Part shown: piece after piece, positions 1-64,000 of the stretch | Layout of the letters: each line of letters opens with the position of its first letter | Numbering within the stretch: position 1 is the first letter of the stretch | The notes under the pieces: model-generated | Database searches by the model: none | What the model was told of the DNA's origin: nothing | Seen by the model: the letters and a program-made list of their open reading frames with translations, nothing else | Translations under genes and position numbers: made by a program | Assembly: GCA_002682825.1 (NCBI GenBank) | Contig: NOKP01000050.1 | Span: 65,063 to 129,062, forward strand | Direction: 5' to 3' | DNA: 64,000 bases | From: Neonectria sp. B-13 | Taxonomy: Eukaryota > Ascomycota > Sordariomycetes > Hypocreales > Nectriaceae

Positions 1-57
1 CTGCAGCATTTATTCATTTTAGTTCAACACTTAAATCTATCAACTTCTAACATAATT

Positions 58-1502
58 TCATCTCCTTACAAGTTCCTTAATACTTTCAGCTATAATAGAA
101 GCAGGATTATGTGTAGCAATCTCCGCTTGTATCTCCAACGCTCTAGTCTTATATCTCTTGTTTGTAAGAACTTCATTAACGGCCTGTCCCAGCTGCTGAA
201 CCGAAGGGTAGGTAGTTCGAAGGTTCACTGCAACACCTGCCCACTCAGCCCTCGCAGCTGTCTCAGGCTTCTCTTCCGTCGTACCGGCAATAACGAGAGG
301 CGTGCCATTATTAAGCGCGCGCTGGAACGACCCGTATCCTCCTGTCGTGATGAAGACGTCAACGTGGGGCAGTATAATGTCATAAGGGATGTAGTCTGCC
401 ACCCGGCAGTTCGAAGGGACCAGCACATCTGATGACAATGTGGCATCTGGTCTCCCCAGTGCGATGACCACGAGGATGTCCGAGCGGTCTTTCAGCGCAG
501 TCATGGTAGAGATGACCAGTTGGTTGAAGTCCATGGCGACCGTTCCTTGGCAGACAAAGACAATCTTTTTCTTGGTGGTTGCGTTGCTGGTAGTGACTTG
601 ATCCCACCATGATGGTCTCTCCCACCTGCCTGTCGTGCCTTCAGAGACAGCCGTAGTAGGATAGCCACCGGCAAAACGCAGAGTGTTTGGAGCGTCACTT
701 CTTGGATACTCGACGCTGGGTGTGCACATTTGTATGAAGCGATCTGGTAGAGTGTAGAGCGAATCAAGCAGGAACTCCGCGTCTGGCTCTAGGGTAGCTC
801 CGACGCTCGCCAGTGCTTCCGCATATGCCGCTTGGGAAGGGGCAAAGAACTGCTTCTGGGCTGCGTTCGCAAGCTTGTTCCGCTCTCTGCCCTCTGGAGA
901 TCTGTCCGGAAGCATGCCAGACCCAAAAGGCGAGTGGTCCATGCTAGTGAGTAGGATAGGGTTGAGGCCGATGGCAATGAAGCCTTCAGGGCGAAGACCT
1001 GGTGCGCCGAGCGTGATGGGCAAGGCGCCAAAGTTCAAGCTCTCGGTCATGAGAATGATGGGCCTGTGCGGATGCTGGGCGCGAAGTGTTTTCAGAGCTC
1101 TCTGGATAGCCTCGTGCTGTGAAGGCAACGATTTGCAGAAGATGTGGATCAAGTCGTGGTTGAAACAGGCTGGTCCTTCCAGATGTTTTTGACCTGCGGG
1201 CCCTTGAGAGAAGAAGTTCCAGGTTAGCTCCGCTTAACTTTGGGAAATGAAGAGAAGATAGACAAATACATACAATCGGTATCGAGATCCCATGACGTGA
1301 GGTCATGAAAGTCGCCATATCCTTCCACCGAGACAAACGAGGCCCCGACAGCCTCGACTTGTGGGCGATATCCGGAACCAGATACAAAGCAGACGTCATA
1401 TTCCAGGGCGACGAGCTGTTTTGCAATGGCGAGCATAGGTATGATGTGTCCCGAAACGGGCGTGCTGCACATTAGCACAAAAGGTTTGTGTTGTAACGCC
1501 AT
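58..1502 (-). CDS. Glycosyltransferase A (GT-B fold, GT1/MGT-like)
   Basis: Two exons, 1502-1274 and 1202-58, give 457 residues. The intron has a GTATGT donor and a CTCAAG acceptor; splicing restores the Asp-Trp junction seen in the paralogue at 33179-34682. The N-terminus carries the GT-B 'SGH' element with the likely catalytic His19. The C-terminal nucleotide-sugar region reads TTGGYGSFQRALNNGTPLV, a variant of the UGT 'HGG..S..EAL..G.P' signature with Thr replacing the usual His. It should transfer a sugar from a UDP-sugar to a small acceptor. An upstream in-frame Met exists, but Met at 1502 matches the start of the paralogue. It lies 3' of the HR-PKS on the same strand, so its likely job is glycosylation of the polyketide aromatic core; C- or O-glycosylation cannot be told from sequence. 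Its 3' end is 57 bases from the window edge. Confidence 0.88.
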
Positions 1503-2058
1503 GGTGGTGGGGTGCAGCACTTGAGGCATAGCGTAGTGGGATGAGTCAGACGACAGGGCAAGGGACTTGGATGGCAACAGAACTTGAGGGACAAGTCGAG
1601 CCAAGTGGAAGGGGAACCCAATCAACCTATATATACTCGAGGAGATCAGTAACACGTATCCCATGCAAGCTTCGATACCTGCATACAACCGGTTGGATGC
1701 GAATCCCGTTCAATCACAAAACCGTGTTGCACAAAGACGGACCTGGCATATGGAATGGACACTACAGTTATACAAGTGTACAAAACGCGTCATTCTCATA
1801 CCAAGAATAGTTCCTCTTTCAATATCTATCTTCGTCACTCCCTGTCTATAGATCGCATAACTATTGACGGCGGTGGCCCGTGTATTGGATAATTACATCC
1901 TGATCCCACTTCGGCCACTTCCCCTTGGAGAACAAACTTCCCTTCCCTGCCGCCCTGCCGTTCCTCTCTTGGGTAAATTATCAGAACTCCTCAATTCAGT
2001 ACACGGAATATGCAGCTTTACCGCATAGAATACGCGATTGTCACACGTGGGAACCATC
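1503..2058 (-). promoter_or_regulatory. Upstream region of glycosyltransferase A
   Basis: This stretch separates the HR-PKS stop codon from the start of glycosyltransferase A. Read on the minus strand, a TATATATA stretch at 1628-1635 lies about 130 bases before the ATG and is a candidate TATA element. No further gene was recognised. Confidence 0.45.
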
Positions 2059-5000
2059 TCATGCGCGGTCTCGCACAATGTCTCTCATGATTCTCGCGGC
2101 ACGGTGGAGCTCTTTCACAAAAGCCGCGGTTCGTTCTTCGGACCCTGCAGTAAGAGAGACAGAAACACTGCGATTGAAATTTAGTCAACTTCCATCAAAT
2201 GATAGGGCCTTTGTCGCAAACGAGTGCATGATCGACTTACCTGTTCTTCTCCGGACTTATGAAGGACCAGAAACCATCCGTATCGGGCATCAAGTGGACA
2301 AAGTCGTCGACGGTCATCTTGCCCTCGAGCGAGTTGGTCTGCGCAAAAATAGGCGGACTCGGACGGCCGAAGAAAACCATGTCACTCAGGAAAGCAGGTT
2401 TGGGTGCCTTGTCGTTGTTCGTTGGCCACAGGTAAGCCAATACCTCAAATACTCGCTGGGAGCTGTGGCCGGTGAGCAGGATCTGTATCCCAGCGTTCAT
2501 CGACTTGGTTGCTTCCAGCAGAAGAGCCCTCAGTGGGGCGTTAGTGCCAGGGTCGGCTTCGTAGTCTTGAACTTGATAGACCCCGGCGGCTGCATCGCAG
2601 AATGCATTGACCGCAGGCGTGGCTCTTTGCATGGCATCGGCGCGGCCAGCGTGGAACAGAGCTCCACTCGTAGGTTCCCAGGAAATCATGTTCTGGCCGA
2701 AGAACATTCGCAGGGCAAGTTGAAAGGTCAGATCAATGACTCCTTTGACGGGTACTCGAGATTGCAGGAGGAAGTCGGTGCCGAACTCATCGAGCTGTTC
2801 TCGGACGTACGTCGACGAGGATGTGGCCTGCCGGTATCTTTCCCGGAGGACTATGGCGTGATCTTCGATATCGGGAGTCATCTGCAAGACGACCTCGTTC
2901 AGCTCCATCTCGGAAGACGAATGGCCGCCGCCTAGCTGGCCGTTGAGACTGGATGCCCCGGCCGGGTGAGCCTCCATAGCGTTGGCGATCCATTCTAGAA
3001 GGCGAGTGGCAGCGGTGCCGTCGAGGATTCCATGCTCGGTAATCAGGCCGGAGCGACCATTTGCGCTCACATAAAACTGTAGGACTTTGTCGAACCAGCG
3101 ATTCGTACCATCGCCGATGTAACCCTGACGTGCGATCTGCTCGGGGGTGTCTGGGCTTCCGGCGTCCAGGCATAAAACGAACATGGCAGAGTCGAGGACG
3201 TGCAAGTACTCGACATTGCTGGGACTCAACGCCAATAGAGTCTCTCTTTTCTGTAAACGGACATGTTAGCATAAACTGGCCGTTCAGTTGGGTCGGGTTA
3301 TGGCCTACCTTGGCCCAAGAGTCTCTTTCATCGGTTGTCAAAAACCCTGAACATACATCATCCCCTTCCACTCGCGAGACGATGGCTTCAAAGGTCGCCT
3401 GAAGCTGTTTGTATGGCACGTCCTTGTCGTCCGCGTCCTGGAGCATCACCTTGAAGACACGGCCTTTCCTCAACACGGCGACATGATCTCGGGCGTTCCC
3501 ATCATCTGGGTTAGGGGTGTAGCTCATCATCTTGTCGCATGTGACCTGCGGTACACGTGTCGAGTTGAACAGCCATCCCCATCCCCACGTACACTCAGGC
3601 CTGCCAGCGATCTCGAGGGGCTCAACCTCGCCGGCATTCACAGCCCGCCTGTAGGAGAGAGCTGCGGTAGTGATGATGGCGGCCCGCTCGGCCTGGGAGT
3701 GCCGTTTACCACGGCTGTCACGCTGTGCTACCATGATGCTGGTCCACGGAGCGACGGGCGCCCTCCTGCACAGGAATCTAGCATCTGTGACGATGTCGGA
3801 AAACCAGGCGTTGGTCGTATCGTGCCCGTGCGTGTTGTACAGGTCTTGAAGGATCTGGCGCGCAGGGCTGTCCGAGGCACGAATGGCCTGGATGTCTCGA
3901 TGAATGGACTCGAGTTGTTGTGGGCTGAAGAGATGTTTGTTCGCCTCGAGCCAGTAGTCAAGTGCACCATCTAGATCCGGCAGCGGCTGAACCGGCAGCT
4001 CTTTGTGAAGTTTGCAACAGTTCTGGCCATGCCGAGGAAGCTTGCTGGAAACTTCATTTCCATTGATAGTAACATTTGCAGCAGCAGCAGCATCCCGCAA
4101 GTCTTCCCGACTTTGAGAAGCAGTGCTTTCTTGTCCGTTGCGGTCATCGTTGGGGCCAGTACCATTGACCTTGTTGAGCTTGAGATTCATCCTCGAAACT
4201 ACGAGTTTGGCCAACGCGAGCATGCTTTGTGCACCAGTGAGCTCGGAGATTTGCAACTGCGACCGGAACGTTTGTCTGATCCAGTTTTTGAGCTCGATGG
4301 TGACGAGAGAGTCCAGCCCGAGAGCCGTGATAGGTATGTCTGGAACGTCGTCGCCGATGAAAGAAGTGAACTTGTCCAGCAGGGCTTGCCTCACCGTGTC
4401 CTCGGCACCGGAAATCGTCTCTGCTTGCTCGACGGCCTGGAGAACGGTTTGCTTCTTGCTGTCGGCGGCACCGTTGTTGGCCGTCTTGCCCCCTTGCCTC
4501 CTCTTGCTGGGGACATGGTCGTATAGCGGATCATCAAGAGCCGACTGACCGAAAGCGTCCTCCATCGTGTCGCGGTCGAAATGCATGAGATGCTGCACGA
4601 CGTGCTGGTTGGCGCGGGCTGGCGGGTTCATGGCGTACTCGAGTGCGGCCAGGACGTCACGAAACGAAACAGAGCCGATGGTGCGGGCAACATCGCTTCC
4701 TTGCTCCAGTGCGCTGGCGACTAGCTGGGAGCCCTCGACAGCCCCAACATTGATGGTGGCATACTTGGTGACGCCGCGCGGGAACTGTTTCCCGGCGTGA
4801 GCAAAGGCGTCTAGGAAGGCATTTCCTGCCGCGTAGTTGCTCTGTGAGGCTGAACCGATGATGCTGGACACGGACGAGAGCATGACGAAGAAGTCGGTTG
4901 TCTCCGGCGAACAGAAGGCCTCGTGCATGTTTAGCGTGCCCTGGACCTTGGGCCTCACCGAGTCTTTCCAATCGTCAACCTCCATGAACTCCAAGGGATG

Positions 5001-8000
5001 GTCCCGGAGGACCGTTGCGCTTTGGACGACGCCTCTGACTGGTGGCAGGCCAAGACGGGCCATCCTCTCGGCGGCACCGCGCGTGCTGTTCTCGTCGCCA
5101 ATGTCGCACTGGACAACGTGGAGACTGCTGCCCAACTTGCTGATGGCCTCCTGGATCTCGACGACGGCCGGCTGCTGGGCCACGGCATCGACATCCCGGC
5201 GGGTGAGGGCGACGACGTGGCCAGCCCCCTTCTCGGCGAGGAATAGGCCCATTCTCTTGCCGAGATCACCAAGCCCGCCACCGATGACATATGTCCCCTC
5301 CTGTTGCAGCCGCAGTGCGGGTGCCTTTGGCCTGGGGGCTTGCACGAGGGTCTGTTCATCGGCAACAAGCACCAGCTTTCCCATGTGTTTCCTCTCGGCG
5401 ATAAGGGAGAAGGCCTGATGAATGCTTGACATGTCCAACGCCGTCACCGGGTACACAGGCTTCAGCAAGCCCTGGTCAACCATGGCGAAGATGTCCCTGA
5501 CGCCACGGATCACCGCTTCGGGTCTTTTCTGGTGCATGTAGAAAGCATCCACGGCGGCGAAGGTCGCTTGCTTGTCGAACTTGGCCATGCTGAGCTGGCC
5601 GCGGCCGAGGATGTCCGCTTTCCCGATCTCGCAGAAAGTGCCGAACGGGGCGAGGCAGTCCCAGCTGTCCCTGAGAAGCTGTCCGGAGAGCGAGTTGAGG
5701 ACCACGTCGACGCCGTTGCCCCGCGTCGTGGCGAGGATTTGTTTCTTGAACTTGCCGGAATGCGACGAGAAGATGTGGTCGTCGGGTATGCTGTACTGAT
5801 CCTGGATCAGCTTCTTCTTTGCGACGCTGCCAACCGTGGCAAACACCTCGGCTCCAGCGAGTTGTGCAAGCTGTATCGCGGCCTGGCCTACGCCACCCGA
5901 ACCTGCGTGAATCAAGACACTCTGGCCCTTCTCTATCCGAGCGACGTGGTTCAGGCTGTACCAAGCGGTAAAGAATACCAGCGCAACGGAGGCTGCGTCG
6001 GCAAAGGTGACGGAGTCTGGGATGGCCACCACATTCTTGCTGTCGACGCGGACCTGGTTGCCGAACGGTGTCACGAACAGGGCCGTGACTCTGTCACCGG
6101 CCTTCCACGATTGCACGTTGGATCCCACGGCCGTGATGACACCGGCCACCTCGCCCGTCATCTGCGTCCCTGGCGTCATCTGGCCCAACGTGACGAGGAC
6201 GTCCTTGAAGTTGACTCCGTACGCCCGAGCCTGGACTTGAACCTCGTCCCGGCCGAGCGGGTCTACCATGTCGTCGTTGTCTACGAAGCGGATGGTTTTA
6301 AGTAAGCCTGGCACCCGAACGTCAAACTTCAGGGGCCGGTCCTTGTCGAGATATCGACAGTCCACCAGAGATGCGTCATCGCTCATGGTTTGCTCCGGGT
6401 TGTTGCGACTCTCGATGTGCGTGGCGAGGCCGTCGTCCGGGATGACTCTTGGGATGGTCAGCTTGCCGTCGCGGATGGCGTACTCGTGCTCCAGCCGGGA
6501 CTCTTCCACCGAAGAAAACGACTGCCTGGCAATTTCTGCCAGCGTCTGCGTGACATGCTGCAGCCCATCCTCGTTGCTGCGAGGCTGGACTGGGTCTTGA
6601 ACGTCAACCGTGATCAACCGTAGCCCGGGATTCTCACGTCGGAGCACCCTGGCCGTGCCGTTGATCATGTTCTTCAGGGCTGTCTTTTTGCCAGACGGCG
6701 GTGAGGCTTGGAAGCTGACCCAAAGGATGTTTCCGCCCTGGAGCAGAAGATTCTTGACCTGTTCAAAAGTCTCGGGGCTAGGATCCAACAGCAGCGGGTG
6801 CTCGGCCGAGTCAATGACAATCACGAGACCATTCGAGTCTTGGTCTTGATCTTGTGCATCCACGGGCCTCGTACCCCAAGCCTCACGGCTACATTTGACG
6901 CCTTTGTTGCCCAAGGAGAGACACATGGCATCTCCAAAGGCAACTTGGGATGCATCATCAGAGTGCCCGAGATGTACCTTGGCTCTTAATGGCATCTTGC
7001 CCACCTCTTGGATTTGGCCATTAGTTGTTTCCGCAGCTGCCGGTAGACCCCGAGCCACAATCACGGTACTGCCGCCGCCCAAACGACCATTTTGTGCTGG
7101 GATGACAAGATCCGTGCCGTTGAAGCCGTGACGCTTCAGACATACGTCCCACTCGGGCACGCTCATTAGGGGCCCATCCAGCGTGCCAAAGACGGCGTTG
7201 TGCGCCGCCGTAACCGCTGTCAGCTCCATGAGAATGAGTCGACCGTCCGGCTTCAGCAGCTTCCGTAGGTGCGCCATGGCCACGTCCATATGGGCCCCGG
7301 CGTACGACAACATAGGGGCCACAATCAGATCGAAGCTGTGGGCAGTGAGCCCTTGGGTGAGAGGGTCGCGCAGTATTTCGAGCGTCTTGAAGTCGATTGG
7401 AGTGGCCCATTCCCCAAACCTGCTGCGCGCACGCTCGAGGAGGCTGGAGGATGCGTTGGTGTAGGTGTACGCAGCCATGAGTGGCCGGTCGTTGCCGCCG
7501 ATGGCCTCCGTGAGCGGCATAGTGGCGCCTCCGGTTCCAACGCCGACCATGAGTATGCTAATGTTTGGAGTCTTGTGAACCAGGGCCTGCGTGTATGCGG
7601 CGATCTGTGCATAGTGGTTGTTGAACAGGGTGTGTTCGGAGTACAGACGCTTAAGCATGTCGTCATGGGCCAAGAGCCCCGAAGCGTCTGCCTTTCCGGT
7701 CAGGATATCCAAGTAGTGCGGTCCGAGGCGGCCCAAGGCTACCCTAACGATATTGTTCGACCTGCTGCTCTGCTCGATGAGGCTGGCTTCGTCTTCGGCA
7801 GTGATCCCCTCCAATAATCCCCCGGCCTCTGTTGTGTCCCACTTGACCATCCAGCTCAACAGTGCGGAGAGATGGGGACTGGATGCTGTAGAGATGCCTT
7901 GCTCGCTCGCGGCCTGGACTGCTCTGTGGATGAAGATTGTCGCGACTGTCTCGTTCAGACGCAGTTGTGCTTCTGCTTCTGCTTCTGCTGGCTGATCGAT

Positions 8001-11000
8001 CGTCTTTCCGTGGTCGACACCGAAGAGTTCGTGGCTTGAAGCACAAGCAATAAAGTCATTTTGTGTCATGTAATCGACATCGGGCTTCCACTCCATGCGG
8101 TACGTCATCTTCTTCTGGACGGCGTCATCTGGGTCTCCCTCCCCGACAGCCTGTGTCCAGATATTGGTGCCTGTGACCACCGGACGAAACGTTCCATCGC
8201 TCCGCTTCTGGTAGGCACAGTAGGAAAAAGAAGCATCTCGCGGGGTGTGCTGGAAATGCTGGAAAGCCACCACCATGTCGGTGCCCGGGGCGCTGTCCAT
8301 GTCAACTGCTACGGATATCTCTCCTAGCATGGTGGGCATGATGGGCGCCATATATCCTTCTTGCCGGAAGCAAACGGGTTCCAGTTGAAAGATGGAGTCG
8401 AAGGTGCTGGGGTGGATGGTATGCGGTTGCATATAGCCTCCGGGCATGTGTTGTGAGATGTCTGGGACGACGATTCTGCCGGTGGCGTACCCCTTGCCAA
8501 CAAAAATCTCCTTCAGGCCCTGGAAGGTCTCGCCGTAATCATTGCCAGATGCCTTTAGATGACGATATGTCTCCGTCGCATCTAGAGAGGTAGGGCAGGC
8601 GGCTTGAACCTCCTGGAGCCATTTGTCTGCAGCTGCCTTTGTCAAGTGGCCAAGGCCATCATCTCGGGCGCTCACGAACTCATCGGCCTGGGACTGAGCA
8701 GTGCCAGCCTCGGGGACAACCGAGTCCCATGAGACGAGGCCGTTGCAGTTGTCGATCCAAGAGTCGTTTAGAGAATCATAGGAGACGACCCGGAAATGCT
8801 CCCAAGGGCTGCCCGCGTGTTGTCGGGAAGGGCTAATGATGAGCTGCAGTTCCACTTCCTGGCCGTGTTTGGGTCCATCGTCGTGTATCACCACGGGGTT
8901 GGCAAAGATGGCATCACGGAAGTTGATATTTGCGATGCGGCCCGGCGTCTTACGCAGCTGAAACAGTTGCTTCATGGCTTCGATGACCATGATCAGGTAG
9001 CCGGCACCCGGGAAGATGACGAAGCCCTCGATGACGTGGTCCCGGAGCCATGGAATGGCAGCCAAGCTGACGTGATACCTCCACCGCGGCTCGTACGTCG
9101 AACTGCCCACTTCGAAGAGGCCGAGAAGATCGTGGGGAGGGAAAGGGCGTAGGCGGTTCCCCTTGCTGAGCCGTGACTCGCGCCAATACTTGGTGTGATC
9201 CCACGGATACGATGGAAGATCGCCGACGACCCGGCGACGAGAGCTTGCACTCTTCGTCGACTCTCCGGCATCTAGCTGGATCGGACTGCCGGATTCGAAG
9301 ACCTTGGCTACCAAGGCTAGGACGGTGTCTACCGCGCTTTTGTTTCGAACAAGGCACGGGACGTAGTTGTACTGGAAGGAAGCGCTCGAAGCTAACTTGA
9401 AGTTGGAGTCCGATAGCGATTGTCTCAGGGGTCCCGAGAGCGCCGCATGAGGACCAACTTCGATCAACAGGTTGGCGGCTGCGGTGGGATACAAGTCGGA
9501 CAAGTGCTGTGCGACCAGTTGAGAAGCGGCACCGAACTTGACTTGAGACACCAGGTTAGACGCCCAGTAAGACGGCCCAAAGCCAGATCGTTTGCGGGCG
9601 CCCGTGACGGATGAATAGAAGGCCACATCCTCTCGTGGGGTGCCATGCGTCAAACCGTCCAGGGACGAAAGATATGCCGGCGCCACCACCTCCATGTGGT
9701 GAGAGTGATAAGCCGTGTCAACCATAAGTCTCCTATTGAAGACCGATGCCTTGTCCAGCGCCGCCTTGAGTTCCAGCACAGCCTCCAAGTCTCCGGAGAT
9801 GGTGGTGCTCTCGGGGCTGTTGACACAGGCCACCACCACCTTGCCATTGCCATTGTGGCTGTCGAGCTGCTTGATCCGCTTCTTGATGGCATCTTCTCCC
9901 TCCCCCACGGCCAGCATCCCCCCTGGCGTCGCGTTCAGGGCCTTGGCCTTGGCGGAACAGACACCTCTCGTGTAGGCAACTCGCATGGCGGCCTCCCTCG
10001 TCAAGACCCCCGCTGCATAGGCGGCGGCGACTTCTCCCGAGCTGTGGCCGCACACGGCCTGGGGCCGGATGCCGTACGTCGTGGCGAGCAGGTCGACGAG
10101 GGCAATCTGTACCGCCGTCGTCATTGGCTGGGCAAACCTTGCTTCCCCGAGCCGCGACGACTCCTTGTCCCGGGAGAGCTCCTCGACAAGGTCCCATTCG
10201 CATCCCAGCGTCTTTACGATCTGGCTGCAGAGTGCAATGGAAGATGCAAACTCGCGAGACTCGGAGCCCGTCAGCAGCTCCCGCCCCATGGCAAACCACT
10301 GGGCGCCTTGCCCTGTGAAGACAAAAGATAAGGCGACGTCCCGCGCTGACTTCACGGGTCGGAGTGTGGCGTCTCCCAGTGCCTCTTGGAGTTCCTGGAT
10401 ATTGCTCGATACGACGCTGCAGCGCCATCGTAGCTTCGACCTGCGCGTGTTCAGAGTGTAGACTAGGTCGGCGAAGGAGGCCGACTTGCCCTGGTCGGAT
10501 GCGAGCCATTGTCGCAGGTCGGAAACCACACTGCGAAGAGATGACTCCGAGTTTGCCGACAAGACTACGAGCTTCTTTCCTTCGGCCTCGTGTTCGTGAT
10601 TGTGTTCGTGGCCGTTGACGGGGCGGTTTTCGATGACATGCCCATCGCCGTTGCCGTTGACATGCCCATCGCCGTTGCCGTTGCCATTGACATGCCCACG
10701 CACATCCGGGAGCTCAGCATCATATGCCTCAAGAATGGCATGGACATTCGATCCGCCGTAGCCAAAGCTGTTCACAGACACGCGTCTGGGCCCCGAGTGT
10801 CCTTGTGGCGTGAGCGTGGTGAGTTGCAGTGGCACCTTGAGTCCTCTCTCCTCAAGACGAAGCGATGATTTTGCGTGGATGAAGTTGAGCTGCGGGGGGA
10901 TCTGGTTCTTCTTGAGAACCATGATGGCTTTGATCGCGCTCGCCATGCCACTGGCCGCCTCCAGGTGTCCAATATTGGTCTTGATGCTGCCAATCGGCAA

Positions 11001-12166
11001 GTCGGAGACTCGTCCTGCTCCACGTCCAAACACCCTGCCGATGGAACCAACTTCGGCACTATCGCCCGCCACAGTTCCCGTTCCGTGGCTCTCGACAAAC
11101 AACGTCTCGCGGGGGTCAAGGCCGGCCCTGGCATAGACCGAACGGGTCAAGGCCTCCTGTGCGTCGCCGTTGGGCAAGAAAATGCCTGCCGTCTTGCCGT
11201 CGTGGCCGGCCCCTGATTCCACCATTACTGCGTGGATATGGTCGCCATCTGCCACAGCTCTGTCAAGGCGCTTCAGCACGAGGACACCAATGCCTTCACC
11301 TCGAGCGTAGCCAGCACCGCGGTCGTCGAAAGTGTAACACCTCCCGTCTTTGTTGGTAAGTTTCCTAGGCATGGTGGTCAGTCCAGCTCCAGGCAATGAT
11401 TCGAAAAGCTCTGGGAATGGCATTGAAATGGATCACTTACGACATGACGGCGGATTGGTCAGGGCTCAGCAGTAGTTGACTGGCCCCAGCCAGAGCTACT
11501 GTAGCCTCGTCTGCCCTCAGTGTTTGACAGGCTTGGTGCAGGGCCATAAGGCCACCAGACTGTCATGTATTGCACCTGGTCAGCAAAGCAGCTGACTAAC
11601 GAGTCTGGTAGATATGCGGACTAAGTACTTACACATCCAGTGTCCAATGTATTGGAACTTCCCTTCAGATCCAAGACATACGAGATCCTGTTGGCCAGAA
11701 TGGCCTCTCCAGATCCGATGATGTGATTCATATCAACCTGGGCCATATCTCTATATCCCATTCTGTCGTAATCTCTCGCAAACATTGCCATGTGCACCGA
11801 GGTGTCCGAGCCACGCATGTTCTCGATAGGCAGACCGGCATTCTCGAGTGCCTCGTAAGTCACCTCGAGCAGAAACCTCTGCTGAGGGTCAATGGTCTCG
11901 GCTTCGACGCCAGGGATATTAAAGAATCCTGCGTCGAATGCTGAGACGTCCTCGTCCAAGAAGTAGGCGTGGCTGAAATTCGTCGAGTCTTTTGCGTCTG
12001 GGTTCTTGCTGTAGAAGGATTTCCAGTCCCACCGGTCCTTGGGCACCTCTTTTCGTCCGTCTCTGCCCTCGGCTAGCAGGGACCACAGGTTTTCTGGACT
12101 GTCCGCGCCGCCTGGAAGGCGACATGCCATTCCAATGACGGCGATCCGGCCTTCGGACTTGGCCAT
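2059..12166 (-). CDS. Highly reducing PKS with C-terminal carnitine-acyltransferase domain
   Basis: Five exons (12166-11633, 11559-11441, 11364-3309, 3250-2241, 2167-2059) sum to 9828 nt, 3275 residues, with all phases consistent. Domains in order: KS with Cys178 in DTGCSGG (canonical DTACSS) and later HGTGT and NIGHLE motifs; AT with GHSSGEV near 658; DH with HVIEGFVIFP near 994; a C-methyltransferase-like region with VGVGTGGAT near 1492; complete ER with LIHAGSGGVG near 2040; KR with YVIGGGLGDLG and Tyr2395; ACP with Ser2570 in LGLDSLV; then about 600 residues of choline/carnitine acyltransferase fold with His2976 in EHGILDG. It should build a methyl-branched, partly reduced chain and release it by transfer to an alcohol. 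The HR-PKS Tv6-931 is precedent for a cAT domain that esterifies polyols. The last exon uses a CTAAAT branch and CGCAG acceptor. That choice alone keeps the C-terminal KELHRAARIMRDIV helix in frame. Intron 1 splits the KS directly after the active-site Cys. Confidence 0.95.
10634..10700. repeat. In-frame 24-bp tandem repeat in HR-PKS linker
   Basis: Two exact 24-bp units (10635-10658 and 10659-10682) and a partial third encode Gly-Asn-Asp-His-Val octapeptides. They form a low-complexity linker between the KS and AT parts of the HR-PKS. The unit length is a multiple of three, so copy-number change would keep the frame. Confidence 0.8.
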
Positions 12167-13592
12167 ATTGAAAATGGATGCTCAGTTGGAAAACAAGTAT
12201 CCAACCATGTCCGTGTAGTTGATAATACTAAAAGTAGCAGACAAGAAATCTGTGAGAAATATCAACATGAATGAAATCAACAACAAATGGCCAAGAGCTT
12301 GATAAGCATCGTATATAAAGGCCGGGTGGTTCCTAAAGCCACCACCCCGCACTGTTGACCAATACATCTCGGAGCAGTCGATTACTAGGTCAATTGCTTG
12401 AGCCAAGCTTCATAATTGCATGTCAGGAAGGTCCCTTCCAAAACTCACGTACCCCCTAGATCACGGGAAGATTGCATAACTAGGTATGAATTTGCTCTCA
12501 AGGCCGCGCGTTCAGGATGCCTTTGTGCACCACCAAGCACGTCTCGTGGCACCAAACGATCCAGCTTTTCGGTTAAGCCAAGGAATCCTGAGACATTAGT
12601 TCCGTTGTCAGCTGCCGAGGTGTCTTGTGACAGCGGGGAAGGCATGGGGGGTTTGCACAGCCTGGACTACGATACTATGTAAGGCCATTTGGGAGTTCAC
12701 TCAAGTGCAGGGGATTGAGTCAATCGTGGCCCACAAGGCTGATGCTAGCTTACAAAGGCCCTTCCCTGTTAGTTGGAGACGAAAAATCGTCCGAAGTATC
12801 TGTACTTTCTTAATACGGCTTCTGGAAATAGTAAACGGATCGTTATCCATGTGTATTACTCACATCGAGTAATAGCCAACAGCCCTGCTAGACCCACGAG
12901 GCCCACGTAGTCATCTGTACGTGGTAAATGCCGCCATCCGGATGTACGCCAATGAGGCAGGTCCCGGGCGAAACACCCTGTACTCGTATGTCTCAAGGGT
13001 ACAAAGTGCAACTTAATAAGCACTAGGATAGACAAGATCCACATAAGCGTTAGCAAAGTTTGACACGAGGTAGGGGGGGCGTGTTGATGAAGCATGGAAA
13101 AAAACGGGGTTTCGTGCGCAGTCGCTTCGACCATGTCGTATTGCGCCGCAGGTCCGCAGTTACATTTGCACTTGAACCTCGGTTCTGTTAGAAGCATATC
13201 CTAAGCGTAGTTATGCTATCTGCCATTGCGGACCAGCCTTGTGTCTGGGGTCTTAATGTACATAGGTACATCGGTGCTGGCCGGATGAATTGATTACTGT
13301 GATGGGGCTGATGGGATTTGGGTACAGGCACCTCTGTTGAGAAAAAGAAGAAGAAAAACCTGGCAGTGTGAACCGAGTCGTGTCTCCCGGCCTCTGAATT
13401 CCCCAAGTCATCAACGATAATTGTTCAGCTGAATACAACTACTACTAGTAGCTGCATCTGTGGAATTCCCCTTTACCGGCCTGGTTGGTCAAGTTACTAG
13501 TAATTTTGGGAACAACATTCGCCTATTTTGTGGTCTAGTAGACGACTCCAACACAAAGTCATCCCAGACAACTACCCGATTGCGACCTCACC
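12167..13592. promoter_or_regulatory. Divergent promoter region between HR-PKS and NR-PKS
   Basis: The two PKS genes start on opposite strands around this 1.4-kb spacer, a common arrangement for co-regulated HR/NR pairs. Near the HR-PKS are a TATATAAA-like element at about 12311-12319 and an inverted repeat GGTGGT-N10-ACCACC at 12325-12346. Near the NR-PKS lie two perfect palindromes centred on ACTAGT, CTACTAGTAG at 13442-13451 and TTACTAGTAA at 13494-13503, and a related CTAGTAG at 13535-13541. No convincing gene lies inside. Function of these sites is inference. Confidence 0.5.
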
Positions 13593-16500
13593 ATGGGGAA
13601 CGCCTTGACAGAGCATCGTCTGGTCTTGTTTGGAGGCCAGGGATCGCCGTCCATATTCTCACCCAATGCTGCCGCCATTGCAGAACAAGATGCTCGATCT
13701 ATAAGCGCCGGGAGCATACTCTTATCAAAGTGCCACGCGGCGTTCTTGGAAGAATTGTCGAGTTTGGACCCCGAGTCGCGCCATATTCTAGACGTCAACC
13801 TTTCATTGTTCAACTCACCAGGCGATCTACTCAAACCTGCGGTTCAATACCACACACACCCCGTGCTTCAGGCGACCACCATTTACCTCTGCCAGATGCT
13901 ACGGTATCTAGCCGAGACACTGGGTCAGTGTGAAGCATACGAGCACTCCTTCGACACACTTCAAGGGACAGCTGGCTTCTCATCGGGCATACTCCCAGCT
14001 GCGGTGGTGGCACGCTCTCGTACCCTGGGTGAATTTGTGGCATCTGGAGTCCAGGGCTTCCGCCTCGCCTTTTGGATTGCCTGCCGCAGTCTCTTCTGGA
14101 CCCTGAAACCCACTGGAAAGGTCGGTGATGAAGATGGTGAGAAAGTCGACTCAGAAGCAACGTGGTCCTTGATAACCCGCGGCCTCTCCCGAGCTCAGAT
14201 CGAGCAGAGACTGTCACACCACTACTCTCAGGGGCACGGTTTAGGACAACTGTCCCAATCCCAGCAAGAACCTCGACGGATGGAAGTATCCGCAATCTCG
14301 ATATCCGGTACCGTATCCATCTCGGGCCCCAGGGCCGACCTATGTGCTTTCCAGGCGCAGTTGCAAACCACCTCCGACCTGACAACAACCTTTGCGTATG
14401 TGCATGGGTGGTATCACGGAGGTGATCAACTCGAACCCGTCGTCCAACAAGTTCTGGAAGACTTGAGCCGCCGGGCCATCTCTTTTCCTCCTTGCCCAAC
14501 GGGTATGAAGCCCATTCACTCGACGCTGGACGGCACGCTGTTCGACGAGTTGACAACCTCTGCCGACGAATTCCCAGCGTGGCTAACCCGACACTTGTTG
14601 GTACATTGCGTGGATTGGTGCCAAACCGCCCACGAAATTGTCGCCAATGTGCGGAGCTTGTTAGAACGGAAGCCGAGCGCAGCTGTCAAGATCCTTTCGT
14701 TCGGACCGAGCTCCAGCTCTCTTTTCCCCGACTTCGAACCCCTGGATCCTAGAGTGACCCTGTTGGACCTGTCGCCGTTTAAAGCCGGCGGGAAGTCAGA
14801 AAGTCTTTCCCCCCATCACCAGAACGACGTGGCAATTGTCGGAATGAGTGTGCAGCTTCCCAAGGGGAAAGGCACCGAGGAGCTGTGGGAAACGATATCT
14901 CAAGGCCTGAATGCCGTGCAGGAAATCCCAGAAGACAGATTCGAATTGTCTGGCTTGTATGCCGAGAATTCGGACAAGCCGCGTTCAATGCCTATCAAGC
15001 ACGGTGCATTCCTAGAGGATCCCTTTACGTGAGTCCTCGTTTTCTCCGTGTACGGTACGCTTACTTGGGTTACTCGGGTGCTAATCTAGATATGGCAGCT
15101 TTGATAATTTGTTCTTCAACCTTTCTCCGCGGGAAGCAAAGTCCATGGATCCCCAGCAGCGAGTTTTGCTGAATGCTGCCCAGGAAGCATTCGAGGATGC
15201 CGGTTATGTGGAGGATTCATCACCGTCTTTCCAGAGAGCCACCATGGGATGCTACATTGGCCTGGCTACCGGAGACTACACCGATAATCTCCGCAACGAC
15301 ATTGATACATTCTACTCGTCCGGCACACTTCGGGCATTTCACAGTGGAAGGATTTCGTACTTCTTCCGGCTCAGTGGTCCATCCATTGTGACCGATACGG
15401 CGTGTTCGTCTTCGGCAGTCTCGATCTATCAGGCGTGCCGAGCGCTGCAAAACGGCGACTGCACAGCAGCTATCGCTGGCGGCGTCAACGTGATTACTAG
15501 CCCCGATGTAAGTACATGGTTCCATCATGGTCCGAGGGACGCAGACTTTAGAAATTAAAGGGCACTTGCTAACACATATCCTACCTGTCAGATGTACCTT
15601 GGCTTAGCTCGGGGACATTTCTTGAGTCGGACGGGATCCTGCAAACCCTTTGACGCAGCGGCTGATGGATATTGTCGAGCCGAAGGCTGCGTCCTGTTCG
15701 TTCTCAAACGACTGTCGGATGCTGTAGCCGAAGGAGATCGCATTCATGGAGTCATCAGGAACATCTTGGTCAACCAAAGCGGCAATTCCCACTCCATCAC
15801 ACATCCCCACAGCCAAACGCAAACAGACCTGTTGACGCGACTTCTCCAGCAGGCAAATGTTGACCCCGGATCTGTTGGCGTCGTAGAAGCACACGGGACT
15901 GGAACGCAGGCTGGGGACGCACGAGAAGTCGAAACGTTGAGAGCCGTCTTTGGGCCGCATCATTCGGCGCACAACCCCCTGATGATGAGTTCTATCAAGG
16001 GAAACGTCGGCCATTGCGAGGCTGCCTCGGGAGCGGCTGGTCTTGCCAAGCTGTTGCTCATGCTTCGCGAGAAAAAGATTCCCATGCAGGCCAGTCTGAG
16101 CAACATCAACCCGGCTTTCGGGGATTTGCAAAGCTCCGGCTTGAGCATACCGAGACGCACCGTGTCGTGGAGCCACTCCAAAACAACACCCAGGAGAGCC
16201 GTGCTCAACAACTTCGGCGCCGCAGGGTCCAATGCGTCGCTCCTCTTGGAAGATTGGGTCGAGTCTCCAAAGGCCCACGCCCACATGAAGCGCAGCAAGC
16301 AGGACCAAGATCAGGGGCGATCGGCGTACCTCTTTGCCCTTTCGGCAAGATCAGAGAGAACGTTGCAGTCTGCCATCAGTCGACACGTTGAGTTCTTGGG
16401 CAAAGAAGAGCGTCGGCCGTCGTTGGTGGATATCTGCTATACTGCCACGGCGCGGCGCCACCCTCATGATCACCGCATCTCGCTGGCATGCACCTCGGTG

Positions 16501-19500
16501 GCCGATTTGCTGACTAGATTACGGCAGTACAAGGCCGTGGCATCCAAGCCCGCGCGAGGCGTCACAGCCACTGTCTTCGTCTTCACGGGACAGGGCGCCG
16601 TGCATCACGGCATGGGCCAGGAACTGATGAGCACGTTTCCCCCTTTCAGAGATGAGATCATGCGCTGCGACCGCATCATCCAAGGAACCGGACTGGTATG
16701 CCCGAGCATAGTCGACTTCATACAGTACAAAGGCCAGGGCAGAGTCAGAATCGACGCATTGACCGAGACGGAGCAAATCATGGTGTCGCAGTGCGCATGC
16801 GTTGCCTTGGAATATGCGCTCGCCCGAACCTTTATGTCTTGGGGGATCACACCGGACTATGTCGTGGGTCACAGGTACGTCGGCGCCCAGCACTACAAAG
16901 TGGAAGGGTTGTTGAATGTCCTCAAGAACTGAACTAACCGGTGTGTCTATCAGTCTCGGTGAGTACGCAGCATTGTGCGTATCGGGTGCGTTGACGCCAG
17001 AGGACACATTTCGCGTCGTGGCATCCCGAGCAAAGATGATGGCCGACAACTGCCTCGCCAACACATCGGGGATGCTTGCGTGCAACCTAGCTCCCGAAGA
17101 AGCCGAAACAATCTTGTCGGAGAACCCATCCCTAGCCCAGCTAACCATTGGGTGCGTCAACGCCCCCAGCGACTGTGTGGTCGGAGGCCCGTTGCCGCAA
17201 CTGGACATGTTCCAGAAGGATTGCAAGGTCCGCAAGGTCAGGACGAAGCTCATCAATGTCCCCTACGCCTTTCACACATCGGCCATGGATCCCATCCTGG
17301 ATCCTCTACGCGCACTCGGGCGGTCCGTCAGGTTCAGACAACCCACGATACCTGTCATGTCCAACCTGCACGGGCGTCTCTTACGCGACGACGACTTTTC
17401 CAGTGACTACTTTGCAGATCACGCGAGACAGCCGGTGCGCTTTGCCGACTGTCTGCTGAGCCTACGGCTTTTGGTAGGCAACGCTGTTCTCGACGATGCT
17501 CTCTTCCTCGAGATCGGGCCACAACCCACGTTGCTACCAATGCTGCGGGCCTTGATCCCTTCCAGCTCTTGTACGTATCTCGGCACCTTACAAAAGGGTC
17601 GCGATGCGTGGACGTCCATCAGCGAGACGCTAGCCGTGATCTCCCTGCGCAAGACTGCGGTTAAATGGCGCGAGGTCTTCACCGGGACATCGGCCAAGGT
17701 CACAAGCTTGCCTGGTCATCTCCTCGAGGGCTCAAAGTTCTTGATACCTTTGCGAGAATCTCACCAGGCATGCACCTCAACACCTGACGCCCTGGGCCGC
17801 ATTGAGAGCGGATTCCGTCTGTTGCCCTGGCTGAGCTCAAGCACGTCTGCGAGTGACGATCAGGAACTCTTCCTCGAGACCGACATGACGATCCTCGGAC
17901 CATTGATTTCGGGCCACGACGTTGGTGGGACTCCGATTTGCCCGGCGTCGGTCTTCTACGAGCTAGCTGTCGAGGCCGCGCAACTCCTGCTCAAACTTGC
18001 CGAGACCCAGGCATTGGTCGTCAGTGAAATGAGCTTTGCCAGTCCGCTGGTGCATGTACCGTCGTCACAGGATGCTGTTCCTGTAACGGTAGGCGTGCGC
18101 ATTACAAGGCAGGGCAGCTCATCTTCTGAAGCAGCAGCCTTCAGCATCACGTCGCGCAGCTCAGCCAAAGACTCGGTCGAGACTTTGCACTGCACCGGCA
18201 GTGTCTCAATGCAAAGCATCAAGACCCAAACGTCCCACTGGGTACGAGACCAGGCCGTCGTGGCCAGACAATGTCGTTACTTCTCTGGCATTGGGAAACC
18301 TCACATGAGCACGTTCCGAACCAAAGTTTTGTACGAAGCAGTCTTCACACGCGTCGTGAGGTATTCTCCAGAGTACCAAAGCCTGGTGCATCTGAATGTG
18401 GCCGATTCAAACCTCGAAGGGATTGGCTCGTTCGAGATGCCGTCTAGTTCTGGTTCCCATACTGGCTATCTGGCGCACCCTGTCTTTACCGACACACTGC
18501 TGCATGCTGCAGGCTTCATCGCGAACCTTGGCGGCGATTCGGAGGACATTTTTATCTGCGCCCGCGTCGAGTCAATAGAGGTTGCGTATCGTGATATTGA
18601 CTACTCGGACTCCTTCAAGATCTACTGCAGCCTGCTGGAGATCAAAGGAGCCATTCTGGCAGACGCCATCGCACTGGCCAGCTCCGGCAAGGTGGTTGCC
18701 GTCGTTCGCGGCATCGAGTTTAAGAAACTACAGGTCTCGGCTTTCCGGCAGGCCTTGTCTCGCATATCGTCAACTGTCACCATCGGATCTCGAGGCATGG
18801 AATACATGCAACATCTGCCGGCGGCGCCAGTGAAACTGCATCTTGAACCCGGCTTAGATGTCTTTCCGACGAGTGACGAGATGATGAGTTCGTCTCCCAC
18901 CGGGCTTCGTAACGGTAGTCCATTTCAGGCTAGGATTAGCCGAGTACTCGAGGACATTGTTGTGGAAGTTGGCGGCTTCGACAAGCAGGATATCGACTAC
19001 ACCAAGTCCCTGGGCGACCTCGGCATCGATTCTCTCATGCAAATCGAGATGGCCTCGCGACTGGCACGCCTGTTTCCGGGCCAAACCGGCCTGAGCCATC
19101 ACGCCTTGTCCCAATGCGAGACTCTCGAGGCCATCGAAGACCTGTTGTCGTCTGTTTTGCAGCCCTCGGACAAGCAACAACTGCACAGAACGCTTGTTGA
19201 CGCTCCCGCAAGCGAGGGCACCACGACGCCAGTATCATCTTCTCAGTCTACTGACGCCGCAGCCTCTGTTTCCTCAGACTACTCAAGTCCATCTAATACT
19301 ATACACGACTCCAACATACTACCAGCCACGCTGCATGTTTCCACTGGGAACCAAGTTCCCCTATATCTCTTCCACGACGGCAGCGGGCAGGCTAGCATGT
19401 ACGCGCGTCTCGGTGGGTACGATCGCACAACGTACGCCTTTTTCGACCCCTATTTCGAGAGCACCGGCAATAAGCGACGTTTTCATGACAGCGTCAATCA

Positions 19501-20272
19501 GATGGCCGAGCACTATGTCTCAACCATCCTCTCAAATCCCAAGCACAGGTCGTCTTCTTTGATCTTAGGCGGTAGGTCTCAATCAACTTCTCCTCGTTGA
19601 ATCACTTCTCCAAGACTTGCTTGATTCCCAAGACTGACAGTTGTGTTATCAGGCTGGTCCTTCGGCGGAGTAGTAGCCTTTGAGGCAGCTCAACAGCTCG
19701 CAGTTCTCGGACTCCAGGTCAAAGGGCTCGTACTAATTGACTCCCCCAGTCCAGTTGACCATGAGCCTCTTCCAGCCGCGGTTATTTCCGGCATCACCAA
19801 ACCGAGTCGCCAGTACGAACACCTTGCCTGGGGTAGCAGCGTGGTGCTAGAGGAAGAGTTCCAATCCAACGCATCTCTCCTGGGAGCCTACAAGCCAGAG
19901 CCATTCCCCAACGCCACTAGAAGGAAACTGACAACCGTCATGTTGAGAAGTCAGGACGTCCTCGACACCGAAGCTCTCTATGACGTGCGCTACGATTGGC
20001 TCAGTCGACAGGACTCACGGGATGCTTCAGTCGTCGCCTGGGAGGAATTGGTTGGGGGCCACGTTGAAGTTTTGCCCATCCCGGGAAATCATTTCGAGTC
20101 GTTTCTAAACAAAAATGTAAGTGTTGCCATGACCTTCTTAGCCACAATTCTTACTCTCATCTTTGGAAAATTACAACACGTACTGACCAAGGTTGTGTAG
20201 ATTGGTGAAACTGCGGCTCAGCTCTGGAAGGCGTGTCGATACATTGAAGAGTTTTGCGAGGTTGACTCTTAA
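13593..20272 (+). CDS. Non-reducing PKS, SAT-KS-AT-PT-ACP-TE
   Basis: Six exons (13593-15028, 15099-15507, 15592-16874, 16954-19571, 19653-20116, 20201-20272) total 6282 nt, 2093 residues. Every junction rebuilds a known motif. SAT spans about 1-380, with Ser130 in GFSSG where the family usually has Cys (GXCXG), and HGWYH further on. KS has Cys581 in DTACSSS and MDPQQR. AT has Ser1043 in GHSLGEY, created across intron 3. The product-template domain has His1364 ([12 protein letters not shown]) and Asp1556 ([14 protein letters not shown]). There is a single ACP with Ser1736 (LGIDSLM). The TE has Ser1918 (GWSFGG, created across intron 4) and PGNHF. It should make and cyclise a non-reduced poly-beta-keto chain to a resorcylic/orsellinic-type acid, released by the TE. 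Domain order also fits resorcylic acid lactone synthases, so an HR-PKS chain could be its starter; the cAT on the neighbouring HR-PKS argues against this but does not exclude it. Confidence 0.95.
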
Positions 20273-20610
20273 TACGGCCTACAAATTACCTAGAAAGACT
20301 TGTTGGTTCAGTCTCATAGAACCTTGTTAGCTTAAATCTTTTATTTCGGACCTAGACCGAAGAAAACGGCATGAAACTCGACTTCTCACACTCCCTTGCG
20401 CAATCCCTCTCATGAGGAATGGCTTAGTTCTCACTAGCACGGATGGACATCTGAATCTATTAAAGATACACTTCAGCAAGAAATTCTCTTAGATACGTGT
20501 TAAGCTGATTCTAGGCTGGCCTAACGCTCAAAATGCTGCATACATATGTCTATTTACATGAAAGCAGTTGTCATAAGCCAGATTCATATTACAATCAGAT
20601 GCGCCCAGCT
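20273..20610. other. Tail-to-tail spacer, NR-PKS and P450
   Basis: 338 bases between two convergent stop codons. It should hold both 3' untranslated regions. Nothing else was recognised. Confidence 0.5.
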
Positions 20611-22515
20611 TTAGTCTTCGTACTCATCCCATACGCTTGTGATAGAATGGTAGTCATTCTCGATGATGTTCCTATGTCTATCCGATCGCGGCGTGATCAG
20701 GATGGGGAACCTCTTGGGCGCAATCAGAAACCCATCGTGGTACGCCGTGTTGATATCATCATCTACAACAACCCCAGGGCTTGACGAGAGGTTGAAGGCC
20801 CAAGCAATTTTGGCCATATTCAACATCTTTTTCCGAACTTGGCGTCAGCAGTGTACTATTGTCGAAATGAAGGTAATGGAACATACCAGCGAATTCTTAG
20901 CCAGCCGGTGCCCCGGACACGCCCGTCTCCCTGCACCAAAGGCATACGACGTTCGCCGATGATCATCCGTGGTTGTATCAACTGGCACTCGGGTTCCGTA
21001 GTCGTTGTTTAAAAAACGGTCGGGCATGAAGTCACCGGGCCTTTCGTATTGGGTCTCGTCGTTATGGATCGCCCAAGTATTAGCAAAAACGACAGTGCCT
21101 TTGGGCAAAAAGTATCCATCGTAGGTATCATCTCGGGTCAGGGCGTGCGGGACCCCGCCGGGTGCTACTGGACGCCACCTGAGTGTCTGCCGTGTCTAAT
21201 TAGAATCAAAAGAAGAGAGGAACAAAGACTCGATCGAGAGTAGTCCTGACGTACCTCATCCATGCATGCCTTGATGAATGGCAGACGACCGATATCATCC
21301 GATGTTGGAGACCTCGATGACCCACAAACTGCATCAACTTCCTTTTGCGCCTTCTTGAGCTCTTCCGGGTACTTGATCATGGCCAGAAGAAAGGACAGCA
21401 AGGTAGAGGCAGTGGTGTCTGAGCCTGCTTCCATCTGCCCATGGTTAGATTGAACACAACGGGCAATTCCGCAATCAAGGCGACAAGTAGCTACTCACCA
21501 AGTTCCCAGCCAAGTACGCAACGTGTTCCTCGTCCATGTCGTTTTTCTCTTGGTCTTGTAACATTGTACGTAAGAAGCAGTTACTGCCCTTGCCAACCTC
21601 GAGCCGTTTGCTAGTCTCCCGCAAGAGCCTAAGATAGAGACTTTTCTGTTCCTCGCGTACGGCCTTGGCCCTCGTCTTCCAAGGCGCCAGGAACTCGGGC
21701 ACCATCTTTAGGATAGGGAACGCATCGACCGGAGGACACGCCCCCTGCTCGAGGATGGCGGTGAACTGGTCTTGGGCATGGTAGAGGGCCTGGACGTTGG
21801 GGGAATCGAAGCGCGCCCCGCGCCGGCCGTACACCGAGGCGAGAATGACGGCAGTGGTGTATCGGCGGATGTGGTCGTAGTAACCCTCGGGGTCCTGGAC
21901 CAACTGGAACATGGTCTGGGAGGCTTCGGCTTCCTGGAGAGGAAGTAGCTTGTCCACCACGTTCACATTCAGGAGGGCTTGCAGAATTTTGCGTTGCTTC
22001 CGCCACTCCGTGCCGTACGGTAGAAGGAGGAGATGTATGTCATTTGGACACACGAGCGCGTTGGCAATATAGCCATTGGGGCGGCTGGAGTAGATGGAGC
22101 CCCGTTGATCGAACAGCCTTGGCCCAACTTTAGCCCTCTCTCTACCTCACCGCCGTAACTGTACTGGAATCCCAACTTACGCCTTGACATGCTTGTAGCT
22201 ATTCAAGATGACAACGTTTTGAGAGGCCATTTTCAAGCCTATGATTGAGCCATAGTCGGCCTGCATGCTTTGAAACCTAGGTAGTCATGGTTATTACAGG
22301 CACAGCGAATTTGTTTTGGTTTGCGAGTTGGTCATCTACTTGAGGAACGCCTTGACGCGAGGCACTTGATTGATATTCCCAATGAATGGTACCGTCGGGG
22401 GTCCGGGAGGAAAGTCCTTGGGTCGGCGACTGGCGAGGAAGTACTTGAACAACACAGCGACGACCGGAAGAACTATGAGTAGGCACATTTGGCCGACACT
22501 TGGAACGCCCATCAT
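20611..22515 (-). CDS. Cytochrome P450 monooxygenase
   Basis: Six exons (22515-22340, 22276-22181, 22117-21499, 21434-21255, 21186-20887, 20826-20611) give 528 residues, the usual length. The N-terminus has a hydrophobic anchor (CLLIVLPVVAVLFKYFLA) followed by the PPGPP hinge, so it is likely ER-membrane bound. Further motifs are the I-helix AGSDTT, the K-helix 'TLRWRP' region formed across an exon junction, and the haem-binding FGAGRRACPG with its Cys ligand. It resembles fungal secondary-metabolism P450s such as the O-methylsterigmatocystin oxidoreductase type. Met at 22515 is chosen because it places the anchor at the N-terminus; an in-frame extension to 22641 looks unlike a P450 leader. 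In this cluster it may hydroxylate the methyl or ring of the aromatic unit, or a position on the reduced chain; the substrate is inferred only. Confidence 0.92.
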
Positions 22516-23720
22516 GCCCACTAGTGATAAGTTGGTATGAGAAGAAGAAGATAACCGCTCTGCAGCAGGGTGGAAATTGAATGCGAGTAGGTACCTACCC
22601 AACATCGGCATTGGATTCACGTAAATCATGTTATGCGTCACATCGAAGCAGAACTACATATCCAACAATCCGTTATTGGAATTCCGCCATCTCCTCGGAG
22701 CTAAGTACTTGACGGGGCGTCGGACAATCCAAATCCAAATCCCTGCAAAGCACGTAAGCATCTCCCCGGACGGCAACTTCGTACACCCCCCTCACGCCTC
22801 AGCCTTATCATCCGCTAATGCTCCTAAGTGGGTCGGGGTTACGTCCCGGCCCGAACAAGGCAGATCCCGCGCTACAATCTAACCCGAGAATACGTCACCC
22901 CACGAATTTCCGTATCATTCTAGTACTGCAACCGCCTACTCCACACCGACGGGAGTGGTCCAGGTGAAATATGCAAGCACAAGGTGCCTTGTCTATGCCT
23001 CGAGGTTGCAGTTGCGTTGTACCGTACTTGGTACGGACTGGGCATATTCGTACAGAATCCTTCCCCCACTTATATTCAGTTCGGGCCTTCTCAATTACAA
23101 CCAACCTCCGGATACAGGGTAGTTTCAATCCTTACACAACAATACACAAGGACTAGGTATGTACCTGTACCCGTATAGCCCCGTATGTATCGATTCACCC
23201 TTTCCAATCCTTGTCGTCTGTACAGCCTTACTCCGGGCTCGGGGGTCTTTGGGCCGCTGCTCCTTCGGGTAAGCAAATTCTCTGCCACAACGCCCCTCTC
23301 CAACTATTCTCAGAGAGGCTTTGAGTCTCTGGCATGTGAAAGTAACTCTGCCAAGTTCCTACTACGAGGACCACACTCGAGCTAGGACGTCCGTTTGCCG
23401 TACCCAACCATAGTCTTGTTATTCCCTGCCAACCAACTTGCCACGCGCAAGCACCTGGCTTAGATTGTAAGAGCACCAGGGGCTTGAGGGATCATTGCCA
23501 GCCAAGTCAGCCTCGAAACAGCAAGATATTTTCCAGCTCTGCAACACTGCTTTGGCTACCCGACGGTTAGACTATCATCGCAGCTGCAAGCGGTCGTGCG
23601 AGAAGGCTTTACCCAGGTCTCCACCCTGACCAGTGATCGAGCAGTGCCACCAACTATTGTACAGGCAGTCGTACGCGCGCAACTGCATACCATCAGCGGT
23701 GCGAGGCTAGACCCTGTGTC
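22516..23720. promoter_or_regulatory. Divergent spacer, P450 and ABC transporter
   Basis: 1.2 kb between two head-to-head genes, so it must hold both promoters. It is rich in GTAC-containing words (for example around 23027-23035 and 23155-23175) but no convincing operator or gene was found. Confidence 0.4.
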
Positions 23721-26700
23721 ATGTCGCTTGACAGCTACTCCAACGTCTGTCGGGACGCTACATTCGGCCCTACCGTGCCGCGAATAGCAGAATGTCGTGG
23801 CGGCTTCGATTTTACAGGTATTCATATGTTCATTGATAGCCTCAAGGCCTGAAACCAATTGATTTGCGGGTAGTCACTTTCGAAGAAAGTATTTTGTCCA
23901 TAGGCCCAGCATGCCTGCTTTTCGTTATCCTTCCATGGAGGCTGCGTTTCCTCTGGAGAGGAACATGCAAGACTCAGAGTACTTGGTTGCATGAGATGAA
24001 GTTGGTACGCTGCCTTATCATTCACCCATCTCATTTCCAAGTCGAGCGTAACTAACAAACCCAACATAGCTTGGTTACGCGACTCTAGGCGTTCTACAAA
24101 TTGCTCTTTTGGCTCTATTCTCAAAATCTCAAACTGGATACCGTGCCGTGTTCATCTCCTCCGCAACGATTCAGGTGTGCACCAGTCTCCTCCTCGCCGT
24201 CCTTTCGCACTGGGAACACCGTAATGCCGTCCGACCATCGTTCCTGATATCAGCCTTTCTGTTTTTGACTTCTATTTTGGACGCGGCCAGAGCCAGGACT
24301 CAAGCCCTAATCGAAGGACAACACGTCATGGCTAGCATACTCATTACAATCGTTGTTGCAAAGTTGCTACTTTTCTTGATTGAGACCAGAGGGAAGACGC
24401 GGATCCTGTTACCCGAGTACTCGAAAATATCATCAGAGCTACGCAGTAGCCTCTTTTCCCGCGCTTTCTTCATCTGGTTGATCCCGGTACTGTCTGCGGG
24501 GTTCAACGGTATCCTTTCCTCAGAAGACCTCCCAGCCGTCAACGAGAAACTATCCTCAGAGACACTGGCTGCTATAGTTGAGTCAAGATGGAAAAATAGT
24601 CAGTTATCGACCCCCAAGTAACGAGTGTGGCCTCGTGTATGTTCCCAGGCTGACTGTAAGGAGGCATCTCAAAGGGTGCCCACGCGCTGATGCTCGACGT
24701 TCTTCTCAGTTTCCCCAAGGAGGTCTCGATCATCCTCATTTCATACACTATTCAGGTTGGACTACAGGTCTGTCAGCCATTCCTGATCCAAGAACTAGTC
24801 ACATTTCTGGAGTCGCCAACGGCATCGATGAACGTTGGGTTCGGCCTTCTTGGGGGTTTCTTTTGTGTTTCAATTCTGAACGCGGTAAGTACCTATTAAC
24901 TCCACACAACCACCCGATAGGGAGCTGACGAAGACGGCGGAAGTTGCTCATCCCTTGGTGCTTTCACTACATAAGTCGTCTTATGATCATGGCTCGTGGC
25001 GCACTCGTCTCCATGATCTACTCAAAGCTTCTACAATTCAGGGGCAACGATGTCCACCGAATGACTGCCTTCACTTTGATGACCGCCGATGTGGAAAAGA
25101 TTGTTGATGTCTGGTGGAGGCTGTTGGAGCCATGGTCCTGCCTCCTTCAAATAAGTATCGCCACCTACTTGCTTTATCGGCAGCTAGGAGCGGTTTGTTG
25201 CGTCCCAATCCTTGTTATATTCTGTGAGTGGAAACTATAATGATGGTCCTTCTGGCTTGTACTTGACTCTCGCGCTCATCATTTGCGGTAGTAACCTTTA
25301 CCCTCGTGGCATTTGCGGGCTCCAAGGTTCCGCGTCACCAAGACGCTTGGTTCCAGGCCATCGAAAAAAGAATCAACCTGACCGCCCACACCATTGGCTC
25401 TCTACAGTCAGTCAAACTTCTTGGGTTGTCTCGGAGAATGGAGGCCAAAATCCAAGAGAAGCGACGGGATGAGCTACAGACTTCTCAAAAGTTCAGACTT
25501 AGCAACTGTTTCGCAATGGCATCTGGTTAGAACTCCTACCAAACTACTCGACTTTGTCACCGTTTGTCTAATATCGTCTCAACCTCAGCTTATGCCCCCC
25601 AAAGCCTGGCACCTCTCGTCACGTTTGGGGCATACTCGATCATGAGGATGGTCTCAAATCAGCCCAAGCTTTCCGTGAAGACAGCAGTCACAAGTCTTTC
25701 CATCCTAAATCTTATATCCACTCCGGCGATGCAACTCCTCCTCGCAATACCGATGGGAGCGCAGGCGATCGGAAGCTTTACCAGAATCCAATCTTTTCTT
25801 CAGCTCTCTGGAATACCTGGTCTAACAACTACGGCAACAAGCAGCTCCAATGACAGTGATGCCAGCGAGGCTCGAGAGAAGAATGCCGAGCGCGATCCAA
25901 TACGGCCAGCACAATATTCACAGCAGCCTCTTGGAAACGGTGTGACTGGGGAAAAATCACTCTCTCTCTCAGCTGTCTGTTTCACACCCAAGTCTCTCAT
26001 TGCAATCACCGGGCCAGTTGGCTGTGGCAAGTCCACGGTTCTTAGGGGCTTACTAACGTCGGATGAAGCACATGAATCGTGTCCATTCCCGTCCAAAGAC
26101 ATAGCATACTGTTCGCAAACACCCTGGATTTACGAGGGAACCATTCGAGACAACATCATTGGCCAGGCAGAGTTGGATAATCCGTGGTATCAATCCGTCA
26201 TTCGGGATTGCGAGCTCGACGTGGATATAGGCCGCACGCCTGGAGGCGACGCTGCTGCGGTCGGCAGCAGAGGATCGAGACTAAGTGGCGGACAGAGACA
26301 GCGAATTGTGAGTGACGACGTGATCATGGAGTAACAACCTCTGACGCTGACATCCTTATTAGGCCATTGCTCGAGCCTTGTACTCCAACAAGCCGCGGGT
26401 CATTTTGGACGATGTCACAAGCGCCCTTGATGGCCGCACGCTGTCTGCATTGGCAGACAAGGTCTTTGGCAAGAACGGTATCCTTCGCTCCAAGGGAGCG
26501 TCTGTAGTGCTGGCCACTCACGCAGTGCAGATTCTGCAGCTGATGGACCAGGTATTGTTAATGGACAAGCATGGCGAAATCATCGACTCGGGCACATACG
26601 AGCAACTTGCAGAACGGCACCAATCCTTTGTCCAGCGCCAGATCCTGGACCCTTCAAAACTGGCGTCGGAGACAGAAACATCAGTCCTTGGACTTGAACC

Positions 26701-29028
26701 CGAAGCTGGTCTAGGAGAGTACCAGGCTCGAGCCAAGGACCTGCGAAGGCAGAAAGGTGACTGGCGGTCGTACGCATTCTACCTCGGCTCTATGGGCTGG
26801 CTTAAACTTTCCATATTCGTTCTCGGTGCTCTCTTCTACGTCGTATTCAATGCCATCTTTGTGATCTGGCTCACTTGGTGGGCCGAAGATACGGATGGTA
26901 GCCATGGCCTTGGATACTGGCTTGGCCTGTATGCTACTTGGGCCGCGCTGATCACGCTGGGAATGCTTTTTACACCAATGTGAGTCTCAGGCAGTTCATG
27001 GCCGGGATACTTGATGTTCTTTCTAACTTGGACAAGTTTCTTCTTTACCAAGTTGGCTTCCAAAGCATCCAAGACCATGCATGCAGAACTGCTTGCGGCT
27101 GCTATGAGGTAAGTTCTACTCGCTGGAGGCTCATCCTTGTAATTACGCATCTGCTTGTCGCTAATACCAATGACTACCAGCGCCCCAATGTCAACCATTT
27201 CGAGTACGGGAGACATAGGCACTCTAGTGAACCGGTACGTTTGCGAGGTTATCTCGACAATTCTGCCGTCGCGACTAACCATTTGAACAGGTTCAGCCAA
27301 GACATCCGTCTTTGTGACTGGCAGTTGCCTCTCAACATGCTGTTGACTTTGCTTGGTGAGCATATCCCGGCGCTGGGTCATGAGATTCCAACAAAGACGA
27401 GCATTTCTGACTTGCGCATGTTCTAGCTCTCCTCGCATGTCTCTCAAGCATCGGCATTGCAGTAGCGGCCGTCTCGTACATGGCTATATGCATACCGGTA
27501 CTTGCCGCCGTCTTGTATATTCTCCAGCTGCTGTATTTGCGTACTTCCAGACAATTGCGACTCCTCGAGTTAGTCCTCATCTGCTTCTCCGACCAGATGA
27601 AAACTCTTTACCAAAGGCTGACATCTACTTTAATTGACCAATAGAATAGAATTAAAGGCACCACTTGTGTCTTTGTTTCTCGATACAATCCAGGGTATCA
27701 CAACCATCCATGCTTTTGGTTGGAGCCAGGCATATATCCAGAAGAGCTTTTCCCTCCTGAACTCGTCGCAGAAGCCCTACTACCTCCTTTTCTGTGTCCA
27801 ACGGTGGCTGATTCTGGTGCTCGCACTCATAGTCACTGGCATGGAGGTAGTCGTCGTAGGCCTGGCTATAAGCCTACGAACACGAGTCAGCGCCGGCTTG
27901 GTAGGCCTGGCCGTTGTCCAGGTTACGACGCTGACAAAAGGCCTGAGCGACCTTGTGATGCAGTGGACCGAGATGGAAACGTCTCTGGGAGCCGTGTCAC
28001 GTACCTACAGGTTTACGCACGAGACTCCACGAGAGCATTGCCCGGGTCAAGGGGAAACTGCGTTTCCTGATGAGTGGCCTTCGAGTGGTAGTATCAGTTT
28101 TGAAGACGTCAGTGCGACCTACAAGTAAGTGGATATTTCCTCGGATAATGTCCATCAGGCTAACGTGGAAAAGCCAACACACGCAAGGCAGTTCGACTAT
28201 AGCCTTGAAGAACGTTACATTCTCTGTGAAACCTGGCGAGAGTGTTGGGATATGTGGGAGAACTGGCAGGTTGGTTCTTCACGGGCACCCTTTCGCCGTA
28301 AAATGTGACTAACCATGGCTTCACGCCACAGTGGCAAAAGTAGTCTCATGGCTGCTCTGTTACGCCTGCTACCGTGCCACCAAGGGCGCATACTCATCGA
28401 CGGCACTGACATCTCGACTGTGGACCCCGAGATCGTTCGCTCCAAGCTCAATTGCGTCACACAAGAACCTTTCTTGTTCGATGGAACGATACGGGAGAAT
28501 CTGAGCCCCTGGGGCGACCAAGTCTCGGAATATGAGATGGTGCAGTCCCTGGTGCAAGTCGACTTGTGGAGCAAAGTAACATCACTCGGAGGGTTAGATG
28601 TGGTACTAGGAGATGAGTCACTTTCACACGGTCAGAGGCAACTCTTCTGCCTCGCGCGAGCTCTCTTACGGAAGAGCAAAGTCCTGATACTGGACGAGCC
28701 AACAGGCCAGTAAGTGTTGACGGTTTCGGAACCTCTTATCACGTTTGCCGTATTCTAATGTGCTATTAGCATCGACGCCACCACAGATATTACAATCCAG
28801 CGGGTCATCAAAGAAGGGTTTCCGGGCCGAACGATTATCATGATCGCCCATCGTCTGCAAAGCTTGGTCGAATTCGACACAGTCATGGTGCTTGAATCTG
28901 GTCGTCTCATTGAAATTGGACCGCCAAAGTCTTTGCTTAATGACCCCGATTCATCATTCAGCACACTTTACCGTTCGGGCGAAGGTGAAGGCCAGATTGG
29001 GGCTGATGGAATTGAGACGGGGCCATAG
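23721..29028 (+). CDS. ABC transporter, ABCC (MRP) type, full length
   Basis: Sixteen exons starting at 23721 sum to 4377 nt, 1458 residues, the normal size for a full ABCC pump: 23721-23817, 23874-24004, 24070-24598, 24661-24884, 24944-25223, 25292-25525, 25589-26307, 26363-26979, 27037-27108, 27181-27234, 27291-27355, 27427-27568, 27645-28124, 28174-28269, 28332-28709, 28770-29028. The N-terminus has the extra hydrophobic TMD0-like segment. NBD1 has Walker A GPVGCGKST, signature LSGGQRQR and Walker B RVILDDVTSALD. NBD2 has Walker A GRTGSGKSS, signature LSHGQRQ and Walker B ILDEPTG with IAHRL. All phases agree. The intron ending at 28173 was preferred over a 34-nt alternative. Its place inside the cluster suggests export of, or self-protection against, the final product at the plasma or vacuolar membrane. 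Confidence 0.93.
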
Positions 29029-29875
29029 GCCGTCGACACCATACCATGCCTGGCTTCAAATGAGGTGGAAAGATTGTGCAAGTGTGTTAGATACTTGAGG
29101 TAGGTAGCGATCGATAAAAATAGATCCAATGTGTACATGTACGATGGAACGAGAGTTCCCGGGCCCAGGCGGCGGATGGTTCGTTTCTTGGAGCGATGTT
29201 GTGAGTATGCAGTGGAAGGGCTAAGGGTACTCTCTGTGTGATGCTGCCCTACAGTATGCATATACACCCTACAACATAATATATCCACTGTTGGATTGAC
29301 CCTCGGGTGGCGGAACAAGAGTCGGTTAGGCACAAGAATCCTTTGCAATATCAATATCCTAATCAGAGTCATACGGTGTGAGATTGACCTAAAAACAGCC
29401 AGAGGCATCCTTGATCAATTCATCCATCATATTTGGGCTCCACCTCGTATTAATCCCTATCAGCCTAATCGAATGTATTTTCAATCGGAAGGACACTTAG
29501 TAAGACGGACTCTACCGGTACTTCAAAAGTTCCTTGCATTACCGGAGTATGAGGGCGGCACACCTTGTGTAACACGACATGCAGTCAGCTCGGTGGTGAG
29601 CTGGTTCGAGGCTGATTTCCGACGTAGGAGATACGCCCAGGAGGAGGAGTAGGAGACGGTACCATGATAATTACCTCCCGGTGTGAAGCGTACGGTAGTC
29701 ACTGTACATTGAACGCCCCCGTAGTTATTGCGGAGCCCCGATCCAGATCTGGATAGTACCCCCGAAGCGCTGTGCTTGAATGTAAGGTCGACATGACGGG
29801 CACGCAAGCTGTTCCCTCACGATAATCGACATTAGACAAGTTTGAAGTACCGCATGCAGCAACAGCAGACTCCAA
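29029..29875. other. Spacer, ABC transporter to decarboxylase
   Basis: About 850 bases between two same-strand genes. It should hold the transporter 3' end and the decarboxylase promoter. Short open frames here have no family features. Confidence 0.4.
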
Positions 29876-30956
29876 ATGCAACAGAGAATTGACGTGCATT
29901 GCCATGCCGTGGCTCCAGGGTATCGCCAGTATGCACTCGACCACGGCCATGAGAAGCCTGATGGGATGCCTGCCCTCCCTGTACGTACTCTTGCTAGATA
30001 CTATTCACGCATCAATGTAGCGTGCCCTGGATCTCACTGACGACATACGTGGGCAGGCGTGGAGCCCTGAGCAGCACATTGCCCTCATGAAGCAGCTGAA
30101 CATCAGCAAGTCCATCTTGAGCATCACATCGCCAGGAACACACCTCACGCCCAACGATAGCGGACGTGCTGTACGCATGACCCGCCAAAGCAACGAGGAG
30201 CTGTCTGCCATCTGCGCCGATCACCCCTCGCACTTTCGGTTCTTTGCCTCGCTGCCACTGCCGTTGGTCGATGAGTCCATCGCCGAAATCGACCATGCAA
30301 TAGACAAGCTCGCGGCAGTAGGCTTTGCGGTTCTGTCCAACGCAAATGGGGTCTATCTTGGGGACCAGGCACTTGATCCCGTCTTCGCGCATCTCAACTC
30401 TCGCAAGGCTGTCTTGTTCATCCATCCCACCACTTGCAATTTGCTTGCCGCAACAGGACCCGATTCCCAGCAGGAAGCGCAGACAGTCAAACCACTCGAC
30501 CAGTATCCCCGTCCTATGATGGAGTTTATGTTTGATGAGACTCGTGCCATCGTCAACCTACTCCTCTCAGGCACTGTGGCAAAGTATCCTCACATCACTT
30601 TCATCATGTCGCATTGCGGTTGCACGTTGCCCTCCATCGTGGATCGCATCGGCGCTTTTGCCACTGTCACAACGGGAGGGGAGAGCCAGAGCGCCGAGTT
30701 TCGGAGATTACTTCGAGAGAGGTTCTTCTTTGATCTGGCCGGCTTCCCTTTTCCCAACCAGATCCATGGCCTCCTCAGGATTCTAGGGGATGGGGGGGAG
30801 CAGAGGTTGGTCTACGGAACGGACTATCCTTTTACCCCAGAGAAGATTGTGGTTGGCCTGGCAGAGCAAATGAAGGCGGGCTGTGAGGAACTTTTCGACG
30901 AAGGCCGACGGAACGATGTGTATCTAAATAACGCGGAGAGGCTCCTGGGTCTTTGA
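29876..30956 (+). CDS. ACMSD-like metal-dependent decarboxylase (amidohydrolase superfamily)
   Basis: Two exons, 29876-29980 and 30057-30956, give 334 residues, the usual ACMSD size. Exon 1 supplies the start (MQQRIDVHCHA) with the HxH metal site, and splicing to GCAG|GCG yields MPALPAWSPEQH, a family hallmark. Further metal or catalytic residues are the His in FIHPTT, the His in MSHCGC and the Asp in YGTDYPF. Relatives remove carboxylates from aromatic rings, for example 6-methylsalicylate, orsellinate or amino-carboxymuconate semialdehyde. In this setting it likely decarboxylates the aromatic acid made by the NR-PKS to a resorcinol. The substrate is inferred from context. It ends tail-to-tail with the acyltransferase, 99 bases away. 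Confidence 0.9.
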
Positions 30957-31055
30957 ATATCACTGAAATAGTTCGTTTAGAAAACTCTGCAGTCGTCCCA
31001 GGCAACATCCAAATTGTGCAAAAAGCCAATTCTAACAAGGCCGTGCCTAGAAAAA

Positions 31056-32420
31056 CTAAATAATGGCGCCGGCACCTGGTACGTAGTCTATCAACAGCAT
31101 GCCAGCTCCGAAGGAGGCGGCAACTTCAATATATCCGGCGGTTGCGGTCATGACGAGAGGCCCAAGGTTCTGCCATGTTTCTGAATCCATCCAGGCTGGT
31201 CTCTTCCCTCCCCGGCACATGAGTGAGTGCAACTTCTGCCCCACGAACCACGAGATAGGTGAGTGAAGCAGGTACGCTGCGTAAGCGTAACGAGGGGACC
31301 ACAACCTCTGTTTTCCAGGTTTGTTGTACTTCCGCTCCCAAAGGGACATGAAGGCCGGCCCAACGGTGTTGAACGTGAACTCGTTCCAGAGGGCGAACAG
31401 TGCTGCGTCGGCAGTCCAGCCCGATAACTGCAGGCTGCTTTCAATATCGGCTGGCGGCGAGTCAGTGCCCTTGGCGTCTTTGTCTTTGGTGTTCTCACTC
31501 GTCTTGCTGGCCTTCTTGGACCTCAGCCATCCGGGAAGGAAGACGATGGGCAACGCTGCCAGAGAAATGGCGCTGGCCTTGGCCATTGACAGCTTGCCGA
31601 GGGGTCCAGACTGGTTGTCAAAGAGGCTCGTCATGCGAGGCTTTCCCAGATGGGAAGCCATGAAGCCGAGCACGTAGGCATAAATATGCTGAGGGAGGTA
31701 GTATGGCTGAACATTGACGATGGGCAGTTCATAGCCAAAGGGAAACCGGGTGCTGACCAAGAACCTGGACGCAGCAACCACCAGCCAGCCCCAGCGACAC
31801 AGCTGGCCGTAAAACGAGGCCAGTTTCGAAAACTCGGATGACTTGGCTTGCCCGCCGTTGAAGAGACGGAGGCAACGCTGGAGGACAAGTGCGCAGAGGT
31901 CGAAGATGAGGAGTGTCATGGTGTACCAGACAGTCCCCACCCCGGGCGTCAGCCAGCCCTTGAAGTCGCGAACGGCTTTCCAGTAGTCCTTGAGGTTGGA
32001 GCCGAGGCTGCCTTCGAGCCGGGGACGCAGCGCGATGGCCTGCAGCGGCTCCAGGAAGACCGAGTACAGCACCGCGGGAAGTCCCAGCCTCAGGAGCTTG
32101 CTCGTCACGAACTCCCGCCACGAACCCTTTGACAGCGACTTGGCCGTCAGATTCCCAGACAGCCAGAAGAACTGGCCCAAGCCGTACGCGTAATGGAACG
32201 CGACGTAGGGCAATAGGATCGGTGATGCTTTGGTGAAGCCGGCAGGGTGGGGGTGAGTGCCACCGCCGCCATATGCCGCCGCCGTGTGGTTGAGGATGAC
32301 AATTGTCGTCATGACACCTCTCAGGTTGTCGAGCCAATACTTGCGACCACCACCGGTGGGAACAACGGAATTTGGCGGCGCCATCTTGTTCGCCGCTTGA
32401 GATAGAGCAGTATCACTCAC
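31056..32420 (-). CDS. Membrane acyltransferase, acyltransferase-3 family
   Basis: A single exon of 454 residues with about ten hydrophobic segments. The family motif is at the start: KYWLDNLRGVMTTIVILNHTA, with the conserved Arg and His. FHYAYGLGQFFWLSG also fits the OafA/NolL-type acyltransferase-3 fold. A charged loop (KKASKTSENTKDKDAK) separates two membrane halves. Family members move acetyl or longer acyl groups onto sugars, sterols or polyketides across a membrane. Next to two glycosyltransferases, it is a candidate to acylate a sugar hydroxyl of the pathway glycoside. It is divergently arranged with glycosyltransferase B. Donor and acceptor are not visible in the sequence. Confidence 0.9.
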   Translation of the reverse strand: MSDTALSQAANKMAPPNSVVPTGGGRKYWLDNLRGVMTTIVILNHTAAAYGGGGTHPHPAGFTKASPILLPYVAFHYAYGLGQFFWLSGNLTAKSLSKGSWREFVTSKLLRLGLPAVLYSVFLEPLQAIALRPRLEGSLGSNLKDYWKAVRDFKGWLTPGVGTVWYTMTLLIFDLCALVLQRCLRLFNGGQAKSSEFSKLASFYGQLCRWGWLVVAASRFLVSTRFPFGYELPIVNVQPYYLPQHIYAYVLGFMASHLGKPRMTSLFDNQSGPLGKLSMAKASAISLAALPIVFLPGWLRSKKASKTSENTKDKDAKGTDSPPADIESSLQLSGWTADAALFALWNEFTFNTVGPAFMSLWERKYNKPGKQRLWSPRYAYAAYLLHSPISWFVGQKLHSLMCRGGKRPAWMDSETWQNLGPLVMTATAGYIEVAASFGAGMLLIDYVPGAGAII

Positions 32421-33178
32421 TTACTGTTGCGGTCTTGAAGTTGATGGGCTCCGAAAAGTGCAGTGGGAGAAGGGACTTGCTAGTAGATGCGGGGAAGTAG
32501 GGGCAAATGTGGAGAGCTCCTTATTGTTGTCAATCCGCTCTAGTAGTATCTGGATAGGTTGTGAAAGCGTAGCGGGAGAGCCGAGGCATTTTGTACGGTG
32601 CCTTGCCGACAAGGAGTTGAGTTGGTTGAGATCCGAACATAAGCACAAAGTACAAGTACGTATCGGTACTTGATCCTCAAGGGAGGGAGGGGGTGTGTCA
32701 ATCACAGCATGGTCAGGGATCTCGAATCTGGCTTGCTTGTAGCCGACGCCTTTCGCGGACTGACTGTGGGGTGCAGACCAGACTGAATTGGGCTTACCCT
32801 CCGACTGGCCCGCTCCATCGCCCGTGCTCTGTAGGTCCAAGTGTCTTGGAGAGAGAAAGATGAAGTTCATACAGCCCAGACACTGTACTGTACTACACTG
32901 CACTGTACTGTGTAGGAACACAGGCTGACAGGTTCTCCAGATCCAGGTGATTCTTGTCTCAAGACCCCCGGCCCTCCGAGTAACCGTGCGTTCACAAGTC
33001 TCCTGCAGCTGGTACTTCAAGGTCAGGAAGGTCTACACTGTGTTTCTCAGTCGCTCAAAGTCTTGGCCTCTCCTGTCCTCGCGACGTCAGACATCCTCGT
33101 TGTTCCTGTTTCGCCAAATCGTCCTCTCAAACCTCTCCAGTGCCCCATCTCCTACTTACTCACTCAGCAGCAGCCGTC
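32421..33178. promoter_or_regulatory. Divergent spacer, acyltransferase and glycosyltransferase B
   Basis: 758 bases holding both promoters. It contains two CTAGTAG words (32480-32486, 32540-32546) like those before the NR-PKS. It also has a short tandem repeat of CACTGTACTG-like units at 32881-32911. Their role is not known. Confidence 0.4.
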
Positions 33179-34682
33179 ATGGCTCCCCTCGCAAAGCCAC
33201 TGGTCGTCTTGACCTGTACTCCGGGCACGGGTCATGCCAATCCCATGAAGACTATTGCCAAGGTAGTCAAACTTTCTTACAAATTCCTCGTCATCAAACA
33301 CTGACGTATCGACAGGCCCTTGTTCTTGAAGGGTACCAAGTCACAGCTGTTTCTTCTAGCGCCTACCGGGAGCACTTCGAGGAAGCTGGATGCAGCTACG
33401 TTGCCATCCAGGGCTATGGAGACTACGCAGACGAGGACCGTGACACGAAATGGCCCGAGAGGCTTTCCATGCCGCCTGGACCAGAGCAGTTTGCTTGGAC
33501 CATTGAGCACAGCTTCATCAAAGTCATACCCGACCAGCACGTCGCCATCCAGAAGGCCATCACGATGCTGAAGGAGCAGCATCCTGGCAGACCTGTTGTT
33601 CTGCTCAACGAGTCTGCCTTCTTGGGCTCGCTGCCCCTCATGAGAGGTGCAAGAGGTGTGAAACCCGACGGCTTCATTGGTATTGGCATCAATCCCATAT
33701 CTCTGAGCAGCGTGGATACCGCTCCCTATGGGACCGGTCTGCCACCCCCTACGTCTGCTGCGTATGTAATGGCCATTTCTTTTGACCATCAAAACATGAA
33801 TGTTACCCCCCGACACGTCTCTGAGTGCTAACTGCTTTGCGCAGCGAGGCCGCCCAGTATGCAGCAATGCTGGAGGGGCTCAAATCCATCTTTTCAAAGG
33901 CACAAACAGCCTTCGATGACATTTTGAGAGACCTTGGTGGAGAATCAGCCGATGGCTTCTTCGCCGATGCGCCCTTCCTGTGGCCCAATCGCTTCTTACA
34001 GATGTGCCCGCCCTCGATGATGTATCCGAGGAGCGATGCGCCAAAGACCATCCGGTTCGCCGGAGGAATGCCGAAGCTCCCAAAGCCGGCCGACACCACA
34101 GTCTTGTCGTCGGAGAAACCCGCGTGGTGGTGGACCGACGTCGCGAGCAACCCGGCCAAAAAGGACGTCGTCTTTGTCTGCCAGGGCACCGTCCGCATGG
34201 ACTGGAACGACATCGTCATACCGACGATGGAGGCACTCAAGGACCGTCCAAACACGCTGGTCGTCGTCGCGCTTGGCAAGCGGGGAGCGACACTAGACTC
34301 GAGCATCCTCGTGCCCGAGAACGCACGTGTTGCAGATTATCTTCCCTTCGATGACATTCTCCCGCTGTCTTCCGTTTTTGTTGGAAATGGCGCGTATGGC
34401 GGTGTTCGTCCCAGCCTTGCGCATGGAACGCCTCTCGTGGTTGCAGGAGATAGCGAGGATAAGCCCGAGATGTGTGCCATAGCCGAGTGGGCTGGTGTGG
34501 CTGTCAATCTCAGGACGGGCAACCCGACGAGTAAAGCTCTTCGGGCCGGCGTTGACGAGGTCCTCTCTAATCCCAAGTATACGGAGGCTGCCCAGAGGGT
34601 TCAAGCAGAGATGAAGGCCTCTGACCCTATTAGAGTCATTGCGGAGAATATTGATGAAGTAGTTGCTGGAGTTCAAGTTTGA
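33179..34682 (+). CDS. Glycosyltransferase B (paralogue of A)
   Basis: Three exons (33179-33262, 33316-33761, 33845-34682) give 455 residues, two fewer than glycosyltransferase A, with which it aligns end to end. The N-terminus has CTPGTGHANPM with His19. Shared blocks include the PPSMMYPRSDAPKTIRFAGG region and WAGVAVNLRTGNP. The donor-binding motif reads GNGAYGGVRPSLAHGTPLV, whereas A has TTGGYGSFQRALNNGTPLV, so the two may use different sugars or acceptors. It marks the right border of the cluster: everything beyond is remnant or unrelated. In a pathway with two sugars, A and B would act in sequence; the order is unknown. Confidence 0.9.
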
Positions 34683-34860
34683 TAGAAGAAATCCTCTTCC
34701 ATGTTCGAGTACAAGAGGAATAGACTCAAAAGAAGGGCCTGGTTGGAAATACAGATTCCTTTGACACACTCCCAGTAAATCACGTTTTCACGCACTGTAT
34801 AACTAGCTCTACTGTCGACACTGGTCTCCGTAGTACTGGCTCGCAACGTTTAATCTCGTA

Positions 34861-35298
34861 ATGGGGATCCCAAAGACACTGCCCGGAGATGTCGCCAACC
34901 AGGCTTCGGCAGCGGACTGGGCCAAACTGATGGCCGCGCTACCGGGTTCAGGTTACATTGCCATAAAGTATGGCGAACCTGAGTTAGATTCATTAGCATT
35001 TCAGTATATGCTTCTTATAACAAGTGGACATATTCAAAATGAAAACATAATATTGCCGAGCTCAAGCTTTTGTCTGGTCAGCACACAGACGCCTCACGAC
35101 ATGCCCTATGAGAGCCTATCGAGTCCTTCTCTAATTCTGCTGAAAGGGATCTCTTTGAGAAGCGGCTCAATCTCCTTATTCGCAATCATCTGCAACGATT
35201 TCTCGACCTCGCCGATGGATGAGCCAGCTGACCCTTTGAGTGTGACACCCAACGCGACAAACTCATGGGGAAACGAATTTGTCCGTCGGCATCTTTGA
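34861..35298 (+). other. Open frame of unknown nature, probably not an intact gene
   Basis: A frame opening MGIPKTLPGDVANQ continues for about 45 plausible residues and then loses any protein-like pattern. Possible donors follow, but no second exon was found. It could be the 5' remnant of a lost gene or chance. I do not recognise the family. Confidence 0.2.
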
Positions 35299-35501
35299 AT
35301 AATTAATTAATTACAAGGTTTTGCTAATGGAATTAGTAATGAGCCTCCAAAAGTAAATCGTTAGATGTCCCGTTCATCTCTACTAGATACCAAAGCCTCT
35401 TAGAGCACTCTTTCAAGCACTCTTCATAATCCTTGGACAACAAGTCTTCAGCAAACAAGTTATCAAGACAACGAACATTACAATAGCGATCCTCCAGGCA
35501 G

Positions 35502-36082
35502 TTTAGCCATGTTTCACTTCTGTCGACGGACTGAAAATTGCGTACTGGCGATTTCGAAAGCAAAGCACCTTTCCGTTCTTGTGCATCAACCATCTGCGCA
35601 CCCAGGCAGACGTCAGTGGCTTCTCAATGGGTGGCGGCGTTGCGCAGATCCTGGTCTGGGACTACCCCCAGCTAGTCCACAAGCTGGTTCTGGCCGGTAC
35701 ACAATCCGCCATTGGGGACGGGATGGTTTTCCCCCCGCGGGAGGTGCTCGAGAGCGCCGGTGCGAACAATGATGAACCCCCAACCAGGGAAGATATACTT
35801 CATTTGTTCTTCTACCCGTCTGGGTCGAGCTTGGCGCTTGGGTAGGCGTGGTGGAAAAGGATTCATGAACGACAAGCGGACGGAGAAGAGCAGAGGGGAT
35901 ATCTTGTTGGACAGGGAGCACGATCACAGCTGACAGCCATTTTCGCCTTTACTGTCGACCTTGGCAACTTTGACCTTCTCAAAGATATCACGGCCCCAAC
36001 ATTGGTTACGAACGACCACACCAACATCATGTCGCCCACTCCGAACGGGAACAACCTTTGGCACAGTAAAGTCTGCTGGTAA
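35502..36082 (+). pseudogene. Alpha/beta hydrolase remnant
   Basis: One reading frame runs from VDGLKIAYWRF to ICINHLR-like sequence (LCINHLR), then jumps straight to ADVSGFSMGGGVAQ, the nucleophile elbow. The roughly 70 residues that separate these blocks in intact relatives are missing. The frame then meets TAG at 35843-35845 inside a conserved 'LG-AWWKRIHERQ' block and continues with LVGQGARSQLTAIFAF and LLKDITAPTLV before ending without the catalytic His. An internal deletion plus a stop make it a pseudogene of a hydrolase common in soil and plant-associated fungi. It lies just outside the cluster border. Confidence 0.75.
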
Positions 36083-36497
36083 TTCTGGGTGGCTATATGG
36101 GAAACTGCTGATCAAACTGGAGCGTAGTTGAGGGTTTGTGCTAAAGACAAGGAACACATCCATCCTCTTTCATGTTTGCAGGATAGTCTGAGCTCCTGGC
36201 CTGCTAAATGATTTGCCACAGCCGGTGTGATGTCACTCAGCTGCCTTGACCATGAAGGCCTTAGGCACCTCGTCAGCCCTGGCATCGGGAGCCTAGATCA
36301 CGGCGCAGTAGGAAGCAAGCGGGTGAGAGAGGAGGTGGGCCTCTAGTTCCGTAGGGGCAACTTGGTGGCCCTGTGGATGCATTAGCGACGTGGCTCTGAA
36401 CTGTTGACCTCATGGGTTTATAGGGCGGGGGGGCTCACCTTGACTTTAAACAGCTACTTAATTCTGTCTGTAATAACTTCCTCTCGAGCCTGTTCAA
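36083..36497. other. Non-coding spacer
   Basis: No gene, RNA or repeat was recognised. Confidence 0.3.
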
Positions 36498-37230
36498 GTG
36501 CGGTTTGTTGACATGATCTTACAGCCTGGAAAGACTGAGCAATATGTCGAAGTCGCTGTCAGGCGCTGGAACATCCAAGAGCTTTTGACAGACACGGATG
36601 TACAAGGAAAGCACACACTGAACCAGATGAGGGAGCTGAAACATCCCCATTTGATCCAGGCGTTGCGTGTGTTCCCATGGGCTCAGGGAGGCAACCTTCG
36701 AGAAGTCTAGAAACGTGGTAGAAGCGCCCTAAATGCAGGACTCATTTTGTAGTCTCTGGGCCAAATGACCAGCCTTTCTAAGGGCATCATGAAACTGCAT
36801 AGGGAACATATCCGTCATGGCGACCTCAAGCCAGAAAACATCCTTCTTTTTATTTTATTTTTACCAACGATGCTAGTCCTGGCCGCGGGACTTTGGTGGT
36901 CGCTGATGCTGGCCTCGCAAAGTTCCACCCCGAGTACACTCGCACCCACAATGTCCATGCGGCTGAACAAGGCAGTAGGATGTGCTAACCGCCCGACGTG
37001 CTCACCTACCAATCTGGAGTTCCAATCTCACGGAAATACAATCAGTAGTCCCTGACGAAATTGGCGGAGATGTCGGCGTTGATGACGTTCCATTCATTCG
37101 GCCCGATCATGCCACCAATGACCATGACTTCTCCCTGGAATTCCTGGACTGGGAGAGTTCCATTTATAGAACTCCAGCCTGCAAGTGGCTCCTTGACCCT
37201 GCCTCAAGATCCTGAAGCATGTGAGGCTCT
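36498..37230 (+). pseudogene. Protein kinase remnant
   Basis: Several frames together keep a kinase outline. An N-lobe piece reads VEVAVRRW and ELKHPHLIQAL...FPWAQGGNLRE. The catalytic loop is RHGDLKPENIL at about 36815-36848. A magnesium-loop piece, LVVADAGLAKFHPEYTR, has DAG where DFG is expected. Then comes PPDV..QSGVPISRKY, interrupted by stops. Frameshifts and stops rule out a working kinase. Similar kinases often accompany HET and NLR-like genes in fungi. Confidence 0.65.
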
Positions 37231-37553
37231 TGGGCATGAGAAACGAGCGGGACAGACTAGTCATATGACTTCATCCCGCTGGCGAATTCCATGGAAGCCC
37301 CGGAGAAGGCGATCGCTTGGAATTCAGACTACACGAAACACTTTCCTAACGTCTACTCTGACTTTACTCATCGCTACGTGAGCTCGACGGAAGATGTTAC
37401 CATTCCGTACTACGTCCAGCACACCTAAGAAAGTATCAACGATGAACGAATTGCCTCTTCGGTTCCACGATGGAATATCGACATGTTCGCTCGGTGTATT
37501 TTCCATCCCACTGATCCAGCAGTCACTCCCGCGTCTAAAGATTAGCCAGCCTC

Positions 37554-38165
37554 GTGGAAGTCATCTTGCCGCGGATCCAACACAATGGTAGTCAGGGTGT
37601 CCTCTTCGACAAGCTTAGGTTCAGTTCCCAACTCCTCACACGCACTGAACCGGTGGAGACCATCGTTCCAATTTACAAGATCATCACAGCAACGGCGGCC
37701 TTCCTGACTTACGCAACATCCCATGCTCCACCAATCTTCATAAGCCCTTTGGTCACAGGCTCCTGGTGGGGTGAGCAAGAGGCGTGGAAGTTCGAACGTA
37801 CAGCCTACATTGAACGACTAAATGGAGGGCCACTGAACAGTGCTCTGGACTCATTTCACGTCCAGGTCCAACGTTTTGTGCAGAATCATAGCTTCATTGT
37901 CACGGAGCGGGGGTATTTCGGCCTGGCGCCCCTGGTCGCCAAGCCAGACGATGTGTACAGTATCATCTTTGGAGTTGGAACGCCGTTTCTACTGCATAAA
38001 GCGGACCAGAGAGGTCACTACAAGCTTTTCGGAGATGTGTGGCTTCCAGGCAAGACCGTGACTTCAAATGCCAGTGGCAACGTAATAGCACCCATGATCG
38101 GGGATATCCGTATCAGAGATTGGGTAGAACTGGGCGTCGATGGCCGAGACATTTGTCTATGCTGA
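37554..38165 (+). pseudogene. HET-domain protein C-terminal remnant
   Basis: A 203-codon frame ends with SFIVTERGYFGLAPLVAKPDDV and IIFGVGTPFLLHKADQRGHYKLFGDVWL. This is the recognisable C-terminal block of heterokaryon-incompatibility (HET) proteins. The N-terminal HET domain is absent upstream, where only kinase debris is found. It is therefore a truncated copy. Whether it was once fused to the kinase remnant cannot be decided. Confidence 0.65.
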
Positions 38166-38678
38166 GAGAACACCTATTCTTCTTTGGTAACTTACGGTTC
38201 CTGTAACAAGGTGTCATAGGTTGGTCTCAGTTGTGGTTCGGTACATCTTCGCACAAGGTGATCCGGAGAGGACCATTTGGGATTGTACAGAATACCCCTC
38301 AATTGTACAAAAGGCAAAAGGAGTAGAAAGGTGCGCATTTAAATTTGTTGCAGTGCCTTATGCCATGGTTGAATCAGCCCAATCTCCTCTTCACCAGTGT
38401 ACAAAGCAAACATGGGGGCGTTGTGGGGTGGAGGCTGTGCTCCTTTAACAGCGCAGACACAAGCATCTGGCGTCTCATGAGGTGAACTTTTAGATTTCTG
38501 AGCCTTCTGTCACCAATAACAGAGCGGTATAGAAGTAATTTCCGGTGCGCTTCCTGGTCGGGCATGTCGAGTAAGAGAACGACAGGCATGTGATCCGCTT
38601 CTTGCCCCATCACAACGCACAGCAACATAGAGCCAGACCAACGAAGAAGCCTGTTTATCAGGTGCCGTCTTCCTAATT
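38166..38678. other. Non-coding spacer
   Basis: No supported feature. Short frames on both strands have no family signature. Confidence 0.3.
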
Positions 38679-39191
38679 TTAGACAGCCGTGTTGACAGAA
38701 AATCCTGGGTCTATCCCAGCCTGTTTACGTTGATTGTCCTGCTCGCGGCCACAAATATCCTTTGTGTTGATTTCGACCTTGCCTCTATCTAGTAGCATTC
38801 TCACGACACTACGACGTCCGCCTAGAGCTGCTGTAAATAGCGGTGTTTAGCCATTACTGTCCGTCACATTGACACCGACGCCATCGGTCTCTAGCAGCAG
38901 CTTGACAGTATCGTTATGACCATTGCTAGCTGCCAAAAATAGTGGTGTCCGGTTCTTGACGTCTTTGGAGTTGATGCCAACTTTGCCTGTGTCTGTGAGC
39001 GATTTGGCCAGGGTGAGGTTACCGTCCTCGGCTCCCCAGGAGAGTGGTGTCGCGTTGTCCTCGGAGTCACTCGAATCAGGATCAGCGTTTCCTATAAGAA
39101 GCAAGTAGTTGACAATATCGAAAGATCCAGCCTGGGTAGCCTTTAACAGTCGTGTGCGGCAACGTTCATCCTTAAGGTCAGGGACAATCAA
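38679..39191 (-). pseudogene. Ankyrin-repeat protein remnant
   Basis: Three to four ankyrin units can be read on the minus strand, for example TPLSWGAEDGNLTLAKSL, TPLFLAASNGHNDTVKLLL and TPLFTAALGGRRSVVRMLL. A TAA at 38847-38849 interrupts the frame between the last two, after which the repeat resumes in the same frame to 38679. No start region or partner domain is visible. It is a broken piece of a larger ankyrin gene, perhaps of the NLR type. Confidence 0.7.
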
Positions 39192-39594
39192 ACACTAAGC
39201 TTAGTCGCGTACAAGCGGGTGGTGATTCAAATAACCATTTCTTAGCTCAAGGGTCTCATAGACAATCCTGTCTCAACTACAGCTGAGTGACCGAAACTGA
39301 TGGGACACATTTAGAGTATTACGTTGCGAAGGAAACAGGCCTTCTTAAAAGGGGGTACAAAACTTCCGAGTTACATGACGGTATTTTTGTTTCATTTTCA
39401 TATACTTCCATGTCATAATATACCTCAAATTAAGGACTCCTCACACACATCATAAGCCCCTTCTTTAGTTGATATGACACAATGAGTCTGTCCAGGCTAT
39501 TGGAGCCAAGTCAAAAATGTTCATGACTGAGTCAGTTGTTGTCTCACTGTTGCTATCTTCCTATCGATTTGGACACTGAATAAGTCATCCTAAT
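39192..39594. other. AT-rich spacer
   Basis: AT-rich sequence with nothing recognisable; it should contain the 3' untranslated region of the following minus-strand gene. Confidence 0.3.
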
Positions 39595-39939
39595 CTAGTT
39601 GCCGCCGCTGCCGCTCATCTTTCCACCCTTGCGGCCGGCCTCGTGTGGATCGACTTTGCCGTGAGCGAACTCGCCCTTGCCGCTGCCTCCGCTGTTTCCG
39701 CCTGTGGCCTCTTCGCTGGTGCTTTGGCTGGTACCGCTCGTCTTGCCACCCTCGTGGCCAGCCTCAGCGGGATCGACCTTGCCGTAGGCGAACTCGCCTG
39801 TACCAACACGCTTGTCGGGCTGGCCGTCCTCGCGGAGACCGCCGTGCTCTATTGAGGAGATTCATTAGATATCAAGAACTCATGTTCGGGGCGATTGTAC
39901 GTCGTGTGCATACCAGTGGGCTTGTATGTATCAGACATA
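39595..39939 (-). CDS. Small KGG-type hydrophilin (stress/conidiation protein)
   Basis: Two exons, 39939-39915 and 39848-39595, give 92 residues beginning MSDTYKPTEHGGLRED. The intron has a GTATGC donor and AATAG acceptor. The protein is extremely hydrophilic, with two copies of a GEFA(Y/H)GKVDP(A/H)EAG(H/R)(E/K)GGK motif around a Ser/Gly/Thr-rich linker. Such KGG-motif proteins are induced by starvation, light or conidiation in ascomycetes and act as hydrophilins. It is the only clearly intact gene between 34.7 and 43.1 kb. The first exon of 25 nt is short but is needed for the conserved N-terminus. Confidence 0.82.
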
Positions 39940-41455
39940 TTGTAGTGAGGGCTTGGTTTTGTTGTGAAGTTATTGAGAGGTGTTGTAATGTTGGAATTGT
40001 TGTGATGATGAAAAGAATGCTTTATTTCGGATGCGTAATTGTCCTTATTTATATAGATCAAAATGCCCTGGCAGTGCTTAGGTAGTGTCTATCATCCAAG
40101 CTCGTTGACGACAAACGATCGAAGTCCTGGCGTCACCATTGCAAACATGACCGAATGATTACCCGTTGACGTATGCCTAGCTAACTGCTGCCGTCATTGA
40201 CTGAGAGTCTGTTTCACTTAAATGCCTGTGCTCGCGCGATTCGGCAAGACCCGACTCAGATCCCCAGGTCAGGACCCATACTTTCCCCATCGCTTAGACA
40301 TAGAACAGGCTCATTAAGGCGCATCATGGCCAATCATATTCGTTGCCCAGGAAGGGGGCTGCCCTTTGAGAGCGGTACATAAGCAACCATACCCCGCCTG
40401 CCTGGCTCTAGGGGTACATGGGGGGACATCCAAGACGTCATTCATCCACTGCACCAAGACACACATAACTCCCAAAATCTCCAAGTCAAGCAGTCTAAAG
40501 ATAGAACGATTAAAACAACACATTTGAGATACTCATAGCCAACAAACTAACAGGACAGACTGCGACTCGGAGATTATACCTGCTCCATGTAAAGTATGTT
40601 CTTGTTGTATTGTTCAACGCCGGTACGTTCCTTTAAGAGGAAAAGGGCGCCTAACTAACTGTCTGCGTCTCTAAAATACACATGGGGTTCGGATTTCAAG
40701 TGAGAAAAGAGCAAGGCCAGTTAGGAAGGAAAGTGGGTTCAGGTTCTAAAATCTTTCAGATGTCTTACATCCGTGAAGGGGGAAAGCTTGGGGCGAGGTG
40801 TAGGGTAGGCTAAGCTACCTAGGCTCTTGGGCAGATTTCTGTAAAGCAGGCTGTCTTAGACATGGTTCTCATAGGCACCTCTCGACCTACACCCAGTACA
40901 AGTGCCTGAACCGACTCGATCTTCAGACTCATCAACAAACAATGAGGCTTTAGCTAGGGATGTCTCAAGATTGACATGCGAGAGCTCGACAAGGGCTTGA
41001 AACTTCTCACTGCTCATCTCGTCTGAGGTGAGGGTGTGTTATTCTAGGACTAATAGTAAAGACCAGCGTTAACAGCCATAAAGAAATAATCTTTGAAGGG
41101 TTCAACAGAGAAATAGATCTTTCAGTAGAGCGCCGTAAAGATATGAACTCCTAAGCAGGAGTATATGAAGGTAAAGAGTCTTGGAGGAGAATCTGACATC
41201 ATCTGTTAACTTGAAATATCGGAATAAGTTAATTGGCATACTGAGCTAATCAAAGGGATCAAAGGGCTTGGGACGTGCCTTTGGAGCATTTTAACGCAAT
41301 TACCACAATACTCGGAGACGAAATCAAGCACACTAAAAGCTATTTCTGTTTCTTGAGATCGTTGTATCAGCTCCTTGTCCCCTACGCATTTTCCTGTTCT
41401 GAAAGAACCCTCAATTCAGCCCCTAACCCTGGCCCTACATTAAACTCCGATTTTA
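39940..41455. other. 1.5 kb without recognised genes
   Basis: Should include the hydrophilin promoter at its left end. Open frames here are short and without family features. No repeat or RNA gene was recognised. Confidence 0.3.
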
Positions 41456-42321
41456 GTGAAGTCAACAGCCCCAGATGTCGAAATAAAGTCTCTCATAGTG
41501 GATCTCGGCAGCCAGTCCTTGGTACGCTTAGGAGCATCGGAGCTACTCAAAATTACCCCTGTTCTGGATGTCCTGATCAACAGTGCTGCACTTATGTTGA
41601 TTCCAACATTCACCACTACACCTGAGAGTGTTGAGACGCACTGTGGCGTCAACCACATCGGAAACTTCCTCTTCACTAACCTTGTCATGCTCGCACTCTT
41701 GGCCTCTTCGGCATCGCGGGTGGTAAACATATCGGCCGCGGCGCATCGTTCCTCGCCTGTCCGGTTTAATGATTACAACTTTGGAAACGGCAAGGACTAT
41801 GAACCCTTTTTGGAATATGCGCAGTCGAAGTGCGCTAATTTCTTGTTCGCTGTTTCACTTGCCCGAAAGTTGGGCGAAAAGGAATTGACGGCCTTTGGAG
41901 ACCCAGGCGGCTCAATCACCAAGCTCTTTTACCGCGCTCCTAGAGAGCTGCTGGTGAAACAGAGTGCGTATTGACTCATCCCCGTCAACCATGCTTCATT
42001 AACAAAGCGATATGACAAGCACCATACTCACGCAAGTAAAGGCCGGTCCGATGAGAACGGAGAGCCAACTGAGGCACTGAGAGCTGCAACAAAGACAGTG
42101 CCGCAGGTAGTAGCTAGCTATATCGTGGCAGCATTTGACCTGTTTATGAAGGTTAGCTTGTATTTCGATTCAATTGCATTCAAGGAATTTTTGACCGATA
42201 GTGAACTGAACAGACCAGAGCGGTGCCGTCATCAAAGCTGGAAGCATTGATGACAACATTCTTGAACACGCAAAAGATCCAGAACTCTCTGAGACATTGT
42301 GGAAACTCAGTGAGTTTTAAA
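41456..42321 (+). pseudogene. Short-chain dehydrogenase, 5'-truncated
   Basis: The visible part begins in the middle of the Rossmann fold with LIVDLGSQSLVR. It keeps DVLINSAAL (variant of NAG), NHIGNFLFTNL, VVNISAAAHR and the catalytic YAQSKCAN. After a break, two more blocks follow in other frames: KTVPQVVASYIVAAFD and, from about 42212, QSGAVIKAGSIDD...LSETLWKLSE, the typical C-terminus. The N-terminal TGxxxGxG cofactor loop is missing, so it cannot be functional as read. Homologues are retinol-dehydrogenase-like SDRs. Confidence 0.7.
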
Positions 42322-43106
42322 CAGAACAGGAGTTTAAATACTAAGGACATTATAATAAGTATGAGGGAAGTGCCTTAAGCCTCACGCAGGGAGTACACTC
42401 TAGATTGACCAGCCGAGCCTCTGTCATTGGTACAACACTACCATTACTACAATGACAATCTTAGATGAGAGATCATCAATGATGTTTTTCCCTGTCGAAT
42501 CATGCCTTTCACTCCTGTACTTACTCGAGGCGTTTCATCGAGCCATGGCGCGAAAGTCTTCTGATCCATTACAGCTGTTCTTCTGTGAATCTAATACTCA
42601 AGAAACGCTTCTAACCTCGCCATTCGTTTCTCTGATGAAATAAACAGAGTTGCCTGTTGTGACCTTTACGCACCTACCTTCTTTTGGCATACCAAACCAT
42701 ATCCCCCCTATCGTTTTCTTCTGAAAAGCGTGGTCATATTGAGTCCAGTGGATCTCTTGGTCCGCACCCTTGATCTTTCCCTCATTTTACTCCAATACGG
42801 CCTTATCAAACGCCTCTTCATTGAATGGATGGACCTCCTTGCATATTTTCAGTGACGTCAATTTTTCATTAGCTGAGTTGGCATTACCATTGGGGATGGA
42901 TGGGATGGAATAAGTTCAAGAGAGGGTTTGGAATTTCGGCCCAATTCCATGTTGTGTATCACGACATTCTCTCGAAGATAAATAAGGAGTTATAAACTGT
43001 GAACTTGCCATGCAATTTCTTTGAGATTCGTATAGTAACTGGGAGTTACAATAGAGAACGAGAAATTGGCCGGATTGAAGCTGCCAATTTGCCTTGCGTA
43101 CAACCT
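42322..43106. other. Spacer without recognised features
   Basis: Nothing supported apart from the expected 3' region of the following minus-strand gene. Confidence 0.3.
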
Positions 43107-43979
43107 TTACCAGAATGACCTAACCGGAACCCAATTTGCATCTTCATCAAGCCTATTGTCTCCAACTCTCATCTCCATAAGGAGACTATCATTCCAGTCA
43201 TCGATAGCCGCTTCTTTAAGTTCGGAATTCCACCACGTTTCAGGTCCCAAACTTTGTTTTCCTGGATTATTTCTTTCCTTTTTAGATTCTCTGACTCGCC
43301 CATTCGAGTAACATCGCGCACTATGAAGCCAGAAAGCTTCGCCTGGACGGCCTAGTTTGCCGCGATAGACTTCCCACAGCGATGGATATAATTCGATTCG
43401 CTTCATGGAGTTCCGGGGGGCGTGGCCGAGAGAATTGAACAAATGCATGTTGGTTAAATACTCTGGTTGTAGCCAACGTTGTTTGGTTGCGTTTGTACTT
43501 GGGATGTCTTGATCGATGCATTTTTTGAATCCCGCAAGGTATTTTTTGGACTGCTCTGTGTCTCTGCTCGCCAGTTCCATGAGCTGAAGGTCATACATGC
43601 CATCGAGAAAGACACTGTGTTGATGGAATAGAATTCCGGAGAGGCCGCGAAGGTCGAATGCGACTTTGGGAATGGATTCTGATTCCAAGATATGCTGGAG
43701 AGAAGTGTTGCCAATTTCAGTGGATAGGGCTGCGGCACCTAGCCGCTTCATTTTGACAATGTAGAGTGTGCTCTTTGGATGTATCAAAATGTGAAACTCA
43801 GCAAGTTGACCTGTTGCGATACCCACTGCGTCCAAATAGATTGAAGGAGGCCTAGGCGGAAGCCCTGTCAGGTTTGCAAGGAGTGATTCAAGGGCTCGAG
43901 GAGAGTCAACGACTATGGTAGAATAGCCATCTTCGTGAGACATGCTTTCCAGAGGAGGTCGAGATATGGTGTCGTCCAT
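43107..43979 (-). CDS. 3'-5' exonuclease-fold protein, probably inactive
   Basis: A single uninterrupted exon of 290 residues. The order of blocks follows fungal RNase D/Egalitarian-like DEDD proteins: strand with SIYLDAVGI, then HPKSTLYIVKMKRLG, IPKVAFDLRGLSGILFHQ, and VFLDGMYDLQLMEL followed by a helical half. The usual DxEG reads DAVG and the usual 'HD.R.D...L' reads FDLRGLSGIL. At least the first-site Glu and the second-site acidic residue therefore appear lost. The long intact frame suggests it is still expressed, possibly as a nucleic-acid-binding protein without nuclease activity. Confidence 0.7.
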   Translation of the reverse strand: MDDTISRPPLESMSHEDGYSTIVVDSPRALESLLANLTGLPPRPPSIYLDAVGIATGQLAEFHILIHPKSTLYIVKMKRLGAAALSTEIGNTSLQHILESESIPKVAFDLRGLSGILFHQHSVFLDGMYDLQLMELASRDTEQSKKYLAGFKKCIDQDIPSTNATKQRWLQPEYLTNMHLFNSLGHAPRNSMKRIELYPSLWEVYRGKLGRPGEAFWLHSARCYSNGRVRESKKERNNPGKQSLGPETWWNSELKEAAIDDWNDSLLMEMRVGDNRLDEDANWVPVRSFW

Positions 43980-44289
43980 AGTTGAGATGTAGTCCCTTTA
44001 ATGATGTTCAAAGAACTATGGATGACCCTAAGAGCAGGTTACAAGCAGAGTCCTATATAGTACTTTTCGTTGTAAAGTAAGCGATTCAGACATGTGACTC
44101 GTTCCATTGTAGTCAGCTGCCCGCCTTTGGTGGTGGCTGTGTTGGTTGGCCTCCCGCATCAAGCCACAATGCGTTGATGCCCAAGAACCGGTCCCCCTGT
44201 TTGGGACGCCCAAGATGGTATGCGCCATCTTAGGCCAGGCTTCTAGATCAGCCTGATGCGCCAAATTACCGGTGAAGTTGCTGCATATT
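43980..44289. other. Promoter-side spacer of the exonuclease-fold gene
   Basis: About 300 bases with no recognised feature. Confidence 0.3.
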
Positions 44290-44700
44290 TCAACCCGTCA
44301 TATTCTCGATCAGACTCTGGACAGCGCTGTCTCTGGGGAGTTCCACGGCAATCTGGCGATGCAACTTTACCAACAATGACCAATGGGCGAGCGCGATGAG
44401 AGTAGTAGGATTATGGTGCGATAACATTTGCGTGAAGTGATCTGGTACTTTCGTCAACCACAACCACAACTCCATCTCCATCTACACCCTCCCGATGTCG
44501 TCATACATATAGCTCAGGGAACAGCATTCGGCCAGTGACTTAATAGCAGAAAGCGCCGCTTGCCGTCTGGCTTCATTACTCCATACCATATAGAATGATC
44601 TACAATAATGATCCACAACACCAAGAGCTGCAATACCGACGGAATGGTCTCCGCTCCCGGATCCAACGTCTCGTCGGGATGCATGTCTTGAACAACACAA
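44290..44700 (-). pseudogene. Fungal transcription regulator C-terminal remnant
   Basis: On the minus strand a frame reads ALGVVDHYCRSFYMVW ... SLSYMYDDIGRV, a TAG at 44482-44484, then in the same frame WLWLTKVPDHFTQMLSHHNPTTLIALAHWSLLV. The 'VP..F...L....P..L..LAHW..L' block is typical of the C-terminal part of Upc2-like Zn2Cys6 regulators. No zinc cluster or middle region remains. It is a truncated copy with an in-frame stop. Confidence 0.6.
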
Positions 44701-44936
44701 AGGCGGTCACCACTCAAGCACCCCTTGTACGTATCACGGCCGGTCACCCCACCCCCCACCGAGAATCTCCGGTAAGCCACCGTAGCTCGACCAAGGCAAT
44801 GTGCAGTTTGGACGGCAAAGTGCATGACTGTTTTGGTGTTTCGGCATCAGGCAGCAATGGGTCAATGCATTTCCGGCCGGCAGACAAGCAACTCATGGGT
44901 CCCTGTATCGTGTATGACAGGAAACAATTTGGGATC

Positions 44937-46719
44937 CTAAATGGTGTATCTAAAAAATGTAGCATTATCACCCTTGCCACGCTCTGCCATCATTTCCTCC
45001 GCGGTATACTCTGACGGGCTCTTGTATTCTCGGTCTCTCCGGGCATTCTCCCGTCGAAGGTAAGTCGTCATAAAGATAGAACCTATCACCGACACAGTGA
45101 GGAACCCAATGATAGCTGCGTGTCCGGGGTAGAATTGAGGCGAGTGCTTGGACTGGAACATGAAGCCAGCAATCATTCCACCCAGATTTCCGAAGCCTTA
45201 ATCGAGTTAGTCCAACCACTCTTACGTACTCTTTATGCAGGGATTGGGCTTACCGATGTGCATCGCAATACCGACTCCTCGCTTGACAGAGCCGCCTATG
45301 TTGTTGCCGTTCCAAGCCACACCCTGGGGAACGTTCGGGAAGACACCGGCTGCAGCCAGGAAACAACCGACGTATTTCACCGTGTTATTGTGGGTGGCAA
45401 TGAGCATGACGAAGCCAACGATGCTGTAAAATCAATTGAGCGCCTGCGTCAAAAATGAGAGGGAGAAACTTACGACAGTAACCCGAAGCCAATCATGTAC
45501 ATTCCACGTTGGCCGTGGCGATCGGCTACGTAGCCGCCGGCAACGCAGACTGCGCAAGCGACGACGTAAGGTGGGACAGTCATGAGCTGGGCTGTTTCAC
45601 TGCTGTAGCCCAACGTGCGGACGATGGTAGGAAGAAACAGGGAGTAGGAGTACAAAGGGGTGTAGATGCCAATGGTGATGAACTGGACGATATTGTCAGC
45701 GAGAAGCACATGCAATAAGACTTCCGGAGTACATCTTACCATGTGTACCCAAATCTTCCAATCTTTAAGGGCATCCCAGAAATATTTCATGTCGAACTCG
45801 TCGGCTAACGCAGATCTGTCCTGCTCCAGCCGGCGAGTGACCTCTTCTTTCTCTGCGATGGTGAGGAATTTGGCCGTAGAAGGATAATCATTCATGACGA
45901 AAAATGCGGCAAAGGCTGTACAGATGATTTTTCAGCATTCAGTCGTCATTTCATCAGGGAGTTGCTGCGAGTTGAGAGCCTGACGTACCAACAATGAGCG
46001 TTACGAGTCCCTCGAGGATAAAGATCCAAGCCCAGCCCGGCTTGCCGCCAACTCCGTCCATCTCCACGATGCCCCTAGAAAGAAGGCCACCGAAAGCACC
46101 AGCAGCGGTTGCTGCAGAGAAGAAAATCGCCATCCGGAAACCGCACTCGTGGCGACGGTACCAGAGGGTGATACTGATGGAACGGTCAGACCACTACGAA
46201 AGTGCGGAGCGGAAGGGAGGTCATAGATACTTACTAATAGTTGATACCTGGAAAGAGGCCACCCTCGGCCAGACCAAGAGCCATTCGGCATGCCAAGAGG
46301 CCGGAATAGTTGGTAACAAGACCCATGAGAGTACAAACAATGCCCCAGACAATCATGATGCATGGGATCCAGACTGAGGGGCGGAATTTCTTCATGGCCA
46401 AGTTGGAAGGAATCTCGGAGGCGATGTAGAATGGGAAGAAGACAGCCAACACTACATTGTAGTTGAGGCCCACCAGACCTAGGTCGGCCTCGATTCCGGC
46501 CAAGCGGGCATTGCCAATGTTGGTTCGGTCCAAGAAAGACAGCAGGTACAACAAGGAGAGGAAGGGGATCAACGTCCAGTCAATCTTCCTCAAAAGTTTC
46601 TTGGTCGAGACTTGATCGAAACCACTCCTGTCTGGATCGCTCGAGTACTCCACCTCGATACCGTCGCCGGCCGTGGGGATGCCGCCATGTTCCTTTTTCT
46701 GGATTTCGTCGGGCATCAT
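44937..46719 (-). CDS. MFS transporter, ACS/Dal5 (allantoate permease) type
   Basis: Six exons (46719-46235, 46173-45989, 45915-45740, 45682-45474, 45423-45254, 45196-44937) give 494 residues. Twelve membrane segments are visible. The family signature is clear: SFLDRTNIGNARLAGIEADLGL in helix 1-2, IPSNLAMKKFRPSVWIP, and RMALGLAEGGLFPGINYYITLWYRRHE. The central loop ends DWKIWVHM. Relatives carry organic anions such as allantoate, nicotinate, tartrate or pantothenate with protons. The start is one of two adjacent Mets; a longer in-frame form from 46779 is possible. It is not adjacent to the biosynthetic cluster and more likely serves nutrient uptake. Confidence 0.9.
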
Positions 46720-48342
46720 GGTTCCAAGTCTGAGATAAGACAAGGAGGGAAGTTGGGTGGAGGGAGAGCACAGGCCCAAAGGAACGAAGAATGAGGATGA
46801 GATCTATCAAGAAGCACAGTGGGCTTTGTTCGGATTTGGCGTGAGCGGACAAAAAAGGTCTGAGAATACCGAAGGGGATAGATACTGGGACGAAAGAGCT
46901 GGAAGAAGGGGAGAGCGGGGTACACTTATAGTTGTCTAGATAGCCAACCTTTATAGACTAAAGAGCAAGTGGCATGCAGATGTCTCCCTCTCTACAGACA
47001 TGGCACATTGACCATAACGATACATGCGTATACATGTGGGTGTGGGGAAGCATTGGAACGCGAGTAAGTGATCGCCTGGGCACCTGAGAAGGCGCTACTA
47101 GTTTGGCTTTCCCCGGACTTGCCACCCCTGTACTCCGTACGCCTGTATGGCTTGGTGCGGGGGAATTTGATGCTTTGGTCTTCTCCATGGGCTTCAAGTC
47201 ATGGGGCAAGGATTCGTGGGTCTGGGGAGGCTGTGATGACAGGTTAATCGGTAGTGTGCTGGACATGTTGCCTCTAGGAACTGTGGAGGCCTCAACCGAA
47301 ACCGACGGAGTGGACGGAGAAGAGCCCCTCCCGAGGCCCCGAAAAACATCGTCCTCCAACCGTAGTTGGCGCTACTCCGTACGGATAGATTACAGCAAGC
47401 AGGAACTCAACACGGCCCCCGCTCGGTCCGCCGGCCCCAACCTTGCCTGTTCTGAGCTTCGGCAGACCTCTCCCCCAGATTCTTAACCAATGCCACGTCG
47501 CGACACCTTGACCATTTTCTTCCCGTCTGCTAGGTCGACGCCATCAAATGACCCCTACCCGTCCCCACTCCGTTGGTGCCGTGTTGGCGTGGTCCGAGCC
47601 GGGCCCACTCTTCCCGAGAATCTCAAAACGGTCCGGTCAGCCCCTTTGACGCGTATGAAAGCCGAGTCCCAAGATCGTTCGGCTTGTCGACAAGCAGCCG
47701 TTACCTGCCATACCTAGGCGACACTTGCTGCTCCTGCTGCTGCTTGTGATGACTTGTGGCGTGTTTCTAATCATGACCAAAGCGAGCACACGCTAATTAT
47801 TGGCGCTAAGCACTGGGGAGCGTCAACTATATCAATGGATGCGTTAGCCAGAGTAGGTCGATTGATTCAAAAACCAAAGCTCTCCATCGCCCATGACAGT
47901 GACAACACTTACTAAGTCTTCTGTGACTATACTCCTCGATGTGACCACATCCATCTATATACGTCCTTCATATTCTCACGAAAATCACCAAGTTCACGAG
48001 ACCTCCCGATTAGAGGGCATATTTACGCCTCTCAAGCGATGAGTCAGGGTTGACCAAGGCTTGTTTTGACGCAAGGTCAATCAAAAGAGCGTAGACAACT
48101 GACAGGAACGTGAAATTATGAAAATTCCAACCACGTTTGTAGGCTGGGAACGCCAGTCCAGATTTCTACTCTAACCAGCTTGGTTGCCGAGAACTCGGCT
48201 TCCAACTTAGGTGTTTGGTAATGACAGGACTGCGGTACGTAGATCTCAAGTCTCGGTCGAGTGTATCCGTTCATACTGGGCAACTCAAACAGGGTGAACA
48301 ACTGGCCATTTCCCACTTCCTCCATCCCGCCCCGTAGTACGA
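46720..48342. other. 1.6 kb intergenic
   Basis: The left part should hold the MFS promoter. An open frame at 47103-47486 (+) is proline- and serine-rich, has no family features and no conserved start context; I do not call it. Nothing else was recognised. Confidence 0.3.
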
Positions 48343-49063
48343 CTACTTGGTACACGGATCTTCCGAGGCCTCAATGGAAAATCCATCGTAGGCCAGGAGA
48401 CTGCCACCTTGGGGATCAAGAGTTGCGCGGTGGGTGATTGGGTCCTTTGCCACGGTGAACAAGGTCTGAAAGCTGAACTTTTGTTAGAATAATACATCGC
48501 GAGCAGAGCATATGCCCTCTAATTCCGAGCATTTCACAAAACTTACTAAGTTGTAGAACAATTGCCATCGGCGGTGGTGATTGACTGCATGACGCCGTAG
48601 ACATGGAACGTCTTTTCCGTTGCCGACTCTTCGGCCACGACAGTCTTGTTGGGAAAGTGCTTGGGCGTCGTCAGCGAGCGTGTTTAGCCGTGGGGTTACT
48701 CATGACGTGTGAACTCACATTCCATTGAACCGAACCATCAACGGGTAACATGGCCGCCCTAGAACGCAGGATGGCGTCTGCTCCTGTAGCCACGTTACCC
48801 AAGACGATCAAACTCCCGTTGGGGGCAAAGAAATCGGTGTAGCTGGATGTTGTCGTCGGATCCTCATTGTTTCTCAACAACCTGCGTAAAAGACACTGTC
48901 AGCTTCTGGAAGTTACTCATGTCTAGCTTCTTGTAACTTACTCAAAATACCAAGGACCGAAATCAGGGTCAACGCGGCAGCTGGGGGAGTAATCTACCAT
49001 GGAGATTGCTTGAGAAGTCCCAAACATAAAGCCGAACAGTAGGGGCAAAGTATGACGCTTCAT
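48343..49063 (-). CDS. Small secreted SnoaL-like protein
   Basis: Four exons (49063-48942, 48881-48719, 48659-48547, 48472-48343) give 175 residues. The first 20 residues (MKRHTLPLLFGFMFGTSQA) are a signal peptide. The mature part has two putative N-glycosylation sites (NGS, NCS), and Cys near each end. The pattern 'YTDFFAPNGSLIVLGN...GADAILRSRAAML' followed by beta-strands resembles the SnoaL/NTF2-like cone fold that is common among secreted fungal proteins of unknown role. No catalytic residues can be assigned. Confidence 0.75.
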
Positions 49064-50295
49064 TTTGATGGTAGAAAAACGGTGCTGGATCTATATTATG
49101 ATTTGGTGATCTGGAACCCAAACCAGAACAGCATGCCATTGCTGGTTGGTTTTATAAGATCTCACCGTCGGTCAAAAGTACTCACCTCGGGGTTTACGGA
49201 CCCGTGAGAGTCCCGGTATCCCTAGCAATCTCCCATCATAACACGCGTTCATCAACTTAGAGTTCGTTCTAAAACACAAACTTGTGATGCTACCAACAAT
49301 ATTTGTCATCTCGTGTAGATGAATGTGCTTCCAATAACAGCCCTTATCTCCGGTGTGCTCGACACTTCATGCTTATTTACTAGCGTCGGCTCACATCCGT
49401 GGCTTACCGCTCCATAATGGGCGTCTGTGCTTCGATGGCTTTGGCGACTGACGTGGCGTCCGAGGCTTCGGGCATACTGCGCCTCTGCTAGCGTGTAGTA
49501 ACTGACTAGGACCGGGATGCAGCTCAGAGATCATCAATATACTACTCTCAACCATGGCGCGACTTGCCTATTTTGGAAATTTCAAACAGAGCATCCAAGG
49601 CGAAGACCCTTTACCTTCCGCATTGGTTTTGTACGAGTAAAGATGCGAGAGTAAGAGAGCCAAATACATAAAGAACCCCAGTGGTTGGGAGTCCGCCCTC
49701 CAGGGACAAAAATGCCGAGCCGGGACAAATCAGTCATTATTGGTGTTGTTCTTGCACTAAATAATTTAAAAGTCACGTCAGAGAGTCCACTGACCAGGGG
49801 CCAAAGAGATGAAAAGACAACCGGGGTCGCAGAGAAATTTGGTCTCAGTACAGAGATCATGCTGGAATTACGTCAACTGTCACATTCAGAATATAAATCA
49901 TGATAGCACTTTTCAAGATGCCAAGAAACCACGCAATACTATGTGACGCGGCCTCCTTCCCGGAGTTAAAAGCTGTCTTCAATAACGATATTATTGGGGG
50001 GAAGCATAAATAGCTCTCGGGAGAGGTGAATGTCCTCTGAACTGGTGAGGAACTGTACTCAATTGTAGAGCCTTGTACATGAATCATCCAAAAGTTAGTC
50101 TACGGTCAAGACACAGTCAAAGCTATAAGAGGAAGCGTAAGTAGTTGTCCTAGCCATCACTTGGCACTATATACGCGGGAACCAGTTGCTGCGCAATGCC
50201 AAGATAGTTGAGAAGGCCCTCTTCAGCAAGCAGGTCTTACTTAAGAGCCAACTTTTCCTCAAACTAAAGGTGAAATCGCCGATGTTATTATAAAT
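49064..50295. other. 1.2 kb intergenic
   Basis: Holds the promoter of the secreted protein gene on the left. No gene, repeat or RNA was recognised. Confidence 0.3.
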
Positions 50296-51583
50296 CTAGT
50301 GATCAATCACAGCCTCATTAGCAGGACCGAACCTGTTTCCATGAGGCTTGCTCTTATCAATGATAATTCGCAACTCTGCCTGCTCCTCCTCCGTGAGAAC
50401 GATGTCCCTAGATGCCCAATTTTCCTCTAGGCGCTTAGGCTTAATCGTGCCAGGAATAGCAATCATCCCCTGGGCAGCAACCCAAGCAAGGGCAATCTGG
50501 GCCAAAGTGCACCCTTTTCGGGCTGCCAGTTTCTTAAGTTCTTCCACAATCGCCAAATTCTTGTAAAAGTTTTCTCCCTGAAACTTAGGCGCTACATATT
50601 AACTCGACGTTAGAATGCCATGATTTATATACTGTAGTAGGTCGTAGGGATGGTGGGCAAGTGACAACTTACAGGTGCGACGGAAATCATCTGGCGCAAA
50701 GTCATCAGGACTCTTGTACTGGAAGTCATCAACCAGTACCCCGTGGCCAAGGGGGCTGTATGCAACAAATGTCACGCCCAGCTCTTTGCAGGTGTCGATC
50801 ACGCCATTCGTCTCATGTAATGTCTCAAACGCAGAGTACTCTGACTGGACGGCGTCGATCTTGGCGACTAACATTTGGGGACCAGGTATCAGTAGCGAGA
50901 CTTAAAGGTGGCGAACTTTCTTCTCTTACTTGAATTTGCTTTGCGAAGTGTTTTGGCAGAGCATTCCGACAGACCGATGTATTTAGTCTTGCCTTCCTTA
51001 CGAAGTTGATCGAGGGCGCCAATGGACTCCTCGAGTGGCGTATCTAATTAGATACTGTCAGATAACCGTAGCAATAGGGTTGCGCCTCAGTGAACATACC
51101 GGGATCCATTCGATGTAGGTAATAAAGGTCCGGCGCGAACCCGAGTCTCTCAATCGTCCCTTCGATGTACTCCTTGATATGAGACGCCGAGTTGGTGACG
51201 CGTCCTCCTCCCCCAAAGATATCGAAGCCACACTTTGAGGCGACTGCAAATACGTAGTGAGTTTCAAGTTGCTTCTGTAGTGCGTTTGGTACTTACGGAA
51301 AACCTTGTCGCGAACATTGTGCTTTCTGATGAAGTCGCCGAGCAGCTTCTCGTTGACTCCCGCTTGGTAGACAACCTAATGTCGTCAGAGTCGGTTTCAA
51401 GAAACTAGATGTTGACAAACGTACAGCTGTATCCCAAAATGTGCATCCCAGCTCGATAGCCTTGAGAAGGACAGGCTCGGCTTCCTCCAAGCTCAGGTTG
51501 GTCCCCATGCCAGAGTTGATGCCCATGGCACCGAAGCCAGGGGTGTTAACCTCAATGTCGGCAAAGGGAAGTGTCTTGACCAT
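50296..51583 (-). CDS. Aldo-keto reductase
   Basis: Six exons (51583-51425, 51375-51297, 51243-51100, 51043-50930, 50867-50673, 50591-50296) give 328 residues, the normal AKR length. The catalytic tetrad is visible: Asp in FWDTA, Tyr in VVYQAGVNE, Lys in ASKCGF and His in YYLHRMD. NADPH-binding residues lie in the C-terminal [13 protein letters not shown] block. It resembles the pyridoxal reductase-like/AKR13 group that reduces small aldehydes and ketones. The neighbours are a secreted protein gene and a regulator; there is no sign that it belongs to the PKS cluster. Confidence 0.9.
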
Positions 51584-52554
51584 TTTTGCGTCTTCAATTT
51601 AATTGAGGGTTGGGAAAGCTTGGCGGATGGCGTCAAATATATTAAGTTTGCTAGGATATATCCCGGGGAGAGTGCTCCCGAGATGTTAAATAGGTTCGAT
51701 TATCTTGTGATGACGATTGATTCTCTCTTTCCGAGCGGCTGTAAGCCGCCTAATGCCGCCTTAAGTCCATGGTGCGGTTTTAAGAGGCACGGTCGCTCCT
51801 TTTGACTCGTTGAGCCCTATCTAGGGCCTCAATGACCTCCAAAGCGTAAATTGGAGTGGGGCCGGGAAGTGGGCACGGTTAGATGCCTTAGCGTTATCCT
51901 GGGTTGCCACGTTCCTGCACGACAGGGGAGACCAGAAAGAGCCTCCCTAGGGTTCTTGGAGGCCGTCACGGAGGAAAACTAGCGCACGAATGATCCCTGA
52001 GCAGAAGAGATGATACTTTATCCGGACTGCCTATTCCAAATAAAACACAAAAGGTCGAAGGATGGAAGATGGAACGATTATGCCCGCCCGGCCGATTAAC
52101 ATGTGTTATAGAGCCGACTGTGGACTGGCAGCTTAACTTCCCTGCCTCTGAAATACGAATATGGGCACGCTAGCTACCCATGTTTTCGCTGGTCAATCAT
52201 GCGGGTAGGGTCTTTAAACAAACCTCTTTGGTTACAATTGGAGTGAAATTCGTCATCCTCAGTTGACTCAAACTCAAAATCACGATTTTCCCTGTGCCGT
52301 AGCCGTAACATGCATCATCAATTCAAACTGTGAGACCGATCCGCCGCGGTCACGTGTCTTGAACGAGAAATAAGGAACCCGGACCTGCTATAGGGTAGCA
52401 AGCTTGCACTCTGTAGCACTTGGTAATTTATCTGGCCTTAATCAAACCCCGCTTCTCAGCTCAAGATCTTCCCCGGTTATTGGACCACATTCTATGTCCG
52501 TTTGACGGGCACCGGAACAATCTGCCATACTGTTCTGGCCCAGAAGGATACATC
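51584..52554. promoter_or_regulatory. Divergent spacer, aldo-keto reductase and Zn2Cys6 regulator
   Basis: About 970 bases between head-to-head genes, so both promoters lie here. A CACGTG E-box-like word is present at about 52351-52356. No gene inside. Confidence 0.35.
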
Positions 52555-55134
52555 ATGAGCGAAAGAGAGGCAAAGCGCATCCGCCAGGCCTGTCAAAACT
52601 GCAGGTATCCTCACCTACCTCCGCATCCGACTCCCAGAGATACAGGTCGGTCTAACCATGGAACCCTCATGTAGGCGAAAGAAGACGCGGTGCTCCGGCG
52701 AGCGGCCCACCTGCGCATTCTGCGCTCGACTCGAGCAAGCGTGTACCTATGAAGATTTCTCCTTCTCCGTTGATGGAGAACGCCCACACCTGCCTCGTGA
52801 ACAGCATCAACCCCAAACAACATACTCTGACGCAACAAGGTCTGCATCAATAGATGCTGGCTCTACGAGTTCGGTTCGTAGCATGATCCCTCCATCGTCC
52901 CTTTTTCCGTGTGAAGAATACATACTGAGCAGCCTGATCACAGCAAGATGTAGCCTTGTCCGCTAGAGTTGCTATGCTCGAGTCCCAACTGAACTTGCTG
53001 AATAACACCGGAAGGGGGTACGTCTTATTTATCGGGCATGAGACTCCGAATGAGATGAGAGCAGGCTTACTGACATATTGCTACTGACAGAAACCTTTTC
53101 CTTCCTATGGGTGGGCCCCGAATCCAGCAGAGCACTTGGAGAACGCCATCTACCTCAGCGTCGTCACAGTTGTATGGCCCTCCCCCACACCTTCTCCGGT
53201 CGCGAAGTAGTGGGATTACCGCTACATCGCGTCAATATCACAAGCTGTCATTTCATGCAAGCGGCTCATATCTCTTCCTTAGCCCCAGCTAACCAGATCA
53301 ACTCAACGTCATAGGTTCACGTCGCTACCGTCACCAGCAGTACTTGAGTCCTTGACGGACACCTACTTTCAGTACTGCCATAGCCAACCGTATTTCTACT
53401 TTACGGAAGAAAGCTTCCGACGACGCCTCTTGGCAAACGCCTTGCCTAGCTGGCTCCTGCTGGCATTTGTGGCGACAGCTTGCAGGTTTTCTGAAGACCC
53501 GTTCTTCCAAGGACGCCATGAAGAAGCAGTCGAAAGCTATGCGGATACAGGATGGAGTGAGATTCACGAAAAAGTGTTCAGCCAGGATGATTTTATGAAT
53601 GTACACACAGTCCAGGCGGTTAATATGCTGGCTGTCATAGACTTCACGGGTGAGTCTCCGCAGTCCGTCCTTGACCGACACTTCTCCTTCCCACTGGTTC
53701 CTCGAACCCCACACTTGAAATTCCATGTACCGTGGGCTAATCGTAAATCATTGACATGGGGGTAGCCGGGAAGAACCAGCGCGGCTGGGTAAAAATAGGT
53801 CTTTCCGTCCGCTTCGCAGAAGCACTGAATCTATCCTCCGAGCCCGATCCCGCCCTACCAATGTGGCTACAGGCGGAACATCGCTGGACTTTCTGGTCCG
53901 TCTACCTCCTGGATCGTCTGGTTTCTTGCAGCCCCCAGCACAAACCAGCTATCCAGGACACTGATTGCACCCTGGACCTACCACGGCAGCATACAGGATC
54001 GCAACACGCAGATGGGCACCGCACAAGGGTCAAGCTAGTATCGTTGCACAACATGACCAACAGTGCTGCAGAAATTGACCAAGCTGGACATTTGATTCTC
54101 GTGGCATCCGCCCTGGGGCGGGTTCAGAAATACAGCTTGAGGTCAGCTGGATCCCAACATGCCTACCCTCCGTGGGACTTCCGCAGTGAGTTCGCATCCA
54201 TCAATACCACCCTCATGACATTTGAGTCGCATTCGTCGCTCGTTTGGGCCAGGATCGATACTGTTTTAGACGAAACAAGCTTGGTAGCCGCGGAAAACGG
54301 CACGACAGCGGAGACCATGGGTATTCTATGCTTTTCTCACGCTCTCTACTTCACCTGCCAATGCATACTCAACCACCCGTTTCTGACCCATCGGGCCCTC
54401 TCATCGCAGAAAGAAGCCGTGCCGTTTTCCTTTGCTCGGTCTACACTTCTGGCAAGCCGCGAAAATGCCGTCAAGCTAACACTGTTATTGCAATACTTAT
54501 TAAGGAAGCGGGTTTGTCTCACGAGCTTTTTGGGGTACAGCGCCGTGTGCGCCGGTGTTATCCATCGTTTGTTCATGAGGGATTGCGATGTTACGATCCA
54601 AGAAACTTCTCGTCGAATGTACGAGTTGACACTCCAATTCCTTCGCGAGGCTCCTGTCCGCTGGCAGAACTACCGCCGAATGGTTTGTGTTCCCCAGCGC
54701 ATGAACACTAGGCACTCCTGCTGACTTCGACCTTGAACTGCATACAGGAAGAATCGTTATCAGCCTTTGACCCAGAACCAGAGGCGACAGCATCTCTAGT
54801 CAACCCTACCTCCCTCGCACAGATAACATCCCATCCAAATGCGGAGGAGATGTGCAGTCTTCTCGACTACTCTTGGATGTCAGACCAAGCCGCGAAGGCG
54901 ACAAAAGCCTCGAGCAGTACATCACAGACAGCACCACCGCCGCCACCACAAGACACGCATTTACAAGACTGGACTTCTGTCTCGACGGTGGATTCTTCTG
55001 ATAATCAATCTGCGGGGCTTGACCAACCTTTCAATGTCGATATGGATGCCATACTTGCCATGGGTCTAGATCTTGACGAGTTGAGTCGTGTGAACAGAAA
55101 TACGGGTGGCTCCAGTGACTGGTCTCAGCTGTAG
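52555..55134 (+). CDS. Zn2Cys6 transcription factor with fungal middle-homology domain
   Basis: Seven exons (52555-52604, 52675-52910, 52954-53017, 53091-53246, 53315-53649, 53766-54682, 54748-55134) keep one frame for 714 residues. Residues from 12 form ACQNCRRKKTRCSGERPTCAFCARLEQACTY in outline, the six-Cys binuclear cluster, assembled across intron 1. VAMLESQLNLL is a short coiled-coil. The middle domain has YFQYCHSQPYFYF and LQAEHRWTFWSVYLLDRLVSCSPQHKP. The tail is Ser/Pro/Gln- and acid-rich, like an activation domain. The 43-nt intron at 52911 and the weak GTCATT donor at 53247 are the least certain joints. It lies between the reductase and the secreted esterase and may control them. Confidence 0.82.
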
Positions 55135-55632
55135 ATTCAAATTATGATGTCTTTGAGATGATAAATTCAATTATTGTGTACTGCAGCTTCGCATTTACGT
55201 CTTGACGCAGATTTGTGCCCTTAACCTCCTGTCGGAGCAACATTTCAGCCAGGATTTCCTCGCTTCATCCTCCTACCGCCAGCACCACCCTGATATCCCG
55301 GCTGATCTTCAACGCGAGCGCCCTTTCATGTACGACAATACCCCGGGCCGTGAGCGAGGCGCAGGGCGGTACAAGTCAACCAAAGGCGCTCGTGATTGAA
55401 ATCTGAATACAAGGCCGTGGAAGCCATACTATTGCGCTGGATCAGTACTCGATGGTAATCGCCGACCTTCTGGGCTGCTTCGAGAAAGGGTAGGCGAAGG
55501 AGACGGAACCTGAATCGGACATGACGAAAATGGTTCACTTGGGTCTTTGAATAGTGTATCAGTATCTACAGTCAAGCTCGCACTCATGAATCTGCACGGC
55601 CCCAGTCCCATTTTGAATACAGCAATGGGACC
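55135..55632. other. Spacer after the regulator
   Basis: About 500 bases; no feature beyond the expected 3' untranslated region. Confidence 0.3.
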
Positions 55633-56022
55633 CTAGCTCTCCGTAGTGTCATGCTTGTGAGCTAAGACCTCCAGGTCCGCTTCGTACGGACTGTGTGGAG
55701 ACGGCAGAATCAGCTTGCCGGCCGTCACTGCAGCTCGGTCTCCATGTTGGATACCCACGGTGAGTAACTTTAAGCCCTTAGCTAACATGTCGCTGGTCTT
55801 GCTCAGCTCAGAATACGTCATACATCGCCCGATATCAGACTGAACCCGCGCCTCTCGGAGTCTCGGTGGCCAAGCTTCCCTCACCCCGATTAAGTGGGGA
55901 CGGCCCGGACTTTGTGTGTGGGCACGGAATGGCATAATGATCCCCATGAAGCCAGAGAGCCAACCAGGCCGACCCATTGCTAGGCACATAAAGTCGAACG
56001 GGCAAGGGAACGTACTATTCAC
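55633..56022 (-). pseudogene. AMP-binding (acyl-CoA synthetase) N-terminal remnant
   Basis: On the minus strand the frame keeps a stretch typical of the start of adenylate-forming enzymes: RCMTYSELSKTSDMLAKGL followed by GIQHGDRAAVTAG. The sequence then departs from the family and ends. None of the later ATP-binding motifs is present. It is a short relic. Confidence 0.55.
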
Positions 56023-56683
56023 TGCCCTTGTCTAACTCAAAGATGCTTAAAAGTTAGTAGTAGAGACAGGGTGGGCATTACCGACTTGGATTAAACCTTA
56101 CGACTTAATATTTACGGAGTGTCGATGTGACAGATCGTCAGGACGGAAAGTTTTCAACTCGTGTTCATACAATTGCAGGTGTTAATGAATCCTCGACATT
56201 GAGGACAAGATAGGTGTTACGGAGTCGGGCAAAAAATAAACCGAAATATGTTCGGGACGCCAAGTAGGCTATGTAATGCGGCCAAAGCCTGGAGTTGAGA
56301 CCCTTTGATTTCTGGACAGTGGGCTTAGGAGGCGCGGCAAACTTAGTACCATGATTACGGTAAATTCATCAGCAACACGATCTCAAGTCCATACATGGAT
56401 AAGTAAAGTTTGTTCCATCCTAGAGGGTAATTACCGCCAACTCCAAGCAAGGTACTGGGGAGCCTGGTGACGATTGTGTTCTTTGCGTAGAGTTTAAGCA
56501 CGGGTCACGGTTGTTTCAGCGTATATTGGATGTTGAGGCAAATAGAAACGATGCAACGACAGAACTTGTCATGATTCTCTATAAAGATGGTGTAGCCTCT
56601 CGGCATCAATTTTCCATTTACAACTCACCACACTGCACTTCATACTCAACACTTCACCAGAACCTCTTCAAACGTTTGAAGAA
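56023..56683. promoter_or_regulatory. Upstream region of the tannase/feruloyl esterase gene
   Basis: About 660 AT-leaning bases. A 'TCTATAAA' element at about 56578-56585 lies some 100 bases before the ATG and is a plausible TATA element. Confidence 0.35.
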
Positions 56684-58282
56684 ATGCATTCCAAATTTAT
56701 CTTTCACTTCTTGGTAGCTTTCATAAGCTTCAAGACAGCAACCTCGCAGCAATGCAATTCGAGCCTGATTCCGTACCCCACCGCCCCAGGCGTTGAAGTC
56801 CAGTCGCTTACAGCGGTGGCGGTGACCAACTTCAGCCGCAGCATCAACGAGCAATATGTTTCGCACTATCCCCAAAACCTCACGTCTCTCAACTTTTGCA
56901 ACGTCAGCATAAGTTACACGCACCCAGGGCAACACGACACTGTCAATATCCAGATCTGGCTTCCCGATTCCTGGAACGGGAGGTTCCTCGGGACGGGTGG
57001 TGGAGGCTTTGCGGGAGGCGAAATCCAGCGCGGCTCACTTGCACTTGGGGTATCGCAGGGATACGCGACAGTGGCTACGGATGGCGGGCATGATCGATCT
57101 TTCGGCGTTGCAACTGCTCCCTGGGCCCAGGTCTCACCCTTCAATGTGGACCAGTACGCCTTGCATAACTTCGCTTCAATCTCCCTGCTCGACATGACGG
57201 TGCTCGGAAAATCCTTGACCACGACCTTTTATGGTTCTGAGCCACGATACAGCTACTGGAACGGTTGTTCAACCGGTGGAAGGCAAGGCTTCATGCTTGC
57301 CCAACGGTATCCAGGATCGTACGACGGCATCCTGGCTGCTGCGCCGGGGATCAACTGGGATCGAATGCTCGCTGCTACTCTGTATCCGCAGGTGGTGATG
57401 ACCAATCTCAGCTATTACCCCAGCGCCTGCGAACTGAACGCGATATCATCCGCCATAGTCGCGGCGTGTGATGGGGATGATGGTGCCGAGGATGGCATCG
57501 TATCTGCCCCATGGCTATGCAACTTCAACTACAGTTCCATCGTCGGCACGACTGTCACCTGTGAGGACGGCGATACTCTTGATATCACCTCGGCCGCGGT
57601 GCAGATTGCTGAGAGTGCATACAATGGCCCCCAGTCTTCATCGGGCGAGCAACTCTGGTTCGGACCTACGCCTGGTAGCCCTCTGACCGTGGCGACTGGT
57701 TTAGCTGTCACTACCTGCACGGGCAACCGCAATTGCACTGGGGCCCCCAATCCCATCGGACTTGACTGGGTGCGTCTATTCGTGGACAGGAATCCCGATT
57801 TCACTTTGGACTCTGTGTCGACGCAGGAGCAGTTCGAGCGCCTCATCCATGCCAGTGAGCAGCAGTACCTATCAATCATTGGTACTTCGGATCCTGACCT
57901 GAGCGCCTTCAAGGCAACTGGCGGGAAGATTATTACCTGGCACGGCCTGATGGACGAGATTGTCCCCTCGAAGGGCACCACGGATTACTACAGCCGGGTT
58001 GAGGCCCTGGACCCGGATGTCAGGTCATTCTTCAAGCACTTCGAGGCTCCAGGTGTGGAGCACTGCTATCTGGGGGTCGGTCCATTTCCAGGAGAGAGCT
58101 TTCAAGCTCTAGTCAGATGGGTTGAAGACGGGGAATCTCCCGAGGTCCTACCTGCAAGGAGTGAAGGAACTGACGGGACAGTGCGGAGACGGAATTTGTG
58201 CGCTTGGCCATTGGAAGCCCTGTACAAGGGGGGGGACCCAGCACTTGCAGAATCCTTCGAGTGTGGTGTTGGTGAGGCTTAG
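56684..58282 (+). CDS. Secreted tannase/feruloyl esterase family protein
   Basis: A single exon of 532 residues. The signal peptide (MHSKFIFHFLVAFISFKTATS) is followed by a mature chain with many N-glycosylation sites. The family's CS-D-HC arrangement is present: NGCSTGGRQG with the nucleophilic Ser and adjacent Cys, HGLMDEIVP with the Asp, and GVEHCYLGVGP with the His and its Cys partner. DGDDGAEDGIV matches the calcium-binding loop. It should hydrolyse ester bonds of gallic or hydroxycinnamic acids outside the cell. Whether it is a tannase or feruloyl esterase cannot be decided from sequence. Confidence 0.92.
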   Translation: MHSKFIFHFLVAFISFKTATSQQCNSSLIPYPTAPGVEVQSLTAVAVTNFSRSINEQYVSHYPQNLTSLNFCNVSISYTHPGQHDTVNIQIWLPDSWNGRFLGTGGGGFAGGEIQRGSLALGVSQGYATVATDGGHDRSFGVATAPWAQVSPFNVDQYALHNFASISLLDMTVLGKSLTTTFYGSEPRYSYWNGCSTGGRQGFMLAQRYPGSYDGILAAAPGINWDRMLAATLYPQVVMTNLSYYPSACELNAISSAIVAACDGDDGAEDGIVSAPWLCNFNYSSIVGTTVTCEDGDTLDITSAAVQIAESAYNGPQSSSGEQLWFGPTPGSPLTVATGLAVTTCTGNRNCTGAPNPIGLDWVRLFVDRNPDFTLDSVSTQEQFERLIHASEQQYLSIIGTSDPDLSAFKATGGKIITWHGLMDEIVPSKGTTDYYSRVEALDPDVRSFFKHFEAPGVEHCYLGVGPFPGESFQALVRWVEDGESPEVLPARSEGTDGTVRRRNLCAWPLEALYKGGDPALAESFECGVGEA

Positions 58283-59262
58283 CCACTCCAGGGACGGTGG
58301 TCTATTAGTTAGAACGAATGCCAGACACGGTGTAAGGGGAGGAGTCCTGCTATCCAGCTGCTTGCTCCTAGTAGTAAAGCCTCGGAGGATGAAAACACAA
58401 ATAGTTAGTTAGATCTTAAATCAAACATCTCCGTGTAAGGCCCAAAATGTAACATCCGAACATGACCAAGTCGATGATACATGGCGCGCTAAAATGAGTC
58501 TAGAGCTCGGCGCCATGACCTCGAACATCTTCAGTCGTCTACAGTCCCATCTAAGCATAAACCATCCCATTCAGTGTCGCCACATACTAAAGTCGTCGAC
58601 TCAGGGGTGAGCCAGCAAGATCTCCCCAGAGTTCCCAGCTGGCGTCCGACCGTTCTGCCGACACAAACCCCATGACCGGTTTATGCGTTGATAACCAGAG
58701 CGTTACACTAAGAATCTCAGATGCTAAACAAGTCTTGACCTTGACATCTATCGGCGCCACGTTCACATGCTTAGAAATATACAATAAATGCGAAACCAGC
58801 AGCGATCAGCACCTAGAATCCATATCAAGATCCTGGTTGTCATCGGACTAGCCGACAACGCATACTCGGAGTTAACGCCATCCCGTGCCTCGAATTCATT
58901 TAACTTGTGCAACGGCTTGAGAAGCCGGATGCTAGTGTTCTTGGCGTAGTAAGACATTGACTTTGCTGCGCCTCCCTCCCCGCCGCAACAATCAAGGAAT
59001 CTCAACTACCCGCCTATGGCCGCGTGTACAATCATCCCAAGCCCCGGCCAGTCTTTTGTTCGTTCAGCTCCATCCGGGCTTGGCAATTTTCGGCAGAATG
59101 AAACTAGGCCAGCGTGATTCTCATTGACTAGAAGTCGCAGCATATAAATACCCGTCCAAGTCGCTTCTGATTAAAGGCGAGAAATCTCATCGCATCATCA
59201 AACTTCTACTCCTTCTACAGTATCTTCATCCTCACCCAACTTGTATCATTTCATCTACAAAG
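58283..59262. promoter_or_regulatory. Spacer with alcohol dehydrogenase promoter
   Basis: 980 bases. The right end has 'CATATAAATACC' at about 59142-59153, about 110 bases before the ATG, a good TATA element, followed by a CT-rich leader typical of highly expressed fungal genes. Confidence 0.5.
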
Positions 59263-60448
59263 ATGGCACGCAACTTGACACTGAATTCCACCATGCGGGG
59301 AGTTATGTGGGAAGGGGTATTGCAAAATGTTGCTATTCGGGACCTTCCCGTCCCGAATATCACTGCCTCCACCGATGCTCTCGTTCGCGTTCGATACGCA
59401 GGTATCTGCGGAACAGATATCCATGTCACCAATGGATACTCTCCCAGGGAGGATGCCGCGTGGGGTCTTGGCCATGAAGCCATGGGGATTGTCGAGTACA
59501 TCGGCAATGCAGTAAACGAAGTCTCAGTGGGGGACTACGTCGTCGTTCCAGATGGAGTGCATACTGCCTCGTTCGAAATGGTACCGGCAGAAATGGATTG
59601 GTACGGCACCCAGTTGGGTGGCGCCCAATGTAAGTCGCCCAGAGTCCTCAGTTGTACAGTGTTGAAACTAATGCATTGCTTGGCAATTAGCTGAGTACGT
59701 GCGTGTTCCCCATGCCGACTACAACTTGATCCCAATCCCCGACTCGGATACCCTGAACTCGACCCGGGAAATGGATTACTTGTTCGTCGGTGATATTTTT
59801 GCCACGGGCTGGACGTCTCTCAACTTTGCTGGCTTCGAAAGTGGCGACACAGTGGCCATCTTCGGCGCAGGCCCTGTTGGCCTCCTTGCCGCGCACTCTG
59901 CTCTGATTCGCGGTGCATCGAATGTGTATGTGGTCGATTACGTTCCAGACCGCCTAGCACTTGCGGCCTCTATTGGTGCTATACCTATCGACTTTACTGC
60001 ATCCGACCCGGTGGAGCAAATCATGGCCTTGGAGCCAAATGGTGTTCGACGGTCCATTGACGCAGTAGGGTTCGAGGCAGTCAATGCAACACTCGACGTC
60101 CAAACCGACATCGTCATCCGAAACATGATTGCCGTCACTGGGTACAATGGGGGTTTGGGTGGAGTTGGCGTTTATGCGAACCTCGATGGCCTCGCGGAAA
60201 GCCGTACCGGAATACATATCCCTTCCCACATTGAATTTCCCATCACAGAGTTCTTCTTCAAAGGATTGAGTTGGGGAAACGGACCAGTGGATGTGAAACT
60301 GGTGGCACCAGAGCTTGTGAGGCTTATCAACGAGGGGAAAGCAAGACCCAGCTTCATCGTCAGCAGTGTGGTTGGGATTGAGGAAGCGCCGGACGCATAT
60401 CAACGGTTTACTAACAAGGAGGAAATCAAGGCCGTCATCCGTTTCTAG
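59263..60448 (+). CDS. Zinc-type (MDR) alcohol dehydrogenase
   Basis: Two exons, 59263-59629 and 59691-60448, give 374 residues. Catalytic-zinc ligands are visible in YAGICGTDIH (Cys) and GLGHEAMG (His-Glu). The NAD-binding motif is AIFGAGPVGLLAA. The lobe that carries the four structural-zinc Cys in classical ADHs instead reads PDGVHTASFEMVPAEMDWYG, with no Cys. That is also a feature of a fungal formaldehyde-dehydrogenase-like subgroup, so it is not damage. The likely role is NAD(P)-dependent oxidation or reduction of alcohols or aldehydes, possibly from esterase products. Substrate unknown. Confidence 0.9.
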
Positions 60449-62093
60449 TTGATGGTTCGCATGCACATGCACCCCGAACTGGTTGGATGCATCCAAGGTG
60501 CGAGGGTCAACACTTTCAACTATATACACCCAGAGCGAACGGTTCAAGTTTGCAAGAGTACTAGGTTGCATACCACATAGTTCAAAATTATACATCATAC
60601 CTGAAAACGTATCCTTGATTAAAAAAGAAAAAGACATATTTTTCTTAGAAGTGAACAAGTTTTTCCAAGCCTATGCGCTTATTAGGTCATATGTACCTGC
60701 TCGTAACAGTTGTTTAAGGTTAGACCGCATGTGCCACGTGCCGGATAGTTAATCCACGACGATCAGCGTAGGGCCAAAGACGGCCCGTTAATAGCCCAGT
60801 CACTCCATAAACTCAAAGACCCTTTGCCCTGCCCAGGGACATCTAATACAAAAGTCGGTAATAACCCAGCCTGATACGTTTTTCTACAATGTCCACCTAA
60901 AAGGTATTGCCGCTGCGTCGGCGGCGAATGACTTAGCTTGCATGCAATTCCTGCCGTGCTCGCAAGACTGGCTGCGAGGGCGCCGGCCAGTCTGTACTTC
61001 GTGCAGCATGAAAGCATTGGGAGACCAGTGCGCCTACCAGGAGAGAGTCTTAAGCTCAAAACCCCTGTGAGTCTCTTTGCTGTTTGGACAACCCTTCCTG
61101 ATCTCTCGAAGAACTCTTTTCGACGTCAACAGCCGACTTCAAAGCTTAGAAGTAAAAGTCCGAGGGGATCCGCATCTGCGCCGGAATGTCGCCGGTGCCC
61201 CCCCCCCAAGCGTCTGGCAGTATCTAGTTCCTGTATTTGGCCAATGTCTCTACAATGCTGACTTGAGCTGTAGTCGCAATATCGGTTTCTTCAGAGCAAA
61301 TCGTGATGCATCAATCGCATGACGCCGAGGAGGAGACTGTATACAGCCCATCTTCGAAAGATTTTACCTTCAGGAGGTAATCTAAATACAAGACACTGAG
61401 ATGGACACTGCACAAACTTCCTAATCAATAGCTTGCCCCAAGGAAAGAATCATGCTCGACCTCCCAGACTTCACTGTAGTCTAGTCGCCTAGCCTTGCTC
61501 ATGCTATGGATCTTGTCTCACTCCGAGAGCGTCAGTTTGCAGACACGCCTTTACGTTGTTTCTAGAATTTTATACATCCAGTCTTTCCTATATTATACTA
61601 ACCATCCTTCACTACTGTATGCAGCCATTTATTAGAATAAGTCATACCTGTGGAAATATAGGTCTCAGTAGTCTTCTGGGAAGTAATCCTTTTGTTACTG
61701 ACAGTACCTTTAGCTTACCGTTATAAGTGAATACATAATAATAGTGTCTTTTATGCAATACTTAATATAGTCTTAGCCTTTGAATGTTATAGCTTAGGTT
61801 GAGATTAGGCGGTTATAATTAGTAGAATTGTCTTAATACTTACTTTTTCTTTCTTATTACTGTAGCTGGATGTCACAGCCTGGGCTAGGGCACAGGCAAT
61901 AGGGAACAGCAGAATGACGGACCTGCCCAATATTACTTCAACCAATCACGTGTACTGGACTGACAGCGCAATAGTAGGCGTTTTCTCTTCTCCACATCAA
62001 GTGAGGTGTTGATGGGAAAATTGTAAGGTACGGATGTCACGGCTGGTATGTAATAACAGCACAAATGCAAGATTAACCATCACCGTCAAATAA
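60449..62093. other. 1.6 kb intergenic, AT-rich in its right half
   Basis: No gene was recognised. The segment 61550-61860 is clearly AT-rich with many TA steps and short TTAG/CTTA words, as seen in decayed or mutated repeats, but no repeat family could be named. Confidence 0.35.
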
Positions 62094-62546
62094 TCAGATA
62101 TTCACGAGCCCTCCCATATCCACACCCTCCACCTCATAACTTCTAGTCCACCGGAGGCTCATATCAAAATCTCGACAGTAATACAATGTGTTGAAATCGG
62201 GCGACTCCTTTTGCGCCATTCTCCGCATTAACATGATCAGATTCGGTGTCGCATCTCCAGCACACATCAATACCCCTCTGAGTCTCTGTACACAGGTATC
62301 TATACGCTGCATTACCTGCTCTTCCGATCCTTGGAAGGCACTTAGAGAAGAGTAGTCGTATTCCTCCCTGTACGTGTGCTGCCACAAGAGGTTGAGACAC
62401 ACCGTGTTCCTAAAGACCTCAAGGTAGGCGGGAACTTGGCCGTCTGAGCTTTTGGCGAGGAGTAGATGGGTTTCTGAGAAAACCCGTTCTGGAACATCTA
62501 CCAAGAATGGTGTACTACTTCGAAAGCAGCTGCTAAGAGCGCCCAT
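62094..62546 (-). pseudogene. UstYa-like (DUF3328) C-terminal fragment, decayed
   Basis: The frame keeps the outline of a UstYa/DUF3328 protein: HLLLAKSSDGQ, then VCLNLLWQHTYREEYDYSS and RIDTCVQRLRGVLMCAGDATP. In working members two HxxHC motifs occur at these points. Here the first reads RNTVC and the second RIDTC, so both metal/oxidase motifs have lost their His residues. No N-terminal membrane segment is found upstream. I take it as a degenerate fragment, not a working oxidase. Confidence 0.55.
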
Positions 62547-63613
62547 CTGTACTATCGATAGCCTCCCAGCCTGGTCGTATATCCTTACACCATGAGGACA
62601 TGCTCTTCACGCATCCAAGGTCCGACGGTTCTAGACCTTGACTGATGAGCAGGATGATGGCAGAGAGAGTGATGAATGCAACTGAGAGGTTGGACAAGAC
62701 TGATTAGTGCGATAGCGTCGTAGATATCTTGAACTAGGACAGGTAAAGATCGAGATGAAGGCGAGAGATTTCTGTACGGATTTGTCCTCTTTAGCTGGGG
62801 ATTGCAAATACCCTGAAATTTGAACTCTGTCTTCCGCCGTGGTCTCCTGGCGTTGGTTCCCTATGTCCTCATCATCCCACTATTGTGTGCTTGATTCATG
62901 ATGCAAGTCAACAGCATCGCTGCGGCATAGCACGGCGAAGTCCCGAGATCCCGAGTTCCTTGCTTGGCCCCTGAGACGAATCCAAGATTAGAATCTCAAG
63001 CCCCAATGCTTATCTAGAGACACACGCCCCTCATTTTCAGGGGTCAACCAACAGCGACTCAGTAGCTTCCTGATTGAGGTGAAGATCGGGATGTACTGCA
63101 AGCGGCTGATTATATGATATGCATAGTAACAATACACGTCCGAATGACCTACGTGTACGTTACTACCGGCTTGTTCTGTCACAATATCCTGGTTGATATG
63201 GCTCAGTCACGTCATGTTCAGAATGCAGGACCGGGTGTTAGGCCAACAAGTTTCGACTGTACATGGCCCAACCGCCGATCTTTGAACCTACCCTTTACGC
63301 CGAAATGCCGGCAAGTGAAGCATGTAGATCAATGGCGGTGGAAAATTCCCACCTATCGTGAAATGATTAACATTTACTTACGTCGTGGCGATATCTAATC
63401 CACCAACGCAAAGCAGTGTGCCTTCCCGTGGGCTCAACACTCAAGCCGCTTGCCTCCGACGAGGTCTCTTTTACATAGGAGCGAGGCATAGCGCCAAGTG
63501 GACCCGAAACGTCACAGGCGCACCCCCGAAGGAAGCTGGCATGCATACATGATTCATGGCCGGCTTATACTTGTGAAATCCGGGTGACAAACATGGCAGG
63601 CTTTCATCTAATT
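62547..63613. other. 1.07 kb intergenic
   Basis: No supported gene. It should contain the 3' region of the amidase gene on its right side. Confidence 0.3.
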
Positions 63614-64000
63614 CTAAATATTCGGTACCGGCCGAGGCTTAGCAAGCTTCTCGTAAGCCGCCATGAAACGTAACAGAGTCTCTTCCTCATTGGCCTTTGC
63701 TACGAGGCATAAGCCGAATGGCCGATTGTTGTAGTGAAGCTGCCCGATTGGGACCGTTGCTAGAGGGTATTCTAGGATTGTCAAAAACCGAGAGACAAAG
63801 ATAGAGTCGGAGAGTAATTACCTGCGGCAGCAGCATGAACGCACAACGAGGAGTCGCCCGGAGCTACAATGACATTAATTTGTTCTTGCTCAAACGCTTC
63901 GTCGAGAATCTGTTTCGCAATGCTACGAAGCTCCTGTTTTAGGGTAGCTATTTTCGCCTTGTCATCGGCACTCTCCACTGCCGCTTCCAGATCGTTCTGC
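63614..64000 (-). CDS. Amidase, 3' part (gene continues beyond the window)
   Basis: Two terminal exons, 64000-63822 and 63771-63614, are seen. They encode a helix-rich piece, INVIVAPGDSSLCVHAAAA, and then YPLATVPIGQLHYNNRPFGLCLVAKANEEETLL, followed by a stop. This is the C-terminal end of fungal amidase-signature enzymes. The catalytic Ser-Ser-Lys core lies outside the window, so activity cannot be judged. Confidence 0.75.

Follow-up and report, generated by a model that had tools for sequence, protein, structure and literature searches.

A candidate eight-gene cluster for a papulacandin-type acylated aryl glycoside in Neonectria sp. B-13

Genes at the locus

The window analysed here, a stretch of 64,000 nucleotides from Neonectria sp. 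B-13, carries at positions 58-34682 a run of eight intact predicted gene models with open reading frames, in the order GT1, HR-PKS, NR-PKS, P450, ABC transporter, decarboxylase, AT3 and GT2. All eight genes that a first-pass annotation had listed were found within these limits with the expected Pfam domains; the models are our own intron predictions from the sequence. The two polyketide synthase genes are divergent neighbours, and the NR-PKS, P450 and decarboxylase genes sit between GT1/HR-PKS on one side and AT3/GT2 on the other. A cluster transcription factor was sought by eye in the window, and nothing was found to tie to the cluster the sole Fungal_trans match among the scanned window models, which lies at 52773-56094, 18 kb past GT2.

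The HR-PKS and its terminal domain

The HR-PKS (3195 aa, minus strand, 2237-12166; model supported by Pfam and homologs, among them P0001 with 88% identity) shows KS, AT, DH, MT, ER, KR and ACP stretches followed by PF00755 (Carn_acyltransf). Thus, what had been annotated as a C-terminal acyltransferase is a carnitine-acyltransferase (cAT) domain, matched in two pieces at 2237-3980 on the minus strand. Its EHxxxDG motif aligns with EH..DG of CPT2 with the catalytic His present, and the motif is kept in 14 of 15 aligned rows, the remaining row being a gap. The order KS-AT-DH-MT-ER-KR-ACP-cAT together with the catalytic His is that of the cAT-bearing HR-PKSs Tv6-931 and LtbA, the latter being the enzyme for luteodienoside A, whose cAT releases its chain by transfer to a glycoside, according to the portions of the report consulted (PMC10901484). 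By this analogy, the cAT of the window HR-PKS is proposed to transfer the chain from the ACP to a sugar hydroxyl; according to the same passages, no product formed in vitro with the cAT of LtbA on its own, and this counts against the proposal. The first-pass annotation had the HR-PKS working in parallel with the NR-PKS and decorating a sugar, a suggestion to which its own cAT and the LtbA precedent lend support. It had also regarded such a self-releasing, sugar-decorating HR-PKS as unusual: the releasing domain is indeed there, but the arrangement is not new because LtbA already esterifies a glycoside. Unlike the window HR-PKS, LtbA has an active gem-dimethylating MT and is paired with a family-2-like GT and with no NR-PKS, as far as the parts of the report seen go (PMC10901484).

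The MT domain (minus strand, approximately 7070-7550, placed by motif comparison with relatives) is degenerate. It reads MLSYAG where intact relatives have VLHAT, and so is without the presumed catalytic His; TNAS stands in place of TDIS, and a GWW segment is missing. Readable MT rows came from the window and 58 of 59 relatives (P0032 had no MT segment), and among these 59 rows 30 are without the His and 29 have it, P0033 (MVSHEG) being a doubtful member of the latter. The ratio of MT to ER divergence is 2.13 in the clade of the window HR-PKS versus 1.07 in the His-bearing rows, where MT identities were taken from a local alignment and those of other domains from a global one, and where only pairs sharing enough columns were used (378 of 406 among the His-bearing rows); the tree used for MT erosion leaves out five distant rows. 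These motifs and rates show an MT that appears to be under relaxed constraint. Since the His is lost and the domain diverges about twice as fast as ER, the long acyl chain is predicted to be unbranched, as would also be expected for the Fusarium relatives, which share the MT loss in 13 of 13 cases among the matches listed. The methyl-branched chain assumed in the first-pass annotation is therefore not supported: a working C-methyltransferase, the mark of methyl-branched papulacandins, was not found in the window HR-PKS. The contrast between branched and unbranched members is not clean for Apiospora hydei, because its MT keeps the His with an altered motif I and its gene model is incomplete.

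The aromatic core: NR-PKS, decarboxylase and P450

The NR-PKS (2059 aa, plus strand, 13593-20272; model supported by Pfam, homologs and a tree) has SAT, KS, AT, PT-type dehydratase fold, ACP and thioesterase domains, and its PT also matches TIGR04532 above the cut-off of that model. Its homologs include P0121 (87%). P0143 of F. graminearum, 58% identical and with the same SAT motif, nests inside the Fusarium branch of the NR-PKS tree; it is the probable ortholog of the window NR-PKS in that species and is probably PKS14 (FGSG_03964), for which tables in PMC4198257 and PMC3814326 give an orsellinic acid/orcinol cluster. From its domains and its grouping with this probable ortholog, the NR-PKS is proposed to be an orsellinate synthase. 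The SAT motif of the window NR-PKS is GFSSG, a form shared among the matches listed by 39 of 45 rows of close NR-PKSs and by 22 of 66 distant ones; given its presence in the distant rows, Ser for Cys in this motif was rejected as a diagnostic feature.

The decarboxylase gene (ACMSD-like, metal-dependent, 334 aa, plus strand) was corrected to 29876-30956, with exons at 29876-29980 and 30057-30956. An open reading frame starting at 30087 misses the first exon, which carries the DVHCH motif and with it the HxH motif. The protein belongs to PF04909 (Amidohydro_2), and no named match was obtained in NCBIfam; ACMSD and gamma-resorcylate decarboxylases are among its solved relatives, the best of which is 2f6k, an unassigned hydrolase. 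It is proposed to decarboxylate orsellinate to orcinol. Thus, the earlier idea of an orsellinate-forming NR-PKS followed by a decarboxylase is in line with the domains, the PKS14 grouping, the enzyme family and the motif.

The cytochrome P450 (540 aa, minus strand, 20611-22629; PF00067, E 9.6e-84) is proposed to oxidise the aryl methyl group and perhaps the anomeric carbon as well. It is to be noted that the papulacandin spiroketal needs oxidation of the anomeric carbon besides methyl hydroxylation, a point omitted in the first-pass annotation. The cluster has one P450 versus the two oxidations required, and this counts against the papulacandin reading.

Sugar transfer, second acylation and export

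GT1 (454 aa, minus strand, 58-1502, exons 1274-1502 and 58-1193) and GT2 (455 aa, plus strand, 33179-34682) are UGT-type glycosyltransferases matching PF06722/PF00201, and they are 48% identical to one another. Among the best 120 GT matches, 68 fall on the GT1 side, 28 on the GT2 side (55-92% identity) and 24 are equidistant; GT1 orthologs include P0243 of Dactylonectria (91%) and P0276 of F. sambucinum (76%). The two paralogs seen at first pass are thus kept together as separate ortholog lines. GT1 would be a C-glucosyltransferase and GT2 a galactosyltransferase, the assignment of the sugars between them being a guess. AT3 (426 aa, minus strand, 31056-32384) is a membrane acyltransferase of PF01757 (Acyl_transf_3), with a weak MdoC match far below its cut-off and no solved structural relative found in the search; this family assignment agrees with the second acyltransferase suggested earlier, and AT3 is proposed to carry out a second O-acylation of a sugar. 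The ABC transporter, of ABCC-like layout (plus strand, 23996-29028, 1375 aa in the corrected model), is proposed as the exporter. Two membrane and two ATPase stretches were seen in a Pfam scan run on a shorter model than the corrected one, in which exon 25589-26307 is continuous and contains the Walker A motif GPVGCGKST. A spare glucan synthase for self-protection was also sought, and the two matches mirror each other on one contig. There is therefore only one distinct gene and no spare copy of the target, which counts against the papulacandin reading.

Linkage and distribution in other fungi

Homologs of the HR-PKS, NR-PKS and GTs were searched with the best 120 matches each, and contigs of equal size were taken as the same contig. 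Among the matches listed, 27 of 57 close HR-PKS relatives (at least 52% identity) apparently share a contig with a close NR-PKS (14), GT1 (24) or GT2 (7), while none of the 58 matches below 52% does so. Likewise, 30 of 43 NR-PKS matches of at least 50% identity apparently share a contig with GT1 or GT2, versus 0 of 75 below 50%. From this control, the eight-gene neighbourhood is more than chance; the other 30 close HR-PKS matches show no apparent shared contig among the matches listed, and this counts against the cluster reading. At least six species, spread over several orders, apparently have all four markers on one contig. In Fusarium sp. NRRL 66182, locus tags 7769 (GT1), 7768 (HR-PKS), 7767 (NR-PKS) and 7762 (GT2) follow the order of the window, and in Cercophora sp. 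LCS_1 the tags are 7921, 7922, 7925 and 7928, respectively. In both genera the markers lie inside eight consecutive tags with four remaining between them, room for the other four genes; linkage was traced for four of the eight genes, and the others are placed by these tag gaps. Pairwise distances of the four marker proteins correlate (r 0.92-0.97), as also follows from plain vertical descent.

Carriers of relatives of the set are Apiospora, Fusarium, Sporocadaceae and Sordariales among the matches listed, and the parts of the literature consulted name Apiospora, Monochaetia, Garciamycella and Fusarium sambucinum as sources of the papulacandin class. Monochaetia belongs to Sporocadaceae, as does Seiridium, and Garciamycella to Sordariales. 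Thus, carriers and sources overlap at the level of genus or family, and to that extent relatives of the set are not missing from the producing groups, an absence that would have told against the first-pass annotation. Stachybotrys has GT1, HR-PKS and GT2 at consecutive tags and no NR-PKS of at least 50% identity among the matches listed, which counts against the cluster reading. F. graminearum differs from the window in that, besides its probable PKS14, no ortholog of the HR-PKS or of the GTs is among the matches listed; F. pseudograminearum likewise has this NR-PKS and its SAT motif, and no HR-PKS of at least 52% identity is listed for either species.

Proposed pathway and its alternatives

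Built on directly observed genes, domains, motif states and linkage of HR-PKS, NR-PKS, GT1 and GT2 relatives elsewhere, the reading that we favour, with a probability of roughly 0.75, is that the eight genes are a papulacandin-type cluster with two PKSs working in parallel, one for the aromatic core and the other for a long chain placed on a sugar by the cAT. The NR-PKS would make orsellinic acid from acetate and malonate, and the decarboxylase would convert it to orcinol. GT1 would attach glucose to the ring through a C-C bond, the P450 would oxidise the ring methyl, and after oxidation of the anomeric carbon by the P450 or another enzyme the spiroketal could close. GT2 would add galactose, the cAT would move the HR-PKS chain from the ACP to a glucose hydroxyl, AT3 would acylate the galactose with a shorter group, and the ABC pump would export the product. 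The papulacandin-type product proposed at first pass remains the best explanation, considering domains, linkage, carriers, PKS14 and LtbA.

The resorcinol core, glucose and galactose, long polyene acyl and shorter acyl groups of papulacandin D, G and Mer-WF3010, as described in the passages seen of PMC12824588, fit the eight enzymes, but their long chain has methyls at C8 and C14, in contrast to the degenerate MT here. The chain varies within the papulacandin class, and branching is a subgroup trait. The literature searches (mostly listings, with some passages) found no named papulacandin gene cluster, and the comparison is therefore limited to chemistry rather than gene to gene. Fusacandins and saricandin of Fusarium are given as members of the class (PMC10142451, seen in part), and the GT1 ortholog of F. 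sambucinum and the MT loss in Fusarium are points of likeness; fusacandin B is given with three sugars (PMC7641802, likewise), one above the simplest two-GT scheme. The literature was searched for the acyl chains of fusacandin, saricandin and chaetiacandin, and their structures were not found. The fusacandin chain is possibly unbranched, a point given no weight as evidence here. In the fusapyrone cluster (FPY1/FPY2), as far as PMC10512364 was seen, a cAT-bearing HR-PKS adjoins a proposed C-glycosyltransferase, as here, but there is no NR-PKS and the sugar is on a pyrone.

Can the same genes be read otherwise? Divergent HR-PKS and NR-PKS genes are the usual layout of collaborating pairs, and the NR-PKS has a complete-looking SAT, so the HR-PKS chain might be handed to this SAT to give an alkyl-resorcylate that is then decarboxylated and glycosylated. 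However, the HR-PKS of such a pair typically has no releasing domain, while that of the window has a conserved cAT; the two Fusarium species keep the NR-PKS and its SAT motif with no close HR-PKS listed, and the F. graminearum enzyme is probably one for orsellinic acid/orcinol. The SAT motif, with the counts given above, decides neither way, and serial hand-off is judged unlikely. Equally unlikely is an acylated product of the same gene set in which GT1 has made an O-glycoside with orcinol or orsellinic acid, with no C-glycosidic spiroketal: C- and O-glycosyltransferases of this fold are inseparable by sequence here and the nearest solved GT relatives are, judged by their names, bacterial O-glycosylating enzymes, but the carriers match papulacandin sources, and the P450 and decarboxylase suit a hydroxymethyl-resorcinol core. 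Two unrelated adjoining clusters, one for orcinol (NR-PKS, decarboxylase, P450) and the other for a sugar ester (HR-PKS-cAT, GTs, AT3), would account for Stachybotrys and F. graminearum, each having one part among the matches listed; the apparent sharing of a contig by the four markers across orders and the interleaving of both sets in the window make this very improbable.

Beyond the papulacandin-type reading, a wider proposal is offered tentatively, at somewhat less than even odds: the cluster may be the papulacandin pathway itself and a unit inherited across Sordariomycetes, whose HR-PKS makes both chains with the cAT placing the long one, whose MT, lost once, splits branched from unbranched members, and of which the F. 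graminearum orcinol cluster is a remnant after loss of the HR-PKS and sugar enzymes.

Concluding remarks

According to the parts of the literature consulted, papulacandins were described in 1977 and are inhibitors of the enzyme that echinocandins target, beta-1,3-glucan synthase. A conserved gene set would make their pathway testable and producers findable from genomes, and the pattern of chain and sugars could become predictable from sequence, the state of the MT first. Such a set would also offer a reason for the free orcinol in F. graminearum.

Organization and conservation of the gene set

All eight genes proposed in the first-pass annotation were found at 58-34682, with domains assigned by Pfam and NCBIfam, in the order GT1 (-), HR-PKS (-), NR-PKS (+), P450 (-), ABC transporter (+), decarboxylase (+), AT3 (-) and GT2 (+); GT1 and GT2 are UGT-type paralogs and AT3 is a membrane acyltransferase. 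Gene models came from a small splice-aware predictor, for which the long ORFs of the window itself served as training set, and were then corrected by eye; the ACMSD-like decarboxylase received an additional exon 1, absent from the earlier model, which bears the metal motif DVHCH. Contig C73, which carries the window, belongs to a 60.9 Mb genome in 123 contigs. Since a reverse-transcriptase ORF (2064-4211 of L011, a stretch including the upstream flank) and an alpha-L-arabinofuranosidase B gene (L011 7497-9017) are located upstream of the window and GT1, the cluster border is likely there. Past the cluster, window 44441-60448 encodes an MFS transporter, an aldo/keto reductase, a Fungal_trans regulator, a tannase/feruloyl esterase and a zinc alcohol dehydrogenase. 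Contigs C55, C36, C105, C20 and C114 of the same genome show equal-score matches in mirrored positions on the two strands, the paired coordinates adding up to a constant (e.g., 473154 on C55, 728214 on C105 and 1576193 on C114); they resemble long palindromes and may be an artefact of assembly.

Among the matches listed, the closest relatives of the cluster proteins are from Dactylonectria and Stylonectria (82-92% identity), which places the host probably in or near Nectriaceae, the family of Dactylonectria. Linkage was traced for HR-PKS, NR-PKS, GT1 and GT2, and the same contig was called from equal contig size. Fifty-nine of the 120 listed HR-PKS matches have at least 52% identity, 57 of them with contig size data, and 27 of these 57 are on a same-size contig as a close NR-PKS (14), GT1 (24) or GT2 (7), against 0/58 of those below 52% with contig data; the other 30, many of which are metagenome fragments, have no such partner. 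Likewise, among 45 listed NR-PKS matches at 50% or more, GT1 or GT2 is on a same-size contig in 30 of the 43 with contig data, and in 0/75 below 50%. All four markers share one same-size contig in six species: Dactylonectria macrodidyma, Coniochaeta ligniaria, Fusarium sp. NRRL 66182, Cercophora sp. LCS_1, F. beomiforme and Apodospora peruviana. In Fusarium sp. NRRL 66182 (tags: GT1 7769, HR-PKS 7768, NR-PKS 7767, GT2 7762) marker order is that of the window, and the room between markers, four unread tags before GT2, exactly fits the remaining four genes; Cercophora sp. LCS_1 has all four markers within tags 7921-7928, its four unread tags being distributed otherwise. A single annotated protein of Stylonectria norvegica, P0002, is an HR-PKS fused to a glycosyltransferase, as expected if the two genes are adjacent. 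Protein distances are concordant (Mantel r 0.93 for HR-PKS/NR-PKS, 15 pairs; 0.92 for GT1, 12; 0.97 for GT2, 8), though plain vertical descent would also give this. Thus, the eight genes are a real, conserved cluster, as traced across genomes on the four markers. Separately, 24 of 120 listed glycosyltransferase matches are about equidistant (44-51%) from GT1 and GT2, as if derived from before their duplication.

Destination and branching of the long chain

HR-PKSs with a terminal cAT (carnitine-acyltransferase) domain are known: according to passages of PMC10901484, release of the chain by LtbA, the HR-PKS of luteodienoside A, as an ester of the glycoside glucinol depends on its cAT domain, which gave no product in vitro when isolated. 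The EHxxxDG motif of the cAT in the window's HR-PKS aligns with CPT2 and is conserved in every paired row but one (14 of 15), which has a gap there. This motif and the LtbA precedent make an HR-PKS working in parallel, with a sugar as acceptor, a better reading than serial hand-off of its chain to the NR-PKS. The first-pass annotation probably holds for parallel working, but the methyl branch it gave the chain is not supported. The methyltransferase (MT) domain has MLSYAG in place of the VLHAT of intact relatives, whose His we take to be the catalytic residue. This His is absent in 30 of 59 readable MT rows, including the window and 13/13 Fusarium rows, and present in 29, including Cercophora, Colletotrichum and Podospora australis; Apiospora hydei keeps it with other changes. 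A tree made without MT columns requires at least two changes of His state, and the ratio of MT to ER divergence comes to 2.13 for the main His-less clade vs 1.07 for His-bearing rows (378 pairs each). From His loss and this elevated divergence, the long chain is predicted to be unbranched. Within the Sordariales, Apodospora and Rhypophila have lost this His independently, and that order is therefore not uniformly of the branched type.

The aromatic core

In the NR-PKS tree, the window protein groups with P0143 of F. graminearum and P0141 of F. pseudograminearum, which lie inside the Fusarium branch; their neighbours there, F. poae and F. sporotrichioides, have GT2 on a same-size contig as the NR-PKS. 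FGSG_03964 is listed as PKS28 (pks14), and the PKS28 cluster for orsellinic acid/orcinol, in passages of PMC4198257 and PMC3814326; P0143, the closest F. graminearum NR-PKS among the matches listed, is probably this protein. Both orthologs are without an HR-PKS or glycosyltransferase partner among the matches listed (in F. graminearum, no HR-PKS at 52% or more and no glycosyltransferase), and they are possibly a relic of this cluster, now stopping at orcinol. Among the matches listed, the SAT motif GFSSG is found in 39 of 45 NR-PKS rows at 50% or more and also in 22 of 66 more distant rows, and a Cys variant in 9/9 rows at 43-49%.

The metabolite

Papulacandins are recorded from Apiospora sphaerosperma, Monochaetia dimorphospora, Tainosphaeria simplex and Garciamycella (Sordariales) in parts of PMC12824588, and fusacandins and saricandin from Fusarium in parts of PMC10142451. 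Among the matches listed, relatives of the gene set are present in Apiospora, Seiridium (of the same family as Monochaetia), Cercophora (Sordariales) and Fusarium, an agreement of genus or family and not of producing strains; F. sambucinum itself carries a GT1 ortholog. Several observations count against a papulacandin, the 30 close HR-PKS matches without a linked partner among them. The spiroketal requires two oxidations and the cluster has one P450; only one distinct glucan synthase gene, with no paralogous copy, was found in the genome; and Stachybotrys chartarum, with relatives of GT1, HR-PKS and GT2 at consecutive tags S7711_06084-06086, has no close NR-PKS among the matches listed, and its set may use some other aromatic acceptor.

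Neither the compound class nor cAT offloading is new; a cAT-bearing HR-PKS paired with an orsellinate-type NR-PKS, two glycosyltransferases and AT3 is not named in the literature examined. In papulacandin G, as described in the same parts of PMC12824588, the long chain is on glucose and has a 2,4-diene, a C7 oxygen, three more olefinic protons and two methyl groups, at C8 and C14; octanoyl is on galactose. Judged by sequence, the cluster would offer a candidate enzyme for each of these features, and it is most likely papulacandin-type, with a mechanism that we infer throughout.
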